A DNA stretch of 64,000 nucleotides from Lantana camara (taxonomy: Eukaryota; Streptophyta; Magnoliopsida; Lamiales; Verbenaceae), in assembly GCA_037501455.1 (NCBI GenBank), contig CM074856.1:97082001-97146000 (forward strand), read 5' to 3'. Under the pieces are notes generated by a model. The model made no database searches. It was not told the DNA's origin and saw nothing but the letters and a program-made list of their open reading frames with translations. A program made the position numbers and the translations under genes. Each line of letters opens with the position of its first letter. Within the stretch, counting starts at the first letter, position 1. Positions 1-64,000 of the stretch are shown in pieces.

Positions 1-451
1 GATTAGATCTGTCTGATACTTTTGATGACTGTTGTTTTTTTTTTGTTTTTTTTTACTATTGATAGTTGATGACAGGCTTGTAGCCTGTTTAGGTTTGTTC
101 CTTTGAGAATTTTGACTGATTTTTGTGGCTATTTGTTAGCCAGTGTTTCTGCTGTGAGAAGCTGTGAACCTGATAACCTCATGTGCAACATGTTTTGATT
201 TGAGAGTTTTTGAACATGAAAAATAGGTTGAAATAGTATGAATTTCCATGTCTGATTCTTGGAATTGATCAAATTTATAAGTTCTTTGGCTTTGATAGAG
301 AATGCTTTTGAATTTAGATTAATGGGTGAAAACTAAAATTGCATGCTTAAATTGGACCTTCATGTGTGAAAAAGTGTGCGATTTTTGGACTGTCTAAAAC
401 AGGAATGTTATTGATGCTGAATATTAATGTTGAATGTTGATTGAGGGTTGT

Positions 452-535
452 GAATAAGGTCGTAAAGCCATTAGCTTCTGAATAAGGCTTTTATAGCCAT
501 TTGTCTCTGAATAAGGCTGTTTCAGCCATTTGCTT
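452..535 (+). repeat. three tandem 28-bp repeats
   Basis: Three diverged copies begin at about 452, 480 and 509, each with the pattern GAATAAGGc...AGCCATT. Each unit contains a short inverted repeat (AAGGCT...AGCC) that could form a small hairpin. They lie in the 3' untranslated part of the leftmost retrotransposon. Confidence 0.6.
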
Positions 536-1030
536 GATGCAATCCGCTCGTTTCACTCCGCTGGTTACCTAAGGCTAAATACAAATCATAAATTGAAAAA
601 TAGGTGACCATGAGTGATGCACTTAGTGCAGTCTAGGGATAGTCATATATTACCAAAGCGGTATTATGACACCCGAAATAGACAACGTTTTGAATTTTGG
701 TATAAGTGTTATGTTGGAACCCTCACTTTATCTTTTGTTTTGTTGGAATTTAGACAGTCCAGAATAACCACCCTTTGATCATATGTTGTGATTACTATTT
801 GGTAAATGTGCATGATCAAATGAATTCTAAATTCCTCAACATTCTCTAGCAAGTTAAATACTTAAGATTTGTTCTTTTCCATTTTGATAGGCGGTGGAGA
901 CTTGTTATGATGCTTATTTAGTGTTCAAATTTTCTCATTGAGAAACTATGGGGCTGAGGGGGTTTGATAGGGATCATCTTGCAGTTTGTTAGGAATGGAA
1001 GCTATTGCTTAGGGGCAAGCAAAAGTCTAA

Positions 1031-1043
1031 GTGTGGGGGGATT
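1031..1043 (+). promoter_or_regulatory. polypurine tract of the leftmost Ty3 element
   Basis: GTGTGGGGGGATT lies immediately before the LTR start TGATAG. In LTR retrotransposons this RNase H-resistant purine run primes plus-strand DNA synthesis. Confidence 0.6.
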
Positions 1044-1719
1044 TGATAGTATGCATAAATTACATGAAAAATCTCTTTAACTTCCCCCTGAATTGGATTA
1101 GATTTCTACTTAATTTGCTTTTATTTGGCTTTTGCAGAAACATATTGATAAATGAGGGATTTAGCAGAATCATGAAGGAAAAAATGCTAAGTGTTGAAAA
1201 TGCCTGAGCCATGACCCCAATGTATGATCATCCCTAAGGCTAATGCACGCATAGCAGACCACGGTCAACAGGTACGGCTGACTCCTCTTGTTGGGACAGG
1301 TGGCACACATGCAACAGCTTGCTAACATGGCTAACATGCAAGAATTGATCCTGCGTTTTTGGAATTTCAAGAGTCCTAATCATGTTTATTGGGACTTGTA
1401 AAAGCCATTTTATCCCCCTTGATCATTATCCTTCCTAGATTTAAGGGTACTATATAAACTAGTTAAGTGGGGAAAAATGGATATACTTTTAGATAATTTT
1501 GAAAATAGAAAATAGCAGCAGCTAGCAGCAGAGAACAGCGAGGGACTTCTTCCTCAAAACTGTGATCATTTTCAGTTTATAAGTTTAAAGTATTTAGTTT
1601 CGGTTTTTATTTCAATTAAGTTTTAAAGTTCAGTGTGGTTCGACCCTTTGCTGCTATGTTACAATTTTATATTTCGTGCGGTAAGTAAAGGATTTAATTG
1701 GTGGATTCGACAACCATCA
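1044..1719 (+). mobile_element. 3' LTR of the leftmost Athila/Tat-like element
   Basis: The sequence starts TGAT right after the polypurine tract and can be ended at ATCA (1716-1719), giving inverted 4-bp termini. A TATA-like TATATAAA lies at 1451-1458. Beyond 1719 the sequence switches to the 3' end of a Tekay LTR (type G). The 5' LTR and target duplication are outside the window, so the right end is inferred from the terminal inverted bases and the switch. Confidence 0.55.
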
Positions 1720-1862
1720 GGTTAGTCCAGCCTAGCATAGAGTGTGTGTATGTCCCCGTTCGCCGTGATTTGGCTCGGGTATGGATCGTCCATTTCATAT
1801 TCGGGTCGGGTCGGGTCGGGTCTCGGTGTGGGGGATGTGACACCTTGCGCTCGGGTGTTACA
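1720..1862 (+). mobile_element. 3' tip of a Tekay-type LTR (type G)
   Basis: This piece contains the landmarks of the last 140 bp of every Tekay LTR here: a CC(C/A)GCCTAGC motif, a CCCGTTCGC block, GTGTGGGGGATGTG, and the terminal GTGTTACA. Its 5' part has been cut off by the Athila/Tat-like element. It carries a short internal run of CGGGT units near 1800-1820. CTTGC follows at 1863-1867, which would be one copy of its target duplication. Confidence 0.7.
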
Positions 1863-2493
1863 CTTGCCATATCTTATATACCGGCTATGTATCGGAAATG
1901 GTTTATATATTGTGTAATGTTAATCCTGAGCCTGTTATGAGAGATCCTGCTTGTGCCCCAGGGTCGGGTCGGCTCTTTTAGCGCTCGACTAGCCGGAGTG
2001 GTTCCTGTTCCTGTTCCTGGGGCCCAGGGGCTTGTGTCTTGAGTGAACCGGGGAGGTATCGGGCCGACGGTGACCTCTTGCGTAAGTCCCATCCTGTTGG
2101 ACTATCCTGATATCCACTAGGAGGTTTGGTGGAAGAAGGAGCTCCAGATCTAGGGAGTCATGAACTTACAGATCATTCCTGCCTGGATGGCGAGGGTTAG
2201 CTACCCGGACCATCACTGAAGAAGGAGATTACTTGTACTTGTTTTCCCGCTTGTAATAATTATAACTCCTGTTTCCTGCTTGTTTCCTGATTACTTGCTT
2301 TTACCTGTCATTTAATGAGTGAAAAGAGGAGTCCAGGATGGATTGAATACCCGTTCTCACCGGGTCCCCTAAAATATTAAGCATAGATATCCGTAACCTG
2401 TGGCATGCCCCCAGTCCCTGTACAACACCGGAGCTCATGGATCGTTAAGGTAAAATGGGCATCAACAGAGGGCGTACGGATATCGACACATGC
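1863..2493 (+). mobile_element. Tekay-type LTR F, middle segment
   Basis: This is a non-coding GC-rich LTR segment with the GGGGCCCAGG-type block and a stretch comparable to the CACCGGAG / GGAGAAGGAG blocks of the other LTRs. It breaks at 2493 at the target duplication CATGC of solo LTR B1 and resumes at 15707. Its 5' part is not visible because LTR G and the leftmost element interrupt it. Confidence 0.65.
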
Positions 2494-3337
2494 TGTAACG
2501 CCCGAGCGCGAGACGTCACATCCCCCGCACTATGACCCGACCCGTATGTGAAATGGATTTCCACACACGTGCCAAATCATAGCGAACGGGGACATACACA
2601 CTCGCTAAGCTAGGCGGGACTAGCCTATAACTTAAACCCCAACAACAACAACAAACTAACAGAATAGCGGAAGCAATAATTCATATTCCATTTATTGAGC
2701 TATATGCTCGAGGTACCAACATTTAAGTTCAGGTAAGATCAGTCAATTTAATACAAACATGTACGCTCGAAATTCATATACAATATCCCAAAACATCATA
2801 ATCATAAATATATGCGTGTAACGGAAAGAAATGCCAGACACTATGCAAGACTCTCCCAGACTTATATCCCGCCTAGCATCCCTTCCTGCAAAAGAACTGA
2901 AACAACTTCGGGTTCAGTCTTAGACAGACTGGTGGGTATAAAAGAGGCTTAATATCATAATATAGCGGAATTTAAGCACATACATGCAAGCTATATTCCT
3001 TATTCGAGGTTTTCGAAGCATTTTCCCAAGTGGGAAGTAAAATACAACGAATAGGATTATAACAATTCATTTCATTCATTAGGTCATTTGTGGCCCGGCG
3101 AGAGGGCGTGCATTATCTCCAACCAACACCTCGTGTAATTTCATTAATCATTTATTCATTCATTCGTTCATGCAAGTCATTCATTCGATCATTCATATAC
3201 TCCTTCTTCCTCCGGTTAGGGGACGGGTTTGCAAGGCCCGAACCCTCATTCATTGGTGCTAGAGGGGTACATGAATCCCCAAAAGCTCGGGTCCCCTTCT
3301 TTCACTAATCTCCTAGTGAAGTCTAGGTTACCGAAAT
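2494..3337 (-). mobile_element. solo LTR B1, first part (3' end of the LTR)
   Basis: A minus-strand Tekay LTR begins here at TGTAACGCCCGAG, directly after CATGC (2489-2493). The other end at 15701 is followed by CATGC (15702-15706), so this is a solo LTR with a perfect 5-bp target duplication. It contains the inverted-repeat arms GCTAGGCGGGA (2609-2619) and TCCCGCCTAGC (2867-2877) and the hairpin CAGTCTTAGACAGACTG (2915-2931). It is interrupted at 3337 by element A. Confidence 0.85.
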
Positions 3338-4057
3338 TGTAACATCCCGATTGTTCGGATTTCCAGGTACGCCGTAACGAGAGGGTTTTATGTGCTTTAA
3401 ATTATTTAATTACGTATTTGAATGTTATTTTAATGATTATATGATTATTTAAATTGATATAAAATTAATCGTTTATATTTATGAACTTTGAATTTTAACG
3501 TTTAAGTTTGCATGCTCGTAATTTGTTCATTATATGCCGGAATTCAATTCCGATTTTTGTGAAATTTTGATATGCGTGACATATGTGAGTTATGATTATG
3601 CTTGCATGCTCGTTTTATGTTTTTGGGTTCGTTTGTCGAGGTTTTAGCTCGCCTTGTGTTCCGGAGGCCATAACTTGAGCTCGGGAATTCGGATTCAAAT
3701 TCCGGAAGATGCGTCGGACTCGTCACAAAGAAAGGAAACTTTTGAACCTAGTTTGGTATTTTTCTAAGCTCATTTGAACCCCCGTTTTTTGCCCGGATTG
3801 ATCAGCTTGTGTTATAGCCACCTTCTTTGACTAGTCTTGCAATTGTGGGCCCAAACTAACCTTACCTAAGCTTTAACCTTGGTTTATATGATCTTGATTC
3901 ATCTCTCTCTCTCACTTATCAGCTCCATTTCGTTCAATATACCAAAGAGAGAAGGAATAGCAGCTGATCCATGGAGAAAAGAAGAAGAAGAAAACCCCTT
4001 TCCCATATCTTGTGATTTTGGAGTCAAATCTCTTCCATATTTCATCAACTCTTGAAG

Positions 4058-5938
4058 GTATGTATATTTTCGAATTCTCCATGATTATATGATGATTTTG
4101 ATCCATGAATTTCATCCTTTAGTTCAGATTTAATGTGAGTTTGGGGATATGCATGAATAGAAAGGGTTAGGGCTCATATCTTGCTTCCATGTTTTAGTTT
4201 GCTTTGTGGCTGATTTCTTGCTTATAAAATGAAGTATATGGACTTGTTTCTTTGATCATTTGATGCTTAACTGATAGTATATGATGTTTGGATGATTTTC
4301 TCTTGAGATCCTTTGATGAAATTATGAGATTTTGAGCCCCAAACGTAAGCTCGAAATCTGCTCCCCTGTATTGGAACTGTTGTGACGTTTTGTGCCTTGT
4401 TGCTTGAGTTAATGGCTTCCTTTTCGTGTGAATTTGGATGGAGATGTTGTGTACTAATTTCTTTACATGTTATCCATGCTCTTGCAAGCCTTTAGATCCA
4501 TTTTCAGCTCCTAAACCGAAATATGAAGCCTATATGTATACTATGTGCGAACTGAACTGCTGTCACGTTTTTGAGTTCAAATGATTGAATTCTTGCCTCC
4601 AATTTCGTGTGCTAAAGCTTGGTTACATAATATACATGTTTTTATATGAATGTACTTCGTTTTTCCCTCATTTCATGCTTTATTTTGGCCACAAACTTGA
4701 GTTCTTGCACCTTAGAAACTGCTGCTGCAAATCTGCTCATTTTCACCAAGTTGCTGTCACGTTTTTAGGGTTTGTTTGATGGATTCTTCCATCCAACTTA
4801 GTGTATTAATGCATGGTTATGTGGTACATATGTTACTCTGTGAATATGTTTTGTTTTGCCTTGATTTCATGTTCCATTTCAACCTCAAACATGACAATAT
4901 GCCCTGCTCTTCCCGGTTTGAATTGCTGTCAGAATTTTAGTCCGTTTGATGACTTCTTGAACTCCATTTCGTGTGAAATTTCATGGACATGAAGTATATG
5001 AGTTGTTCTACATGTTAGCTAAATGTTCTTGAGCTTTTATGCCCTGTTTTGCCCTGGTTTCATACGTCATTGCTGCTGCAAATTGGAGACATGGCATAGC
5101 TTAATTTCATTCCTTCCTTGCATCAGTTTTTATGGTTGAACTTTGAGATGTTTGTTGCTGCTTCTTATGGCATGTTAAGGTGGTGATTTAGTGTTCATTC
5201 CATACATGTTATATGTGTGTTTGAGGCCTAAGAATCCCTCCCCAGCCTGCTGCACGAAATGCCCTCCTTCGCCTTCAAAAATGAACTGCTGCGTTTTGTT
5301 TCTCTTCATGCCGAGGATCATGACGCGGCCGTGTCCAATTTGTGCTGTTTTCTGACACGGCCGTGTGAAGGCCTCGACTTGGGCATCTGATTTATTTAAA
5401 TTCGGACACGGCAGTGTCCGTTTCCTTTGTGTTTTGGACATGGCCGTGTCATGTGTCACGGTGGTGCCTCGGGGGAGCTTCTTTCGTCGTTTCGTTGCTT
5501 TTAATTGCTTTCTCTTGTCCCGTTTGTGACCTATATGCATTGTTAGCTTAATTTATTATGTGTTATCTTGTATAATATGAATTTATAGCTTGATTTGCTT
5601 GCTCATTTTCGAATTATGACTTCATATGTGCGATATGCTCCTCTAACGTGTGTTTATGACTTCTTGCCCTGTTTATATGCCTCACATGATCAATCCTTGC
5701 TCTTTATATGGTATGAAAACTTTGATAACATGTTGTATGATATGATATGCGTGTTATATGAAACTTATGGATTCGTTTGACGTGATTTATGAGACATATG
5801 ATTAAATATGAACTTGTATGCATTATATGTCAATTTGTTAAGCTTCATACTCATCACTCACATTCATATGCATTTGCCGAGCGTCAATATGGTTCATTTT
5901 GAGTCTAAGTTGTCCCTTGTTCTTTGTTTTGCTCTTAG
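4058..5938 (+). other. candidate LTR intron 1 (element A)
   Basis: The donor AAG|GTATGT at 4058 and the acceptor TTGCTCTTAG at 5938 would remove 1,881 nt that include all four palindromes. The same donor and acceptor positions, relative to conserved landmarks, occur in LTRs A', C and D. This is inferred from consensus sites only. Confidence 0.45.
5322..5451. repeat. four palindromes in two 32-bp pairs (5' LTR A)
   Basis: Palindromes of the GGACACGGCCGTGTCC type are centred at 5328.5, 5360.5, 5411.5 and 5443.5, giving distances of 32, 51 and 32 bp. The spacers between them are A/T-rich and do not resemble one another. Confidence 0.9.
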
Positions 5939-6306
5939 GTTTGTTCCGGTTGTGAGGAAGTGGTTCATTTGACTCCTTTTGGCCCGTTTTGTCCGGTTTG
6001 GTCGACAAGGTGAGGTTTTCTTTCCTTTTAGTTATGATGACCTAAAACCCTATTTGTATTTCGAACCCGCATGCGATATATATATGTATATCTATATAGA
6101 TATGTGTTTTGATATGTATTTTGGGGGTTTTGTCCCGTTTGTCAAGAGGCTTTGAAAACGCTTTTATATGTATCTAAGATCTATTTTCGTTTACTTTGTT
6201 AAGCTTTGATAAGTGTGTGTGAGTATAAGCATGGTATGACTTGTGAATAAGCTTCGTCTGGTAAGTGTGATAAGTATAAGAATATATGTCTGTTTATCTG
6301 TGTGAT

Positions 6307-6530
6307 GGGCCCCGGAGATTGTGGGTAAGGGAGACCCGGGACGACCATGGGGTCGCCGGTTACGACCCCTGTACACTTCTCCACCAATGGGAGACTTAGT
6401 TCTCCTATGCCGACGGAGCGCATTTTGGCATGGCCGTCGAAGGAACCGGGCGGGACCCTCCGGTTCACAAGTTTCGTTCTGTGGTGGGTTGAGAGGGGCA
6501 CCTCTCTTCCCCAAACGGTGTGGAGGTGGG
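6307..6530 (+). other. GC-rich conserved block in LTR A
   Basis: The block GGGCCCCGGAG...GGGAGACCCGGG...CATGGGGTCGCCGG is far richer in GC than its surroundings. Recognisable versions recur in LTR A' (22310), C (34607 and 44440) and, in looser form, D (47130), E (about 57350, reversed) and B2 (about 39770, reversed). Several overlapping open frames pass through it because it is GC-rich. I read it as a regulatory or RNA-structural module, not as coding sequence. Confidence 0.5.
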
Positions 6531-6823
6531 ATTGATTTATGATTGGTTTTGTATTTCGCTTCGCCTTTGTTTCTGAAGTAAGTGGGTTGGATTTAAGCTT
6601 TCGGTTCGTTATGTTTCATTTATGGTTGTGAAACGGGGGCGGATTTCTAAACTCTAAAACTTGACTGGATTTGGCCTTCGGCCCCAAACTTCTTTCTTTA
6701 TATATATTACCATGGGTTAAATGTTTTAGAATGCGAAAACCGTGCCCGGTTCATGAACCCTTTCAGCTTTGTATATGCTTTGCCATTATGTATATGTATG
6801 GGTGCGTGTGTTAGCCCCCTCAC

Positions 6824-6838
6824 CAGTCTCTAGGACTG
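6824..6838 (+). promoter_or_regulatory. conserved CAGTC/GACTG hairpin (5' LTR A)
   Basis: CAGTC-TCTAG-GACTG is a 5-bp stem with a 5-nt loop about 47 nt before the candidate second acceptor. Equivalent hairpins with different loops occur at the same place in the other LTRs. Confidence 0.6.
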
Positions 6839-6906
6839 ACCCTCGTTATTTCTATCTTTTTCCCCCTTTTGATTTGAGTTTGCAGGTACCCGGTTTGTGA
6901 GATATG

Positions 6907-6918
6907 GAGCTAGGCGGT
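6907..6918 (+). repeat. left arm of long-range inverted repeat (5' LTR A)
   Basis: GAGCTAGGCGGT is the exact reverse complement of ACCGCCTAGCTC at 7157-7168, with 238 nt between them. The arm lies just downstream of the candidate second acceptor. Every Tekay LTR here whose two arm positions are present has such a pair, except the decayed A''. Confidence 0.85.
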
Positions 6919-7156
6919 TGTCTTTGAGTCTTGGTTTTGATGAGCTTGAGTCTCATGCATTGTATTTTCGTTTTCTTTATACATTTTGGCTAATTCTGAA
7001 ATATGTATAAGTTATGATTTTAAATTCGAAATTGTAAAGGTCTTTGTAACTTGAATTATTATTTTTGATATGTCTCGACTATGTTTGTCTGTTTGGGAGA
7101 TTCTGGTGCTTCCGCATTCGTTATTTGTTTTATTGCATGCTCTGAGTAGGGTCTAG

Positions 7157-7168
7157 ACCGCCTAGCTC
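7157..7168 (+). repeat. right arm of long-range inverted repeat (5' LTR A)
   Basis: ACCGCCTAGCTC pairs 12 of 12 bases with 6907-6918. It lies about 125 nt before the end of the LTR, so in the genomic RNA it would be close to the primer-binding site. Confidence 0.85.
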
Positions 7169-7300
7169 AGGTTGGATTTTTTTGTTTGTTAACCGTTCGC
7201 TATGGTTTGATGCGTGGACGGAGTCTCCATTTCGTTTCACGTGTTGAGCTATGGTGCGGGGGATGTGGCGCCCTTCGTTCCGGGGTGTTACATCCTTAAG

Positions 7301-7320
7301 TGGTATCAGTGCTCTAGGTT
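7301..7320 (+). promoter_or_regulatory. primer-binding site of element A
   Basis: TGGTATCAGTGCTCTAGGTT starts 8 nt after the 5' LTR end. It resembles the initiator-tRNA-Met complement TGGTATCAGAGC used by Tekay and many other plant elements, with a few mismatches. Confidence 0.75.
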
Positions 7321-9607
7321 GCAAAAACCGGAGCTCTCGTGTCGTGTCGGGTTTGTCTAGGTCGTTCGGCTTAGGATTACATGTTTGTTGGCATTCACTA
7401 CATCACTTGTGTGAATTATGTGATATTAATTGATATTATTTGCATTAATAGTTCACATGAACATGCACTAAAACCCCGCATGCATAGATATCTCTTGGTA
7501 TTGTATTTTGTTTTAGGATATTCATTCGCCATCAACAGGTATTGCCGGGAAAAGAATAAGAGAGACGGGTATATTCGGGCTATGAGGAGCTTAGAGATTT
7601 TGACCTTTGGAAGTGATTTGAAATGAGGATATCAAGGCCAAGTTCTAGGGGATCAAGAGAGTGAAGTTGAGATTTGAGGTGTCCGAGAAGAATTCTCATG
7701 AGGGAGTCCTATTAGAGACCTTTGGACAACTACCTTCCTTTCAAGTTTGATGATAAGAAGATTTCAAATTGAAGAATGAGGGAAGATGGATGATTTCATT
7801 TAAGGGTTTGAAAGATTGGTTGCCTTCGAGGACTATCCTAGAGTTTGGAATTAGTTGCAAGGAATAGATATGGAATTCGATCAAACTTTCAAATTCTAAG
7901 AGTATGAGCATGATCAGAGGATGCAAGATATATGGGGCTATGAAGGAATGGATAAATAATGGATTGAGCCTTCCACACTACTCATGTGAAGAAAAGATCG
8001 ATTTGGGGTTAGAAGATCAAGCAAGGAATCCAAACTTCAAGAAATTCTTAGGAGGATTCAAGATACCAATAACGTCAAGAAAAGAGAGATTTCAATACCG
8101 AATGGAAGGATCAAATTAAGAGGGATTAGCAAATTATTTCAAGCCCCGTTGGATGGGAGAATACTTTAAGATTAAATAATTGGAAGACAAGGTGAGAAAC
8201 CCAGAGACAAGAGAAATTTTGGAAAATTTAAGACTTCAAAGTTGCCAAGTATAAGAAGATTCAGTTACCGAAGATGGATAGATTTTTACATCTCCTCACC
8301 GGAAGCAATTTAATATATACATTGTAGAGTCTCTAATTACATGGAATGAAGAAACTCAAGAATCTCATGAGGCCACCAATATCAAACAAGGAGAGATTCC
8401 AATACCAAAGGTGGTAGGAGGAGTCAATTATGGAGGAATCGGAGGCATGATGAAAGTTAATCGAACAATAAGAAGTTGAGGTCTTCAAGGAAATGCCATG
8501 ACTTCAAGATCCCGGTTCAAGCACAAGATGATCCTCCTGGAAAACAAGAAGATGGCACCACACTCAACGCTAATCCTATGGTGAATGGTACATAAAGCAT
8601 TCATGGCATCCCATTGCACACATGTTTTATTATCGGGGAAACCCACGTGCTTTTTGCTTTATTCCTTGTTCTTCGGTGGTTCTTGATTACAATTGTTGTG
8701 TAATTGTTTTCCTTCTTGTTCTTGTTCATTGTGTGTTTCCTTCCCTTTGTGACTCTTGCTTGTAATGTGCTTCCTTCCCTTCTCAGTTTTGTTCGTTATG
8801 TGCTTCTTTTCCTTTCTAGCTCTTGCTTGGAGTGTGCTTCATCTTCTTCTTAGCTTTGCTTGTTGTGTATTTCTTTCCCTTCTTAGTTCTTGCTTATTGT
8901 GTGCTTTATTTTCTTTTGTGTTAACTTTCTTGTGGAGAGAGCTTGTGGTGAGGAGTGTTCGTGAGTATTTGGTGAGTTATGAGGGTCGAGTTGCTTTTGG
9001 CCGACTTGTCTGAAGGTGTCTTGCTTTCGTTGAAGTTAGCGGTTGCTTTGAGGAGGTCTGTCAGGGACTCAACGATATTTTCGAGGATAGATTGAAAGCT
9101 AACCCGTTGATAATCCTCTGAGAAGAACCGAGTATTGCCTCAGAGTAAGAGGTACGGTTTTGAGTGGGAGGGGGCGGTTGAAGAGAGTTACCTTCGGTAT
9201 CGGTTTTTGCCTAACCGGAGGTACAAAAGGCTACCTTGTTTCCAACCAAGGCATAAAGGAACGCCTTTGTTGTGTGTTGCTCGTAGAAGAACGGTGGCCT
9301 ACGCCTTAAGGAGCGCAAGGTCACGAGTTAATCCCGCTCAAGGTTGAAATTGTTCAGAGTTTTAGGAAACCAGTTGTTATGGCATAAGAAAGACGTTATG
9401 GACTTTGTGTAGTAATGTCTACTTGCCATAGGTTGAGAATTCTCCAACCACTCCTGAATTTTATTTGGAAGTGGGGGCAAACGACTAGGACTTTGGGTCC
9501 GGTTCGCCATTTAAGGAGATAGTGGCTTGAGAAGTTTGTGATCAGAGTGGCGCAGCGGAAGTGTGGGATTTTGGGCTTGTCTTCGGAGCCGCTCAAGACT
9601 CTTCTTA

Positions 9608-9625
9608 GGACCTGAGGACAGGTCC
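9608..9625 (+). promoter_or_regulatory. hairpin before the polypurine tract (element A)
   Basis: GGACCTG-AGGA-CAGGTCC is a perfect 7-bp stem with a 4-nt loop. The same hairpin stands before the polypurine tract in C, D and E, although A has no coding sequence there. Confidence 0.75.
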
Positions 9626-9628
9626 TTT

Positions 9629-9641
9629 TGAAGGAGGGGAG
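9629..9641 (+). promoter_or_regulatory. polypurine tract of element A
   Basis: TGAAGGAGGGGAG is followed two bases later by the 3' LTR start TGTAACATC at 9644. The position matches the tract of the other elements here. Confidence 0.75.
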
Positions 9642-9643
9642 TT

Positions 9644-12600
9644 TGTAACATCCCGATTGTTCAGATTTCCAGGTACGCCGTAACGAGAGGGTTTTACGTG
9701 CTTTAAATTATTTAATTACGTATTTGAATGTTATTTTATTGCTTATATGATTATTTGAATTGATATGAAATTAAACGTTTATATTTATGAACTTTGAATT
9801 TTAACTTTTAAGTTTGCATGCTCGTAATTTGCTCGTTATATGCCGGAATTCAATTCCGATTTTTGTGAAATTTTGATATGCGTGACATATGTGAGTTATG
9901 ATTATGCTTGCATGCTCGTTTTATGTTTTTGGGTTCGTTTGTCAAGGTTTTAAACCTTAAGTATTTGACGAGGGACATGAGGGCCTAACTAGTTTTAGCG
10001 TGCCTTGTGTTCCGGAGTCCTTAACTTGAGCTCGGGAATTCGGATTCGAATTCCGGAAGATGCGTCGGACTCGTCACGAAGAAAGGAAACTTTTGAACCT
10101 AGTTTGGTATTTTTCTAAGGTCATTTGGACCCCCGTTTTTTGCCCGGATTGATCAGCTTGTGTTATAGCCACCTTCTTTGACTAGTCTTGCAATTGTGGG
10201 CCCAAACTAACCTTACCTAAGCTTTAACCTTGGTTGATATGATCTTGATTCATCTCTCTCTTTCCCTTATCAGCTCCATTACGTTCAATATCCCAAAGAG
10301 AGAAGGAATAGCAGCTGATCCATGGAGAAAAGAAGAAGAAGAAAACCCCTTTCCCATATCTTGTGATTTTGGAGTCAAATCTCTTCCATATTTCATCAAC
10401 TCTTGAAGGTATGTATATTTTCAAATTCTCTATGATTATATGATGATTTTGATCCATGAATTTCATCCTTTTGGTTTAGATTTAATGTGAGTTTGGGGAT
10501 ATGCATGAATAGAAAGGGTTAGGGCTCATATCTTGCTTCCATGTTTTAGTTTGCTTTGTGGCTGATTTCTTGCTTATAAAATGAAGTATATGGACTTGTT
10601 TCTTTGATCATTTGATGCTTAACTGATAGTATATGATGTTTGGATGATTTTCTCTTGAGATCCTTTGATGAAATTATGAGATTTTGAGCCCCAAACCTAA
10701 GCTAGAAATCTGCTCCCCTGTATTGGAACTGCTGTGACGCTTTGTGCCTTGTTGCTTGAGTTAATGGCTTCGTTTTCATGTGAATTTGGATGGAGATGTT
10801 GTGTACTAATTTCTTTACATGTTATCCCTGCTCTTGCAAGCCTTTAGATCCATTTTCAGCTCCTAAATCGAAATATGAAGCCTATATGTATACTATGTGC
10901 GAACTGAACTGCTGTCACGTTTTTGAGTTCAAATGATTGAATTCTTACCTCCAATTTCGTGTGCTAAAGCTTGGTTACATAATATACATGTTTTTATATG
11001 AATGTACTTCGTTTTTCCATCATTTTATGCTTTATTTTGGCCACAAACTTGAGTTCTTGCACCTTAGAAACTGCTGCTGCAGATCTGCTCATTTTCACCA
11101 AGTTGCTGTCACGTTTTTGGGGTTTGTTTGATGGATTCTTCCATCCAACTTCGTGTATTAATGCATGGTTATGTGGTACATATGTTACTCTATGAATATG
11201 TTTTGTTTTGCCTTGATTTCATGTTCCATTTCAACCTCAAACATGACAATATGCCCTGCTCTTCCCGGTTTGAATTGCTGTCAGAATTTTAGTCCGTTTG
11301 ATGACTTCTTGAACTCCATTTCGTGTGAAATTTCATGGACATGAAGTATATGAGTTGTTCTACATGTTAGCTAAATGTTCTTGGGCTTTTATGCCCTGTT
11401 TTGCCCTGGTTTCATACGTCATTGCTGCTGCAAATTGGAGACATGGCATCGCTTAATTTCATTCCTTCCTTGCATCAGTTTTTATGGTTGAACTTTGAGA
11501 TGTTTGTTGTTGCTTCTTATGGCATGTTAAGGTGGTGATTTAGTGTTCATTCCATGCATGTTATATGTGTGTTTGAGGCCTAAGAATCCCTCCCCAGCCT
11601 GCTGCACGAAATGCCCTCCTTTGCCTTCAAAAATGAACTGCTGCGTTTTGTTTCTCTTCATGCCGAGGATCATGACACGGCCGTGTCCAATTTGTGCTGT
11701 TTTCTGACACGGCCGTGTCAAGGCCTCGACTTGGGCATCCGATTTATTTAAATTCGGACACGGCCGTGTCCGTTTCCTTTGTGTTTTGGACATGGCCGTG
11801 TCATGTGTCACGGTGGTGCCTCGGGGGAGCTTCTTTCGTCGTTTCGTTGCTTTTAATTGCTTTCTCTTGTCCCGTTTGTGACCTATATGCATTGTTAGCT
11901 TAATTTATTATGTGTTATCTTGTATAATATGAATTTATAGCTTGATTTGCTTGCTCATTTTCGAATTATGACTTCATATGTGCGATATGCTCCTCTAACG
12001 TGTGTTTATGACTTCTTGCCTTGTTTATATGCCTCACATGATCAATCCTTGCTCTTTATATGGTATGAAAACTTTGATAACATGTTGTATGATATGATAT
12101 GCGTGTTATATGAAACTTATGGATTCGTTTGACGTGATTTATGAGACATATGATTAAATATGAATTTGTATGCATTATATGTCAATTTGTTAAGCTTCAT
12201 ACGCATCACTCACATTCATATGCATTTGCCGAGCGTCAATATGGTTCATTTTGAGTCTAAGTTGTCCCTTGTTCTTTGTTTTGCTCTTAGGTTTGTTCCG
12301 GTTGTGAGGAAGTGGTTCATTTGACTCCTTTTGGCCCGTTTTGTCCGGTTTGGTCGACAAGGAGAGGTTTTCTTTCCTTTTAGTTATGATGACCTAAAAC
12401 CCTATTTGTATTTCGAACCCGCATGCGATATATATATGTATATCTATATAGATATGTGTTTTGATATGTATTTTGGGGTTTTTGCCCCGTTTGTCAAGAG
12501 GCTTTGAAAACGCTTTTATATGTATGTAAGATCTATTTTCGTTTACTTTGTTAAGCTTTGATAAGTGTGTGTGAGTATAAGCATGGTATGACTTGTGAAT

Positions 12601-13644
12601 AAGCTTCATCTGGTAAGTGTGATAAGTATAAGAATATATGTTTGTTTATCTGTGTGATGGGCCCCGGAGATTGTGGGTAAGGGAGACCCGGGATGACCAT
12701 GGGGTCGCCGGTTACGACCCCTGTGCACTTCTCCACCAACTGGAGACTTAGTTCTCCTACGCCGACGGAGCGCATTTTGGCATGGCCGTCGAAGGAACCG
12801 GGCGGGATCCTCCGGTTCACAAGTTTCGTTCTGTGGTGGGTTGAGAGGGGCACCTCTCTTCCCCAAACGGTGTGGAGGTGGGATTGATTTATGATTGGTT
12901 TTGTATTTCGCTTCGCCTTTGTTTCTGAAGTAAGTGGGTTGGATTTAAGTTTTCGGTTCGTTATGTTTCATTTATGGTTGTGAAACGGGGGCGGATTTCT
13001 AAACTCTAAAACTTGACTGGATTTGGCCTTCGGCCCTAAACTTCTTTCTTTATATATATTACCACGGGTTAAATGTTTTAGAATGCAAAAACTGTGCCCG
13101 GTTCATGAACCCTTTCAGCTTTGTTTATGCTTTGCCATTATGTATATGTATGGGTGAGTGTGTTAGCCCCCTCACCAGTCTCTAGGACTGACCCTCGTTA
13201 TTTCTATCTTTTTCCCCCTTTTGATTTGAGTTTGCAGGTACCCGTTTTGTGAGATTTGGAGCTAGGCGGTTGTCTTTGAGTCTTGGTTTTGGCGAGCTTG
13301 AGTCTCATGCATTGTATTTTCGTTTTCTTTATATATTTTGGCTAATTCTGAAATATGTATAAGTTATGATTTTAAATTCGAAATTGTAAAGGTCTTTGTA
13401 ACTTGAATTATTATTTTTGATATGTCTCGAGTATGTTTGTCTGTTTGGGAGATTCTGGTGCTTCCGCATTCGTTATTTGTTTTATTGGGTGCTCTGAGTA
13501 GGATCTAGACCGCCTAGCTCAGGTTGGATTTTTTTGTTTGTCACCCGTTAGCTATGGTTTGATGCGTGTACGGAGTCTCCATTTCGTTTCACGTGTTGAG
13601 CTATGGTGCGGGGGATGTGGCGCCCTTCGCTTCGGGGTGTTACA
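9644..13644 (+). mobile_element. 3' LTR of element A
   Basis: Nearly identical to the 5' LTR over its whole length and carrying the same landmarks: donor near 10410, palindromes 11674-11803, hairpin 13176-13190, inverted-repeat arms 13259-13270 and 13509-13520, and terminal GGGGTGTTACA. It keeps about 46 bp at 9947-10000 that the 5' LTR lacks. Frames here are copies of those in the 5' LTR. Confidence 0.9.
11674..11803. repeat. four palindromes in two 32-bp pairs (3' LTR A)
   Basis: Centres are 11680.5, 11712.5, 11763.5 and 11795.5, distances 32, 51 and 32 bp. Three are perfect (GACACGGCCGTGTC twice, GGACACGGCCGTGTCC once). The fourth has one change. The 5' LTR copies differ by single changes that arose after insertion. 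Confidence 0.9.
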
Positions 13645-13649
13645 GAAAT

Positions 13650-15701
13650 TGATGGAACTAGTATATGTGGATTCCCGTCAGCCCAAGCTTCCCCGGTTCA
13701 CCAAATACACTAAGTCCCGTGCCCCCATTCATTGTGAACATTCATTTCTCGCCAAAACTTTTGGGTAGGAAATTCAATTTAAAGGCTTAACGTTGAAAAC
13801 ATTGTCCCGTTAAAAGACTCGATATAGATATATATATATCTTTGGCCAAAATCTTGCACATTAGGTATATTGGGGTCATATCCTTTAACTAATAGAAGAA
13901 AAACCCACCTGGTAGACAAAAGAACCCGACAAATACCTCACTGGTCAGCCTCGTCTCCCACTGGATCAATATTTGTGTGACAAAGGTAATGTGAGACTCA
14001 ATTATGACCACATTTGACGCTCGGCAATGCAATGACATGCTATGGAATTCTTGAAATGTAATATTAGATTCAAATATGTTCATGATGGCCATAGGATGAA
14101 ATTAAGCACATAATTCATCAAATTTCATTCAATATACGATAAGATCGTATTCATTCACGTTCATAGCGTTTATAACTTTCATACTTTTCATTCTTGCATT
14201 CATAAAACTTTCTAGGTCATAAATCAATCATAATTCAAAGCTTAACCAATTCATGTTGCATATAAACATATCACAAATATGAATAACAACCATTACATAA
14301 GCATTAAAGAGATCTTCCAAGGCTGCCAATTCAAATGACATGGCCATGTTGCATTTTCAAAGGAATTGGACACGGCCGTGTCCGAGGTTTAAAAATTAAA
14401 ATTCCCAAGTCGAGGGCTTGACGCGGCCGTGTTGAGTTTTTAAAGCATTTGGACACGGCCGTGTCCGATTTTCTGAAAATATTTTTCGCAAGTCGAGAGC
14501 CCAACACGGCCGTGTCCGTTTTCAGTTCAAAGCTGACACGGTCGTTTTGAAAGAGAAAACAGAGCAGAAGCGCTGTTTCTGCATGGGAAAAGCTTTGGAA
14601 AGCAGGGGCTGCAACAAGGAAGCTCTTAGGTACACTTAGACATGATTTCAATCCACATAATTCATACGAATCATGCAATTCATTCATAGTTACAAGAATT
14701 CACACAAAAAGTTGGCAAAAGATCATCCAATTCCAAGCTTTCATTTATGGAAGCTTCAATCTTCAATAATGGCAAATCATACTATAATCAACCAACACCA
14801 AATTCAAGCAAATAGAAATGGTAAGGAAGCTTCAAACATCATCTTTCATGCATCAATTCTCAAACCAAACCGAGAGAATCCAATGTTCAAGAACCAACCC
14901 CAAATATGCTATCCAAGCCCTTATACAAAACACATGAATCCTTCACTCATGCCAAGCTATTCATAGATGAAAAGATAGAGAAGGAGATGGAGATTATAAA
15001 TCATCAATTACCTTGGAGAAAGCTCGGATGGAAATTAAACTTGAGCTCAAGGTTTGGATGATCAACAATGGAGGGTTTTCTCTTGCTCCTTGTGGAGATG
15101 ATGATGATCGAGATTTGTGGAAGCATAATTTAGAGGCATTAGGGTAGGATACGGGTTGCTCCAAGTCCGGTTTGTTTAAGAAAAAGGTTCAAACAAGTTA
15201 TAAAGTCGAGGCCATGGAAAGGTTCGTTGTCGAAGGTTCAAATGGCATCAAAATGGTATAAGGTCAAGTCCAAAGGATAGGTAACAACGAAATAAGTTCA
15301 ACGCCGAAAACGGATCTCGGTTTCGAGGTCTGGAGCTCAAGATATCGCGAAAACCGTTCAGGGTTGCCTATTATTCAAATAGGTCCCTAAACTTTCAAAA
15401 AGTGGCAATTAAGCCCAAACTCAATTTCCAATTGAGTCCAAAACATTCAAAAAAGTTACAATCAAGCCCACGGATCACACGACACACGTAATTTCATTCA
15501 ATGATCACCAAATTCACGAAATTCACATTCTCACAATTTCATTCATATATTCAAATCTCACACTGGAATTCATACGAAATTTAAACAAATAATTCGAATT
15601 ATAAACGAATTCAATTAATAAATCAAAATACAAAATCATATAATTAAATGTAATTGCGCACGTAAAACTTACCTGCACGTGTGAAAACGCGGGGCGTTAC
15701 A
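13650..15701 (-). mobile_element. solo LTR B1, second part (5' end of the LTR)
   Basis: The sequence resumes after GAAAT (13645-13649), the target duplication of element A. It aligns in order with the uninterrupted solo LTR B2 (for example ACTAGTATATG...CCCGTCAGCCC in both). It ends in GCGGGGCGTTACA at 15701. It carries three palindrome pairs at 14337-14548. No protein is supported; frames through 14331-14687 run across the palindromes only. Confidence 0.85.
14337..14548. repeat. six palindromes in three 32-bp pairs (LTR B1)
   Basis: Palindromes of the type GGACACGGCCGTGTCC are centred at 14343.5, 14375.5, 14426.5, 14458.5, 14509.5 and 14541.5. Centre distances are 32, 51, 32, 51 and 32 bp. 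The second and fourth are perfect 16-bp palindromes and the others have one or two changes. This is the longest regular array in the window. Confidence 0.9.
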
Positions 15702-15706
15702 CATGC

Positions 15707-16410
15707 ATTGTATATCCTGTTTGCCTGACCTGCATGCTTGAACATAATTCCACCCCTATGTATTAATTACTGCTGACTCCTGTCTCCAATTTTTATAACT
15801 AATAACGTACAGTGGAGTTATGCCTGCCTGATTGCCTGTCTATATATATATATGTGTGTGAGTACCCCCTTCACTCAGTCAGTTCGCTGACCCCTCCCTC
15901 TCGTTGTTTTTAGTGTCTGTCTTGCAGGCTCTGTGGTCGTTAGGCGGGAGTCTTTTGAAGTCTTTGATCGAGTCTTGGTCCTGTTTGCACTGCATCGTAC
16001 CGTACCACTATTTCCTGCTTGTAACTGGGCTATGTAAGCCACTCTGTATTGTTATTACTTTATTGAACTCGGGATAGGTTTCTAGGGCCCTAGTTGAACC
16101 CGTTTATATGTTATTGCATTGTATTGATTCGGGACAGGTTAGGACAGGATCTTGAACTAGTTGAACCCGTATTTACATTCTTGTATGAATTGAAATTTTA
16201 TATTGGATAGTGATTGCATGATCACATTGCTTCCGCATTCTTTGTTTTGTTGAATTGATTGGTACAGGGTCTAGTCCCGCCTAACAGGTTGATTTTTTTT
16301 TAATTCTGTCTCCGTTCACCGTGAGCTTGGTTCATGTATGGACTTCCATTTCATGTGTGGACCGGGGTCTCAGTGCGGGGGATGTGGGGCCCTCCGTTCG
16401 GGGTGTCACA
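15707..16410 (+). mobile_element. Tekay-type LTR F, 3' segment
   Basis: This continues LTR F after B1. It carries a (TA)n run near 15841-15852, the hairpin GTCAGTTCGCTGAC (15878-15891), a TTGCAG acceptor-like site at about 15927, the left arm GTTAGGCGGGA (15939-15949) and the matching right arm TCCCGCCTAAC (16275-16285). It ends with GTGCGGGGGATGTGG and GGGGTGTCACA at 16410. Sequence from 16411 matches the inside of an A-type LTR, so F itself sits inside LTR A'. Confidence 0.75.
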
Positions 16411-18740
16411 ATACCTAAGTCTTAACCTTGGTTTATATGACCTTGATTCATCCCTCTCTCTCTCCCTTATCAGTAGCATTTCGAACCACACACCCAAGAG
16501 AGAAGGAAAAGCTGCTGCAATGGAGAAAAAGAAGAGAAGAAAGAAGACCCCTTTCTCTTGCCTTGTGATTTTTGAAGCAAATTTTCTCCATACTTCTTCA
16601 TATCTTAAAGGTAAGTATATTTGTGTATTCCCCTCTCTTTTATGTATCTTTTGATCCATGAAATCCATGTTTTAATTCAGATTTAATAAGGGTATGGAAG
16701 CTTGCATGAATAGTTAGGGTTAGCTCATATTTTGAATCCATGTCTTAGCTTGAGTTTAGGGTTGATTTCATGCATCTTTGGTGATTATATGAGCTTCTTT
16801 GCTTCCATTCTTGATCTATACTTCATGCTAGAGGTGTTAGGGTTGATTCTCCATTGATAACATGAATGAAAGCTTGAGTTTTTGGGCATGAAACTGGAAA
16901 TTCGAACTGCTGCAAAACTGCTCATTTCTTACCGAACTGCTGTCATGTTTTTTAGATCAAATGATTGAATTCTTGCCTCCAATTTCGTGTGCTAATGCTT
17001 AGTTATGCAATATACATGTTGTTCTATGAATGTTCTTCGTTTTTTCCTGATTTCATGCTTTATTTTGGCTGCAAACTTGAGTTCTTGGACCTTAAAAACT
17101 GCTGCGAATCTGCTCCTTTCTCACCAAGTTGCTGTCATGTTTTTGAGGTTTCCTTGATGGATTCTTACATCCAATTTCGTGTATTAATGCATGGTTATTG
17201 TCACACATTTTACTCTATGAATATGTTTTGTTTTGCCTTGATTTCATGCTTCATTTCAGCCTCAAACGTGAGAATATGCCCTGCTCTTCCTGGTTTGAAT
17301 TGCAATCAGAATTTTAGTTCGTTTGATGACTTCTTGAACTCTATTTCGTGTGAAATTGCATGTACATGAATTATATGAGTTTTTCTACATGTTAGCTAAG
17401 TGTTTACAAGCTTTCATCCCCTGTTTTAGCCCCAGACTTGAAGAGTATGACCTGTTGCATTCCTTCCTTCTTTGTGACAGATTTGGTGCATGAGTTTTGA
17501 GCTGCTTGTTGCTGCATTTTAAGGCATGAATTGGTGATGTTTTGGTGTGTATTTCATGCATGATATGTGTGTGTTTGAGGCCTAAGAAATCCCTCCAAGA
17601 GTTGCTGCAAACTGCCTGTTTTGCCCTGATTTCATGCCCCTTTTAAGCTGCGTATGTGAGCTTGAACGTAACTTAATTTCTTTCCTTCCTTTCAACGTTT
17701 TGTGTGGCTGTTTTGATGCTCAAAAGCTGATCATATGAATTTGTTTTGTTTCCTTTTTGATACATGATACTTGGTAGATATGTTATGGATGAATTCTCCT
17801 TGAAACCTTTTGATGAATTTCTTTGAGCAAGAATATGTGATGCATCTCTTCCCTCTCTTCACTTTAGCTTCGGTTCTTGTATGAATTAGGGCATAAACCT
17901 TTGAATCTATGATGCATATATCTTGTATATTTTGTTGGTTTGATGTTAGTATGGTTTGGTTTTGGTTCTTGGTGAGTTTGAAGGCTAAAATCTAGTTTTG
18001 GTCAATGGAAGCGGATCCACGGGCGTGGATTTTTGGCTTTGATCAAATCCACGGTCGTGGATAGGACTCTAGCAGCAGGGACGTTTCTGTCCCCAGATCC
18101 ACGGCCGTGGATCTCCCCTTTTGAAAATATCCACGGCCCTGGATCTGGAAAACTTGAGTTTTCTTGCCCGAACTCTATTTCTTTGTCCGTTTTGTTCGTT
18201 TCCCTCCCCTACCTTATTCCTAAGGTGTTGAATACTTGTTCATACGTATGATATGTGATACTATGGCTTGTCATTGCTTGAATTTGGTATGTTTTATCTT
18301 AGAATTATGTGTTATATGCGTTGTGTTAAGTTTGTGAATTCGTTGGACGTGAAATGTGCTTTATATGATCTAAGTGCTCTCTTACATGCATGTGTGACTT
18401 CCTAACTTGGTATTTGACATGTATATGAAGCTCGTGAGCATGTTTAACGTGGAAAATGTGAGCTATGTTTCGACGTGATTCAATATGACCTAATGTGACT
18501 TAAGTGTTAATTTCATTTCATTCTTTATGCATAATTTGCATCCATACGCATATGCCGAGCATTTAATTGGTTCATGTTAAGTCTAAGCTTGTCCTTTGCC
18601 CTTTTGTTTTGTTCTTAGGTTTGTCTCGAGGTTGAAGAGGTGGTTCCTTTTGTTTGGTTTGGTCGACAAGGTGGAGTTTTCTTTCCTTTTAGCTATGATG
18701 ACCTACAATATTACGTGCGTTTAAGCCCGCATGCGATATA
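16411..18740 (+). mobile_element. Tekay-type LTR A', first part
   Basis: From 16411 the sequence matches the inside of LTR A beginning at about 3867, so the first 500 or so bases are missing, cut off by LTR F. The backbone is close to A (for example AATTCTTGCCTCCAATTTCG in both). It has a donor TTAAAG|GTAAGT at 16611, four palindromes of a different sequence type at 18015-18144, an acceptor at 18618 and a second donor at 18671. It stops at about 18740 where minus-strand LTR A'' begins. Confidence 0.8.
18015..18144. repeat. four palindromes in two 32-bp pairs (LTR A')
   Basis: Palindromes of the type ATCCACGGCCGTGGAT are centred at 18022.5, 18054.5, 18104.5 and 18136.5, distances 32, 50 and 32 bp. 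The arms (ATCCACGG) differ from the GGACACGG arms of LTR A although the rest of the LTR is closely related. Confidence 0.9.
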
Positions 18741-19956
18741 ACCCGACACGTGCAACGAAATGGGAACTCCGCACACGTATCAAGTTACAGCGAACGGGTG
18801 ACAAACAAAAACCCACACACTAGCTACGCGGTCTAGACCCTCATTCAGAGTGCGCAACAAAACAAAAACAAATGCGGAAGCAACCAGGGTCACCAATATA
18901 CAAACATACATGCTATATCAATACAAATTATACATAATGTGCCCATCCAAGACCAAGGAATCATACAAGTTCAAGTTCGAGTTCGAATCAAAGTTCATAC
19001 AAAGCTTATACATAGTACCATACTTATACATGTTTATACGTAGTACCATATTTATACATAGTACCAAAACGGGAAAGTAAAGATGCAAGGATGCAAAAGA
19101 CTCCACTATCAAACTCGAACGACTCAAAGTAAAAGACCACAGCCTAGCACGAACCGAAGACCTGCACCTGCAAACTCAAGAAGAAAAAGAGGGAAAAAGG
19201 AAACAACGAAGAGGGGTCAGTCCTAAAGACTGGTGAGGGGGCTAACACACACGCACCCGTACGTGAATATAGAGCAGAGCATATACAAAATTTAGAGGAT
19301 TCATGAACCGGGCATGGTTTTTGCAATCCAAAACATTTTAACACGTGATAACATATATATAGAAAAGGTTTAGGGCCGAAGGCCAAAATCGACCAATTTT
19401 AGGATTTAGAAGTCCACTCCCGTTTCACGAATCGTAGATGGAACCAAAACACACACCACTCGGCGAGTACGAGTGTAAACCAACCAACCTTCTTCACAAG
19501 CCAAAACTCAAAACTTAACACATACGAAGGCATAAAGCAAACACGCACATACCTCTTCTTCGGGGGATGGAAGGGTGGCCACCCTTCGCATCCAACATGC
19601 TTATATGTCAGGGTCGTGATTTTCATGACACTCACGTCCAAGGACTCCGTCCCCCACTAACCTCCTAATGGGTTTCGGGTTGATCCTACTGAAATGGAGT
19701 CCGTACTCGGGAGTAACCCGACGGCCCGACGCCATCCCGGGGCTCCTTGTACAAAACTCCGGGGCCCAATACGAAAATCACGCACACTTATCACATTTAT
19801 ACAAAAGACTTATCTTTTAAAGCCAATTCTCACTAGAACATATCCCACACACGCCAACCCTTTTTAAAACAAAGAAATGAAAAGATAGCTTACTTATACG
19901 TAAAAGTATTTTTCAAACGTTCATAACAAAAAGGCCAATTCCCACAAAATACATAT

Positions 19957-20005
<49 letters not shown>
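19957..20005. repeat. (CA)n(TA)n microsatellite
   Basis: A run of CA repeats passes directly into TA repeats. It lies in the part of LTR A'' that corresponds to the TA-rich stretch near 6074-6100 in LTR A. Confidence 0.95.
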
Positions 20006-20517
20006 CACATGCGGGCTTAAATCATATTTAGGGTTGTAGGTCGTAATAACTAAAAGAAAGAAACCTCACCTTGCCGACTAAACCGACGAAACAAACTCAA
20101 ACCCTTCTAAGAGACCACCTCCTCAACCATGAAACGAACCTAAGAACAAAACAAAGATCGAAAGACAAACTTACACTCAAAATGAACCAATTAGATGCTC
20201 GGCGAATGCATATGAATGCAAGTGATGCAAATGAAACAACAAGAGATAGCATAATCAAGCGTTCAAGATCAATTCGAGTAAAGCTTGTGTCAAATAAATT
20301 CGTAAAATTAATACAAGACATTTATCATATAATATAACATGTTCACATAGCATATGAGTCATACAGAATAAAAGAAGGTATTAGAAAGCACAAAACAACG
20401 CATGAAAGTCATGCTCGCGTGATCGAAATATTTAAGATTTTATTATATAAAACTACTTCAAATAACTCAATAATCAAATATATATAATATATGTATACCT
20501 CCAGCCACATAACATAG

Positions 20518-20519
<2 letters not shown>

Positions 20520-20575
<56 letters not shown>
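20520..20575. repeat. (TA)n microsatellite, about 28 units
   Basis: An uninterrupted alternating TA run of about 56 bp. It makes a spurious minus-strand frame rich in Ile-Tyr, which I do not report as a gene. Confidence 0.98.
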
Positions 20576-20577
<2 letters not shown>

Positions 20578-20828
20578 TGCCACTTACTATTTGGAATCAA
20601 CATAATTTGCAAGGGAAATAAATCACGTAATAAAAGTGTTAGCATCAAATTCTTATTAAATACATAATATATATGTATATATACCGCACGTAGATTGCAT
20701 GCATCTTATCAAACCCCTACACTATATATGCAAGTAGCTACTTAACGAAAAGAACAAATATTGCAATTTCCTCCACCAAGCACGGTTGTCAGCTGCAATC
20801 TCTGAAATTAAAAACCAATTCGAAAGTA

Positions 20829-20960
20829 GGACACGGACGTGTTGGTCTTTAGTTCAAAATGGACACGGTCGTGTCCGATTTTATAAAATTTTCGCAGCCA
20901 TACTCGAAGATTCAACACGGCCATGTCCATTTTTCAAACAAATCGGACACGGCCGCGTTG
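20829..20960. repeat. four palindromes in two 32-bp pairs (LTR A'')
   Basis: GGACACGG-type palindromes are centred at 20836.5, 20868.5, 20920.5 and 20952.5, distances 32, 52 and 32 bp. Each has zero to two changes from the perfect form. Confidence 0.88.
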
Positions 20961-22155
20961 GCCTTCTTCCTCGTGAAAACAAAGCAGCAACAGCAGCGTG
21001 TTCAGCAGGGGACAAGGGCTGGGGAAGGACGCATCATTTCACAGCAGAAACACATCAATTTAAGACAAGAAAGGCCACACGCAACACACAACAAAGGGGC
21101 AAAGAGAAGGAAGGAATGGTTCAACATATACACATCTTCAAGCTTCAAGTTTTCAAGTACAACAATGGTGAATCATGCTAAGCTCACATACCACGAAATA
21201 GGGGGCAAATACTGAAGTTATGGAGTTCAATTAATCAAGAAACAAGCATCAATTCAGATCATAAAGCAAGAAGTAGCATGAATTCATCAAAATCACCATA
21301 ACCCACCTATTCATGTAGTTCATCAAATCTGGACCAAACATGGATGAAAATGAGCAAACTAAGACTCCAAATAACCACAAGAAGCTAAAGAACAAGTTCA
21401 TGGTCTAACCTTTCAATTTGGAGAAGAGATGGAGGAGTATTGATCCAAAACTTGCAAAAATGAATAGTGCAGTTTTCCTTCTTCCTCCTCTCACGGTTTG
21501 CAGCTGCTACTTCTCTCTCTCTCTCTTCAAATGGACGAAATGGGGAGGGTGAGGGCTGATAGAGCATTAAACCATGGTTAAAATGGCACAAATTTTAAGT
21601 CATTTGGTTAAGTATTGAGTGAGTTATGTCCAAAATAGTTAAGGGTGCCGAATTTGCACGCGCTGCTCGGATCGTGCAAGTTTCGGAGGCTCACATAGGC
21701 TTAGAAAAATACAAGGTTAGGTTCCAAAGCTCCCAAATTTCGTCTCGAGTCCGGCGATACTTTTGGAATTCGAATCCGAATTCCCTAGCTCAAGATATAA
21801 ATTCTGGAACATAAGGCATGCTAAACCTAGTTAGGTCCAAGAGTCCCCAACAAATAAAATATGGTGCGTTACCATATCAAACAAGTCCGAAAATGAAAAA
21901 CGAGCATATAGGAAAATCCATAACACGTAAAACTCATTCATATTAAATTTTCACGAAATTTCGAAACAAGTTAGGACTCAAACGAATTAAAAACAAGTTC
22001 AAAAGCTTAAAAAGTTTAAAAAAATTCAATCTTATTATTTAACAATTAATTCAAATTAATTAAGAAAATCATTTAACATTAAAATAAATAATTAAACGCT
22101 CAATTAACACTCTCGATATAGCGTAGCTGTACGGCCGGAAGAGCGGGATGTTATA

Positions 22156-23331
22156 TTCTTCAAAAAGGTTTTTATATGTATATGTAAGCTAAGTTTTGAT
22201 TATTCGTTTTCAAAAGGGTTGGTGTGAGTTTTGTTTTGCGAGCTTTGGGACATCGAAAGATATGTCCATGTGTGCGTGTGTATAAGCTTTGTGATATGTG
22301 TAAGTTTGGGCCCCGGAGTTGTATGTAATAGGAGACCCAGGTCGACAATGGGATCGCCGGTTGCAACCCCTGTATACTTCTCCACCAAAGTGAGGCTTAG
22401 CTCATCCTCGGGAGGTCGAGGGGAAAGCGGGTCTCATATGCCGGCGGTATAACCCGTCAGGGTCGGGTTGGATCCCTCGATGCCACCATTATAAGGTAAG
22501 CTATGTGTGGGGTTGAGAGTGGCCGCTCTCTTCCCCAAACGGAGAAAGGTTGGATTGATTTATGCTTTTTTCTTTGTCTTCGCTTTGCTTTGCTATGGAG
22601 TAAGTGGGTTGGGACTCGAACTCGCCAAGTCAATTAGTTTAAGTCTTCGTTTCCGTTATGTTTTGTAAATCGGGATTGGACTTCTAATTTCTAAAACTTA
22701 GTGATTTTGGCCTTCGGCCCTAAATCTTTCTTTCTATATGTAATATCATGGGTTTAAATGATTTGGAATGCAAAAACCAACCCCGGTTCATGAGCACTCT
22801 TCGATTTGATTATGCTATGCTCTACTTATATGTACGTGTGCGTGTGTTAGCCCCCTCACCAGTCTTTAGGACTGACCCTCGTTATTTCTCTCTTTTTCCC
22901 CCTTTGATTTGAGTTTGCAGGTGCCTGTTTGAAAGTTGGAGCTAGGCGGTTATCTTTGAGTCGTGGTTGTGGATAGCTCGAGTCACATGCATTGTATGTT
23001 GTTTTCTTTATACATTTTGTTAATTTTGAAACATGTATAAGTTATGTCTTAATTCGATTTGTAAGGATTTGTATAACTTGCCTCGCTAAATATTTGATAT
23101 ATCGTGTTTATGTTTCAAGTATGTATGTTGATTTTGGGATTCTGAGGCATCCGCATTCGTTAATTGTTTTTATTGCGCGCTCTGAGTAGGGTCTAGACCG
23201 CCTAGCTTAGGTTGGATTTTTGTTTGTCACCCCGTTCGCCATGGCTTGATGCGTGGACAGAGTCCCCATTTCGTTTCATGTGTTAGGCTATGGTGCGGGG
23301 GATGTGGCGCCCTCCGCTCCGGGGTGTTACA
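22156..23331 (+). mobile_element. Tekay-type LTR A', second part (3' end)
   Basis: Continues LTR A' after A''. It contains the GC-rich block (22310-22365), the hairpin CAGTC-TTTAG-GACTG (22860-22874), the acceptor GAGTTTGCAG at 22920, the inverted-repeat arms GAGCTAGGCGGT (22939-22950) and ACCGCCTAGCTT (23197-23208), and the terminal GGGGTGTTACA at 23331. The next base belongs to the pararetrovirus-like block. Confidence 0.85.
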
Positions 23332-23752
23332 TAAGTACTATTCCATCAAACGTAGTTATAATATATTCACTCTTCTTAGTAGCTCCCCAATATATTTCAT
23401 CTTGGGTTAATAAGAAGGGTATCATATGGTTCTGCCACTTTACTATAGCCTTTCTATTATCTATTTGACAATCTAGATTTAGTTTACTCCCTTGGAGATT
23501 TATAGGTTCACTATATTGTTCCATAGGTTGATATTTTGGATTATAAGATATATTCTTCTTACTTTGTTCTTTATTTCTCTTTGGTCTATAATATGTTTTA
23601 GGGTAATTATCGTTAGAACCCTTAGAGGATTTTGGAGTTTCATTAGTTACTCCTGAAGGTCCTCCAGTTGTATTCATTCTAACTTCATATTCAACTATAT
23701 CATCAAGATTTATTTTTTCAATTTCTTCTATCAAATCATTTACCTCATTCAT
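23332..23752 (-). pseudogene. N-terminal piece of a pararetrovirus-like polyprotein, truncated
   Basis: About 140 codons are open from the ATG at 23752 to the junction with LTR A', where the viral-like sequence is cut and a stop is met by chance within the LTR. The first 30 residues are acidic and the next 60 are basic and Asn/Ser/Lys-rich. The last 50 (with WQNHMIPFLL, then EIYWGA) look like the beginning of a folded domain. In badnavirus-like genomes the movement protein comes first in the polyprotein, so this may be its start. That is inference. Everything downstream is missing. Confidence 0.4.
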
Positions 23753-23775
23753 TATTTTCAGAATTTTCTTCTAGT

Positions 23776-24141
23776 TTAGTTTCCTTTATAATTTTTTTTA
23801 AATTTTGATTCTTCCTTAATTTTATTTTCTCTATCATCTTGTTCCTTTAATAATTTAGGAAGGTATATAGTATACATATATTCATCAAATGATCCAGGTT
23901 CATATTTCCTATCTGTTGGTATAGTAATAATCTTTGTAGGTGTTTTTATTGTTCTTTCTATTTCTCTTTTCTTATCTAATTTTGTCTTCTTAATATTATC
24001 TTGAAAAAGATTAGTTAATTGTTTTATTTCAATCCTAATAATTTGGATTTCTGTATTTATATTCTTAATCTCAGACTTTAATTTTGCTATTTCTTCTAAT
24101 AATGTATTTATAGCATTTGCAACTGATTCAATTTGATTCAT
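23776..24141 (-). CDS. coiled-coil virion-associated-like protein, 121 aa
   Basis: The first 50 or so residues have a clear heptad pattern of Ile/Leu, predicting a parallel coiled coil. A Lys/Arg-rich segment follows (about residues 52-75), with a charged C-terminus. In Caulimoviridae the virion-associated protein has an N-terminal coiled coil and a basic C-terminal part that binds nucleic acid and contacts the coat and movement proteins. The similarity is one of architecture, not of recognised residues. The frame is intact from ATG to stop and lies 23 nt before the polyprotein start. Confidence 0.45.
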   Translation of the reverse strand: MNQIESVANAINTLLEEIAKLKSEIKNINTEIQIIRIEIKQLTNLFQDNIKKTKLDKKREIERTIKTPTKIITIPTDRKYEPGSFDEYMYTIYLPKLLKEQDDRENKIKEESKFKKNYKGN

Positions 24142-24312
24142 TTATGGTGAAAAGAGTTGCCAATCTGTATCATCATAGGATTCATATCCTCCTTCTATAT
24201 ATGTTTCATTTAAATTCCAACTGTCTGAGCAAAAGTTTAAATATATCAAAGTTGTATGTAATAATATTCCTATTATATAACTTTCTATTATTGTTTTTAT
24301 GATTTTCTCCAT
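24142..24312 (-). CDS. small frame 2 of the pararetrovirus-like block, 56 aa
   Basis: The ATG at 24312 overlaps the end of frame 1, and the stop at 24142-24144 abuts the ATG of the next frame with no gap. Residues about 12-26 (IIGIILLHTTLIYL) form a hydrophobic stretch that could be a membrane segment. The rest is acidic with several aromatic residues. No family is recognised. The precise stop-start joints on both sides are the main reason to accept it. Confidence 0.4.
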   Translation of the reverse strand: MEKIIKTIIESYIIGILLHTTLIYLNFCSDSWNLNETYIEGGYESYDDTDWQLFSP

Positions 24313-24521
24313 TTTTGCCAATTTTTCGAGACTTCTTCCTTTTGTTCTCTTATTTTTCGTTTACATAGTTTTATTTTATTTTTTATTTCTTTATTTTCTT
24401 TATTGCTTTTATTTTCTCTTTTATATTCTTCAAGTATCGTTTTTAATCTTAAAATATTATTTATATTATTAATCCATTTGTTTAAATAGATTACTTGATT
24501 CGTCTTTAATAATCTTACCAT
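24297..24521 (-). CDS. small basic frame 1 of the pararetrovirus-like block, 74 aa
   Basis: An ATG-started frame of 74 codons ending in TAA. The product is Lys- and Asn-rich with a central run of charged residues (KRENKSNKENKEIKNKIK) likely to form a helix or coiled coil. Its stop overlaps the next start by 16 nt, as in compact viral genomes. I do not recognise a family by sequence. By position it would correspond to the first small frame of badnavirus-like genomes, whose function is poorly known. Confidence 0.45.
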   Translation of the reverse strand: MVRLLKTNQVIYLNKWINNINNILRLKTILEEYKRENKSNKENKEIKNKIKLCKRKIREQKEEVSKNWQKWRKS

Positions 24522-24734
24522 TTATATTGTCAAGAGATTTAAATAGTAATCTCTATCCTTTTTATGGCTATTCATTCTATCATAATAATATTCATTAGGA
24601 TATTTATTATATTGGGTTTTATACCAATTATACATTGAATCAAAATATTTTATTGATTCAATTATTTTTCTTTTATCAAATATTTTTATTTTGTTTATCA
24701 TAATTTATCTTTATTGTTTATTATTTGGATTATA

Positions 24735-24748
24735 TGGCTCTGATACCA
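24735..24748 (-). promoter_or_regulatory. tRNA-Met primer-binding site of the pararetrovirus-like block
   Basis: On the minus strand the bases read TGGTATCAGAGCCA, the complement of the 3' end of initiator tRNA-Met. Caulimovirids use this site to start minus-strand synthesis; many LTR retrotransposons use it too. It lies about 215 nt before the first small frame. Confidence 0.7.
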
Positions 24749-24876
24749 CATATACTCGGATATATTTTATATTTGGGTGATTTTAAACATGGTATTAAAT
24801 TAATGGTATTAAACATAAATATTTATAAATTAAATTACAGCCTTTTCAATATATTTTAGTCTTCTTATTTCAGAAG

Positions 24877-25708
24877 TGATGGGGTCAAAATACGCTCGTC
24901 CCACGTTTGGACACGTGGCAACTCAAGATAACGACACCTGTCCTCTTGTGATTAAGGTAATTATTCATGACCGTACAAACCCATCAAGCGTCAAAAGTCC
25001 CACAGGGATACGTGCCATCCTTGCTGCGCGCATGAGCCATCAACGTTGCCGCTCTCTGACGAGCGCACTCCCTCATACCAGGCTAAGCTCCACTCTATCA
25101 AGGAAACTCTCCCCGAACGCTACTCCCCCTCGGGGAAACTTTCGCTCCCCCTCATTGTATGAGCCTTGGCCTTCATCCCCTAGCGGATTCCTTGGTCTCC
25201 AAGGCTCTTGGTTGACACGAGCGTGCTCTCAGCCCTCGTTACCAACCCCCTAAAACGGCTCTCTGACACCCCGTACATGCCTGCACACCTACCACTATTT
25301 CCAACACTAACTTTCACCAGCTTGTGCAGAAGATTCCTCCTAGGTTTCTCTCATAGTGCCACGTGTTAGGGCAACACTTGGTCAGGACCACACGGTGCAA
25401 ATGACCAAAGGGTCCTTGACCCTCAACTATAAATAGACAAGTTCATCTTCCCTACTGTAAGCGATCTCCATTACTGCAACTTCATACTTCACATATTCTC
25501 ACTTTCAGATCGTCATCTGACTTGAGCGTCGGAGAGCCAAACTGGGAATCACCCCCAGTTCCCCCAGCTTGGCCGTCTGACCTCTGTTTCTTTGGTGTTT
25601 GTCCTAGCAGGTAGAACCCCCCATCTTTTCCGGTGATCCTCAACTGGTTTCCTCATCTAAACAAATTCTAAAGTGATCGAACTCTGTACCCCATATTCAG
25701 ACCCATCA
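24877..25708 (+). mobile_element. 5' LTR of a Tat-lineage Ty3 element
   Basis: The 832-bp LTR begins TGATGGGG and ends CCATCA, followed by a primer-binding site typical of the Tat lineage. The TATA box CTATAAATAG is at 25427-25436, about 280 bp before the LTR end. The 5' flank AGAAG (24872-24876) would be the target duplication, but the 3' LTR lies beyond the window. The base composition (CCCTCG, GAGCGC and related strings) recurs throughout this element's coding part. Confidence 0.8.
25427..25436 (+). promoter_or_regulatory. TATA box of the Tat-lineage LTR
   Basis: CTATAAATAG lies in the LTR upstream of a plausible start region near 25460. It is the clearest canonical TATA box in the window. 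Confidence 0.7.
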
Positions 25709-25712
25709 TTTT

Positions 25713-25730
25713 TAGTGCCGTCTGTGGGAA
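25713..25730 (+). promoter_or_regulatory. primer-binding site of the Tat-lineage element
   Basis: TAGTGCCGTCTGTGGGAA stands 4 nt after the LTR end. It closely matches the (T)GGCGCCGTCTGTGGGAA site characteristic of plant Tat/Retand/Grande-type elements. Confidence 0.8.
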
Positions 25731-25801
25731 ACCACGTTCTCAATTCATCTTTATCTCTCTTTTTGCTAGTCGAGAAACAAACACCCAGCACCTTCATAAC
25801 T

Positions 25802-26840
25802 ATGGTAACTACAAGGTCCGGAGCTGCGGGAGGAGGAGAGGATCTTACTCATGATGCCAATGTCACCACCATCCCATCCGTCATCATTGGTGGAGCACCA
25901 CCGGCCAGAGGAGTGCCTCCGCCGATAGATCCTATGGTTCTGCCACCAGCACCACCCGTTTTCTCGCGCCAATGGAGGTGCTCCCCTCCCCAGTCTTCCA
26001 CAGCCCCCCCAGAACCAGTGGGTTCATTCTCATGCGAATCCAGGAGGGCAACCCTATATGATGCCGCCTCCTGGATATATGCTCACCCCTTCTGTCATGA
26101 TGCCGGCGATTCAACCATACCATGCCGGGTAAATCCAACTCACGGTGGTGATTCCGAGGGAGATTGAAGGGGTGGAGTTGCCCCCTTTGACCCCTCAATA
26201 GCTGAGGGCTCTTTATGCCCAGTGTGAGGTTCAGGCGGCCCAGGGTGCGGGTGCATGGGAGAGATTTCATTCCATGTATTTTCCCTCTGGGCAGGCCACT
26301 CAAGCTGCCCCTCCTTTGGGTGGATTGTAGACATATCCGCTTAGGGAGGCTCAGGCCGTCCTCAGGGCTCAACTGCCACCGTCGCTCGCCAAAGAGACGT
26401 CTAACCAAGGCGAAAACGAGCATCCCCATGTGGACAGGGGCAGAGAGCCCACGGAAAGAATCAACGATGATGAGGTGGTTCATTCTCGTGCCTCCAAACG
26501 AAGGCCACAAGCCTTCCAACGAGGGAGCCAGGTGAAGAAGGGAAATCCCGACGTCCTCACAACTGTGCAAGACCAGCTGCAGGAGTTGCAGGATATGGTG
26601 GGACAGCTCTCAGGAGCGTGATCCCAAGCCCCCCACGCTGGGGACGAGCGTGAAAAGGCCAAGGACGCTCGACGCAATGTCCGCCAACTGCACGCTCCCC
26701 ACCAAGTTGAGCAGGAGGAAAATTTTGGATGTTACACTCATCATCCGCTCGCAAAGAGGTCTCTCCTTGTGGAAGAAGTCTTGGTAGCCCAAGCTGGCAT
26801 GGGCAAGGTCCCGACATCCGTCAACCGTAACGACGGGACC
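25802..26840 (+). pseudogene. gag: Tat-lineage gag, N-terminal part, broken
   Basis: The ATG at 25802 begins MVTTRSGAAGGGEDL, a typical Tat gag start, 94 nt after the LTR. The Pro- and Gln-rich N-terminal region is spread over different frames because of small indels after about codon 80. Near 26560-26610 a frame contains a short helical stretch (VQDQLQELQDMVGQL). The sequence is cut at 26840 by element D at the duplication GGACC, and gag continues at 48081. Gag would form the particle core. With the shifts and the insertion it cannot make a full protein. Confidence 0.75.
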
Positions 26841-28785
26841 TGTAACGCCCCAATTTTTCCTGTTGTGCATTAAGTGACATTATATGAACGATATTCTTAT
26901 ATGTTTATGTGAAAATATATGTGATATTATTCTCAAATTATGAATTATTGCATAATTTGTATTTAAGTGATATGTGAATTAATTGCCGAATATGACTTAA
27001 TTGATTATATGACTTTACTTGATCTATTTCCATAATTTGAGGATTAAATTGCAAGAACCTTTCTTTGGATTTAATTGATCAAATTTCATGAGTTAGAACT
27101 TATTTGCATCACTTAAATTCTTGGAGGATTGTTGTGCAATTTCCTTCCTTTCTTCCTCCCCCAATCACGATATAATATATACACACCTACATACATTTCC
27201 TCCTTCATTCTTTATACAAGAACAAAGCACAAACATCTCTTTTTCTCCTCCCTCCAATATCGATCCAAGCCAAGCAAGGAGAAGCCAAGGATTATCTTCC
27301 ATAATCACCAAGAATCAAGCTCCATACCATCTCTTTCTTTTTCCCCTTCATCTCCTCCATCTTCAAGGTGAGAGCATGCATATATCTTTGAGGATTCATA
27401 ATAGCAAAGTTAGGGTTTTGTGGTTCTTTGCATTCCATGAGATTATATGAATCATATATGATGGTCTTGGGTTGGTTTTGTGCATCTTAATCATGAGTTA
27501 CATGAAGTTGAGCTTGGGTGATCATTTGTGTACATAAGGGTTTCATATGAAGATTTTGATGAATTAATGTATGATATCTTGGTTCTTCTGATGCCTAAGT
27601 GATATATATGACTCATATGCATGTTATATGTTGATTTTGAGATGTTTTATTTGTTGTGGTATGGTGTGGGAAGGGTTGGGAGCCATTCCTGTGAATCCCC
27701 TATTTTTCCCCTGCTATTTTTCGGACAGAACCTTCCCAAACGCCCGTTTGGGCTTCTAGTTATAGCACCAAACGCCCGTTTGGCACTGTTACAGGAGGTT
27801 TTCACACTCCCGTTTCTGCTTTCAGACCAATTTTCAAACGGGCGTTTCTCCCTCATCCGAACTCCAAATGACCTGATTTTTAAAGACACGGAAACCTCTT
27901 AAAGTCTAGAACAAACTCAAATTGGAATCATCTTAATATATTTTGTAAATTGTGAGATATAATCAATTCTTTTAGGTGTCGCCACTTTCCCGACAAACTG
28001 CACTCGCCTAACTTCAAGCGTATGGCATTTTCTCCTCGCTTTGAACTAGAAAATAAGCCATGTACCATAGGAAAGGTCTTTGTGTCTAGTTTGATTCCCA
28101 ATAAACAAAACTAAATTCTCACTTCTAGAATTAAAGATATTCCAGTTTTCCCTCAGCATGTACGTTTCCTAATATTGTCCATTTTTACCAAACTTCACCA
28201 AAACCTTTCTTATTGCATTCCTTTCACTCTCTTGGCTCCCATATGTGAATTATATGATATATATACTTGATTAATTGATAAGTATGCTCCTACTTGACCC
28301 TTCTTGGTATTTTATTGCTCAAACGTGATTGTGTGATTCCATGCCTTACATGAATTGAACGTCAATTAATTGAAGGATATGACTACAGGATTTCTTGATA
28401 CTAATTTACTCTCTTAAGTGTTAATTGGTTCTCATACATGTTTAAATGTCCCTTGAGTGCTAATTTGTTTGGGTATTAAGGTGTTACATGAGCTTTGTCG
28501 TGCCTCATACTTGGTCTCATATTGAGTCTTGTCTCACGAGTTCACGTTATTTCCTTTCTTGTCCAGTTCTTCTCCAGGGCGGAGATCATTGATCGTTTGG
28601 ACATTTTGTTGTATCCTTGTCTTGTTCCGTCGCTCGTCAGGTGAGGTTTAATTTCTAGATATATAGAATCCATATAACCCTATGTGATAATTTAAGCCAA
28701 AATGTATCTATATATCCATAGTTTTCCAAACTCTATCGATTTTCAACTGATCCCATTGAACTGATTGATTGATTGACTGTTTTGG
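26841..28785 (+). mobile_element. 5' LTR of element D, 3' third deleted
   Basis: This 1,945-bp copy aligns with the 3' LTR from TGTAACG to TGATTGACTGTTTTGG and then stops matching. The 3' LTR continues for 969 bp more (47107-48075). The landmarks present are the TATA-like TATAATATATAC near 27170, the donor CAAG|GTGAGA at 27368, the palindromes at 27735-27847, an acceptor-like TTCTCCAG near 28577 and the donor CAG|GTGAGG near 28641. The missing third would have held the second acceptor, the inverted-repeat arms and the primer-adjacent end. Confidence 0.85.
27735..27847. repeat. four palindromes in two 32-bp pairs (5' LTR D)
   Basis: Palindromes of the type CCCAAACGCCCGTTTGGG are centred at 27743.5, 27775.5, 27809.5 and 27841.5, distances 32, 34 and 32 bp. 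The third is degenerate in its left arm. Arm sequence is unlike any other LTR here except the D 3' copy. Confidence 0.88.
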
Positions 28786-31700
28786 ATATTAATTCAACTA
28801 ATTTATATGTTTAATGTGTTTTACTTTAACTTAGTTGAATTAATTGCTGCATTTTGCATAAATATGTGTTTAAATGTTAATTATGTGGCATATGCACTCA
28901 CTAACCCCATGCATTTATAATTGAGACAAGTTGTGATTATAGGCTATAAAGATCATGTCAATCCATGGCCAATTTCTATGACAACCTCAATCTATCACAA
29001 GCTTCTTTCTCTAGCTTTGAGGTTATAAGGAAGGCACCAGGGAAACTTCACACAAGAATTCAAGAGCTATGGTTTTCTCTAATCGGGTTATAATTTAAGT
29101 GATAAGATTTGGAATGGAAGAACCCATTGAGGGAGTAACCTACAAGATCTAGTGAGGTTAAGGGATACTCGAAGAGACCGTGCTAAGAAGTGAGGCTTAT
29201 AATTTACAAGATAAACCCGTGGGATTTTATTATTAAAGAAGTTGGTTAACCGGGGACAAGAGGTTCATTTAACTTAAGAGAGAGAAGGAAGCCTTGAGGG
29301 TACCAAGGATCCAATGTTCGGATTGCAAGCAAGTTGAGGATTTTTTTTTCCACTAGTAGGAACCAAAACCAAGTTCCAGGAGGAAAGTAATTCAAGTAAT
29401 CCAGATCGAAGTTGAACTTTGGGAATTAAGTCAGAGAGGGATCAAGACACTTCGTGCTTTGGAAAAGGGTTCGGATCGATTGGGAATTTTAAGAAATCAA
29501 CCAATATTGGGTTTGTAAATACATCAAGTAGAAGAATCGAGTAAGGAGGTAGTTGATGTAGATCTACAGGGAATTGAGATATTTTGGATTTCGGGTTAAA
29601 AGGGAAGACGGATAGAAAGGAGTGAAGAAGATTGATTAATATAGCGGGTTCAAGTTCATGGAAAGTCAAGATACTTAAGATTCTATCTTCAATTAAGTTG
29701 AATTTATTTTCGGATCCAAGATGAATTGCTATATGGTGAGGTGGAATTGGAAGATATGGATCAGTAAGTGGAAACGATAAAGAAAGGCAAGGAGTTTTAG
29801 AAAGGAATTATACGTGCAGGTGTAAGCAATTAAAAGATGAATTCATTTAACTGTTCAAACTCATAAAGAATAACGAAGAAGCTTTGATCAAAGTAATAAT
29901 CGGAAGAATTTAAGTTCAGAAATCATCTCCTCGACTTATAAGGTTATACAAGTGATACAAAGAATCTTTGATCGGGGAGATACTTCTAGTGAAGGATCGG
30001 ACAACACTTAGCAGTTGATAATTGCGAAAGATGGGTTCAAGGAATACTTGGGGAAGGAATCGAGTTCAAGAAATTTCAAGTCTCGAGTGATAGATATGTA
30101 CAAGTTGATGTTAATGATTTTGAAGAATTGGAAGACCGTGGGTAACAAGAAATAACCAACAAAATCGAGGCAAGCTCGTAATTCAACAAAACAAGGAACA
30201 AGTGTCAAGTTAAAGGAAGCAACTACGGTGACAGGTTTAACGCATTCATGGCACGTGCATCATACGTTGTTTTAAATTATTTAAATTTCTTAATCATATG
30301 CGCATCTCTAATTGAGCTTAATTGTTCTCATGTGTTGCAACTTTATTTACTTATAAGTGTAATACGTGCATCGGCATCTTAACCCAACATGCATTTTAAG
30401 TGTTTTATTAATAGAAACTCTTCCCACTTTATTCATCAAGCATTACTCCAACTGATACACCCCCAAATCATAATAAGGGAAGAAATAATTGGATTGCAAA
30501 GTGTGGACTAAAAAGGAAAGAGCAATTAAGAGGCAGGGAAAAGTAGCCGGGAGTTGGAATGGAAGGAAATGGGTTGCTATTCCTAGCAATCGCTTCAAAC
30601 CAAATGTGAGATAAAGTTTCCAGACAAGTGGGGAGATTTGAATCGTCTTTATCAAGGAAGCTAAGTTAAAGAAGTCGAGAATCTCTAAAGTAAGAAGTGA
30701 TGTTATGAGCCAACGGATAAGACCAGGCGTTCTTAAGGGGGAGAGTTGACAGGAAATAACTTCAAATTTATGGATTAGCTCAAACGGATTACTTCCAATA
30801 GAAGCAACAAAAATGCAAGAGTTACTACCTATGGGATCTCTTGGAAGTGGAAAAAGAAAAGAATTAGATGATTATGACATTTGATGATCTTTAAGGTTGG
30901 GATGAGAAAATTTTGATAAGAATTTTAACAAGGAGAAGCACTTCAAGGACTGGATATAGGTATTCAAGGAATGGTGGGAGATTTAGCACTTGGTGAAATT
31001 TCAAGACCGAGATGACGAAGACTTTGTTAATAATACTGGAAGAGACAAGTGCCTTGACAGATGAAGATACGGATTCAAAGAGTTGAAAACTTAATGGATA
31101 AGACGGGGTAAAACTTCCGGAATAATAGTGGAAGTGGTAAGCGCTTCGAGAGTTAAACTTAAGTATTCGATAAGGGTTTGGTAAGGGAAAGCATCGAATC
31201 GGTGATGCCGATCAAATTATCACATTCGGTGATGAACAAAGTAAGAGTTAATTTAACCGAGAGGGAAGTGGAATACCCAAGAAGGAATACATAGTTTAAA
31301 CAGAAGAGAATATGGATTGTCGGTTGTTTTCCATAATAAACTGGAGACACTACCAGGATTGAGGACTATGATTCGAGTAATAAAGATGGGATCAAGTAAT
31401 TGAGGAACCGGGTAACATTCGTGATGAGAAGCGAGTTAATTAGGTTACAGGCGAGCACATACTCAAGAGCGGAGTAACGGATTGTGATGGTTAGTAAAGA
31501 TAAGAGAATCAGTCGTAGAATGAAGACCGATTAATCATGGAAGTATTGAGTACCTCGGGCAATTTCCGGTAGGACACCAAAGGTAAAAGAACTTCCAACA
31601 TCAAATCAAGTGTTGAAACGGATTACTACTATAGACGTTTTCTAAAGCAACGGTGAACGGTACACTTAACCATGCATATCCTGTACATCATGGAATTGCA

Positions 31701-31848
31701 TTATTGATGTATATAATTCCTTGTTAATTGCAAATTGCTTTTATATAATCGGAGATTGATGTAATTGATCTTGCTCTACTTGCTCATTATGTGATAACTA
31801 TATAAATATGTTTATAATTGTTCTCTTGGATTATTATCCTGTGTGAGT

Positions 31849-31985
31849 GAGAGACGGGGTTCTCTCATTCCTTGCTTGAGAGACGGGGTTCTCTCATTCC
31901 TTGTTGGAGAGACGGGGTGCTCTCATTGCTTGTTTGAGAGACGGGGTGCTCTCATTACTTGTTGAGAGACGGGGCTCTCTCATTG
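31849..31985 (+). repeat. five tandem hairpin repeats of about 29 bp
   Basis: Units begin at 31849, 31878, 31907, 31936 and 31964. Each contains GAGAGACGGGGTTCTCTC or a close variant, with a 5-6 bp stem (GAGAGA/TCTCTC) around a CGGGG loop, followed by ATT.CTTG.T spacer. They stand about 60 nt before the polypurine tract. Confidence 0.93.
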
Positions 31986-32011
31986 TTGTTTTAAGTTCCG
32001 AACTCGAGAGT

Positions 32012-32030
32012 GGACCTGGGGACCAGGTCC
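32012..32030 (+). promoter_or_regulatory. hairpin before the polypurine tract (element D)
   Basis: GGACCTG-GGGAC-CAGGTCC is a 7-bp perfect stem, immediately followed by TCTTAAGGGGGAGAG, the polypurine tract, and the 3' LTR at 32049. Confidence 0.75.
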
Positions 32031-32033
32031 TCT

Positions 32034-32047
32034 TAAGGGGGAGAGAA
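32034..32047 (+). promoter_or_regulatory. polypurine tract of element D
   Basis: AAGGGGGAGAGAAT directly precedes the 3' LTR start TGTAACGCCCC at 32049. Confidence 0.75.
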
Positions 32048-32048
32048 T

Positions 32049-32463
32049 TGTAACGCCCCAATTTTTCTTGTTGTGCATTAAGTGACATTATATGAACGAT
32101 ATTCTTATATGTTTATGTGAAAATATATGTGATATTATTCTCAAATTATGAATTATTGCATAATTTGTATTTAAGTGATACGTTAATTAATTGTCGAACA
32201 TGACTTAATTAATTATATGACTTTACTTGATCTATTTCCATAATTTGAGGATTAAATTGCAAGAACCTTTCTTTGGATTTAATTGATCAAATTTCATGAG
32301 TTAGAACTTATTTGCATCACTTAAATTCTTGGAGGATTGTTGTGCAATTTCCTTCCTTCCTATCTCCCCCAATCACGATATAATATATACACACCTACAT
32401 ACATTTCCTCCTTCATTCTTTATACAAGAACAAAGCACAAACATCTCTTTCTCTCCTCCCTCC
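32049..32463 (+). mobile_element. 3' LTR of element D, first part
   Basis: The first 415 bp of the 3' LTR match 26841 onward closely. The LTR is broken at CCTCC (32459-32463), one copy of the target duplication of element C, and resumes at 45577. Confidence 0.9.
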
Positions 32464-35400
32464 TGTGACACCCCGCCTCTTCGGCATTCCAGGTACGGCG
32501 TCAAGGGTGAGTTTAATTCTGTAATTTACGTGAATTATGTGATTAGCATGCTTATATGTCGATGTGAGATTTATTTTAATACGTGTGCATTAGAATTCGT
32601 TAAATGTTCTTGGACTCAATCGTTCAATATTTGCCGAATTAGGGACCTAATTTTATTTAGGGTGTTTTAGCCTTGGTGGCTATTTTGAGCTCGGGATTCG
32701 AATTCGAATTCGAATTCTAACCTTGTCATTGAGTTCGTTTCGATGATTCGGATTCAATGAATTAACCTTTTATTTTCTAAAGCCATTTGACAGCCCAACC
32801 GTTTTAAAATCCGATCCGAGTGGACCGGATAACGTTCGACCCTGCCCGTTCGACCCTACCCGTGTCTTAGCTAAAAAGGGGCCAAACCCTTTCTCTTTTT
32901 TCCCACTTTCACGTGCAGAAACAAGGAGAAGAGAGAAGGAGAGGATTTCCCCCTTTGGCCATTCCAAGCTTTGGCTCGAGTTTGTTTCGTCCGATCATCC
33001 GATCGAAGTTCCAAGGTAAGCAATGTGATCCTTTCATTACGTACTCCATTTCTACCGATTGAATTCTTTTATTCTTGCTTGATTCCTTGGTTATGGTAGA
33101 TTGATGAATAGTGCCTAAACGTGATAACTTGCTCCCAACGTGTTTATTTGCGATTTAAATTGATGCTAATATGTTATATATGTGTATTTTGATGCATTTT
33201 GGTGTATTAATTGGTTGGAATAAGGTTAGGGGTAGTTTTGGACCTTGTCCCGTCGAACCCCTGCTTCCTTGCTGCTCTTTTTCAGAGAAGACGACCCAAC
33301 ACGGCCGTGTCGAACTCTAGTTCATTTCCAACACGGCCGTGTCAGGCTCTCGAGTTTGAATTTTTTTTAACCCGACACGGCCGTGTCAGTTTTCAGGCCA
33401 ATATTGACACAGCCGTGCTGACCTCGTTTGAACTCCGATTAGCCTGATTTTTGAACCCAAGGAAACCTCTTGAAGGTTAGAACATCCTCCAATTGGAATC
33501 ACCTCATTATCTTTTGTCATTTGTGAGATATAATCGTTTGAAATTCGTGTCGTTACTTCGCCGAAATTCTGCATTCTTCCAACTTCGAACCTACGCCATT
33601 TTCGCCTCGCTTTGAACCACAATCCGAGCCACCTACCATTTGAAACATATATGTGTCTAGTTTCATTCCCAAGAAACAAAACTTAATTCGCATTTCTCAA
33701 ACTCAAGTTTTGATCGTTTTCCTACATCTTGTTCGTTTCGGAAAACTTCCAACTTTTGCCCGTTTTGCTCGGAACCGTTTCTTATGCTTTTCTTCCGCTT
33801 TTCTTGCACCTTTTCACCTCCGAACCCAATCTTAACTTGTTTTATATTATGTTATGTGTATGTATTTGTTCTTATATGCATTTTATATCTCTTTAGTAAT
33901 GTGCTTTGTGATCATACATGAATAAGTGCCACCATTTGCCTTTCGTTTACATTTGTATGCATTGATAGCGCACTTGAACATGCTTTAATGTGTTTTAAGC
34001 ATATGATAAGCTATGAAATGCATTTCCTTGTATGAAATAAGTTTGAATATGAATTTTGTTTAGGTAGTTGAATCTCTTATGTGCCTATGCATACGCCGTG
34101 CGTCTATGTGGTTCTTCTTTGGGTCTAAGTCCTGCTTTTTGTCTTCAGTTTGTCCAGGTGCACCCGGGGTCGTGTTTCGTGAGCCGTTTTGATTCCGGGG
34201 TGGATCACTTGTGTTGTTCTTGGCTTCCTTTGGTATAAGGTGAGGTTAGGTATAGTTAAACCCTATAAAATGTGTTTGTTTTCTATGCATGCGAATTATA
34301 ACCTTAAGTATAAGTAAATATGTGCAAAATATGTAAGTTTACGAATTTGCTAAGACTTTGCAAGTACGATAAGCTATGTACGAGCCTAGGTACGCTTGTT
34401 ATGGTTTGTTTAAGTTGTAACGTTAACTATGATTCAAACCGTGTGCCTCTTATGAGCCGGGAGCTACGAGCTATGGATATCTTATGGATTTGACACGGAG
34501 AGGTATGAATAGCATAGTTGTTGCAAAGTAAGGTATGTTATGTTAATTTTGTTATGTAGCGGGTTAGGTTATGGTATGCTTCTTATGATTTGTTTGGTAT
34601 GATTGGACCCCGGAGTTGTGGGTAAGGGGGACCCGGGTCGGCCATGGGGTCGCCGGTTTATGACCCCGTGCACATCTCCACAGTTTGATAGGAATAACCC
34701 TGAACCCGTCAGGAGGTTTTGTAGGGGGATGGGAACCTGAGGGTTTGAGTGTTCACGCTCCCCTTGTCTGTATTGATGGTTTGGGTCGCGCAACCCTTCC
34801 ATCACCGGAGAAGGAGGTATGCATGATACGTTTGCTATGTTATGTTTTGATTTGTTATGTATGTTTAGTTTGAGGAGCCCAGGATGGGATTAGGTGCTCG
34901 TACCCGCCGAGTTATGTATGTATGCTTTAGTAAAGTTCGTGAAACGGGGATAGACTCTTAAATTAAAATAAAATATGAACCTTTTGAATATGTAAGCTAA
35001 GATATGATTTGATTCGATATGATTTGCTATGAATTAATGATCCGGTTTTATATGAAATCCTTTAAGCTTCGGTTTGCTTTGTTTCTTTTAGAATCCCTAT
35101 ATATATGTATCACGGGTTAAACTTTGGTATGCAAAAACTATCCCTGAGTTTACGCACTATGTGATTGTTATGTGTTTTGCTCTTATACATATAGCGTGTG
35201 TGGGTAGCCCCTCACTCAGTCTGTGTGACTGACCCCTCTCCCCTTTCGTTTTAGTTGCAGGTTCAGGTTGTGGAGTTCGAGCTAGGCGGTTTTGAGTCGG
35301 GTCTGTCGAGTCCGTGTCTGTCTGTTTGTTTCGTTAAGTGCTTAGCTCGTTATTGTGTAAGAAGTTATGTATACGTTTATGATATATTTTATGCAGGTTT

Positions 35401-35744
35401 GTATTGATTTGAATGTATGAATTACGGGACAGGTTAGGACAGGTTCGTGGATTTAGTTGAACCCGTTTGTATTTTGATTTATGCTATATTCGGGATTAGG
35501 GATCTATGTTAGTTGAACCCGTCAACTGTTGCTTTTAATTTAAGTTTATTTGTGTGATTGCTTCCGCATACGCTTTCGTTTTGTTGGTTGGTTTAATTTG
35601 CAGGGTCTACGTTCCGCCTAGCTTAGGTGCGTGTCTGTCTGTCACCCGTTTGTCTCTGCTCGGTTCATGTACTGGTTTCCCATCTCGTATGTGGATTGGG
35701 CTTAGGTGCGGGGGATGTGGTGAGCCACCGTGCGGGGTGCTACA
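32464..35744 (+). mobile_element. 5' LTR of element C
   Basis: Contains the donor CCAAG|GTAAGC at 33016, palindromes at 33298-33419, acceptor-like TTCAG/TCCAG at 34148 or 34157, the donor ATAAG|GTGAGG at 34240, the GC-rich block from 34607, the hairpin CAGTC-TGTGT-GACTG (35217-35231), the acceptor TTGCAG at 35260, and the arms GAGCTAGGCGG (35279-35289) and CCGCCTAGCTT (35614-35624). The order is the same as in LTRs A and D although the sequences have diverged widely. Confidence 0.9.
33298..33419. repeat. four palindromes in two 32-bp pairs (5' LTR C)
   Basis: Centres are 33304.5, 33336.5, 33380.5 and 33412.5, distances 32, 44 and 32 bp. The first three share the core ACACGGCCGTGT. The fourth (GACACAGCCGTGCT) has lost a CpG. 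Confidence 0.9.
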
Positions 35745-35752
35745 TCCTAAAG

Positions 35753-35772
35753 TGGTATCAGAGCATCAGGTT
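35753..35772 (+). promoter_or_regulatory. primer-binding site of element C
   Basis: TGGTATCAGAGCATCAGGTT begins 8 nt after the 5' LTR. Its first 12 bases are the classic initiator-tRNA-Met complement used by Tekay elements. Confidence 0.85.
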
Positions 35773-36102
35773 GCAAAACCTGAGCCCAGAGTAGTGTTGT
35801 GTCGGTCTAAGTCGAACAGCATAGGACAATGTGGCTATGTGCTTACATTTGCATTGTGATTTGCTATGATATGCGTTTGAATTCTTAATATTTTGTTAAC
35901 TTTACCTTTCGTGATGCATTGCATTTACCTAATTGCTCTTACTTGATTTAATTATGTGTCATTCTCACGTACTAACCAGCATGCATATATCTATGTCGTA
36001 GTTGTGAGATTTTCAAGAGGCCGCCTCAACGACAAGATTTCGGTTCATCATCACATCAACATCCTTATCATCGAGAATAAACAATGACCGAAATTGCCAC
36101 CT

Positions 36103-37092
36103 ATGAATCGGATGGCAACATTATATCGAGACTTCAGAACATTCAACCCTCCCCAATTTAGAGAAGGCAATGATATCAGGGCGGAAGAGTGGCTCTCCGA
36201 GATTGAAAGTATATTCGAGGTATGGCCGTGCGGCTCACAAGATAAGGCTCGCCTTGCCTTACTACTTTTGCAAGGTCAAGCAAGACAGTGGTGGAAAAGA
36301 GTTGCTCCACAATTAGAAGCAACGAACGAAGGATTGACATGGGATACCTTCGTTCAAGAGTTTAGAAAAAGGTACTCACCGGCTATTTTACGAGATCGAA
36401 GATTTGAGGAGTTTCGTACTCTAAAACAAGGAGGCAAAATGGTCATGGAGTACATTAAAGAATTTGAGAGGTTAGGCACCTACGTACCTCATATCATGAA
36501 CAATGAAGAGATGAAGACTTGGTATTTCATGGAAGGACTACGAGATGAGTTCAAGGAGGCCTTAATTGCCGAGGATATGAGTACTTGGGACAAGGCTACC
36601 ATGAAAGTTTTAAGGGTTGAAAATCGGAGAATAACAAGAGGCAAGGAAGAAGAGGAGTTTAGACCGAGACATGAATTAGGATTTTGCTCGAACCTACAAA
36701 TTGAAGAAAGATTCCAACCTCCCGGTATCCAAGCTAAGAAGAAAAGGATTCGAGGAAAGAAACATAAAACCGGGGATCCTTCGAGACCAAGGAAAGAATC
36801 TCAACCGTGTGCTTACTGTGGAGGAACTAATCATGCCTACAACTCGTGTTGGGATAGACTGAAGAAGTGCTATGCGTGCGGATCAAAGAAACATATAGTT
36901 GCCGAATGTGATCAATCCAAGGCTAACAAGCAATGGAAGCGAGAACAGAGGCTTCAATTTGGAAACCAACATGAATCCAAGGATGGAGGTATTTGCATTC
37001 ATAGCACATGCATTCACGACATTTTAGGTTCTGCAACTATTTATTTATTGTGTTATAATTGCCATTATAATATTTTTTTTTTATGTGTTTGA
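36103..37092 (+). CDS. gag: Tekay-type gag protein with two zinc knuckles
   Basis: A 329-codon frame starts at the ATG at 36103. Residues about 8-200 form the chromovirus capsid region: FNPPQFREG near the start, AEEWLSEIE, RLALLLLQGQARQWWKR and FRKRYSP, all typical of Tekay/Del gag. Residues about 188-233 are basic. Two CCHC knuckles follow, CAYCGGTNHAYNSC (about 236-249) and CYACGSKKHIVAEC (about 256-269), the same double arrangement as in element E. Gag packages the RNA genome into particles. From about residue 297 the frame runs into hydrophobic, non-gag sequence, so the natural C-terminus and all of pol have been lost or replaced. The upstream ATG at 36084 is in another frame. Confidence 0.85.
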   Translation: MNRMATLYRDFRTFNPPQFREGNDIRAEEWLSEIESIFEVWPCGSQDKARLALLLLQGQARQWWKRVAPQLEATNEGLTWDTFVQEFRKRYSPAILRDRRFEEFRTLKQGGKMVMEYIKEFERLGTYVPHIMNNEEMKTWYFMEGLRDEFKEALIAEDMSTWDKATMKVLRVENRRITRGKEEEEFRPRHELGFCSNLQIEERFQPPGIQAKKKRIRGKKHKTGDPSRPRKESQPCAYCGGTNHAYNSCWDRLKKCYACGSKKHIVAECDQSKANKQWKREQRLQFGNQHESKDGGICIHSTCIHDILGSATIYLLCYNCHYNIFFLCV

Positions 37093-38635
37093 GTGGTAAT
37101 TATGTGATGCACCCCATTTACAAGTTAACCCGGCATGCATATTTAGTGTTTGCTTGATAGGATGTCGCTCATTTCATGTCTCCGAGTTTTGTATTCAATG
37201 AAGTTGGAAGGGATGGTTAGAGTAAGGGTTGGGGTAAGGACCTCTATCGAGATCGGATTGAAGATGGTAGGATGACGTGAAGAAGATATTGAACAAGGTT
37301 GGTTTGGGAGGCTTACAAACGGGGATTGAAGATTCAAGAAAAATTAATTTTCTTGAGGAGGTACTATGATGAAAGTGCCGAAAAGAGAAGTAATTAATCC
37401 ATGAACAAAATTGTGAAGAACTCTACTAATGGGCACAAAATTGGGTTAACCAAAATCTCGGGGCATGGAGATTGACTCATTTTTCAGGCGCGCCCTTGGA
37501 GAAGAGTTTCGAGGAGAATTAATAGGAGACTTTTGTTGGGCTTTTGGGGGGACTTCAATGGATTGAGGTAAAATCCTGAATGAAGTCGTAGGCTAAAGGC
37601 GAGATGACAAGAAGTAAAATTTGGCAATGAAGAAGGGTACTTGGGCGAGAAGGAATTAGGGAATGTGTCGGTGTTTAAGTTGGGGGAACTTCGAGATTTC
37701 CTAACAACAAGGATAACGCAAGAAGATGTCCTCGGGTTAAAGGAAAAGTTTGATGAGAATTACTAAGAGGCTTTGGATGTAATTCTCTTATTTTCCAGGA
37801 AAAAAATGGTGCTAAATATGAGAATCGACAAGGTACTTTGGAGAACCTTAACGAAGAGGTTTATGATTACAGGACAATACCTCTTCTTTAGGATTTCTAC
37901 GAGTAAGTCTTCGATTGAAAGAATCCGGAGTAAGACCGTTGGTGATGAATTAGAGCTCGAGGGATGTATTTCTTGGAACCAATAATAAGACCAAGAGAAC
38001 ATTTAAGAGTGCAAGATTGGGTTAGAGAAAATTCTGAGGATAGGCAACAATTACGGGATGAAGACCGGAATGATGTTTGTCGCACGAGATGCATTGGGAA
38101 TTTGAAGGTATGGTTGTGGGCTAAAAGATTTCAGCTTTGAGCATATCATCATAAGATCGAAATTTTCCCACATCGGTGAACGGTACACTTAAACATGCAT
38201 ATCACGTACATCATGCATTTTAGTTTTGTTTTATGTTTTGAGTGCTCGAGAGTGGTGTCTTGGTAAGATGAGGGTCGAGCTTTGCAACGAGATCAAAAAC
38301 CCCTCGACGATTTTGGTGGTATATGAAGAAGGTTCGGATGTTAGACACTTTGGACCTTAGATCGTGGACAAGAAGAGATTCGGTTTGAGCTTGGTTGTGG
38401 AGTGGTGTGGACGAGCTTAAGAGTTGACTCAAATGACTCAAACGGTGAGAGCTGAATCTATTTTAGACCCTCATAATTGTGCGAGTCGAACGAGCAATTC
38501 AAATGACTGGATCGATTTAGATATTCAAACCCCTTGTGCTTGAAGACCTTTCTCGAGCTAACCCTCGTCGGGACGTCATGAACCTCGAACTTGGGTGAAT
38601 ACGGAAAGTTGTTCGAGCTTCAAACTCGAGCAGGT

Positions 38636-38654
38636 GAACCTGGGGACCAGGTTC
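38636..38654 (+). promoter_or_regulatory. hairpin before the polypurine tract (element C)
   Basis: GAACCTG-GGGAC-CAGGTTC is a 7-bp stem. The second pair is A-T where elements A and D have G-C, and both arms have changed together. Confidence 0.75.
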
Positions 38655-38657
38655 TCT

Positions 38658-38670
38658 TAAGGGGGGGAGT
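38658..38670 (+). promoter_or_regulatory. polypurine tract of element C
   Basis: TAAGGGGGGGAGT ends one base before the 3' LTR start TGTGACACC at 38672. Confidence 0.8.
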
Positions 38671-38671
38671 T

Positions 38672-38860
38672 TGTGACACCCCGCCTCTTCGGCATTCCAG
38701 GTACGGCGTCACGGCTGAGTTTAATTCTGTAATTTACGTGAATTATGTGATTAGCATGCTTATATGTCGATGTGAGATTTATTTTAGTACGTGTGCATTA
38801 GAATTCGTTAAATGTTCTTGGACTCAATCGTTCAATATTTGCCGAATTAGGGACCTAATT
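38672..38860 (+). mobile_element. 3' LTR of element C, first part
   Basis: Matches 32464 onward. It is interrupted at TAATT (38856-38860), the target duplication of solo LTR B2. Confidence 0.9.
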
Positions 38861-41800
38861 TGTAGCACCCGAGCGTGAGGTACCACATCCCCCGCACCGA
38901 GACCCGACCCGTATATGAAATGGAAGTCCATACACGGGCTAAATCCACGGTGAACGGGGACCTAACACACACGCTATGCTAGGCGGGACTAACCCTTGAA
39001 CCATTCAACTCCAGACAATGTAAAATCAGAGTTAAAGTAAATGCGGAAGCAAGAACGACATATAATATATATACCATGAGCCACCAAGCTCCAAAAATAG
39101 ATATACAAAAGTATTTAAGTATTCAAGGCCACACGGCCTACAGAATTATAACGCTCCACATCAATATCATATACAAAATGGCAATAAGAGTATGAGACTG
39201 AAATGAAGTGCTAAACAACAATGCAAAAACCTAGACGTCTTGTATTCCCGCCTAGCACTCCTATGCCTGCACAAAACAACTGAAAACAAACCGGGTTCAG
39301 TCTAAAAGAGACTGGTGGGTATAAAAACGGAGCATAAGATATAATATCGCATAAATTAAACACATACATGCAAGCCCTAATCCCGTGTGAAGTTTGATAA
39401 GAATTTACCAAGTGGTTAAAACAACAGAAAGGCATCAATGGGATTACGACGTTCATTTTCATTCATAATTGTTCATAAGGGTTTATGGCCCGGTGAGTGG
39501 GCGTGCACAATCTCCAACCTACTCCTCGTGTAATCATAATAAATTATTCAATCATTCATTATCATACATAAATCCTTTGTGCTCATAAATACATGATCAT
39601 AATCATTCATATACTCCTTCTTCCTCCGGGTGGTGGACGGGCTTGCAAGACCCGGCCGCCGGTTCATACATAGGCCAATGGGGGTACATGAATCCCTCAA
39701 GGGCACTCAACTCCCATTCCTCGCTAAACCTCCTAGCGAGGGCCGGTATCGCCTTAGTTTGGTTGGGACTAGTATATGGGATCCCCGTCAGCCCTTGCTT
39801 CCTCGGTTAGCCACATATACTAAGTCTCGGGGCCCGTGCAATCATAAATCATAAATGTGTCTCGCCAAACATAAGGTAGGGTTTCATAAATAAAAAGGGG
39901 TCATACGTTTGAAATCATTTACCCAAAATGACTCGATTTATATAAAACCTTTCACATAAGGGATATATCGGGTTGTTTTAACTAGTAGAAGAAAAACCCA
40001 CCTTTTATAAACAAAAGATCGACACAAGCGTCTCAATGCTCGCCTACGTCTCCGATCAAACCCGAATCTGTGCAAAAGAAAAGGTATGAGACTCAATGAC
40101 CACATATGACGCTCGGCAATGAAGTGAATATGACATGAATGCATAAAAGATCATGTTATATCATAAAAATGTTCATGTGCACTATTAAGGAATTTAAAAC
40201 ATATAATCAAACCATTCGTTCATATATTTAATTCAAATTCATAAATTTGTAATTCATATTAATTTAATCTAAAATTCCATTTAATAATCATAGCAAGTAA
40301 TATTCATATTTATAACTATAATAAAATAAACAACAAGTTCAATCAATAATCGGTAATTTAAATTCGCGAAATAGAAATCAATTAATTCTAAAATTGAATT
40401 AAATCAAATAATATTTAAAATATATAATAAATATAATATATACTAATTATATATTTATACATATATATATATAATCCTACGTATATACATATATATATAT
40501 ATATCACACGTATATACATATAAATGTAAATATACATCTCATGCATGTATAATCTAATTTAATATGTGTTACCTATATATATACATGTATAATTACACAC
40601 ACTCATGCACTCAACCCCTACATGCACACACACACACGCACACATGCATGCACAAACAACACACCCCATTTCCATGCATATACATATACACACACGCACA
40701 CACTTTGAACCCAAAAGAACAGCAGTAGCAGCAGTTTAAGCTTGAAGAACAGACACACACACACTCTTAGCACACCAAGAAGGAACAACAACAACAACAG
40801 CTACACAACCACACACACCTCTGCACAGAAGAGTAGCAACAGAAAAGAAAAGGAAAAGAATGAAGAAGAACAGACGCAGTAGCAGCAGAATTTCTGGCAG
40901 AAAACAGGGGTCGCGGCCGCGACCCATTTCCTTCGTGAAATGGTAGCGGCCACTACCTATATTTTTTGGAATTTTGAGCAATATTCAGAATACGTGAACA
41001 ACCTACTGTTCAGTCGCGGGCGCGACTGAAATTAAGGGAAAGAAGGTCGCGGGCGCGACCTGCGCGAATCTGCCCTGACGCCGAACTGGATAGGAAAAAA
41101 CAGAGCACAAAACAACCTATCCAATCCCACAAGATCATTTAAGGCTAGGCATCAAATATGCATCAGAAATACTCCAAAACAACATTCAAATCATCTCCAA
41201 GAAGGCTCATATGTGAGGTGAAGGCAAAGATGTTCATTTCAAGCTATAACCTCAAGGGTTCATTAATGGTAGCTCATGAATGCTTCAACTACCAGCTAGT
41301 ACAACACCATAAATGTAGAGAGGAGATCAAAACAATCATTCTCATGCTTGGAATCAATCAAAAAGCTCATGAATTGGAAGAGATCAATCAATTGCCCAAA
41401 ACCTAAATATAATTTCAATCTGTCAAAAACTCATGAAACCTTGCTCAAATTTAGGGATGAATGAAAGAAAATGACTCATATTGAATGCACATAACATATC
41501 CAAGCTTACCTTGTGGATTAATGGAGGTTTGGAAGAGATTTGAGCTTGAATCTCCAAGGATTGGCTTGAGCTACGAGATTTCTGGAAAACAGAGGATGTT
41601 TGGCCAATTTTCTCTAAGTGAGAAAGGTTATCTCGGTTTAGGGGGTTAAAGGCTGAATAAAGGGTTGAGTTAGGGTTCCAAAAACTTAAACCATGGTTAA
41701 TTTGGTCAACAAATGAATAAGTTATGATTTATTTGGTAAAAGGTGGCAGGTTGAGTTCCGTTGCATGTTTCGGTTAAATTTCGGAGGTTCGAATGATTCT

Positions 41801-42484
41801 GGAAAATATGTGGCTAAGTTTACTAAACTCGAATTTTCGTTGCAAGTTCAACGAAGTTGACGAAACTCGAATCCGAGTTTCCTAGCTCAAGATATTAAAT
41901 TCGGAACCAAGGGTACGCTAAGTGCTCGTTAGCCCCCGTTTTGGTTCTTCGATTCAAATTAAATTCGTGAGCAAATCAAATAAATCCGAAAACTTAAACT
42001 GAGCATATAGGCATGTTCATAACACATATATTTACGACATATTACAATTGCACGACGTTTCGATATCATTTCATATAAGAACAATGCACAAAATGAACAA
42101 CATGCCTAATTTCATGCAATGTCATGCATAAACTATAAATGCCATGCATAAAATTTAAATAAAAAGAATTAATTCTCATATTAAATAAATTAAATTAATA
42201 TTAATGTAATTAATTAATTAAAACATGATTAATTTACATAATACGTAATTAGCATAATCATTAAATTAATAATAAACTAAATAAACATATATATGTATTT
42301 ATATATATATACTAATATTACGGAATATATTAAAATAATAATAATAATTAAAATAAAATATAATAAAATAAAATAATAACAATTTATAATAAAATTAAAT
42401 ATAAAACACGTGAAAACAATTAATTTACGCAAATTGGTAAACACATACGTCGTACCTTTACGTCTGAAAAGTCGGGGCGTTACA
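38861..42484 (-). mobile_element. solo LTR B2 (Tekay type), minus strand
   Basis: A single 3,624-bp LTR beginning (plus reading) TGTAGCACCCGAG and ending GGGGCGTTACA, flanked by the exact duplication TAATT (38856-38860 and 42485-42489). No internal region or second LTR is present, so it arose by LTR-LTR recombination. It contains the arms GCTAGGCGGGA (38978-38988) and TCCCGCCTAGC (39246-39256), the hairpin CAGTCTAAAAGAGACTG (39298-39314), long AT-rich stretches (40200-40560 and 42130-42420), CA-rich stretches near 40640-40760 and palindromes at 40908-41061. Short frames (for example near 41158-41406) are not supported as genes. Confidence 0.9.
40908..41061. repeat. four palindromes in two 33-bp pairs (LTR B2)
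   Basis: GGGTCGCGGCCGCGACCC (40908-40925), GGTAGCGGCCACTACC (40942-40957), CAGTCGCGGGCGCGACTG (41011-41028) and AGGTCGCGGGCGCGACCT (41044-41061) are centred 33, 70 and 33 bp apart. These are the longest near-perfect palindromes besides those of LTR E. Confidence 0.92.
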
Positions 42485-42489
42485 TAATT

Positions 42490-45400
42490 TTATTTAGGGT
42501 GTTTTAGCCTTGGTGGCTATTTTGAGCTCGGGATTCGAATTCGAATTCTAACCTTGTCATTGAGTTCGTTTCGATGATTCGGATTCAATGAATTAACCTT
42601 TTATTTTCTAAATCCATTTGATAGCCCAACCGTTTTAAAATCCGATCCGAGTGGACCGGATACCGTCCGACCCTACCGTTCGACCCTACCCGTGTCTTAG
42701 CTAAAAAGGGGCCAAGCCCTTTCTCTTTTTTCCCACTTTCACGTGCAGCAACAAGGAGAAGAGAGAAGGAAAGGATTTCCCCCTTTGGCCATTCCAAGCT
42801 TTGGCTCGAGTTTGTTTCGTCCGATCATCCGATCGAAGTTCCAAGGTAAGCAATATGATCCTTTCATTACGTACTCCATTTCTACCGATTGAATTCTTTT
42901 ATTCTTGCTCGATTCCTTGGTTATGGTAGATTGATGAATAGTGCCTAAACGTGATAACTTGCTCCCAACGTGTTTATTTGTGATTTAAATTGATGCTAAT
43001 ATGTTATATATGTGTATTTTGATGCATTTTGGTGTATTAATTGGTTGGAATAAGGTTAGGGGTAGTTTTGGACCTTGTCCCGTCGAACCCCTGCTTCCTT
43101 GCTGCTCTTTTTTGGAGAAGATGACCCAACACGGCCGTGTCGAACTCTAGTTCATTTCCAACACGGCCGTGTCAGGCTCTCGAGTTTGAATTTTTTTTAA
43201 CCCGACACGGCCGTGTCAGTTTTCAGGCCAATATTGACATGGCCGTGCTGACCTCGTTTGAACTCCGATTGGCCTGATTTTTGAACCCACGGAAACCTCT
43301 TGAAGTTTAGAACATCCTCAAATTGGAATCACCTCATTATCTTTTGTCATTTGTGAGATATAATCGTTCGAAATTCGTGTCGTTACTTCACCAAAATTCT
43401 GCATTCGTCCAACTTCGAACCTACGCCATTTTCGCCTCGCTTTGAACCACGATCCAAGTCACCTACCATTTGAAACATATATGTGTCTAGTTTCATTCCC
43501 AAGAAACAAAACTTAATTCCCATTTCTAAAACTCAAGTTATGATCGTTTTCCTACAGCTTGTCCGTTTCGGAAAACTTCCAACTTTTGCCCATTTTGCTC
43601 GGAACCGTTTCTTATGCTTTTCTTCCGCTTTTCTTGCACCTTTTCACCTCCGAAACCATTCTTAACTTGTTTTATATTATGTTATGTGTATGTATTTGTT
43701 CTTATATGCATTTATATCGCTTTAGTAATGTGCTTTGTGATCATACATGAATAAGTGCCACCATTTGCCTTTCGTTTACCTTTGTATGCATTGATAGCGC
43801 ACTTGAACAAGCTTTAATGTGTTTTAAGCATATGATAAGCTATGAAATGCATTTCCTTGTATGAAATAAGTTTGAATATGAATTTTGTTTAGGTAGTTGA
43901 ATCTCTTATGTGCCTATGCATACGCCGTGCGTCTATGTGGTTCTTCTTTGGGTCTAAGTCCTGCTTTTTGTCTTCAGTTTGTCCAGGTGCACCCGGGGTG
44001 GTGTTTCGTGAGCCGTTTTGATTCCGGGGTGGATCACTTGTGTTGTTCTTGGATTCCTTTGGTATAAGGTGAGGTTAGGTATAGTTAAACCCTATAAAAT
44101 GTGTTTGTGTTCTATGCATGCGAATTATAACCTTAAGTATAAGTAAATATGTGCAAAATATGTAAGTTTATGAATTTGCTAAGAGTTTGCAAGTACGATA
44201 AGCTATGTACGAGCCTAGGTACGCTTGTTATGGTTTGTTTAAGTTGTAACGTTAACTATGCTTCAAACCGTGTGCCTCTTATGAGCCGGGAGCTACGAGC
44301 TATGGATATCTTATGGATTTGACACGGAGAGGTATGAATAGCATAGTTGTTGCAAAGTAAGGTATGTTATGTTAATTTTGTTATGTAGCGGGTTAGGTTA
44401 TGGTATGCTTCTTATGATTTGTTTGGTATGATTGGGCCTCGGAGTTGTGGGTAAGGGGGACCCGGGTCTGCCATGGGGTCGCCGGTTTATGACCCCGTGC
44501 ACATCTCCACAGTTTGATAGGAATAACCCTGAACCCGCCAGGAGGTTTGGTACGGGGATGGGAACCTGAGGGTTTGAGTGTTCACGCTCCCCTCATCTGT
44601 ATGGATGGTTTGGGTCGCGCAACCCTTCCATCACCGGAGAAGGAGGTATGCATGATACGTTTGCTATGTTATGTTTTGATTTGTTATGTATGTTTAGTTT
44701 GAGGAGGGCAGGATGGGATTAGGTGCTCGTACCCACCGAGTTATGTATGTATGCTTTAGTAAAGTTCGTGAAACGGGGATAGACTCTTAAATTAAAATAA
44801 TATATGAACCTTTTGAATATGTAAGCTGAGATATGATTTGATTCGATATGATTTGCTATGAATTAATGATCCGGTTTTATATGAAATTCTTTAAGCTTTG
44901 GTTTGCTTTGTTTCTTTTAGAATCCCTATATATGTATCACGGGTTAAACTTTGGTATGCAAAAACTATCCCTGAGTTCACGAACTATGTGATTGTTGTGT
45001 GCTTTGCTCTTATACATATAGCGTGTGTGGGTAGCCCCTCACTCAATCTGTGTGACTGACCCCTCTCCCCTTTCATTTTAGTTGCAGGTTCTGGTTGTGG
45101 AGTTCGAGCTAGGCGGTTTTGAGTCGGGTCTGTCGAGTCCGTGTCTGTTTGTTTGTTTCGTTAAGTGCTTAGCTCGTTATTGTGTAAGAAGTTATGTATA
45201 CGTTTATGATATATTTTATGCAGGTTTGTATTGATTTGAATGTATGAATTACGGGACAGGTTAGGACAGGTTCGTGGATTTAGTTGAACCCGTTTGTATT
45301 TTGATTTATGCTATATTCGGGATTAGGGATCTATGTTAGTTGAACCCGTCAACTGTTGCTTTTAATTTAAGTTTGTTTGTGTGATTGCTTCCGCATACGC

Positions 45401-45571
45401 TTTCGTTTTGTTGGTTGGTTTAATTTGCAGGGTCTACGTTCCGCCTAGCTTAGGTGTGTGTCTGTCTGTCACCCGTTCGCCTCTGCTCGGTTCATGTACG
45501 GGTTTCCCATCTCGTATGTGGATTGGGCTTAGGTGCGGGGGATGTGGTGACCCACCGTGCGGGGTGCTACA
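42490..45571 (+). mobile_element. 3' LTR of element C, second part
   Basis: Resumes after TAATT (42485-42489) and carries the same landmarks as the 5' copy: palindromes at 43128-43249, the GC-rich block near 44440, the hairpin (one base changed, CAATC) near 45053, an acceptor TTGCAG near 45087, and inverted-repeat arms at 45106-45116 and 45441-45451. Confidence 0.9.
43128..43249. repeat. four palindromes in two 32-bp pairs (3' LTR C)
   Basis: Centres are 43134.5, 43166.5, 43210.5 and 43242.5, distances 32, 44 and 32 bp as in the 5' LTR. The fourth reads GACATGGCCGTGCT. Confidence 0.9.
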
Positions 45572-45576
45572 CCTCC

Positions 45577-48075
45577 AATATCGATCCAAGCCAAGCAAGG
45601 AGAAGCCAAGGATTATCTTCCATAATCACCAAGAATCAAGCTCCATACCATCTCTTTCTTTTTCCCCTTCATCTCCTCCATCTTCAAGGTGAGAGCATGC
45701 ATATATCTTTGAGGATTCATAATAGCAAAGTTAGGGTTTTGTGGTTCTTTGCATTCCATGAGATTATATGAATCATATATGATGGTCTTGGGTTGGTTTT
45801 GTGCATCTTAATCATGAGTTACATGAAGTTGAGCTTGGGTGATCATTTGTGTACATAAGGGTTTCATATGAAGATTTTGATGAATTAATGTATGATATCT
45901 TGGTTCTTCTGATGCCTAAGTGATATATACGACTCATATGCATGTTATATGTTGATTTTGAGATGTTTTATTTGTTGTGGTATGGTGTGGGAAGGGTTGG
46001 GAGCCATTCCCGCGAATCCCCTATTTTTCCCTTGCTATTTTTCGGACAGAACCTTCCCAAACGCCCGTTTGGGCTTCTAGTTATAGCACCAAACGCACGT
46101 TTGGCACTGTTACAGGAGGTTTTCACACGCCCGTTTCTGCTTTCAGACCAATTTTCAAACGGGCGTTTCTCCCTCATCCCAACTCCAAATGACCTGATTT
46201 TTAAAGAAACCTAAACCTCTTAAAGTCTAGAACAACCTCAAATTGGAATCATCTTAATACATTTTGTAAATTGTGAGATATAATCAATTCTTTTAGGTGT
46301 CGCCACTTTCCCGACAAACTGCACTCGCCTAACTTCAAGCTTTTGCCATTTTCTCCTCGCTTTGAACTAGAAAACGAGCCATATACCATCGGAAAGGTCT
46401 TTGTGTCTAGTTTCATTCCCAATAAAAAAAACTAAATTCTCACTTCTACAATTAAAGATATTCCAGTTTTCCCTCAGCATGTACGTTTCCTAAAATTATC
46501 CGTTTTTACCAAACTTCACCAAAACCTTTCTTATTGCATTCCTTTCACTCTCTTGGCTCCCATATGTGAATTATATGATACATGTACTTGATTAATTGAT
46601 AAGTATGCTCCAACTTGACCCTTCTTAGTACTTAATTGCTCAAACGTGATTGTGTGATTCCATGTCTTACATGAATTGAACTTGAATTAATTGAAGGATA
46701 TGACTACATGATTTCTTGATACTAATTTACTCTCTTAAGTGTTAATTGGTTCTCATACATGTTTAAATGTCCCTTGATTGCTAATTTGTTTGGGTATTAA
46801 GGTGTTACATGAGCTTTGTCGTGCCTCATACTTGGTCTCATATTGAGTCTTGTCTCACGATTTCACGTTATTTCCTTTCTTGTCCAGTTCTTCTCCAGGG
46901 CGGAGATCATTGATCATTTGGACATTTTGTTGTATCCTTGTCTTGTTCCGTCGCTCGTCAGGTGAGGTTTAATTTCTAGATATATAGAACCCATATAACC
47001 CTATGTGATAATTTAAGCCAAAATGTATCTATATATCTATAGTTTTCCAAACTCTATCGATTTTCAACTGATTCCATTGAACTGATTGATTGATTGACTG
47101 TTTTGGCGAGTAACGCATGATCACTTTGGGCCCGAGGGTAGTGTATTGAGCCAACCGAGGAAGCAAGGGCTGACGGGTAACTCTTGCACTATCTTCGTAA
47201 CCTTGGGATGACCCCTGAACCCACTAGGAGATTAGTGGGGGAAGGAGTTCCGGGCATAGGGACTCATGAACCCTATGCTCAATGAGATTGGGTGGTGGGG
47301 CCTTGCTATCCCACCATCACCGGAGGGAGAAGGAGTCACTGAAACTGCTACTTGTGCACTGTAAATTGATTGTTTGATCACCTAATCACTTAATAACTGA
47401 ATGATTGTACACTGTCGGAGTAAGGTTGGAGAATTGCCCTCACTCGACGGAACACTAATTGATTGATTGAAATTGATTATAGTGTCTAATCTGATAGTTG
47501 TAATCTCGGGCGAGTTCTAAATGTTCTATTCTTGAACTTATATTGTTTTCTTTTATAAAACCTTACCCGAGGTTATGACTTGCATGGTAATTGCACTAAT
47601 ATTTATTTATAAACCCTCGCTCAGTCTTTCATAGACTGACACCTCACACTTTTCAGGTTTTCCAGTGTTGGCGCTAGGCGGGAGTCGAGTTAGTCCAGTG
47701 GTCTTTATTTCGAGTCTAGCATTGCCTTTTCATGTTCTTATTATTTCCGCCTTTATCATGTTAGGGATCTTGTAACTTTTGGAGACTTATGCATGTATTG
47801 AATATTGGAGATGATAATATATTGATGTTTGAGCTAGAATAGGATGAGCATTTGGATATTTTGTATATGATAATGAAATGTTAGTGTTTATAGTTCCGCT
47901 TTCGAATTTTCATGTATTGGATCGAATTGAATTGGGGTCTAGTCCCGCCTAGCTAGATTGTTTCTTGCATTGTCACCCGTTCGCTATAGTCTTAGTTCAT
48001 GTATGGATCATCCATTTCGTATGTGGACTGAGCTATAGTGCGGGGGTGTGGTATCTCGGCGTTCCAAGTGCTACA
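45577..48075 (+). mobile_element. 3' LTR of element D, second part
   Basis: This completes a 2,914-bp LTR ending GTGCTACA. It carries the donor CAAG|GTGAGA at 45689, palindromes at 46056-46168, an acceptor TTCTCCAG at 46898, the donor CAG|GTGAGG at 46962, the hairpin TCAGTCTTTCATAGACTGA (47621-47639), an acceptor TTTTCAG at 47656, and the arms GCTAGGCGGGA (47673-47683) and TCCCGCCTAGC (47943-47953). The first 1,945 bp of the full LTR equal the 5' remnant exactly in length. Confidence 0.9.
46056..46168. repeat. four palindromes in two 32-bp pairs (3' LTR D)
   Basis: Centres are 46064.5, 46096.5, 46130.5 and 46162.5, distances 32, 34 and 32 bp, the same as in the D 5' LTR. The first is CCCAAACGCCCGTTTGGG. 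Confidence 0.88.
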
Positions 48076-48517
48076 GGACCACCGACCCCGCAGAGTTTCT
48101 GGACCATTTTTTGCATCTGATGCACTTGTACAAGCACTCTAGCCATTACTGGGCAAAAGTATTTGTTACCTCCCTCATCGGAATGGGCCAAGAGTGGTAC
48201 AAGCGTCTACCGCCGGATTATATCTACTCATACGGCGAGCTCACCGATGCCTTCCTGAACCACTTCAATTCCTTGAAGGCACCCGTCACTACGCCTACAA
48301 CATTTACAATATAGTGCAGGGCAAGAATGAAACTCTTCACTCGTTCTTCGCCCGTTTTAATAATGAAGTATTGCAGGTGGAGAGGCCCTCCATGGATTTC
48401 TTGATCGCAGTGCTCTTTAAGGCTGTGGATCACAAGCAATACGTGAGCAAAAAGTTTGCCGACTCCATCGTGGAGAGAAGGCCAGGAACCCTCATGGCCT
48501 TACGAGAATTTGCCTAG
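48076..48517 (+). pseudogene. gag: Tat-lineage gag, central part, frameshifted
   Basis: After the duplication GGACC the gag frame resumes (DPAEFLDHF, WYKRLPPDYIYSYGEL), characteristic of Tat/Retand capsid. A frameshift near 48270-48300 moves the rest (GKNETLHSFFARFNNEVLQV) to another frame, which stops at a TAG at 48515-48517 shortly before the zinc-knuckle region. It is the continuation of the gag piece that ends at 26840. Confidence 0.8.
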
Positions 48518-50233
48518 CCGTTCTTCGCGCTCGAAGATATGTATGGGACTAATGGGCCCCGACACCCTAGCCCGGTAAGTCATGAGCGACATCTGGAGCG
48601 GGGGCGGAAAGATGCTAGCAGGAAAGAGCACAGGAAATCTCCTCCCGGCCCCCGCCGTTTCGAGTGCATCCCCCTTACAAGGACGAACTCGAAAGTTTAC
48701 GCCTTGTCCGACAAGAAACTCTTCAAAAGGCCTACGAAGATGAAGGAAACTGAGGCTTTGAGATGCTCAAACAAATACTGTGCTTTCCATAAGCAAAGGG
48801 GGCATGATACGGATGAATGCCGCCAGCTGGAGGTTGAAATTCAAAGGCTCATCGCTGGGGGCCACTTGAAGGAGTTTGTCAAGATGTTGGAGCGTTATGA
48901 TGACTGTTGCAACGAGCGCTCAAGAGAGAGAAGGAGGAGCCCCTCGCGTTCAAGAAGCCAGCGGGGGCGAGGCACCCCAGAGAGTAGCTATCGAGGTAAA
49001 GGAAAGGCCCCCGAACAAGAGAATGCCCCTTTTGCGGTCATCAACATAATAGCAGGAGGTTCATCAAGAGGGGATTCCAACGCTTCCCGACGCCGATATA
49101 TCCGTAGTTACGATCAGCGCCTCTCGGCGCCCAAATCAGTTTATGCCATTCAAGAGGCAAAAAATCAGCACTCGAAAGAAAATGATGTAATAGGATTTAC
49201 TGATAGTGATTTGGAACATATTGTAACACCCCATGGGGTCAGTGAAACCTCTGACTGCCCCATGGTGGTTAGCTTGGATGTCAACAATCACATTGTAAAG
49301 AGGGTGTTAGTGGATAGTGGAAGCTCTGTTAACGTTTTGCCCTACACCACGTTCCAAAAGATGAATGTTACCAACACCTCGCTCGAACCACTCAAAATAG
49401 CTCTCATTGGCTTTGGAGGTTCTGAGGTTGTCCCACGAGGGCAAACTCGCTTGGCCACTTCATTCGGCCGAGCCTCACAGCGTAAAACGCTCATGGTCAC
49501 CTACGCCGTGGTGGAAATTGATATCCCATATAACATCATAATCGGGCGACCGGCTCTCGTGGATATCAAAGCGATTATCTCCACTTACCATCAGAAAATC
49601 AAGTTCCCCACCCCCGAGGGCGTCGGAGAAATTCTGTGCAACGTACGAAAAGCCTGGGAATGCTACATGCTATCTCTCAGAAAGCCTAAAACAGAGAAAG
49701 CATTTCAAATTGGGTCCACCAAGAAATCCGTTGATTTCCCCAATCTGGACGAGGATGGTCCCGTGGGTAAGAGGGCCAAATTGAACAAGAAGAAGAACAA
49801 AAAGAAAGATCCCCACAACAAAGATACCCCCGAAACTGCCCCGCCAGGGATAGTTGGAGAGTCTTCCTCTGAAGAGAACGAGGGTGGGCAAGGGGAGCCT
49901 GGGCATAACGGTCACCTGACAGGGAAGAAAAGAGCGCTTGAACTCCCCCTTCCAAAAATAAGGATCGAGCCCTCAGAAAAATTCCTTACTATTGAGATAG
50001 AGCCAGGGAACAAGGATAAAACTACCCAGATTGGGTCCAACCTCTCTGGACCCTCACAGATCATGATGATAGACTTTCTCAGAGAAAATATTGATGTCTT
50101 TGCATGGAAAGCCTCGAATCTTACCGGGATTGACCCAAGCTTCATAGTCCACAGGCCCAATGTGGACCCATCTTTTAAGCCAATTAAACAGAAGAAGCGG
50201 GATGTGCACGGCTTTCGGAAGATAAGTTATTGA
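48518..50233 (+). pseudogene. gag-pol: Tat-lineage gag C-terminus, protease and start of reverse transcriptase
   Basis: One long frame covers three parts. First is a zinc knuckle of the Tat form (CAFHKQRGHDTDEC, about residue 85). Next is a basic Ser/Arg-rich linker, then an aspartic protease with the active-site motif VDSGSS (about residue 260) and a later IIIGRPAL flap-distal motif. After a charged linker (about residues 390-480) the reverse transcriptase begins (ENIDVFAWKASNLTGIDPSF). A frameshift near 50220 ends the frame before the catalytic region. The protease motif looks intact, so the main damage is the shifts and stops on either side. Confidence 0.85.
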
Positions 50234-50891
50234 AGAGGAAGTTAACAAGCTTCTTGAAGCTCAGTATATCGAGCCCATACTGTATTTGGAGTGGTTGTGT
50301 AACGTGGTACTGGTGCCCAAGAGCGCAAATAAGTAGCGCATGTGCAATGACTTCACGGATCTTAACAAGGCTTGCCCTAAAGATCCTTACCCATTGCCCC
50401 GTATAGACCAACTGGTGGACTCAACTGCGGGCTGCGAACTCATGAGTATGATGGATGCCTTCCAAGGCTACTATCAAATCTTTATGGCTCCGGAAGACCG
50501 CCCCAAAACTTCATTTGTTGTTCACTTGGGTGTACATTGCTTCTTGGTCATGCCTTTTGGACTCAAGAACGCTGGGGCCACTTATCAACGCCTCGTCAAC
50601 AAGATGTTTGAGAAAGAAATTGGAAGATCCATAGAAGTGTATGTCGATGATATGATTGTTAAGAGCGAGCGTCAGGACTCGCACTTGGAGGATCTCAAGC
50701 GCACTTTTGCCATTTTGCGCCAGTATGGGATGAAATTGAATCCTTCAAAATGTACTTTTGGAGTGCGAGGAGGAAAATTCTTGGGCTACATGGTCAGCCA
50801 GAGGGGAATTGAGGCCAACCCAGAAAAAATCAAGGCTATTTTGGACATCCCATCCCCTCCTAATCTCCGGGAAGTACAAGTGCTGGTATAG
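50234..50891 (+). pseudogene. pol: Tat-lineage reverse transcriptase
   Basis: The domain reads DFTDLNKACPKDPYPLPRID, MMDAFQGYYQI, VMPFGLKNAGATYQRLVNKMF and the catalytic YVDDMIVKS, then FLGYMVSQRGIEANPEKI. These are standard Ty3 reverse-transcriptase motifs in the Tat flavour. An in-frame TAG just before 50340 and a TAG at 50889-50891 bound the open part. The enzyme would copy genomic RNA into cDNA. The catalytic Asp pair is kept, but the frame is broken both sides. Confidence 0.88.
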
Positions 50892-52082
50892 AAAATCATT
50901 TCTTTAAACAGGTTTATCTCGCACACGGCGGACCGAAACCTCCCTTTCTTCAAAATTCTGCGCAACGCTCAAAATTTTGCTTGGACTGAGGAATGTGAGA
51001 AGGCGTTGCAGGACATGAAGGCTTACCTTTCGAGCGCTCCGCTCCTGACCAAACCAGTTGAGGGAGAGAAGCTATTCATGTACCTCTTCGTTTCAACCGA
51101 GGCAACGAGCGCAATTCTAGTAGCTGTACGGGAACGTAAGCACTTGCCTGTTTATTATTTGAGCAAAACATTACAACTCATCAATGCATCACGACGGTTG
51201 AGGTCTTACTTCCAGGCACACTCAATAACTGTCCTCACTGATCAGCCTCTGAAGGAAGTGCTGTCCAAACCGGATGTATCGGGAAGACTGATAAAATGGG
51301 CCATTGAGTTGAGCCAGTTTGACTTAAGTTTCGAGCCCAGAGCTACTATACAAGCGCAGGTTGTAGCGGATTTGCTGGTTGAACGTTTCGGTTTAGAACC
51401 TACTGTTCTAAAGAACGACGGTTTATGGGTCCTGCACACAGATGGTTCCTCAACCTCTCAAGGGGGAGGAGTAGGGGTAACCCTTAGAGACCCCAACGGA
51501 ATTGAGTTAGACTTTGCAATCAGGTTGGATTTTCAGGTCACCAATAACGAGGCAGAGTATGAAGCCCTTATGCAAGGATTGAAAATTGGTTTTCAAAATG
51601 GAGCCTCCAGGATCACCGCTTATGTTGATTCACAGTTAATTGCGAGCCAGATTGAAGGAACTTATGAGGCTCGAGAAACCACCATGGTGCAGTATTTGAG
51701 CAAAGCCAAGGAAATTATCGGGAAGTTCAAAGAATTCCATTTACTCCAGGTCCCACGGGCCGAAAACGAGCGCGCTGACGCTCTATCAAAATTTACCTCG
51801 GCCTTGGAAGGTATCAGTGAGCGATTCGTTACATTTCTTAGAACTGAAGAGCCTCTGATAAGAGAGCAGGGCACCAAGAGAGTGGTAGCCATGATTGATC
51901 CGCACGAGCCTTGCTGGCTTGATGATATTATCAGATTTCTTAAAGATGGCATTTGTCCCACTGACAAGGTGGAAGCTCGGAAAATCAGAAATAAAGCCCC
52001 TCGGTTTTCTTTGGATTCTGAGGGAAAGTTATTCAAGAAGTCATTTCAAGGACCCCCGATGAGGTGTCTAAGGCCCTCGTAA
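50892..52082 (+). pseudogene. pol: Tat-lineage RNase H and second, archaeal-type RNase H
   Basis: The retroviral-type RNase H comes first (to about 51330). Its middle appears shortened, because LSKTLQL joins directly to INASRRLRSYFQAHSI where Tat relatives have about 20 more residues. The second RNase H follows at about 51430-51800, with HTDGSS, NNEAEYEAL, VDSQLIASQ and NERADALSK, giving the Asp-Glu-Asp-Asp set. This additional archaeal-type RNase H is a hallmark of the Tat lineage. The frame stops at 52080-52082, after which the integrase is in another frame. Confidence 0.88.
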
Positions 52083-53148
52083 GCTAAAGAGACGCTCGAG
52101 CTTATTCACAATGGAAGCTGTGGAAACCATTCAGAAGGGCGTATCCTCGCAAAGAAGGTCCTGAGGAGTGGGTTTCATTGGCCCATAGTTCTGCAAGACG
52201 CCATTGAGTTTTCCAGGAAATGTCCTAATTGTCAATTTCATTCTAACCTCCCTCAACTGCCACTGCCCAGATGATCCCTATAGATGTCTCATAGCCCTTT
52301 GATCAATGGGGAATCGACATTGTGGGACCCTTGCCCATCGCGATCGGACAGAAGAAGTTTGTCATTTTGGCTGTGGATTATTTTACGAAATGGGCCGAGG
52401 CTGAGGCTGAGGCTGTTGCAAAGATTACATTCAGGGTCGTGAGGGACTTCATTTGGAAAAACACTATCTGCAGATATGGCATACCAAGGGTGCTCAATTC
52501 AGACAATGGATCCCAGTTCATAGCAGCTGACACGCGAGAATGGTGTTCAGAGTTGGGTATTGAGCAACGTTTTACTTCGTAGGCCATCCCCAAGCCAATG
52601 GACAGGCAAAAGTCACCAACAGGATCATTTTGTAGCATCTGAAAACCATGCTAGAAAGCAAGAAAAGTGAGTGGGCCGAAGAGCTACAAGGAGCCCTATG
52701 GGCGTATCGTAGAACCCCATGAGCGTCAACCGGAGAAACGCCATTTGCCCTCGTGTATGGATCTGAAGCCATGATACCAACGGAAATTGTACACGAATCC
52801 GCTCGTGTAGCCTATTTCGAGCCCCAGGATAATGAAGTCAACAGGAGCCTGGAGTTGGACCTACTGGAGGAGAGAAGGGACAATGCGTGGGCAAAAATGC
52901 ACAGATATAAGGCAGCTGTGGCACGACAATATAACAAGCGTGTAAAAGAAAGAATTTTCCAACTTGGAGACTTGGTCTTGAAGAAAGTGGAAGTATCCAA
53001 ACATGTGGGAAAATTGGACCCCAACTGGGAAGGTCCGTTCAAAATCATACAAATCAGAGCTAACAACACTTACACCCTGGAGACATTGCAAGGCGAGCGC
53101 TTGCCACGCCCTTGGAACACATGTAACCTCCGGCCGTTTTATGTTTAA
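52083..53148 (+). pseudogene. pol: Tat-lineage integrase, broken and catalytically altered
   Basis: The zinc-binding end is visible near 52100-52260 (FHWPIVLQDA, CPNCQ) but is interrupted by stops. The core has Asp in GIDIVGP (about 52313) and Asp in NSDNGSQF (about 52501). A one-base loss near 52580 shifts the frame. In the third motif, where relatives have Gln-Val-Glu-Val-Thr-Asn, this copy reads Gln-Ala-Lys-Val-Thr-Asn (codon AAA at 52609-52611), so the catalytic Glu is replaced. The C-terminal DNA-binding part (LGDLVLKKV, PNWEGPFKI) is open at 52753-53148 and ends in TAA. No chromodomain follows, as expected for Tat. Confidence 0.85.
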
Positions 53149-54199
53149 AAGTTCTCTAAAAATGATGATGTAACAATCCCACTAATGGGCTCTATGTACT
53201 ACTTCAAATCTCAAGTAAGTTGCAATACATTCTCTTGAATATTTCTATACTACTACTTTTAAATTATGCAAGTGGATAAGACCCACATCCCTCGTTTCTA
53301 CGAGCGTGGTTGGCAATCAATTTCAATACGCACAATTTTATTACACATGGGTTACGCCTGCCAGCGCTTTACTCTACATGGGGGGACGCCCTCATAAGGA
53401 TAGCCTGGTAACGCTCACAACCAACATGATGAATCGAAGAAAAACACAAGGAAAACCCTAGTAGGCCTTGGTTGTTAGTCACAACGCCTTGCGCTCGAAA
53501 ACGGGATAGCTTGCAAGTCTAAAAAATCAACTGGTACAATCGTGCTCGTTCAACAGTAACGTTATTCGGAATGAATTAACTCAAATCTTGAACAGCAGGG
53601 CGTTCTCAAGGGGGTGATCCCCGCGCTTGTTCAAAGGCAGCCGATTTTTACAAAATTCTTGTTAAGACCAAGCTGAAAGTTCTCTGAGAAAGAAACTCAC
53701 ACGCTTACCTGAAGGTTTGAATGGATTTATATGTGCGAAAATTTTCACAAGTCTTGAACGAGGGCAGCCTCTCAGTAAGACCCTCGTAGTTACTCAAGAC
53801 TTAGTAAAATTTTCTAAGTGTAAAAGCAAAATTTTCACAAGTCTTGAACGAGGGCAGCCTCTCAGTATGACCCTCGTAGTTACTCAAGACTTAGTAAAAT
53901 TTTCTAAGTGTAAAAGCAAAAATTTTCACAAGTCTTGAAAGAGGGCAATCTTCCAGTAAAACCCTCGTGCTTACTCAAGATTTAGCTAAAACAAGGCATA
54001 TTTTACCAAGCATGTTGCACATAATCTTAGCATTATTATGAGATTTTATTACAACAGGCACAAGGTAAAAATTCCACGATCAAGAAAATAAAGAGAGACA
54101 TCATTATGGAAAAAGAAGAATTTCATTGATTGGGCCTTTCGCCAAAGTTACAAAACAAGGACCCGTGGGCACTTAAAATTCTTACAAAAAAAAACTAAG
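53149..54199 (+). mobile_element. untranslated region between Tat pol and the antisense gene
   Basis: No protein is supported. The stretch holds three 90-bp tandem repeats (53738 to about 53999) and A-rich sequence near 54050-54200 that would lie just beyond the stop of the antisense gene. Such repeat-bearing 3' regions are common in Tat elements. Confidence 0.7.
53738..53999. repeat. three 90-bp tandem repeats in the Tat 3' region
   Basis: Units start at 53738, 53828 and about 53918 with AAAATTTTCACAAGTCTTGA. The first two differ at only one or two positions and the third is more diverged. Each unit contains GAGGGc...CCCTCG and CAAGTCTTGA...TCAAGACTTA, so it can fold on itself. Confidence 0.95.
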
Positions 54200-55222
54200 C
54201 TAAAAGAAGAGAAGTTTCAACATGAGTAAAGAAGAGGAATCATCAAGCAGCGGAGCAACATCTTTATCCAGAACCACCAGAACGTTTTGGGCCACGGGAC
54301 CATGAACGGGGCCTACCGGCTCTTGCGCTTGGGGGGCATGTTCTTCTTGGTTCTGGGCAGCTGGAGGAGGCATAGGCTCGTTGTTTCCCAGTGCTTGGAG
54401 GGCATTGGGCTCGTTGGCTTCATTGGCAGGAATGGGGACATTATCAGCGACAGGAGTGGAAGCCCTAACGACGGGCGCCGGAGGCTCATTTGTTGGAGGG
54501 TTTTTAGAGACAGCACTAGCATCGTTATTCCCCTCACTTTGTTATGCCTGAGAGGCTTCTTCCGGAGGATGAGCCGCCATGTATTCATCCTGGATAAGCA
54601 TGACCAGGAAATTGTACTCCGGCTCAGAGATATTGGACTCAGGATCCTCGCGGTCGTCGTCCTCCTCAACGCAGCGCTCGTTGAACATGAGCCCCATGCC
54701 CTGCCCCTCACGAATGGATGGATCAGTCAAACCCTTATGAATGCCCTGATCAATCGCCAAGTTGAAGGCTTTCTGGGCTTCATCAAGGCAATGAAAGGAG
54801 GCCGCAAAGTTGAACGCCTTTGAATGGCAAAACTTGATGAGCCCCTCTTTGACCGCCTGCTCAATGCGATGAGGAAGCTGGTTCATGGTATCCGTAAATT
54901 TCTGCTCCGCCTGAGCAGCCCTCGTCCTCCATGCGTCCCGATCAGCTAAGAGTTTCTGATGGTTTTCATTGAGATTGTTGTATTGTTGGCGCCAACTCCT
55001 CCGAGCGTTCTCAACGTTCGTGAAGTCATCCCGCAACTTCTTCATCTCAGCTTCCATCTTTTCGTGCTCTTCCTTAAGAGAAAGGTACATGGCCTTCTCT
55101 GTATCCAACTCTTCTTGGATTTGAGCAGGATCGTTCGAACGTGCCATTTTCTTGTACTTGGCCTTCCGATCAGCATAAACTGTGGCACGCATTTGAATGT
55201 TCTTTGCCCTCGGAAGCACTTG
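54200..55222 (-). pseudogene. antisense gene of the Tat element, second exon (coiled-coil protein)
   Basis: Read on the minus strand, one frame runs from the acceptor at 55223 to a TAG at 54200-54202, with a single in-frame TAA at 54542-54544. The product is about 340 residues. A long charged helical region (DTEKAMYLSLKEEHEKMEAE onward, about residues 40-110) is a likely coiled coil, followed by a globular part and a Pro/Asn-rich acidic tail. Grande, Retand and related Tat elements carry an antisense gene between pol and the 3' LTR, which fits this place and direction. The function is not known. The internal stop could be one C-to-T change in a Gln codon. Confidence 0.65.
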
Positions 55223-55314
55223 CTGCACAGGCTCGAAAGGACATAAGTGTTAGTAAAAATTTTGAAAAAAGACATCTTCAGAAAATAAAATTCGAGGAAG
55301 AAAAGGGGACTTAC
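55223..55314 (-). other. 92-bp intron of the antisense gene
   Basis: On the minus strand the donor is TCT|GTAAGT at 55314 and the acceptor CCTGTGCAG|CAAG at 55223. Removing these bases joins the two open frames in phase 0. The intron is T-rich with a pyrimidine tract before the acceptor and contains stops for the joined frame's continuation. Confidence 0.7.
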
Positions 55315-55902
55315 AGAAATTAGGGCGTGCACCATATCGCTGGTGACCTTTTCAACAGATTCGGAGTACAAGTGCTTATGGTCCACTGAAAATTGGACCC
55401 TCTTGTATAAACCATCACTAATGGTTTGGGCGGAGCCCTTGTAGCTCCTATCCCCTTTGCGCTCGAAATCCCACAAATGTTCCTCCTCTGAGGAGGAAGT
55501 GTCTCCATCGACGCCCTGGGGGCCCTCGATCACTTGTTTGCCTTTGCCGGATATAGTAAAGGAATCCGGTATCCTTTTCCTCTTTCTGGAGATTGAAGTG
55601 TTTTCTCCCTGAGGATCCCTGGTTGTGACTCTCGTCGGAGGCCTTGGTGGCGGAATCGGAGCGGGAATAATGGCTCCACTCACTTGAGAAGCGACTGGGG
55701 CCCTTTGAATCACCCTTGTGTCAGGATTGGGTGCTTGGTTATTACCACGGCCTTGGCTGGCGCTCGAGCCTGCCGCTTGTCTTCCCCCGCGCTCGTTGCC
55801 ACGACCTGCACCTCGGGGTGGTTGGTTTTGCTGATTACCTTAATTGGCCTGACGCCTGTTAGTATTAGCGAAATGGGCAGCGTGTCGGATTCCTCCAGCC
55901 AT
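55315..55902 (-). pseudogene. antisense gene of the Tat element, first exon (Gly/Arg/Gln- and Pro-rich)
   Basis: The ATG at 55902 has a good context (CATCATGGCT) and follows a perfect acceptor-like TTCTTGCCCCAG on the minus strand. The first 60 residues are Gly-, Arg-, Gln- and Asn-rich, then comes a Pro-rich stretch (IPAPIPPPRPPTR), a basic nuclear-signal-like ISRKRKRIPDS, an acidic SSSEEEH and a folded-looking end before the donor at 55314. A single in-frame TAA lies at 55840-55842, again one C-to-T change from a Gln codon. Product and role are unknown. Confidence 0.6.
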
Positions 55903-56031
55903 GATGATGTTTAAACCTGGGGCAAGAAAAAACAACGAGGGTCAGAAACCCTGAAGCAAACTTCACAAAATACAAATTACAAATGCAAGTGAACAGTTAG
56001 CATCCCTATCTACAAGTTAGTACCCTAAAAT

Positions 56032-56430
56032 CTAACCATCTCTCTCCAAATCCCGAGCGGGAGGGTTGCTGAGATAATGGGGGTCGTTGGTAAGTCCGCA
56101 AAGGAACATGAGTTCCGCATCATCTATCAAATCTTTGGGTTGTATCATCCGGCCCTCGTCCCTCAGCTCTCCAGCCAAATCCTTAGCCCAGTTATCAGGA
56201 AAAGTGGGGCCTAAGCGATTCTTCACAAGGGAGCCCTTCCCTTACAAGATCCACTCTCGTGATACCCCAAAATCATCGTCCGCTGGGGCTTTGACAAAGA
56301 TAAACTTCTCCTTCCAATTTGGGCCATAAGTGGAGGAAGGAGAGTTGATCAGCTTCAGATGAGCCTTTACCCGGACATAATAGAAGAAACCCGCCTCGCG
56401 ACGAGCGCGGGGAACTAACGACTTGCAGCA
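56032..56430 (-). pseudogene. upstream part of the antisense gene, truncated by element E
   Basis: A minus-strand frame encodes residues such as FFYYVRVKAHLK, YGPNWKEKFIFVKAP and NNRLGPTFPDNWA-like segments (W-K-E-K-F-F/I-V is a pattern I associate with plant antisense-ORF/transposon-associated proteins). An in-frame TAA near 56240 separates the first 60 or so residues from the rest, and a TAG ends it at 56032-56034. Whether it is spliced to the exon starting at 55902 is unclear. Its beginning is cut off at about 56430 by LTR E. Confidence 0.5.
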
Positions 56431-56433
56431 GAG

Positions 56434-59262
56434 CGAACGGGAGACAAACGCACACGCTATGCTAGGCGGATCTAACTCGACAAACTCAGAGCGCGGAAGC
56501 AATTCAAACATTCAAACAAGATAGCGGAAGCATTTAAATCAACATTCAAAACAAGTGACGGGTTCAACTAGCATAGATACCTAGTCCCGAATATCAACAA
56601 GCATAACAAGTGACGGGTTCAACTAGCATAGATCCCTAATCCCGAATAATAGATCAACATAAAGTAATGATCATCAAGTGCCACAAGGGGCCGAATACGA
56701 GTGCCACGCAGGGCTACCGAATAGTAAAGTATAATCTCAAGTCTACACGTCAAAACATAAGTAAAGTGTATGAAAGACAAATGCAACTAGAAAAGCTAGA
56801 CCGACGAAGTGTAACTCAAAGGACTCACTCCCGCCTAGCAAACGCCAATAGACCTGCAACTAAAAGTGTAAATGAGGGGTCAGTCAACTTGACCGAGTGA
56901 GGGGGCTAACGCACACCCACTATATATATATAGAGCGTAGCACATATCAGAAGGGTGGACTCATGAACCGGAGATAGGTGTTGTACACCAAAGACATTTC
57001 CAAAAGTACCCAAAAGATAGATATATAAGACTTAGAAAACATTTCAGAAACTCTATCTCGATTCATGATTCCCAGACAAAATAGATCACATGCTCGGCGG
57101 GTACGAGCTTCCAACCTTTACTCCTCAGAACATATCAAAACATAGAATACAAAAATCAAATCCAACCGTCACACTAATGATGGAGGAGATGTACCGTCCC
57201 CAAACCATCCATAACAGACATACCCTCAAGGGGTAGTGAACCCACAAGAGTCCTCCCCGGCTGTACACCGAAGGCTCAAGATATCACGCCTCCCCTATCT
57301 CCCTGAGTCGCGTAATGATATCTCAAATGGAACTACGCACAGGTATATCCCCGACGGCCCTAACAGTCCCGGGGGCTCCTTACCCATAGCTCCTCGGATC
57401 CACATACATACATACATACAGATGCCAATATTTCATGGCCAACTCGCTACAGAAACATAACATAACTTTTTCAAAACAGCTTACATATGCTTTCATATCT
57501 AATTTTCCCAAAACAGAGCTGATTCACAAGGTCATAAACATATCATATCCAACACATACATATTTATAATAGATATACTCGCATGCAAGGGTTGAAATCA
57601 GCATATTAAGGCCATAGGTCGCATAACTATACAAAATCCTAAACCTCACCTCGTAGTAGTAGAGTCTGAGAGTGTGAAGGGCCAAACACTCTAAACCTCG
57701 GGCTCATCGGCACCACCAAACTCTATGACAAGACATACAAAAGCCCAAACTTAGACTCTACATGAACCAAGTAAGACGCACGGCGTACAAAGTATGAATG
57801 ACATGCGAAAATGGAATGATGTTTATCAAATTGGTCACAAGGGTCAATTCAATTATTCATGTAAATCATGCAAGTAATAAAGTATTAAGGTTCAGAGATG
57901 CATTCCAAGTCATATCGGATCATACAAGTCAAGTAGCAACTCAAACGAATCAAATACGCACGAAAAAGCCAGTAGAAAAGGTCACAAACGTATGGGAACG
58001 ACCATTCCCATGCACAACATAGCATGGGAATGGGCCTTCCCATGCCCAAAGCCAGCGAGACTGGGAACGGCCGTTCCCAGTCCAAGCATACATGGGAACG
58101 GGAGTTCCCATGTTCGCCGCCAAAACTCAAACCGTAGCCCGGAAGGGCCGTTTCGGGCTTAAAGCACAAACGGGAACGGTCGTTCCGGCCATAGATCTGG
58201 AGCAGAAACTGGACAGTTTCGGGAAGAACAAGGGAAACACCAAAAATCATCAAAACAACACGAAATCTACCATAGAACATCACGAAATTCAAGTATATCA
58301 TCATATAAATCATGCTTAGCATCAAAACATCAATTAATCCAAGTTTAGAAAGGTTTTGCCCAAAATCTCAAACACCCATTTCATGAATTTCAAGCCCAAA
58401 CATGAAGATATGAACCCCTAATCTTCCATACACGAATTTCCAGCAACTAAGACACATAAGGAGCACTCAAATCATCAAAGCTTACTCAAGGAATTCAAGA
58501 TCTCATCATTCAATTCATGCTAACAATTTCATGCTTCAATCCAAGAATAGAAATGAAATACTCATCAAAAGAGATCCAAAGCTTACCTTGTCATGTGAAG
58601 GAATGAGGAATCAAAGAATACGAGCTCTTAGAATGAAAGATGGTTCAAGTCTTGATCTTCTCTTGAAATTTCTCCATGATTCTCTTTGAAGCTAACTTGT
58701 GTGGTTTGAAATGAAATGAAAAGGGAATAAAGCTATTTATATGGTGGCTAATAGTTTTAGGTCAAGGTTAGGGTTTCCAAGATATAATATGAGGCTAAAG
58801 GTTCAAATAGGATTTGGGCTCAAATAAATGACTTTAGGTCCAATAAGTCAAGATTAAAAGGTTTAAGGTCTAAATGGTTTCCGAAAAATATAAAGTAAAT
58901 TCCGTTGGACTCGAATCACCGATTCAAGTCCAATGGTGGTGTCGGAATTCGAATTCGAATTCCTGAGCTCATATTGGTCCCGAATGACCCAAACTCACCT
59001 AATTCAAGTTAGGCCCAAACACACCAATAGGTCCAAGTCCTATTTAAATCCAATTCCAACAATTAATTTAAATCCATCCAAGTTCCATTCTTAAGTTGTC
59101 ATGCAAGAATTCATATTTTACCATTTTAGGTTTTTGTTAATTAAGTCACATTTGCAACCAAAGTTGGAATTAAACACATAAAAGGGAATTAAATCACATA
59201 AGTTCATAAGGTAAACTCTCTCGTGGCGCATACCTGTACGATCTATCGGACGGGGCATCACA
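56434..59262 (-). mobile_element. 3' LTR of Tekay element E, 3' tip missing
   Basis: On the minus strand the LTR starts at 59262 (TGTGATGCCCCG) right after the polypurine tract and runs to about 56434. About 95 bp that should include GTGCGGGGGATGTGG and the terminal TTACA are absent, so the junction with the Tat antisense gene is a deletion point. It holds the palindromes at 57992-58188, a GC-rich block near 57350, a hairpin at 56878-56894, and the arms TGCTAGGCGG (56460-56469) and CCGCCTAGCA (56831-56840). No gene is supported within it. Confidence 0.85.
57992..58188. repeat. six palindromes in three pairs (LTR E)
   Basis: Palindromes of the type CTGGGAACGGCCGTTCCCAG (58061-58080, perfect 20 bp) are centred at 58001.5, 58033.5, 58070.5, 58101.5, 58147.5 and 58179.5. 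Distances within pairs are 32, 31 and 32 bp, and between pairs 37 and 46 bp. The fifth has a changed outer arm (GCCCGGAA...TTTCGGGC). Confidence 0.9.
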
Positions 59263-59263
59263 A

Positions 59264-59276
59264 CCTCCCCCCCTTA
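59264..59276 (-). promoter_or_regulatory. polypurine tract of element E
   Basis: On the minus strand CTAAGGGGGGGAG-like purines directly precede the LTR start. The integrase/chromodomain frame reads through this tract and stops at a TGA formed by the first bases of the LTR. Confidence 0.8.
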
Positions 59277-59279
59277 GGA

Positions 59280-59297
59280 GAACCTGTCCTCAGGTTC
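59280..59297 (-). promoter_or_regulatory. hairpin before the polypurine tract (element E)
   Basis: GAACCTG-AGGA-CAGGTTC (minus) is a 7-bp stem. Here it overlaps the last codons of pol, whereas in A, C and D it stands in non-coding sequence. Confidence 0.75.
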
Positions 59298-60599
59298 GCT
59301 GCTTGGAACAACTCCGGATACAACTTCCTCATCTTCTCCTCAGTCTCCCAAGTCGATTCCTGAGATTTCTGATCTCTCCACAACACTCTGACTAAGGGAA
59401 TCTGCTTGTTTCTCAACACTTGTACTTTCTGATCCTGAATCTCAACTGGGTGCTTCACAATCGTCAAATCGGACTCAATCTGTACCTCTCCAACCGGTAA
59501 AACCGTCGACTCATCGGGGTAGAACTTCCGAAGCTGTGAAACGTGGAACACATTATGAATCCCAGTCAAACTCGGCGGTAGGTCCAACCTATACGCCACC
59601 TCTCCAATCCTCTCTAGAATTTCAAGGGGTCCAAGATATCGAGGGCTAAGCTTCCCACCTCTACCAATACGAGAAAAGCCCTTCCTAGGAGATGCCTTCA
59701 AGAAGACATGATCTCCGACCTCAAACTCGAGGGGCCTTCTCCTCTTATCCGCATAACTCTTCTGTCTATCCTGAGCCGCTTTCATTCTCTGCTGAATCAA
59801 CTTAACCTTCTCAACCATCTTCTCAATCTTAGATGAAACCTTAGCTCTCGTGAGCTTACCATCCTTAGTCTATCGCCAATCCTCAATATCCCAATACAGT
59901 GGCGACCTACACTTTCTCCCATAGAGTGCCTCGTAAGGAGCCATACCAATCGAAGCCTGGTAACTGTTGTTGTAAGAGAACTCAACCAAGGTCAAGTGCT
60001 TATCCCATTTATCCTTAAAATCCAATGCACATGCCCTTAACATATCCTCGAGGTACTTAATCAGTCGCTCTGATTGTCCATCAGTCTGAGGATGTGATGC
60101 GGTGCTAAACTTAAGCTTTGTACCCAAGCACTTTTGAAGATCCTGTCAAAAACTAGCTGTAAACCGAGGGTCCCGATCTGACACGATGCTAGCTGGAACT
60201 CCATATAGTCTCATTATCTCATTACAATACAATTCAGCCAACTTAGGTACCTTATCCGTCATCCGAACCTTAAGGAAATGGGCAGACTTCGTCAAACGGT
60301 CTATCACTACCCAAATCCCATTGAATCCTCTCCTAGACCTCGGCAGGCCAGACAGAAAGTCCATAGTCACCTGCTCCCGCTCCCGCTCCCACTTCCACTC
60401 CGGTATCGGAAGTGGTTGGAGAGTACCTCCCGGTTTCTGATGTTCTGTCTTAACCATTTGGCATGTCAGACATCGCTTCACAAAGAATGCGACATCCCTC
60501 TTCATACCACTCCACCAATATAACTCTTTCAAGTCCCGGTACATCTTCGTACCTCCTGGGTGAATGGAATAACCGGAGCGGTGCGCCTCCTCAAGTATT

Positions 60600-61602
60600 T
60601 ATTAGGAATAGTGCCCTAGAAAGCCGATTGTATATCCGCTTTGTGCTTTTCCTTATTGTAATCACAGACAATCTTTGAATGAAATAACGAATTGAGGCAA
60701 CACTTCTTTCTATGCTCTTGTTTGGAATGCGTTTACTTTAGCTATGCATGTATGAGAACTCCCCTAATCCTGATGACTTTAGGACTCTACCATTTAGGTG
60801 AAATGGTTCATGAAACGAGCCCTATATCACATAAGTCATGATTAGTAAAATACTCCAAGCCGATGAGTCCTACAGACAGTAGGAGTTAATCGGGCCTAGA
60901 GGGTTCCACACGTGTGGGTCATGTGACTGGACACGTGTCATTGTGACACGTGTGCCACACGTGATTGTTTAATAAAATGTTAAATAATTAATTAGTTAAT
61001 TATTTAATAGACTTTGGTTTAATTTTGAATTAAAAAGAAAGTCTAATTTTGGAGAAAAATAATCTAGTTAATTAATTATGAATTAATTAATTAGATAAAA
61101 TAAGTTATTTATTTTAAATAAATAAAGTATAAAATTATCCAAAAATAGTTTGGATATTTTTAGCTCTCTTGAAAGTTGATTTGAATTTCGGCACTCCCTT
61201 GCTTATAAATAGGGGAGCTCGAGCTCCCCTTAGAGGGAATATTGACAATTGTTTTGGTTCATGTGTTGAACACCTTCCTTTCTCCAAGATTAAATAAAAC
61301 CCTAGGTTAAGCCTAAACACTAACTAGAGAACTAGCATCCTTACTAGTTAGATTGTGATCAAGTTGGTGGACTATCTCTAGAGAGCTTCAAGTTAGAAGT
61401 TTGAAGATTCGAGCTTTACCAAGGAGAGGGGATCAAGCCGCGAGAAGAGCGTTCTTGGGTGGCTTGAAACGCTTCAAGAAAGAATAAAAGAAAAGTAAGT
61501 TTTCTATCTCTACGAATTTGGTTACACGATTGCAAGTCCAAGGTCCTTTTGTTGGGAAAATTTTTTAAATTCCGCTGCTTTCTGATTCGTGTTTTCCCAA
61601 CA
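60600..61602 (+). mobile_element. Copia-type solo LTR in the integrase of element E
   Basis: A 1,003-bp unit begins TATTAGGAATAG and ends TTTTCCCAACA, flanked by the exact 5-bp duplication GTATT (60595-60599 and 61603-61607). The terminal inverted bases T(G/A)TTAGGAA/TTCCCAACA and the end AAATTCCGCTGCT...CCCAACA are typical of Copia LTRs. A TATA box TATAAATA is at 61204-61211. There is no internal region or second LTR, so it is a solo LTR. Short frames inside are not genes. Confidence 0.85.
61204..61211 (+). promoter_or_regulatory. TATA box of the Copia solo LTR
   Basis: TATAAATA with the context TTGCTTATAAATAGGGG lies about 390 bp from the LTR end, at the usual place for a Copia promoter. 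Confidence 0.65.
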
Positions 61603-62104
61603 GTATTACCGTCTTGAGCTGGTTAGGCACACACACTCTTGCCTTAAACATAAACAAACCAGAATCATCAAACCCAAACTTAGTCTCTAGATCATCTCTA
61701 GAACGAGCAACCAATCTCTGAATCTCGGGGTCCGTAGACTGAGCCTCCAACAATCTCTGCTTCAAATCAGGCTGAACCGTGATGTTGGCTAACCTAGCCA
61801 CTGAGACCAAAACAGTCAAACTCTGCTCAGAAAACCCAGCCACTAAACTCGAAATACTGACTTTCCTGCTCAACGCGTCGGCAACCACATTTGCCTTACC
61901 CGGATGGTACTGAATCGTGCAATCATAGTTCTCTAAGAACTCAACCCATCTCCCATGTCTCAAGTTAAGCTCTCTCTGCGTGAACAAGTACTGAAGACTC
62001 TTATGATCCGAGAATAACTTAAATGTAGCACCATAGAGGTAGTGGCGCCACTTAGACAACGCAAACACGACTGCTGCAAGCTCTAGATCATGAGTGGGGT
62101 AATT
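61603..62104 (-). pseudogene. pol: Tekay element E RNase H
   Basis: In the same frame as the reverse transcriptase, after the TAG at 62105-62107, come [43 protein letters not shown] and [15 protein letters not shown], the signature of Ty3 RNase H. A linker leads to the integrase zinc domain, interrupted by the Copia LTR at 61602. The enzyme would degrade the RNA strand of the hybrid. The protein would need readthrough or reversion of the preceding stop. Confidence 0.9.
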
Positions 62105-64000
62105 CTACCCATGCACCTTCAACTTCCAAAAGGCATAAGCTACAACCCGACCGTTCTGCATCAACACACAACCCAGTCCTTCCTTAGAAACATCTGCATA
62201 AACTGCATAACCATCAACTCCCTCGGGTAGGGTAAGAACCGGTGTTGTAGTCAACCTTTCCTTTAAAGTTTGAAAACTCCTCTCACAACTATCATCCCAT
62301 TCAAACTTGGTTTCCTTCTTGGTCAACTTAGTTAACGGGGCTGCAATCTTAGAGAAATCCATCACAAATCTCCTATAATAATCTGCCAAGCCCAGAAAAC
62401 TCCGTATCTCAGAGGCGTTCCTAGGCCTCTCCCAATGTAACACCGTCTCAATCTTAGAGGGATCGACCTCAATTCCATTGCCTGAGATGATGTGACCCAG
62501 AAAAGTGACTCGATCAATCCAAAACTCACACTTACTGAACTTAGCATACAAGTTGTGCTCTCTAAGCGTCTCCAACACAATCCGGAGATGCTGTGCATGC
62601 TCCTCAACCGATCTCGAATACACCAAGATGTCGTCTATAAAGATCACCACGAACTTATCAAGGAACGGTCTAAACACCCGGTGCATCATATCCATAAACA
62701 CTGCAGGAGCATTCGTCAATCCAAACGGCATAACCACAAACTCAAAGTGTCCATATCTCGTGTTGAATCCAGTCTTAGAGATATCCTTCTCTCTAATACT
62801 CAACTGATAGTATCTTTGTCTCAAATCCAACTTGGAGTACACTCTCGAACCCTGCAAGCTATCAAACAATTCCTCAATATGGGGTAATGGATACTTGTTC
62901 TTAACTGTCATCCTGTTCAGCTCACGATAGTCTATACACATCCTTAACGTCCCATCTTTCTTCTTAACAAACAAGACGGGAGCACCCCACGGAGAAGTGC
63001 TCGGACGAATGTATCCCCTAACCAAAAGCTCATCCAACTGCTTCTTCAGCTCCTTCAACTCGGCAGGAGCCATCCTGTGAGGGGTCTTCGAATAGGGCTC
63101 AGCTCCGGGATAGAGGTCCACCATAAACTCAATATCCCTATCGGGTGGTAAGGACCCCAGACTCTCCGGGAACACATCCAGATACTCCCGAACGACCTCC
63201 GTCTCCTCAAGCTTGACCTGGTCCTTGGGTTTGTTCAGAAGGTAAGCAACGAAACCTGTAGCACCACCCCGGACTAACTTACTAGCCTCAACAAAGGATA
63301 TAAACGGGCTGGATCCCAAACTCTCTCTCGAAAACACCGCAGAATTAAAAGAAATCCTCTTCAAACGGCAATCCATAACTGCACCATGTCGGGAAAGCCA
63401 ATCCATCCCAAGAATCACCTTAAACCTCCCCATCGGCATCACAATCAAATCAGCAGGAAAAACTCGACCCTCAAAACTCACCGGGCACTCACGAAACACT
63501 CTGTCCGTCTCCAAGCTCCCCCCCCCCAAGGGAGAACTCAGCACAAACACATGCGCAGATATCTCAGCAAGCAAAGGCAAAGAAGTAATAACATCCCGGG
63601 CAATAAAAGAATGAGTAGCCCTGGGATCAAACAATGCATGTAATGATATGCCATGAATATGTATTGTACCTTCCACTACAACATTCTGATCAATATCTGC
63701 TATCTCCTCCTCGCCATCCAGAGCATATGCACGAGCCTGAACTACCGGCCTCTTCTTCGGACAAGCATCCGCCAAGTGATTAGCCGACCCACACACAAAG
63801 CACCTACCCAAATACCTCCAACACTTCTCCAATGGATGAGCACCCTGACAGTGAGAGCAACGAGCTGGAGCTGGTGTCGGTAATGCTGGTGGTCCTGTAG
63901 GAGCAGCGGGATGAGGCTTCTTGTTAATGAAGCCCTGTGGATGGAAAGCTGGTGTAGCAGTAGTAGAAGTATGAGTAACGGGCTTCTTGCCCTATCCAGA
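62105..64000 (-). pseudogene. gag-pol: Tekay element E gag C-terminus, protease and reverse transcriptase
   Basis: The frame enters at the right edge, with a TAG at 63992-63994. It holds two zinc knuckles ([14 protein letters not shown] and [14 protein letters not shown]) and a protease whose active site reads [11 protein letters not shown] (Asp codon 63626-63628) where the family has Asp-Ser-Gly. The reverse transcriptase follows with [39 protein letters not shown], the catalytic [24 protein letters not shown] and the start of RNase H ([18 protein letters not shown]). It ends at a TAG at 62105-62107. Apart from nonsense codons there is no frameshift. The protease is probably dead from its motif. 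This is the only pol of the Tekay type in the window and shows which lineage the non-coding relatives belong to. Confidence 0.92.

Follow-up and report, generated by a model that had tools for sequence, protein, structure and literature searches.

Paired palindromes at near-fixed spacing with changing arms in putative Tekay-type LTRs of Lantana camara

LTR arrays and element class

The window, which is the whole 64,000-nucleotide stretch of Lantana camara DNA analysed here, contains eleven LTR copies (A 5' and 3', B1, A', A'', D 5' and 3', C 5' and 3', B2, and E), in which 24 palindrome pairs were located. A site centre is the base left of the dyad, spacings are in bp from centre to centre, and the strand given for A', A'', and B2 is the sense strand by homology.

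5320..5451, + strand: A 5' LTR array; 2 pairs; centres 5328/5360, 5411/5443; arms TGACACGG/GGACACGG; spacings 32, 51, 32
11672..11803, + strand: A 3' LTR array; 2 pairs; centres 11680/11712, 11763/11795; arms ACACGG; spacings 32, 51, 32
14335..14549, - strand: A' array; 3 pairs; centres 14343/14375, 14426/14458, 14509/14541; arms ACACGG; spacings 32, 51, 32, 51, 32
18014..18144, + strand: B1 array; 2 pairs; centres 18022/18054, 18104/18136; arms ATCCACGG; spacings 32, 50, 32
20828..20960, - strand: A'' array; 2 pairs; centres 20836/20868, 20920/20952; arms ACACGG; spacings 32, 52, 32; 20920 degenerate, placed by eye
27735..27849, + strand: D 5' LTR array; 2 pairs; centres 27743/27775, 27809/27841; arms CCCAAACG; spacings 32, 34, 32; site 3 degenerate, placed by register
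33296..33420, + strand: C 5' LTR array; 2 pairs; centres 33304/33336, 33380/33412; arms ACACGG; spacings 32, 44, 32; site 4 placed by register
40908..41060, - strand: B2 array; 2 pairs; centres 40916/40949, 41019/41052; arms GGGTCGCG; spacings 33, 70, 33
43126..43250, + strand: C 3' LTR array; 2 pairs; centres 43134/43166, 43210/43242; arms ACACGG; spacings 32, 44, 32; site 4 placed by register
46056..46170, + strand: D 3' LTR array; 2 pairs; centres 46064/46096, 46130/46162; arms AAACGC; spacings 32, 34, 32
57993..58187, - strand: E LTR array; 3 pairs; centres 58001/58033, 58070/58101, 58147/58179; arms TGGGAACG; pair spacings 32, 31, 32

The degenerate partners at 20920, 27809, 33412, and 43242, positioned by eye or by register, were missed by the scans. 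The spacing within a pair was 32 bp in 21 of the 24 pairs, 33 in two (both in B2), and 31 in one (in E), and the counts of the earlier note were thereby reproduced in all eleven copies. The 24 pairs do not all count as independent, since the two LTRs of an element are copies of each other.

The landmarks that place the arrays within their elements are as follows.

27171..27372, + strand: D LTR TATA-like TATAATATATA (27171, by eye) and putative splice donor CAAG/GTGAG (27364), upstream of the array; function predicted from sequence
35753..35764, + strand: primer binding site TGGTATCAGAGC, exact, just after the C 5' LTR (about 32465-35745)
58581..58741, - strand: E LTR TATA box TATAAATAG (58741 downwards) and putative splice donor AAG/GTAAGC (58589); function likewise predicted
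59258..63991, - strand: E internal pieces with protease and RT, RNase H, integrase zinc domain, integrase C-terminal SH3, and a weak chromodomain, in Ty3/gypsy order

The pol order of E, with the integrase last (protease and RT, RNase H, zinc domain, SH3), is that of Ty3/gypsy elements, and the C gag frame matches Retrotrans_gag and Ty3_capsid; on these two grounds, a Ty1/copia Sirevirus identity was rejected. The chromodomain match after the E integrase is weak (E-value 0.00011; 22.5 bits, under the Pfam cut-off of 25.1 bits), and A, A', A'', B1, and B2 were tied to C, D, and E by LTR homology only. A Met-tRNA primer binding site is a feature of Tekay/Del chromoviruses. Besides its exact occurrence after the C 5' LTR, a copy of TGGTATCAGAGC differing at one base follows the A 5' LTR at 7301; when up to two mismatches are allowed, the window holds six occurrences, which is within chance (mean 4). 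The E array starts about 560 bp downstream of the TATA box. In D and E, the TATA box and the putative donor both precede the array, which is therefore probably in a transcribed leader.

Pairing, core, and spacing

A scan of the window, in which arms were scored at six or more of seven arm pairs and a GC content of at least 0.4, found 69 sites, whereas 20 Markov resamplings averaged 34. Distances of 31-33 bp occurred 10 times, against a total of 1 over all 20 resamplings; one of the ten (58179-58212) lies outside the pairs first described. A blind sample of 20 × 10 kb (200 kb) from the same 1.27-Gb genome, which removes the choice of place, had 19 of its 36 consecutive site distances within 31-34 bp, where each of 25 simulations gave 0-2, and the other detected gaps in its LTRs with held pair spacing span 26 to 84 bp. 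The paired spacing is not chance. The central claim of the earlier note, that palindromy, pairing, and spacing are conserved while the arm letters vary, holds far above chance and in many genome copies.

The core was read at 88 sites of one lineage, namely the one sharing the downstream block described below, with a scan that favours CG-bearing sites: it was CGGCCG in 34 and CG-NN-CG in most others, with CGCCCG in 21. CGGCCG, previously named as the usual form of the core, is not the constant; CG-NN-CG fits better. The arms are shared within single arrays.

The near-fixed spacing was likewise upheld, but the single value of 32 bp was not, since the value depends on the arm type. GGTCGCG arms are mostly at 33 and then at 34, ACACGG arms mostly at 32 and then at 34, and GGGAACGG arms at 31-32 with a second mode at 25-26. 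Among 50 genome places listed, GGTCGC pairs fell at 33 in 37, at 34 in 9, at 37-38 in 4, and at 24-32 in none; among 50 listed for ACACGG, 29 pairs were at 32, 2 at 33, and 16 at 34; and among 50 listed for GGGAAC, 18 were at 25-26. Arm and spacing were also counted in arrays chosen for having a 31-34 spacing. In this selected set, GTCG arms were spaced at 33 in 18 of 23 pairs (34 in one, 32 in four), and other arms at 32 in 38 of 43 (31 in two, 33 in one, and 34 in two, one of which is a between-pair gap). In both pairs of the arrays L022, L026, L027, and L031, the spacing shifts by one base with the arm type; one pair of L034 has a spacing of 23. The favoured pair spacing varies with arm type.

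Arms, linkers, and complementarity

A conserved block accompanies the arrays of the C and D 5' LTRs.

33443..33475, + strand: conserved block of the C 5' LTR, just downstream of the array; used as genome query
27872..27904, + strand: counterpart of this block in the D 5' LTR

The block was found at 6,554 genome places at up to three mismatches, and the 35 block-sharing copies that were read carry eight arm types. In 18 of the 35, at least two scanned sites lie within 2 bp of -138, -105, -62, and -30, that is, in one register, and the arm types on these 18 are five (GGTCGCG, ACACGGC, ACACGCC, AAACGCC, and CTACCCG). The register has exceptions: none of the eight ATCCACG copies has more than one pair, positioned at -121/-89, and the sites of D, L025, L034, and L048 are displaced. 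Distances between pairs vary rather little in this lineage as well, most being 42-44. The linker between sites 3 and 4 was compared in 20 of these 35 copies across four arm types, GTCGCG, ACACGG, AAACGC, and ACACGC (ACACGC being represented by a single copy). Its identity between types is 0.64-0.78, and each of the six comparisons lies above the 95th percentile obtained with shuffled linkers. The arm identity in the same six comparisons is 0.26-0.77, lower than that of the linker in five. Linker homology above the shuffles was seen in none of five comparisons for L040 and in only one of five for L034, and the stretch between the two sites of a pair is lost in L032, L037, L045, L046, and L050. 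In four arm types, the arms have changed over kept linkers.

LTRs with similar flanks can bear unrelated arms: there are flank stretches of 400-1400 bp with 80-92% identity in which the arms agree at only 0-1 of 4 positions. A left-flank stretch of B1, for example, is 82% identical to A over 694 bp, yet the arms differ. Array pairs with flank stretches at 80-95% identity had different arms (fewer than three of four alike) in 26 cases and the same arms in 13. GGTCGCG requires at least four label changes over the starred branches of the flank tree, indicating that the same arm sits on separate flank lineages. That arms are unrelated between types and alike within an LTR, as claimed earlier, was confirmed; they are not arbitrary, however, because a given arm type turns up again on LTRs whose flanks differ.

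The sense-strand mismatches inside the sites comprise 19 distinct G.U and 24 distinct A.C, roughly even, as for double-stranded DNA. An RNA wobble preference was sought in the site mismatches on both strands, with no clear bias and no G.U excess; in the block lineage alone, the distinct mismatches lean to A.C (15 against 5 G.U). The paired RNA hairpin that the earlier note had considered is thus not supported by this test. Over 40 arrays, complementary matches at the 8th base from the centre number 92, against 74.7 when permuted (0/2000 permutations), and those at the 9th number 72, against 59.7 (16/2000). A hand-picked set of 14 arrays (59 sites) gave 33 against 27.1 (42/3000) and 31 against 24.6 (92/3000) at the same two positions. 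The outer-base complementarity is site-specific beyond the sharing of one motif, and a plain two-half-site motif does not predict it.

This complementarity is in line with an explanation in which structure itself counts: leader-RNA hairpins or DNA cruciforms would feed small-RNA silencing or RNA dimerisation and packaging, arms would drift as long as pairing is kept, and shared arms would act as a self-recognition barcode through site-to-site or copy-to-copy pairing. The probable leader position of the D and E arrays also fits, as do the maize Sirevirus palindromes, which are reported in PMC10760457 to show an excess of small RNA and a strong predicted structure. The missing sense-strand G.U excess argues against it, although the wobble test is silent on DNA cruciforms. 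Moreover, a spacing that is strictly held yet differs between arm types would not be expected of independent hairpins, and free drift would not put the same arms on separate flank lineages. We regard the structural explanation as unlikely.

All 42 arrays form one homology network, and part of the constancy may hence be descent. Without any function, sites, spacing, and register would simply be inherited, while the arms would be homogenised by quasi-palindrome correction or template switching in reverse transcription and swapped between families by recombination. Hairpin-templated correction would yield the site-specific outer complementarity, and the five losses of the within-pair stretch look as if caused by site-to-site exchange. 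Block exchange, however, would move the linkers too, yet these stay while the arms change; neutral indels would blur the 16-17 bp linker, yet the spacing is held in blind-sample LTRs whose other gaps vary as widely as noted above; and the one-base shift with arm type in both pairs of four arrays is hard to reconcile with it. Functionless inheritance seems to us rather improbable.

Known relatives and a possible docking module

The palindromes of Sirevirus LTRs are the closest relative known to us. The parts of PMC2829016 on the repeated motif (RM) describe short palindromes, most with a CGG-CCG core, that are alike within an element and different between elements, occur in 3-14 copies per 3' LTR (Table 3), are called Sirevirus-specific, and are placed upstream of the TATA box; its section 9 reports no fixed pairing. 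The present arrays resemble the RM in being repeated LTR palindromes alike within an element, 4-6 per LTR, with a related core (CGGCCG in 34/88 sites, CG-NN-CG in most others). They differ in belonging to Ty3/gypsy elements, in their strict pairs at 32-34 bp, in the CG-NN-CG core, and in arms replaced over kept linkers. They also lie downstream of the TATA box in D and E, the two LTRs in which one was placed. The RM criterion of at least eight copies per element counts linker copies too. The earlier note knew of no description; the RM is a related one. Compared with the RM as presented in those parts, strict pairing at a near-fixed distance and arms swapped over kept linkers make a new variant. 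Del (Tekay) elements, of the same lineage, have plastic CpG islands, which are similar in that a CpG-rich stretch of variable sequence occupies part of the 5' half of the LTR; the passages of PMC4029996 on Del LTRs mention no palindromes, pairing, or arm types, and no CpG islands were identified there in the eudicot group.

The VANDAL elements offer another parallel, as their target motifs are described in sections of PMC5735166 and PMC10398659 as evolving together with the binding protein (VANC anti-silencing proteins). In both cases, repeated non-coding motifs of a plant transposable element diverge fast between close families. VANDAL has a known protein of its own, whereas the protein here is hypothetical, and the main text of PMC5735166 does not contain the words palindrome or spacing. 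The fast concerted non-coding change also resembles the arms race proposed for VANDAL targets and RNA-directed DNA methylation (PMC10398659). By analogy, small RNAs or a repressor might silence the LTR by recognising the arm sequences, which would then be altered in escape while a structural or CpG need keeps palindromy. Such escape alone favours site loss rather than the rebuilding of several sites at a set spacing, and we consider it very unlikely.

The reading that we prefer, with a probability of roughly 0.5, is that the pair is a docking module for a sequence-specific protein acting as two dimers, whose specificity has switched repeatedly, with arms and spacing following. The hypothetical protein would adopt a tetrameric geometry, with a dimer on each palindrome and about three helical turns of LTR DNA from one dimer to the other. 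A half-site would measure about 7 bp, a variable 4-5 bp arm plus the nearly invariant CG, and two free bases would separate the half-sites. The protein may be element-encoded or come from a diverse host family, and the LTR would need it for transcription or for relief from silencing. Each of several specificity switches would be followed by a rebuilding of the sites in an LTR lineage to match the new arm, with the spacing within pairs settling at the value suiting that arm. Two dimers on one DNA face had been one of three readings offered before; judged from sequence features, it appears to fit best, because the favoured spacing shifts with arm type and neither strand has a clear wobble preference, but the single 32-bp value attached to it does not hold. 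Tentatively, we go further and suggest a lock-and-key relation: a family of dimer-of-dimers proteins, from the element or the host, may read the pairs, and LTR lineages may repeatedly have changed the key, with sites rewritten together in place and arm and spacing (32, 33, or 34 bp) reset.

Plant genomes count Tekay-type elements among their large repeat families, and to our knowledge the activation and silencing of the LTRs of these elements are poorly understood. One genome here provides thousands of natural copies of a cis-module whose layout is largely constant and whose sequence is exchangeable. If RNA structure or copying errors underlie it, this would be a clean case of concerted change at dispersed 14-bp sites with the intervening DNA unchanged. 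If instead the arms mark a changing trans-factor, arm sequences could be used to fish the factor out, LTR trees would give the history of the switches, and the question of why close retrotransposon families do not cross-activate would become testable. Should the lock-and-key relation be true, the arms would be a readable barcode of the match between element and trans-factor, and a route by which autonomous and non-autonomous families separate.

Paired palindromes in the window and in the genome

Nested Ty3/gypsy LTR elements lie in the window, which spans G000:C2:97082001-97146000 in a genome of 1.27 Gb. The exact primer site of element C and the gypsy-order domains of element E, which include a weak chromodomain, make the name Tekay likely, though not proven:

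32465-35745: 5' LTR of C, about 3.3 kb, with an exact TGGTATCAGAGC primer site directly after it
Minus strand: element E, with protease and RT, RNase H, integrase and a weak chromodomain

Two parts of a second LTR of element D lie on either side of C (26841-28785 with 32049-32463 and 45572-47106), and C seems to have been inserted in the 3' LTR of D. Two tandem repeats were also observed: a 29-bp unit (TGAGAGACGGGGTTCTCTCATTCCTTGTT) repeated five times at 31848-31991, with a small inverted repeat in each copy, and a 90-bp unit at 53738-53991 (2.8 copies, 92% matches), lying downstream of gypsy-like pol pieces on the plus strand (48518-52082).

An earlier note had described eleven arrays of paired palindromes (hereafter sites) in these LTRs, and all eleven were confirmed with the distances that it gave. 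The window had 69 arm-scored sites, where 20 resamplings averaged 34, and distances of 31-33 bp occurred 10 times, against once in all 20 resamplings together. The comparison with randomised controls proposed in the note was also made on a blind sample of 20 stretches of 10 kb, taken from five long contigs at round coordinates so that no place was chosen. This sample contained 135 CG-core sites (simulation mean, 71) and 36 consecutive distances of 12-100 bp, 19 of which fell at 31-34 bp (12 at 32, 4 at 33, 2 at 34, and 1 at 31); each of 25 simulations gave 0-2 such distances. The window resamplings and the blind-sample simulations rule out chance or simple repeats as the origin of the pairs. 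The remaining detected gaps within the blind-sample arrays were 26-84 bp, the longest of which may contain a degenerate site that escaped detection. At G000:C1:15720078-15720141, two ACACGG pairs adjoin with a common middle site, forming three even sites at 32 + 32 bp.

Layout of the arrays and their place in the LTR

A 33-base block just downstream of the C and D arrays was found at 6,554 places in the genome with at most three mismatches (3345 + 3209), and its reversed control at none. Thirty genome copies were examined, and C, D, and a stretch of the blind sample brought the set to 35. The arms, that is, the variable outer letters of the sites, were GGTCGCG in 12 copies, ATCCACG in 8, ACACGGC in 5, and ACACGCC and AAACGCC in 3 each; CGAACGG, CTACCCG, and GTTAACG occurred in a single copy each, and one further copy had no array. 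At least two scanned sites lay within 2 bp of positions -138, -105, -62, and -30, counted from the block, in 18 of the 35 copies, covering five arm types; sites were lost, fused, or shifted in the other 17. The ATCCACG copies had one pair at most, at -121/-89. At the register-scan thresholds, 21 of the 35 copies had at least one pair at 31-34 bp, the rest having lost, fused, or degenerate sites. In L032, L037, L045, L046, and L050, the paired sites have apparently fused and the linker between them is gone, as if two palindromes within an array had recombined.

Arm labels, all assigned by eye (L023 and L039 having no scanned site and L047 no array), cluster on a tree of the downstream flanks, since the nine labels need 11 changes (minimum 8) against a shuffled mean of 20.9. 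Removal of L047 left 10 changes. GGTCGCG alone needs at least four changes across starred branches, and two sister rows, supported at 99/100, carry unlike arms. Four rows of the tree are long (L025, L047, L039, and L040), and the flanks underlying it may have recombined.

The TATA-like boxes of D and E and donor-like strings upstream suggest that the arrays probably lie within the transcribed leader:

27171: TATA-like TATAATATATA of D, upstream of the array
27364: donor-like CAAG/GTGAG of D, upstream of the array
58741, minus strand: TATA-like TATAAATAGC of E, upstream of the array
58589, minus strand: donor-like AAG/GTAAGC of E, upstream of the array

A and C each contain several competing TATA-like strings. 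A leader intron inside the LTR perhaps spans the arrays. Of the 35 block copies, 11 have a donor-like CAAGGTRMG upstream of the array. Donor-like AAG/GTRAG was also observed upstream of the array in C, D, and E (27171-27372; 33012-33020; 58581-58741, minus strand). A second palindromic repeat resembling GAATTCGAATTCGAATTC lies upstream of the arrays in the C LTR (32696-32715) and the E LTR (58944-58963); it is common to otherwise unlike LTRs and occurs in 5 of the 35 block copies, two of which are C itself.

Spacing follows the arm, and arms change over kept linkers

The fixed spacing of 32 bp claimed in the note holds for the window pairs as described there, but over a wider set the spacing follows the arm. 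Among 42 arrays selected by the presence of one or more distances of 31-34 bp, GTCG arms were spaced mostly at 33 bp (18 of 23 pairs, with 1 at 34 and 4 at 32), and all other arms at 32 in 38 of 43 pairs. In L022, L026, L027, and L031, a one-base change of spacing accompanies the arm type in both pairs of the LTR together. This joint shift is the best sign of protein geometry.

Spacings, taken from coordinates, among 50 distinct matches listed for each arm; the matches were taken from the beginning of a single contig, with near-copies among them, so that the counts are not independent. Pair places are genome totals.
ACACGG (range 23-35): 29 at 32, 16 at 34, 2 at 33, 1 each at 26, 31, and 35; 13,572 pair places (control 110)
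GGTCGC (range 24-38): 37 at 33, 9 at 34, 2 at 37, 2 at 38; 4,177 pair places (control 258)
GGGAAC (range 24-38): 20 at 32, 15 at 26, 8 at 31, 3 at 25, 2 at 36, 1 each at 28 and 35; 18,309 pair places (control 3,094)

Two of the GGGAAC spacings of 26 among the matches listed have their right end in common with a 32. Natural pairs of GGGAACGG arms occur at both 32 and 26. The L034 sites at -124 and -101 form a GAACGG-arm pair with a spacing of 23 bp, shorter than 33 by about one helical turn. Arms of GAGACACGG or CGACACGG at 34 bp mark another type, known from strings among the ACACGG matches (G000:C1, e.g. 3630964-3630997 and 3905594-3905627) and from one locus (L015, 7029-7063).

Linkers were compared in the 20 of 35 block copies whose sites 3 and 4 are in register. 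Copies of different arm types had a mean linker identity of 0.67, against 0.50 for shuffled linkers, and a mean arm identity of 0.39; for copies of one type, the values were 0.85 and 0.82, respectively. For GTCGCG, ACACGG, AAACGC, and ACACGC (one copy), linker identity lay above the shuffled 95th percentile in each of the six comparisons, although the arms of ACACGC and AAACGC are more similar than their linkers, unlike in the other five. Linker identity with other types was above that percentile in none of five comparisons for L040 (a single copy) and in one of five for L034, so linker homology is claimed for neither. An alignment-based identity table was set aside because gaps around the sites inflate identity.

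Among the 42 selected arrays, flank stretches of at least 400 bp at 80-95% identity joined 26 array pairs that differ in their arms and 13 whose arms are alike. D 5' (AAACG) and L030 (GTCG), for instance, are 83.6% identical over 929 bp; L034 and L049, 87.4% over 870 bp with none of four arm positions alike; and A and B1, 82% over 694 bp with two of four alike. The row joining W_27743 and W_33304 (97.6%), a nesting artefact, was left out, and the homology network of the arrays was made without a side/strand check. Tandem duplication of a pair unit was considered and rejected as the whole story: A' does contain an 83-bp repeat, but within an LTR one pair mostly differs from another in its linker, and linker 3-4 is common to four arm types.

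Site symmetry and a candidate binding protein

The note had also offered an RNA hairpin as a reading. A sense-strand RNA helix would tolerate G.U, so that the lack of a G.U excess speaks against it. All 42 arrays were oriented by homology after side- or strand-inconsistent matches had been removed (2 of the 425 remaining edges disagree), and the 82 distinct sites showed 19 G.U, 24 A.C, and 34 other distinct mismatches (23, 40, and 47 per site copy). The block lineage alone gave 5 G.U against 15 A.C, a lean toward A.C without explanation. A long hairpin pairing site 1 with site 2 is likewise not favoured. At inner positions, sites were about as complementary within themselves as to other sites of their array, as expected of a shared motif, but complementarity was higher within the site at the 8th base (0.62 against 0.44) and the 9th base (0.50 against 0.38), indicating that the symmetry belongs to each site. 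Apart from these two bases, we take the results as support for double-stranded DNA; the site-specificity of the 8th and 9th bases is an unexplained residue, which speaks for copying templated by hairpins or for a structural requirement at the edges.

Sirevirus repeated motifs, as far as covered by the consulted part of the source, resemble these arrays in their palindromy, CGG-CCG core, and family-specific letters, whereas that part describes neither fixed-distance pairing nor a position downstream of TATA, nor the exchange of arms around retained linkers (PMC2829016). Variable CpG islands are reported for Del, with no mention of palindromes in the portion consulted (PMC4029996). Fixed-spacing palindrome pairs in LTRs were not found in the literature at the level of titles and abstract openings.

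The most likely working mechanism is the docking of a protein on the palindromes, in which we infer the protein, its source, and its effect. A protein recognizing an arm-CG half-site would bind as one dimer per palindrome, placing two dimers about three turns apart. VANC targets, in the parts of the accounts consulted, provide a model for a motif evolving along with its protein (PMC5735166, PMC10398659). Where arms have been replaced and linkers retained, the best reading is that the candidate protein changed its specificity, with selection maintaining its continued binding.
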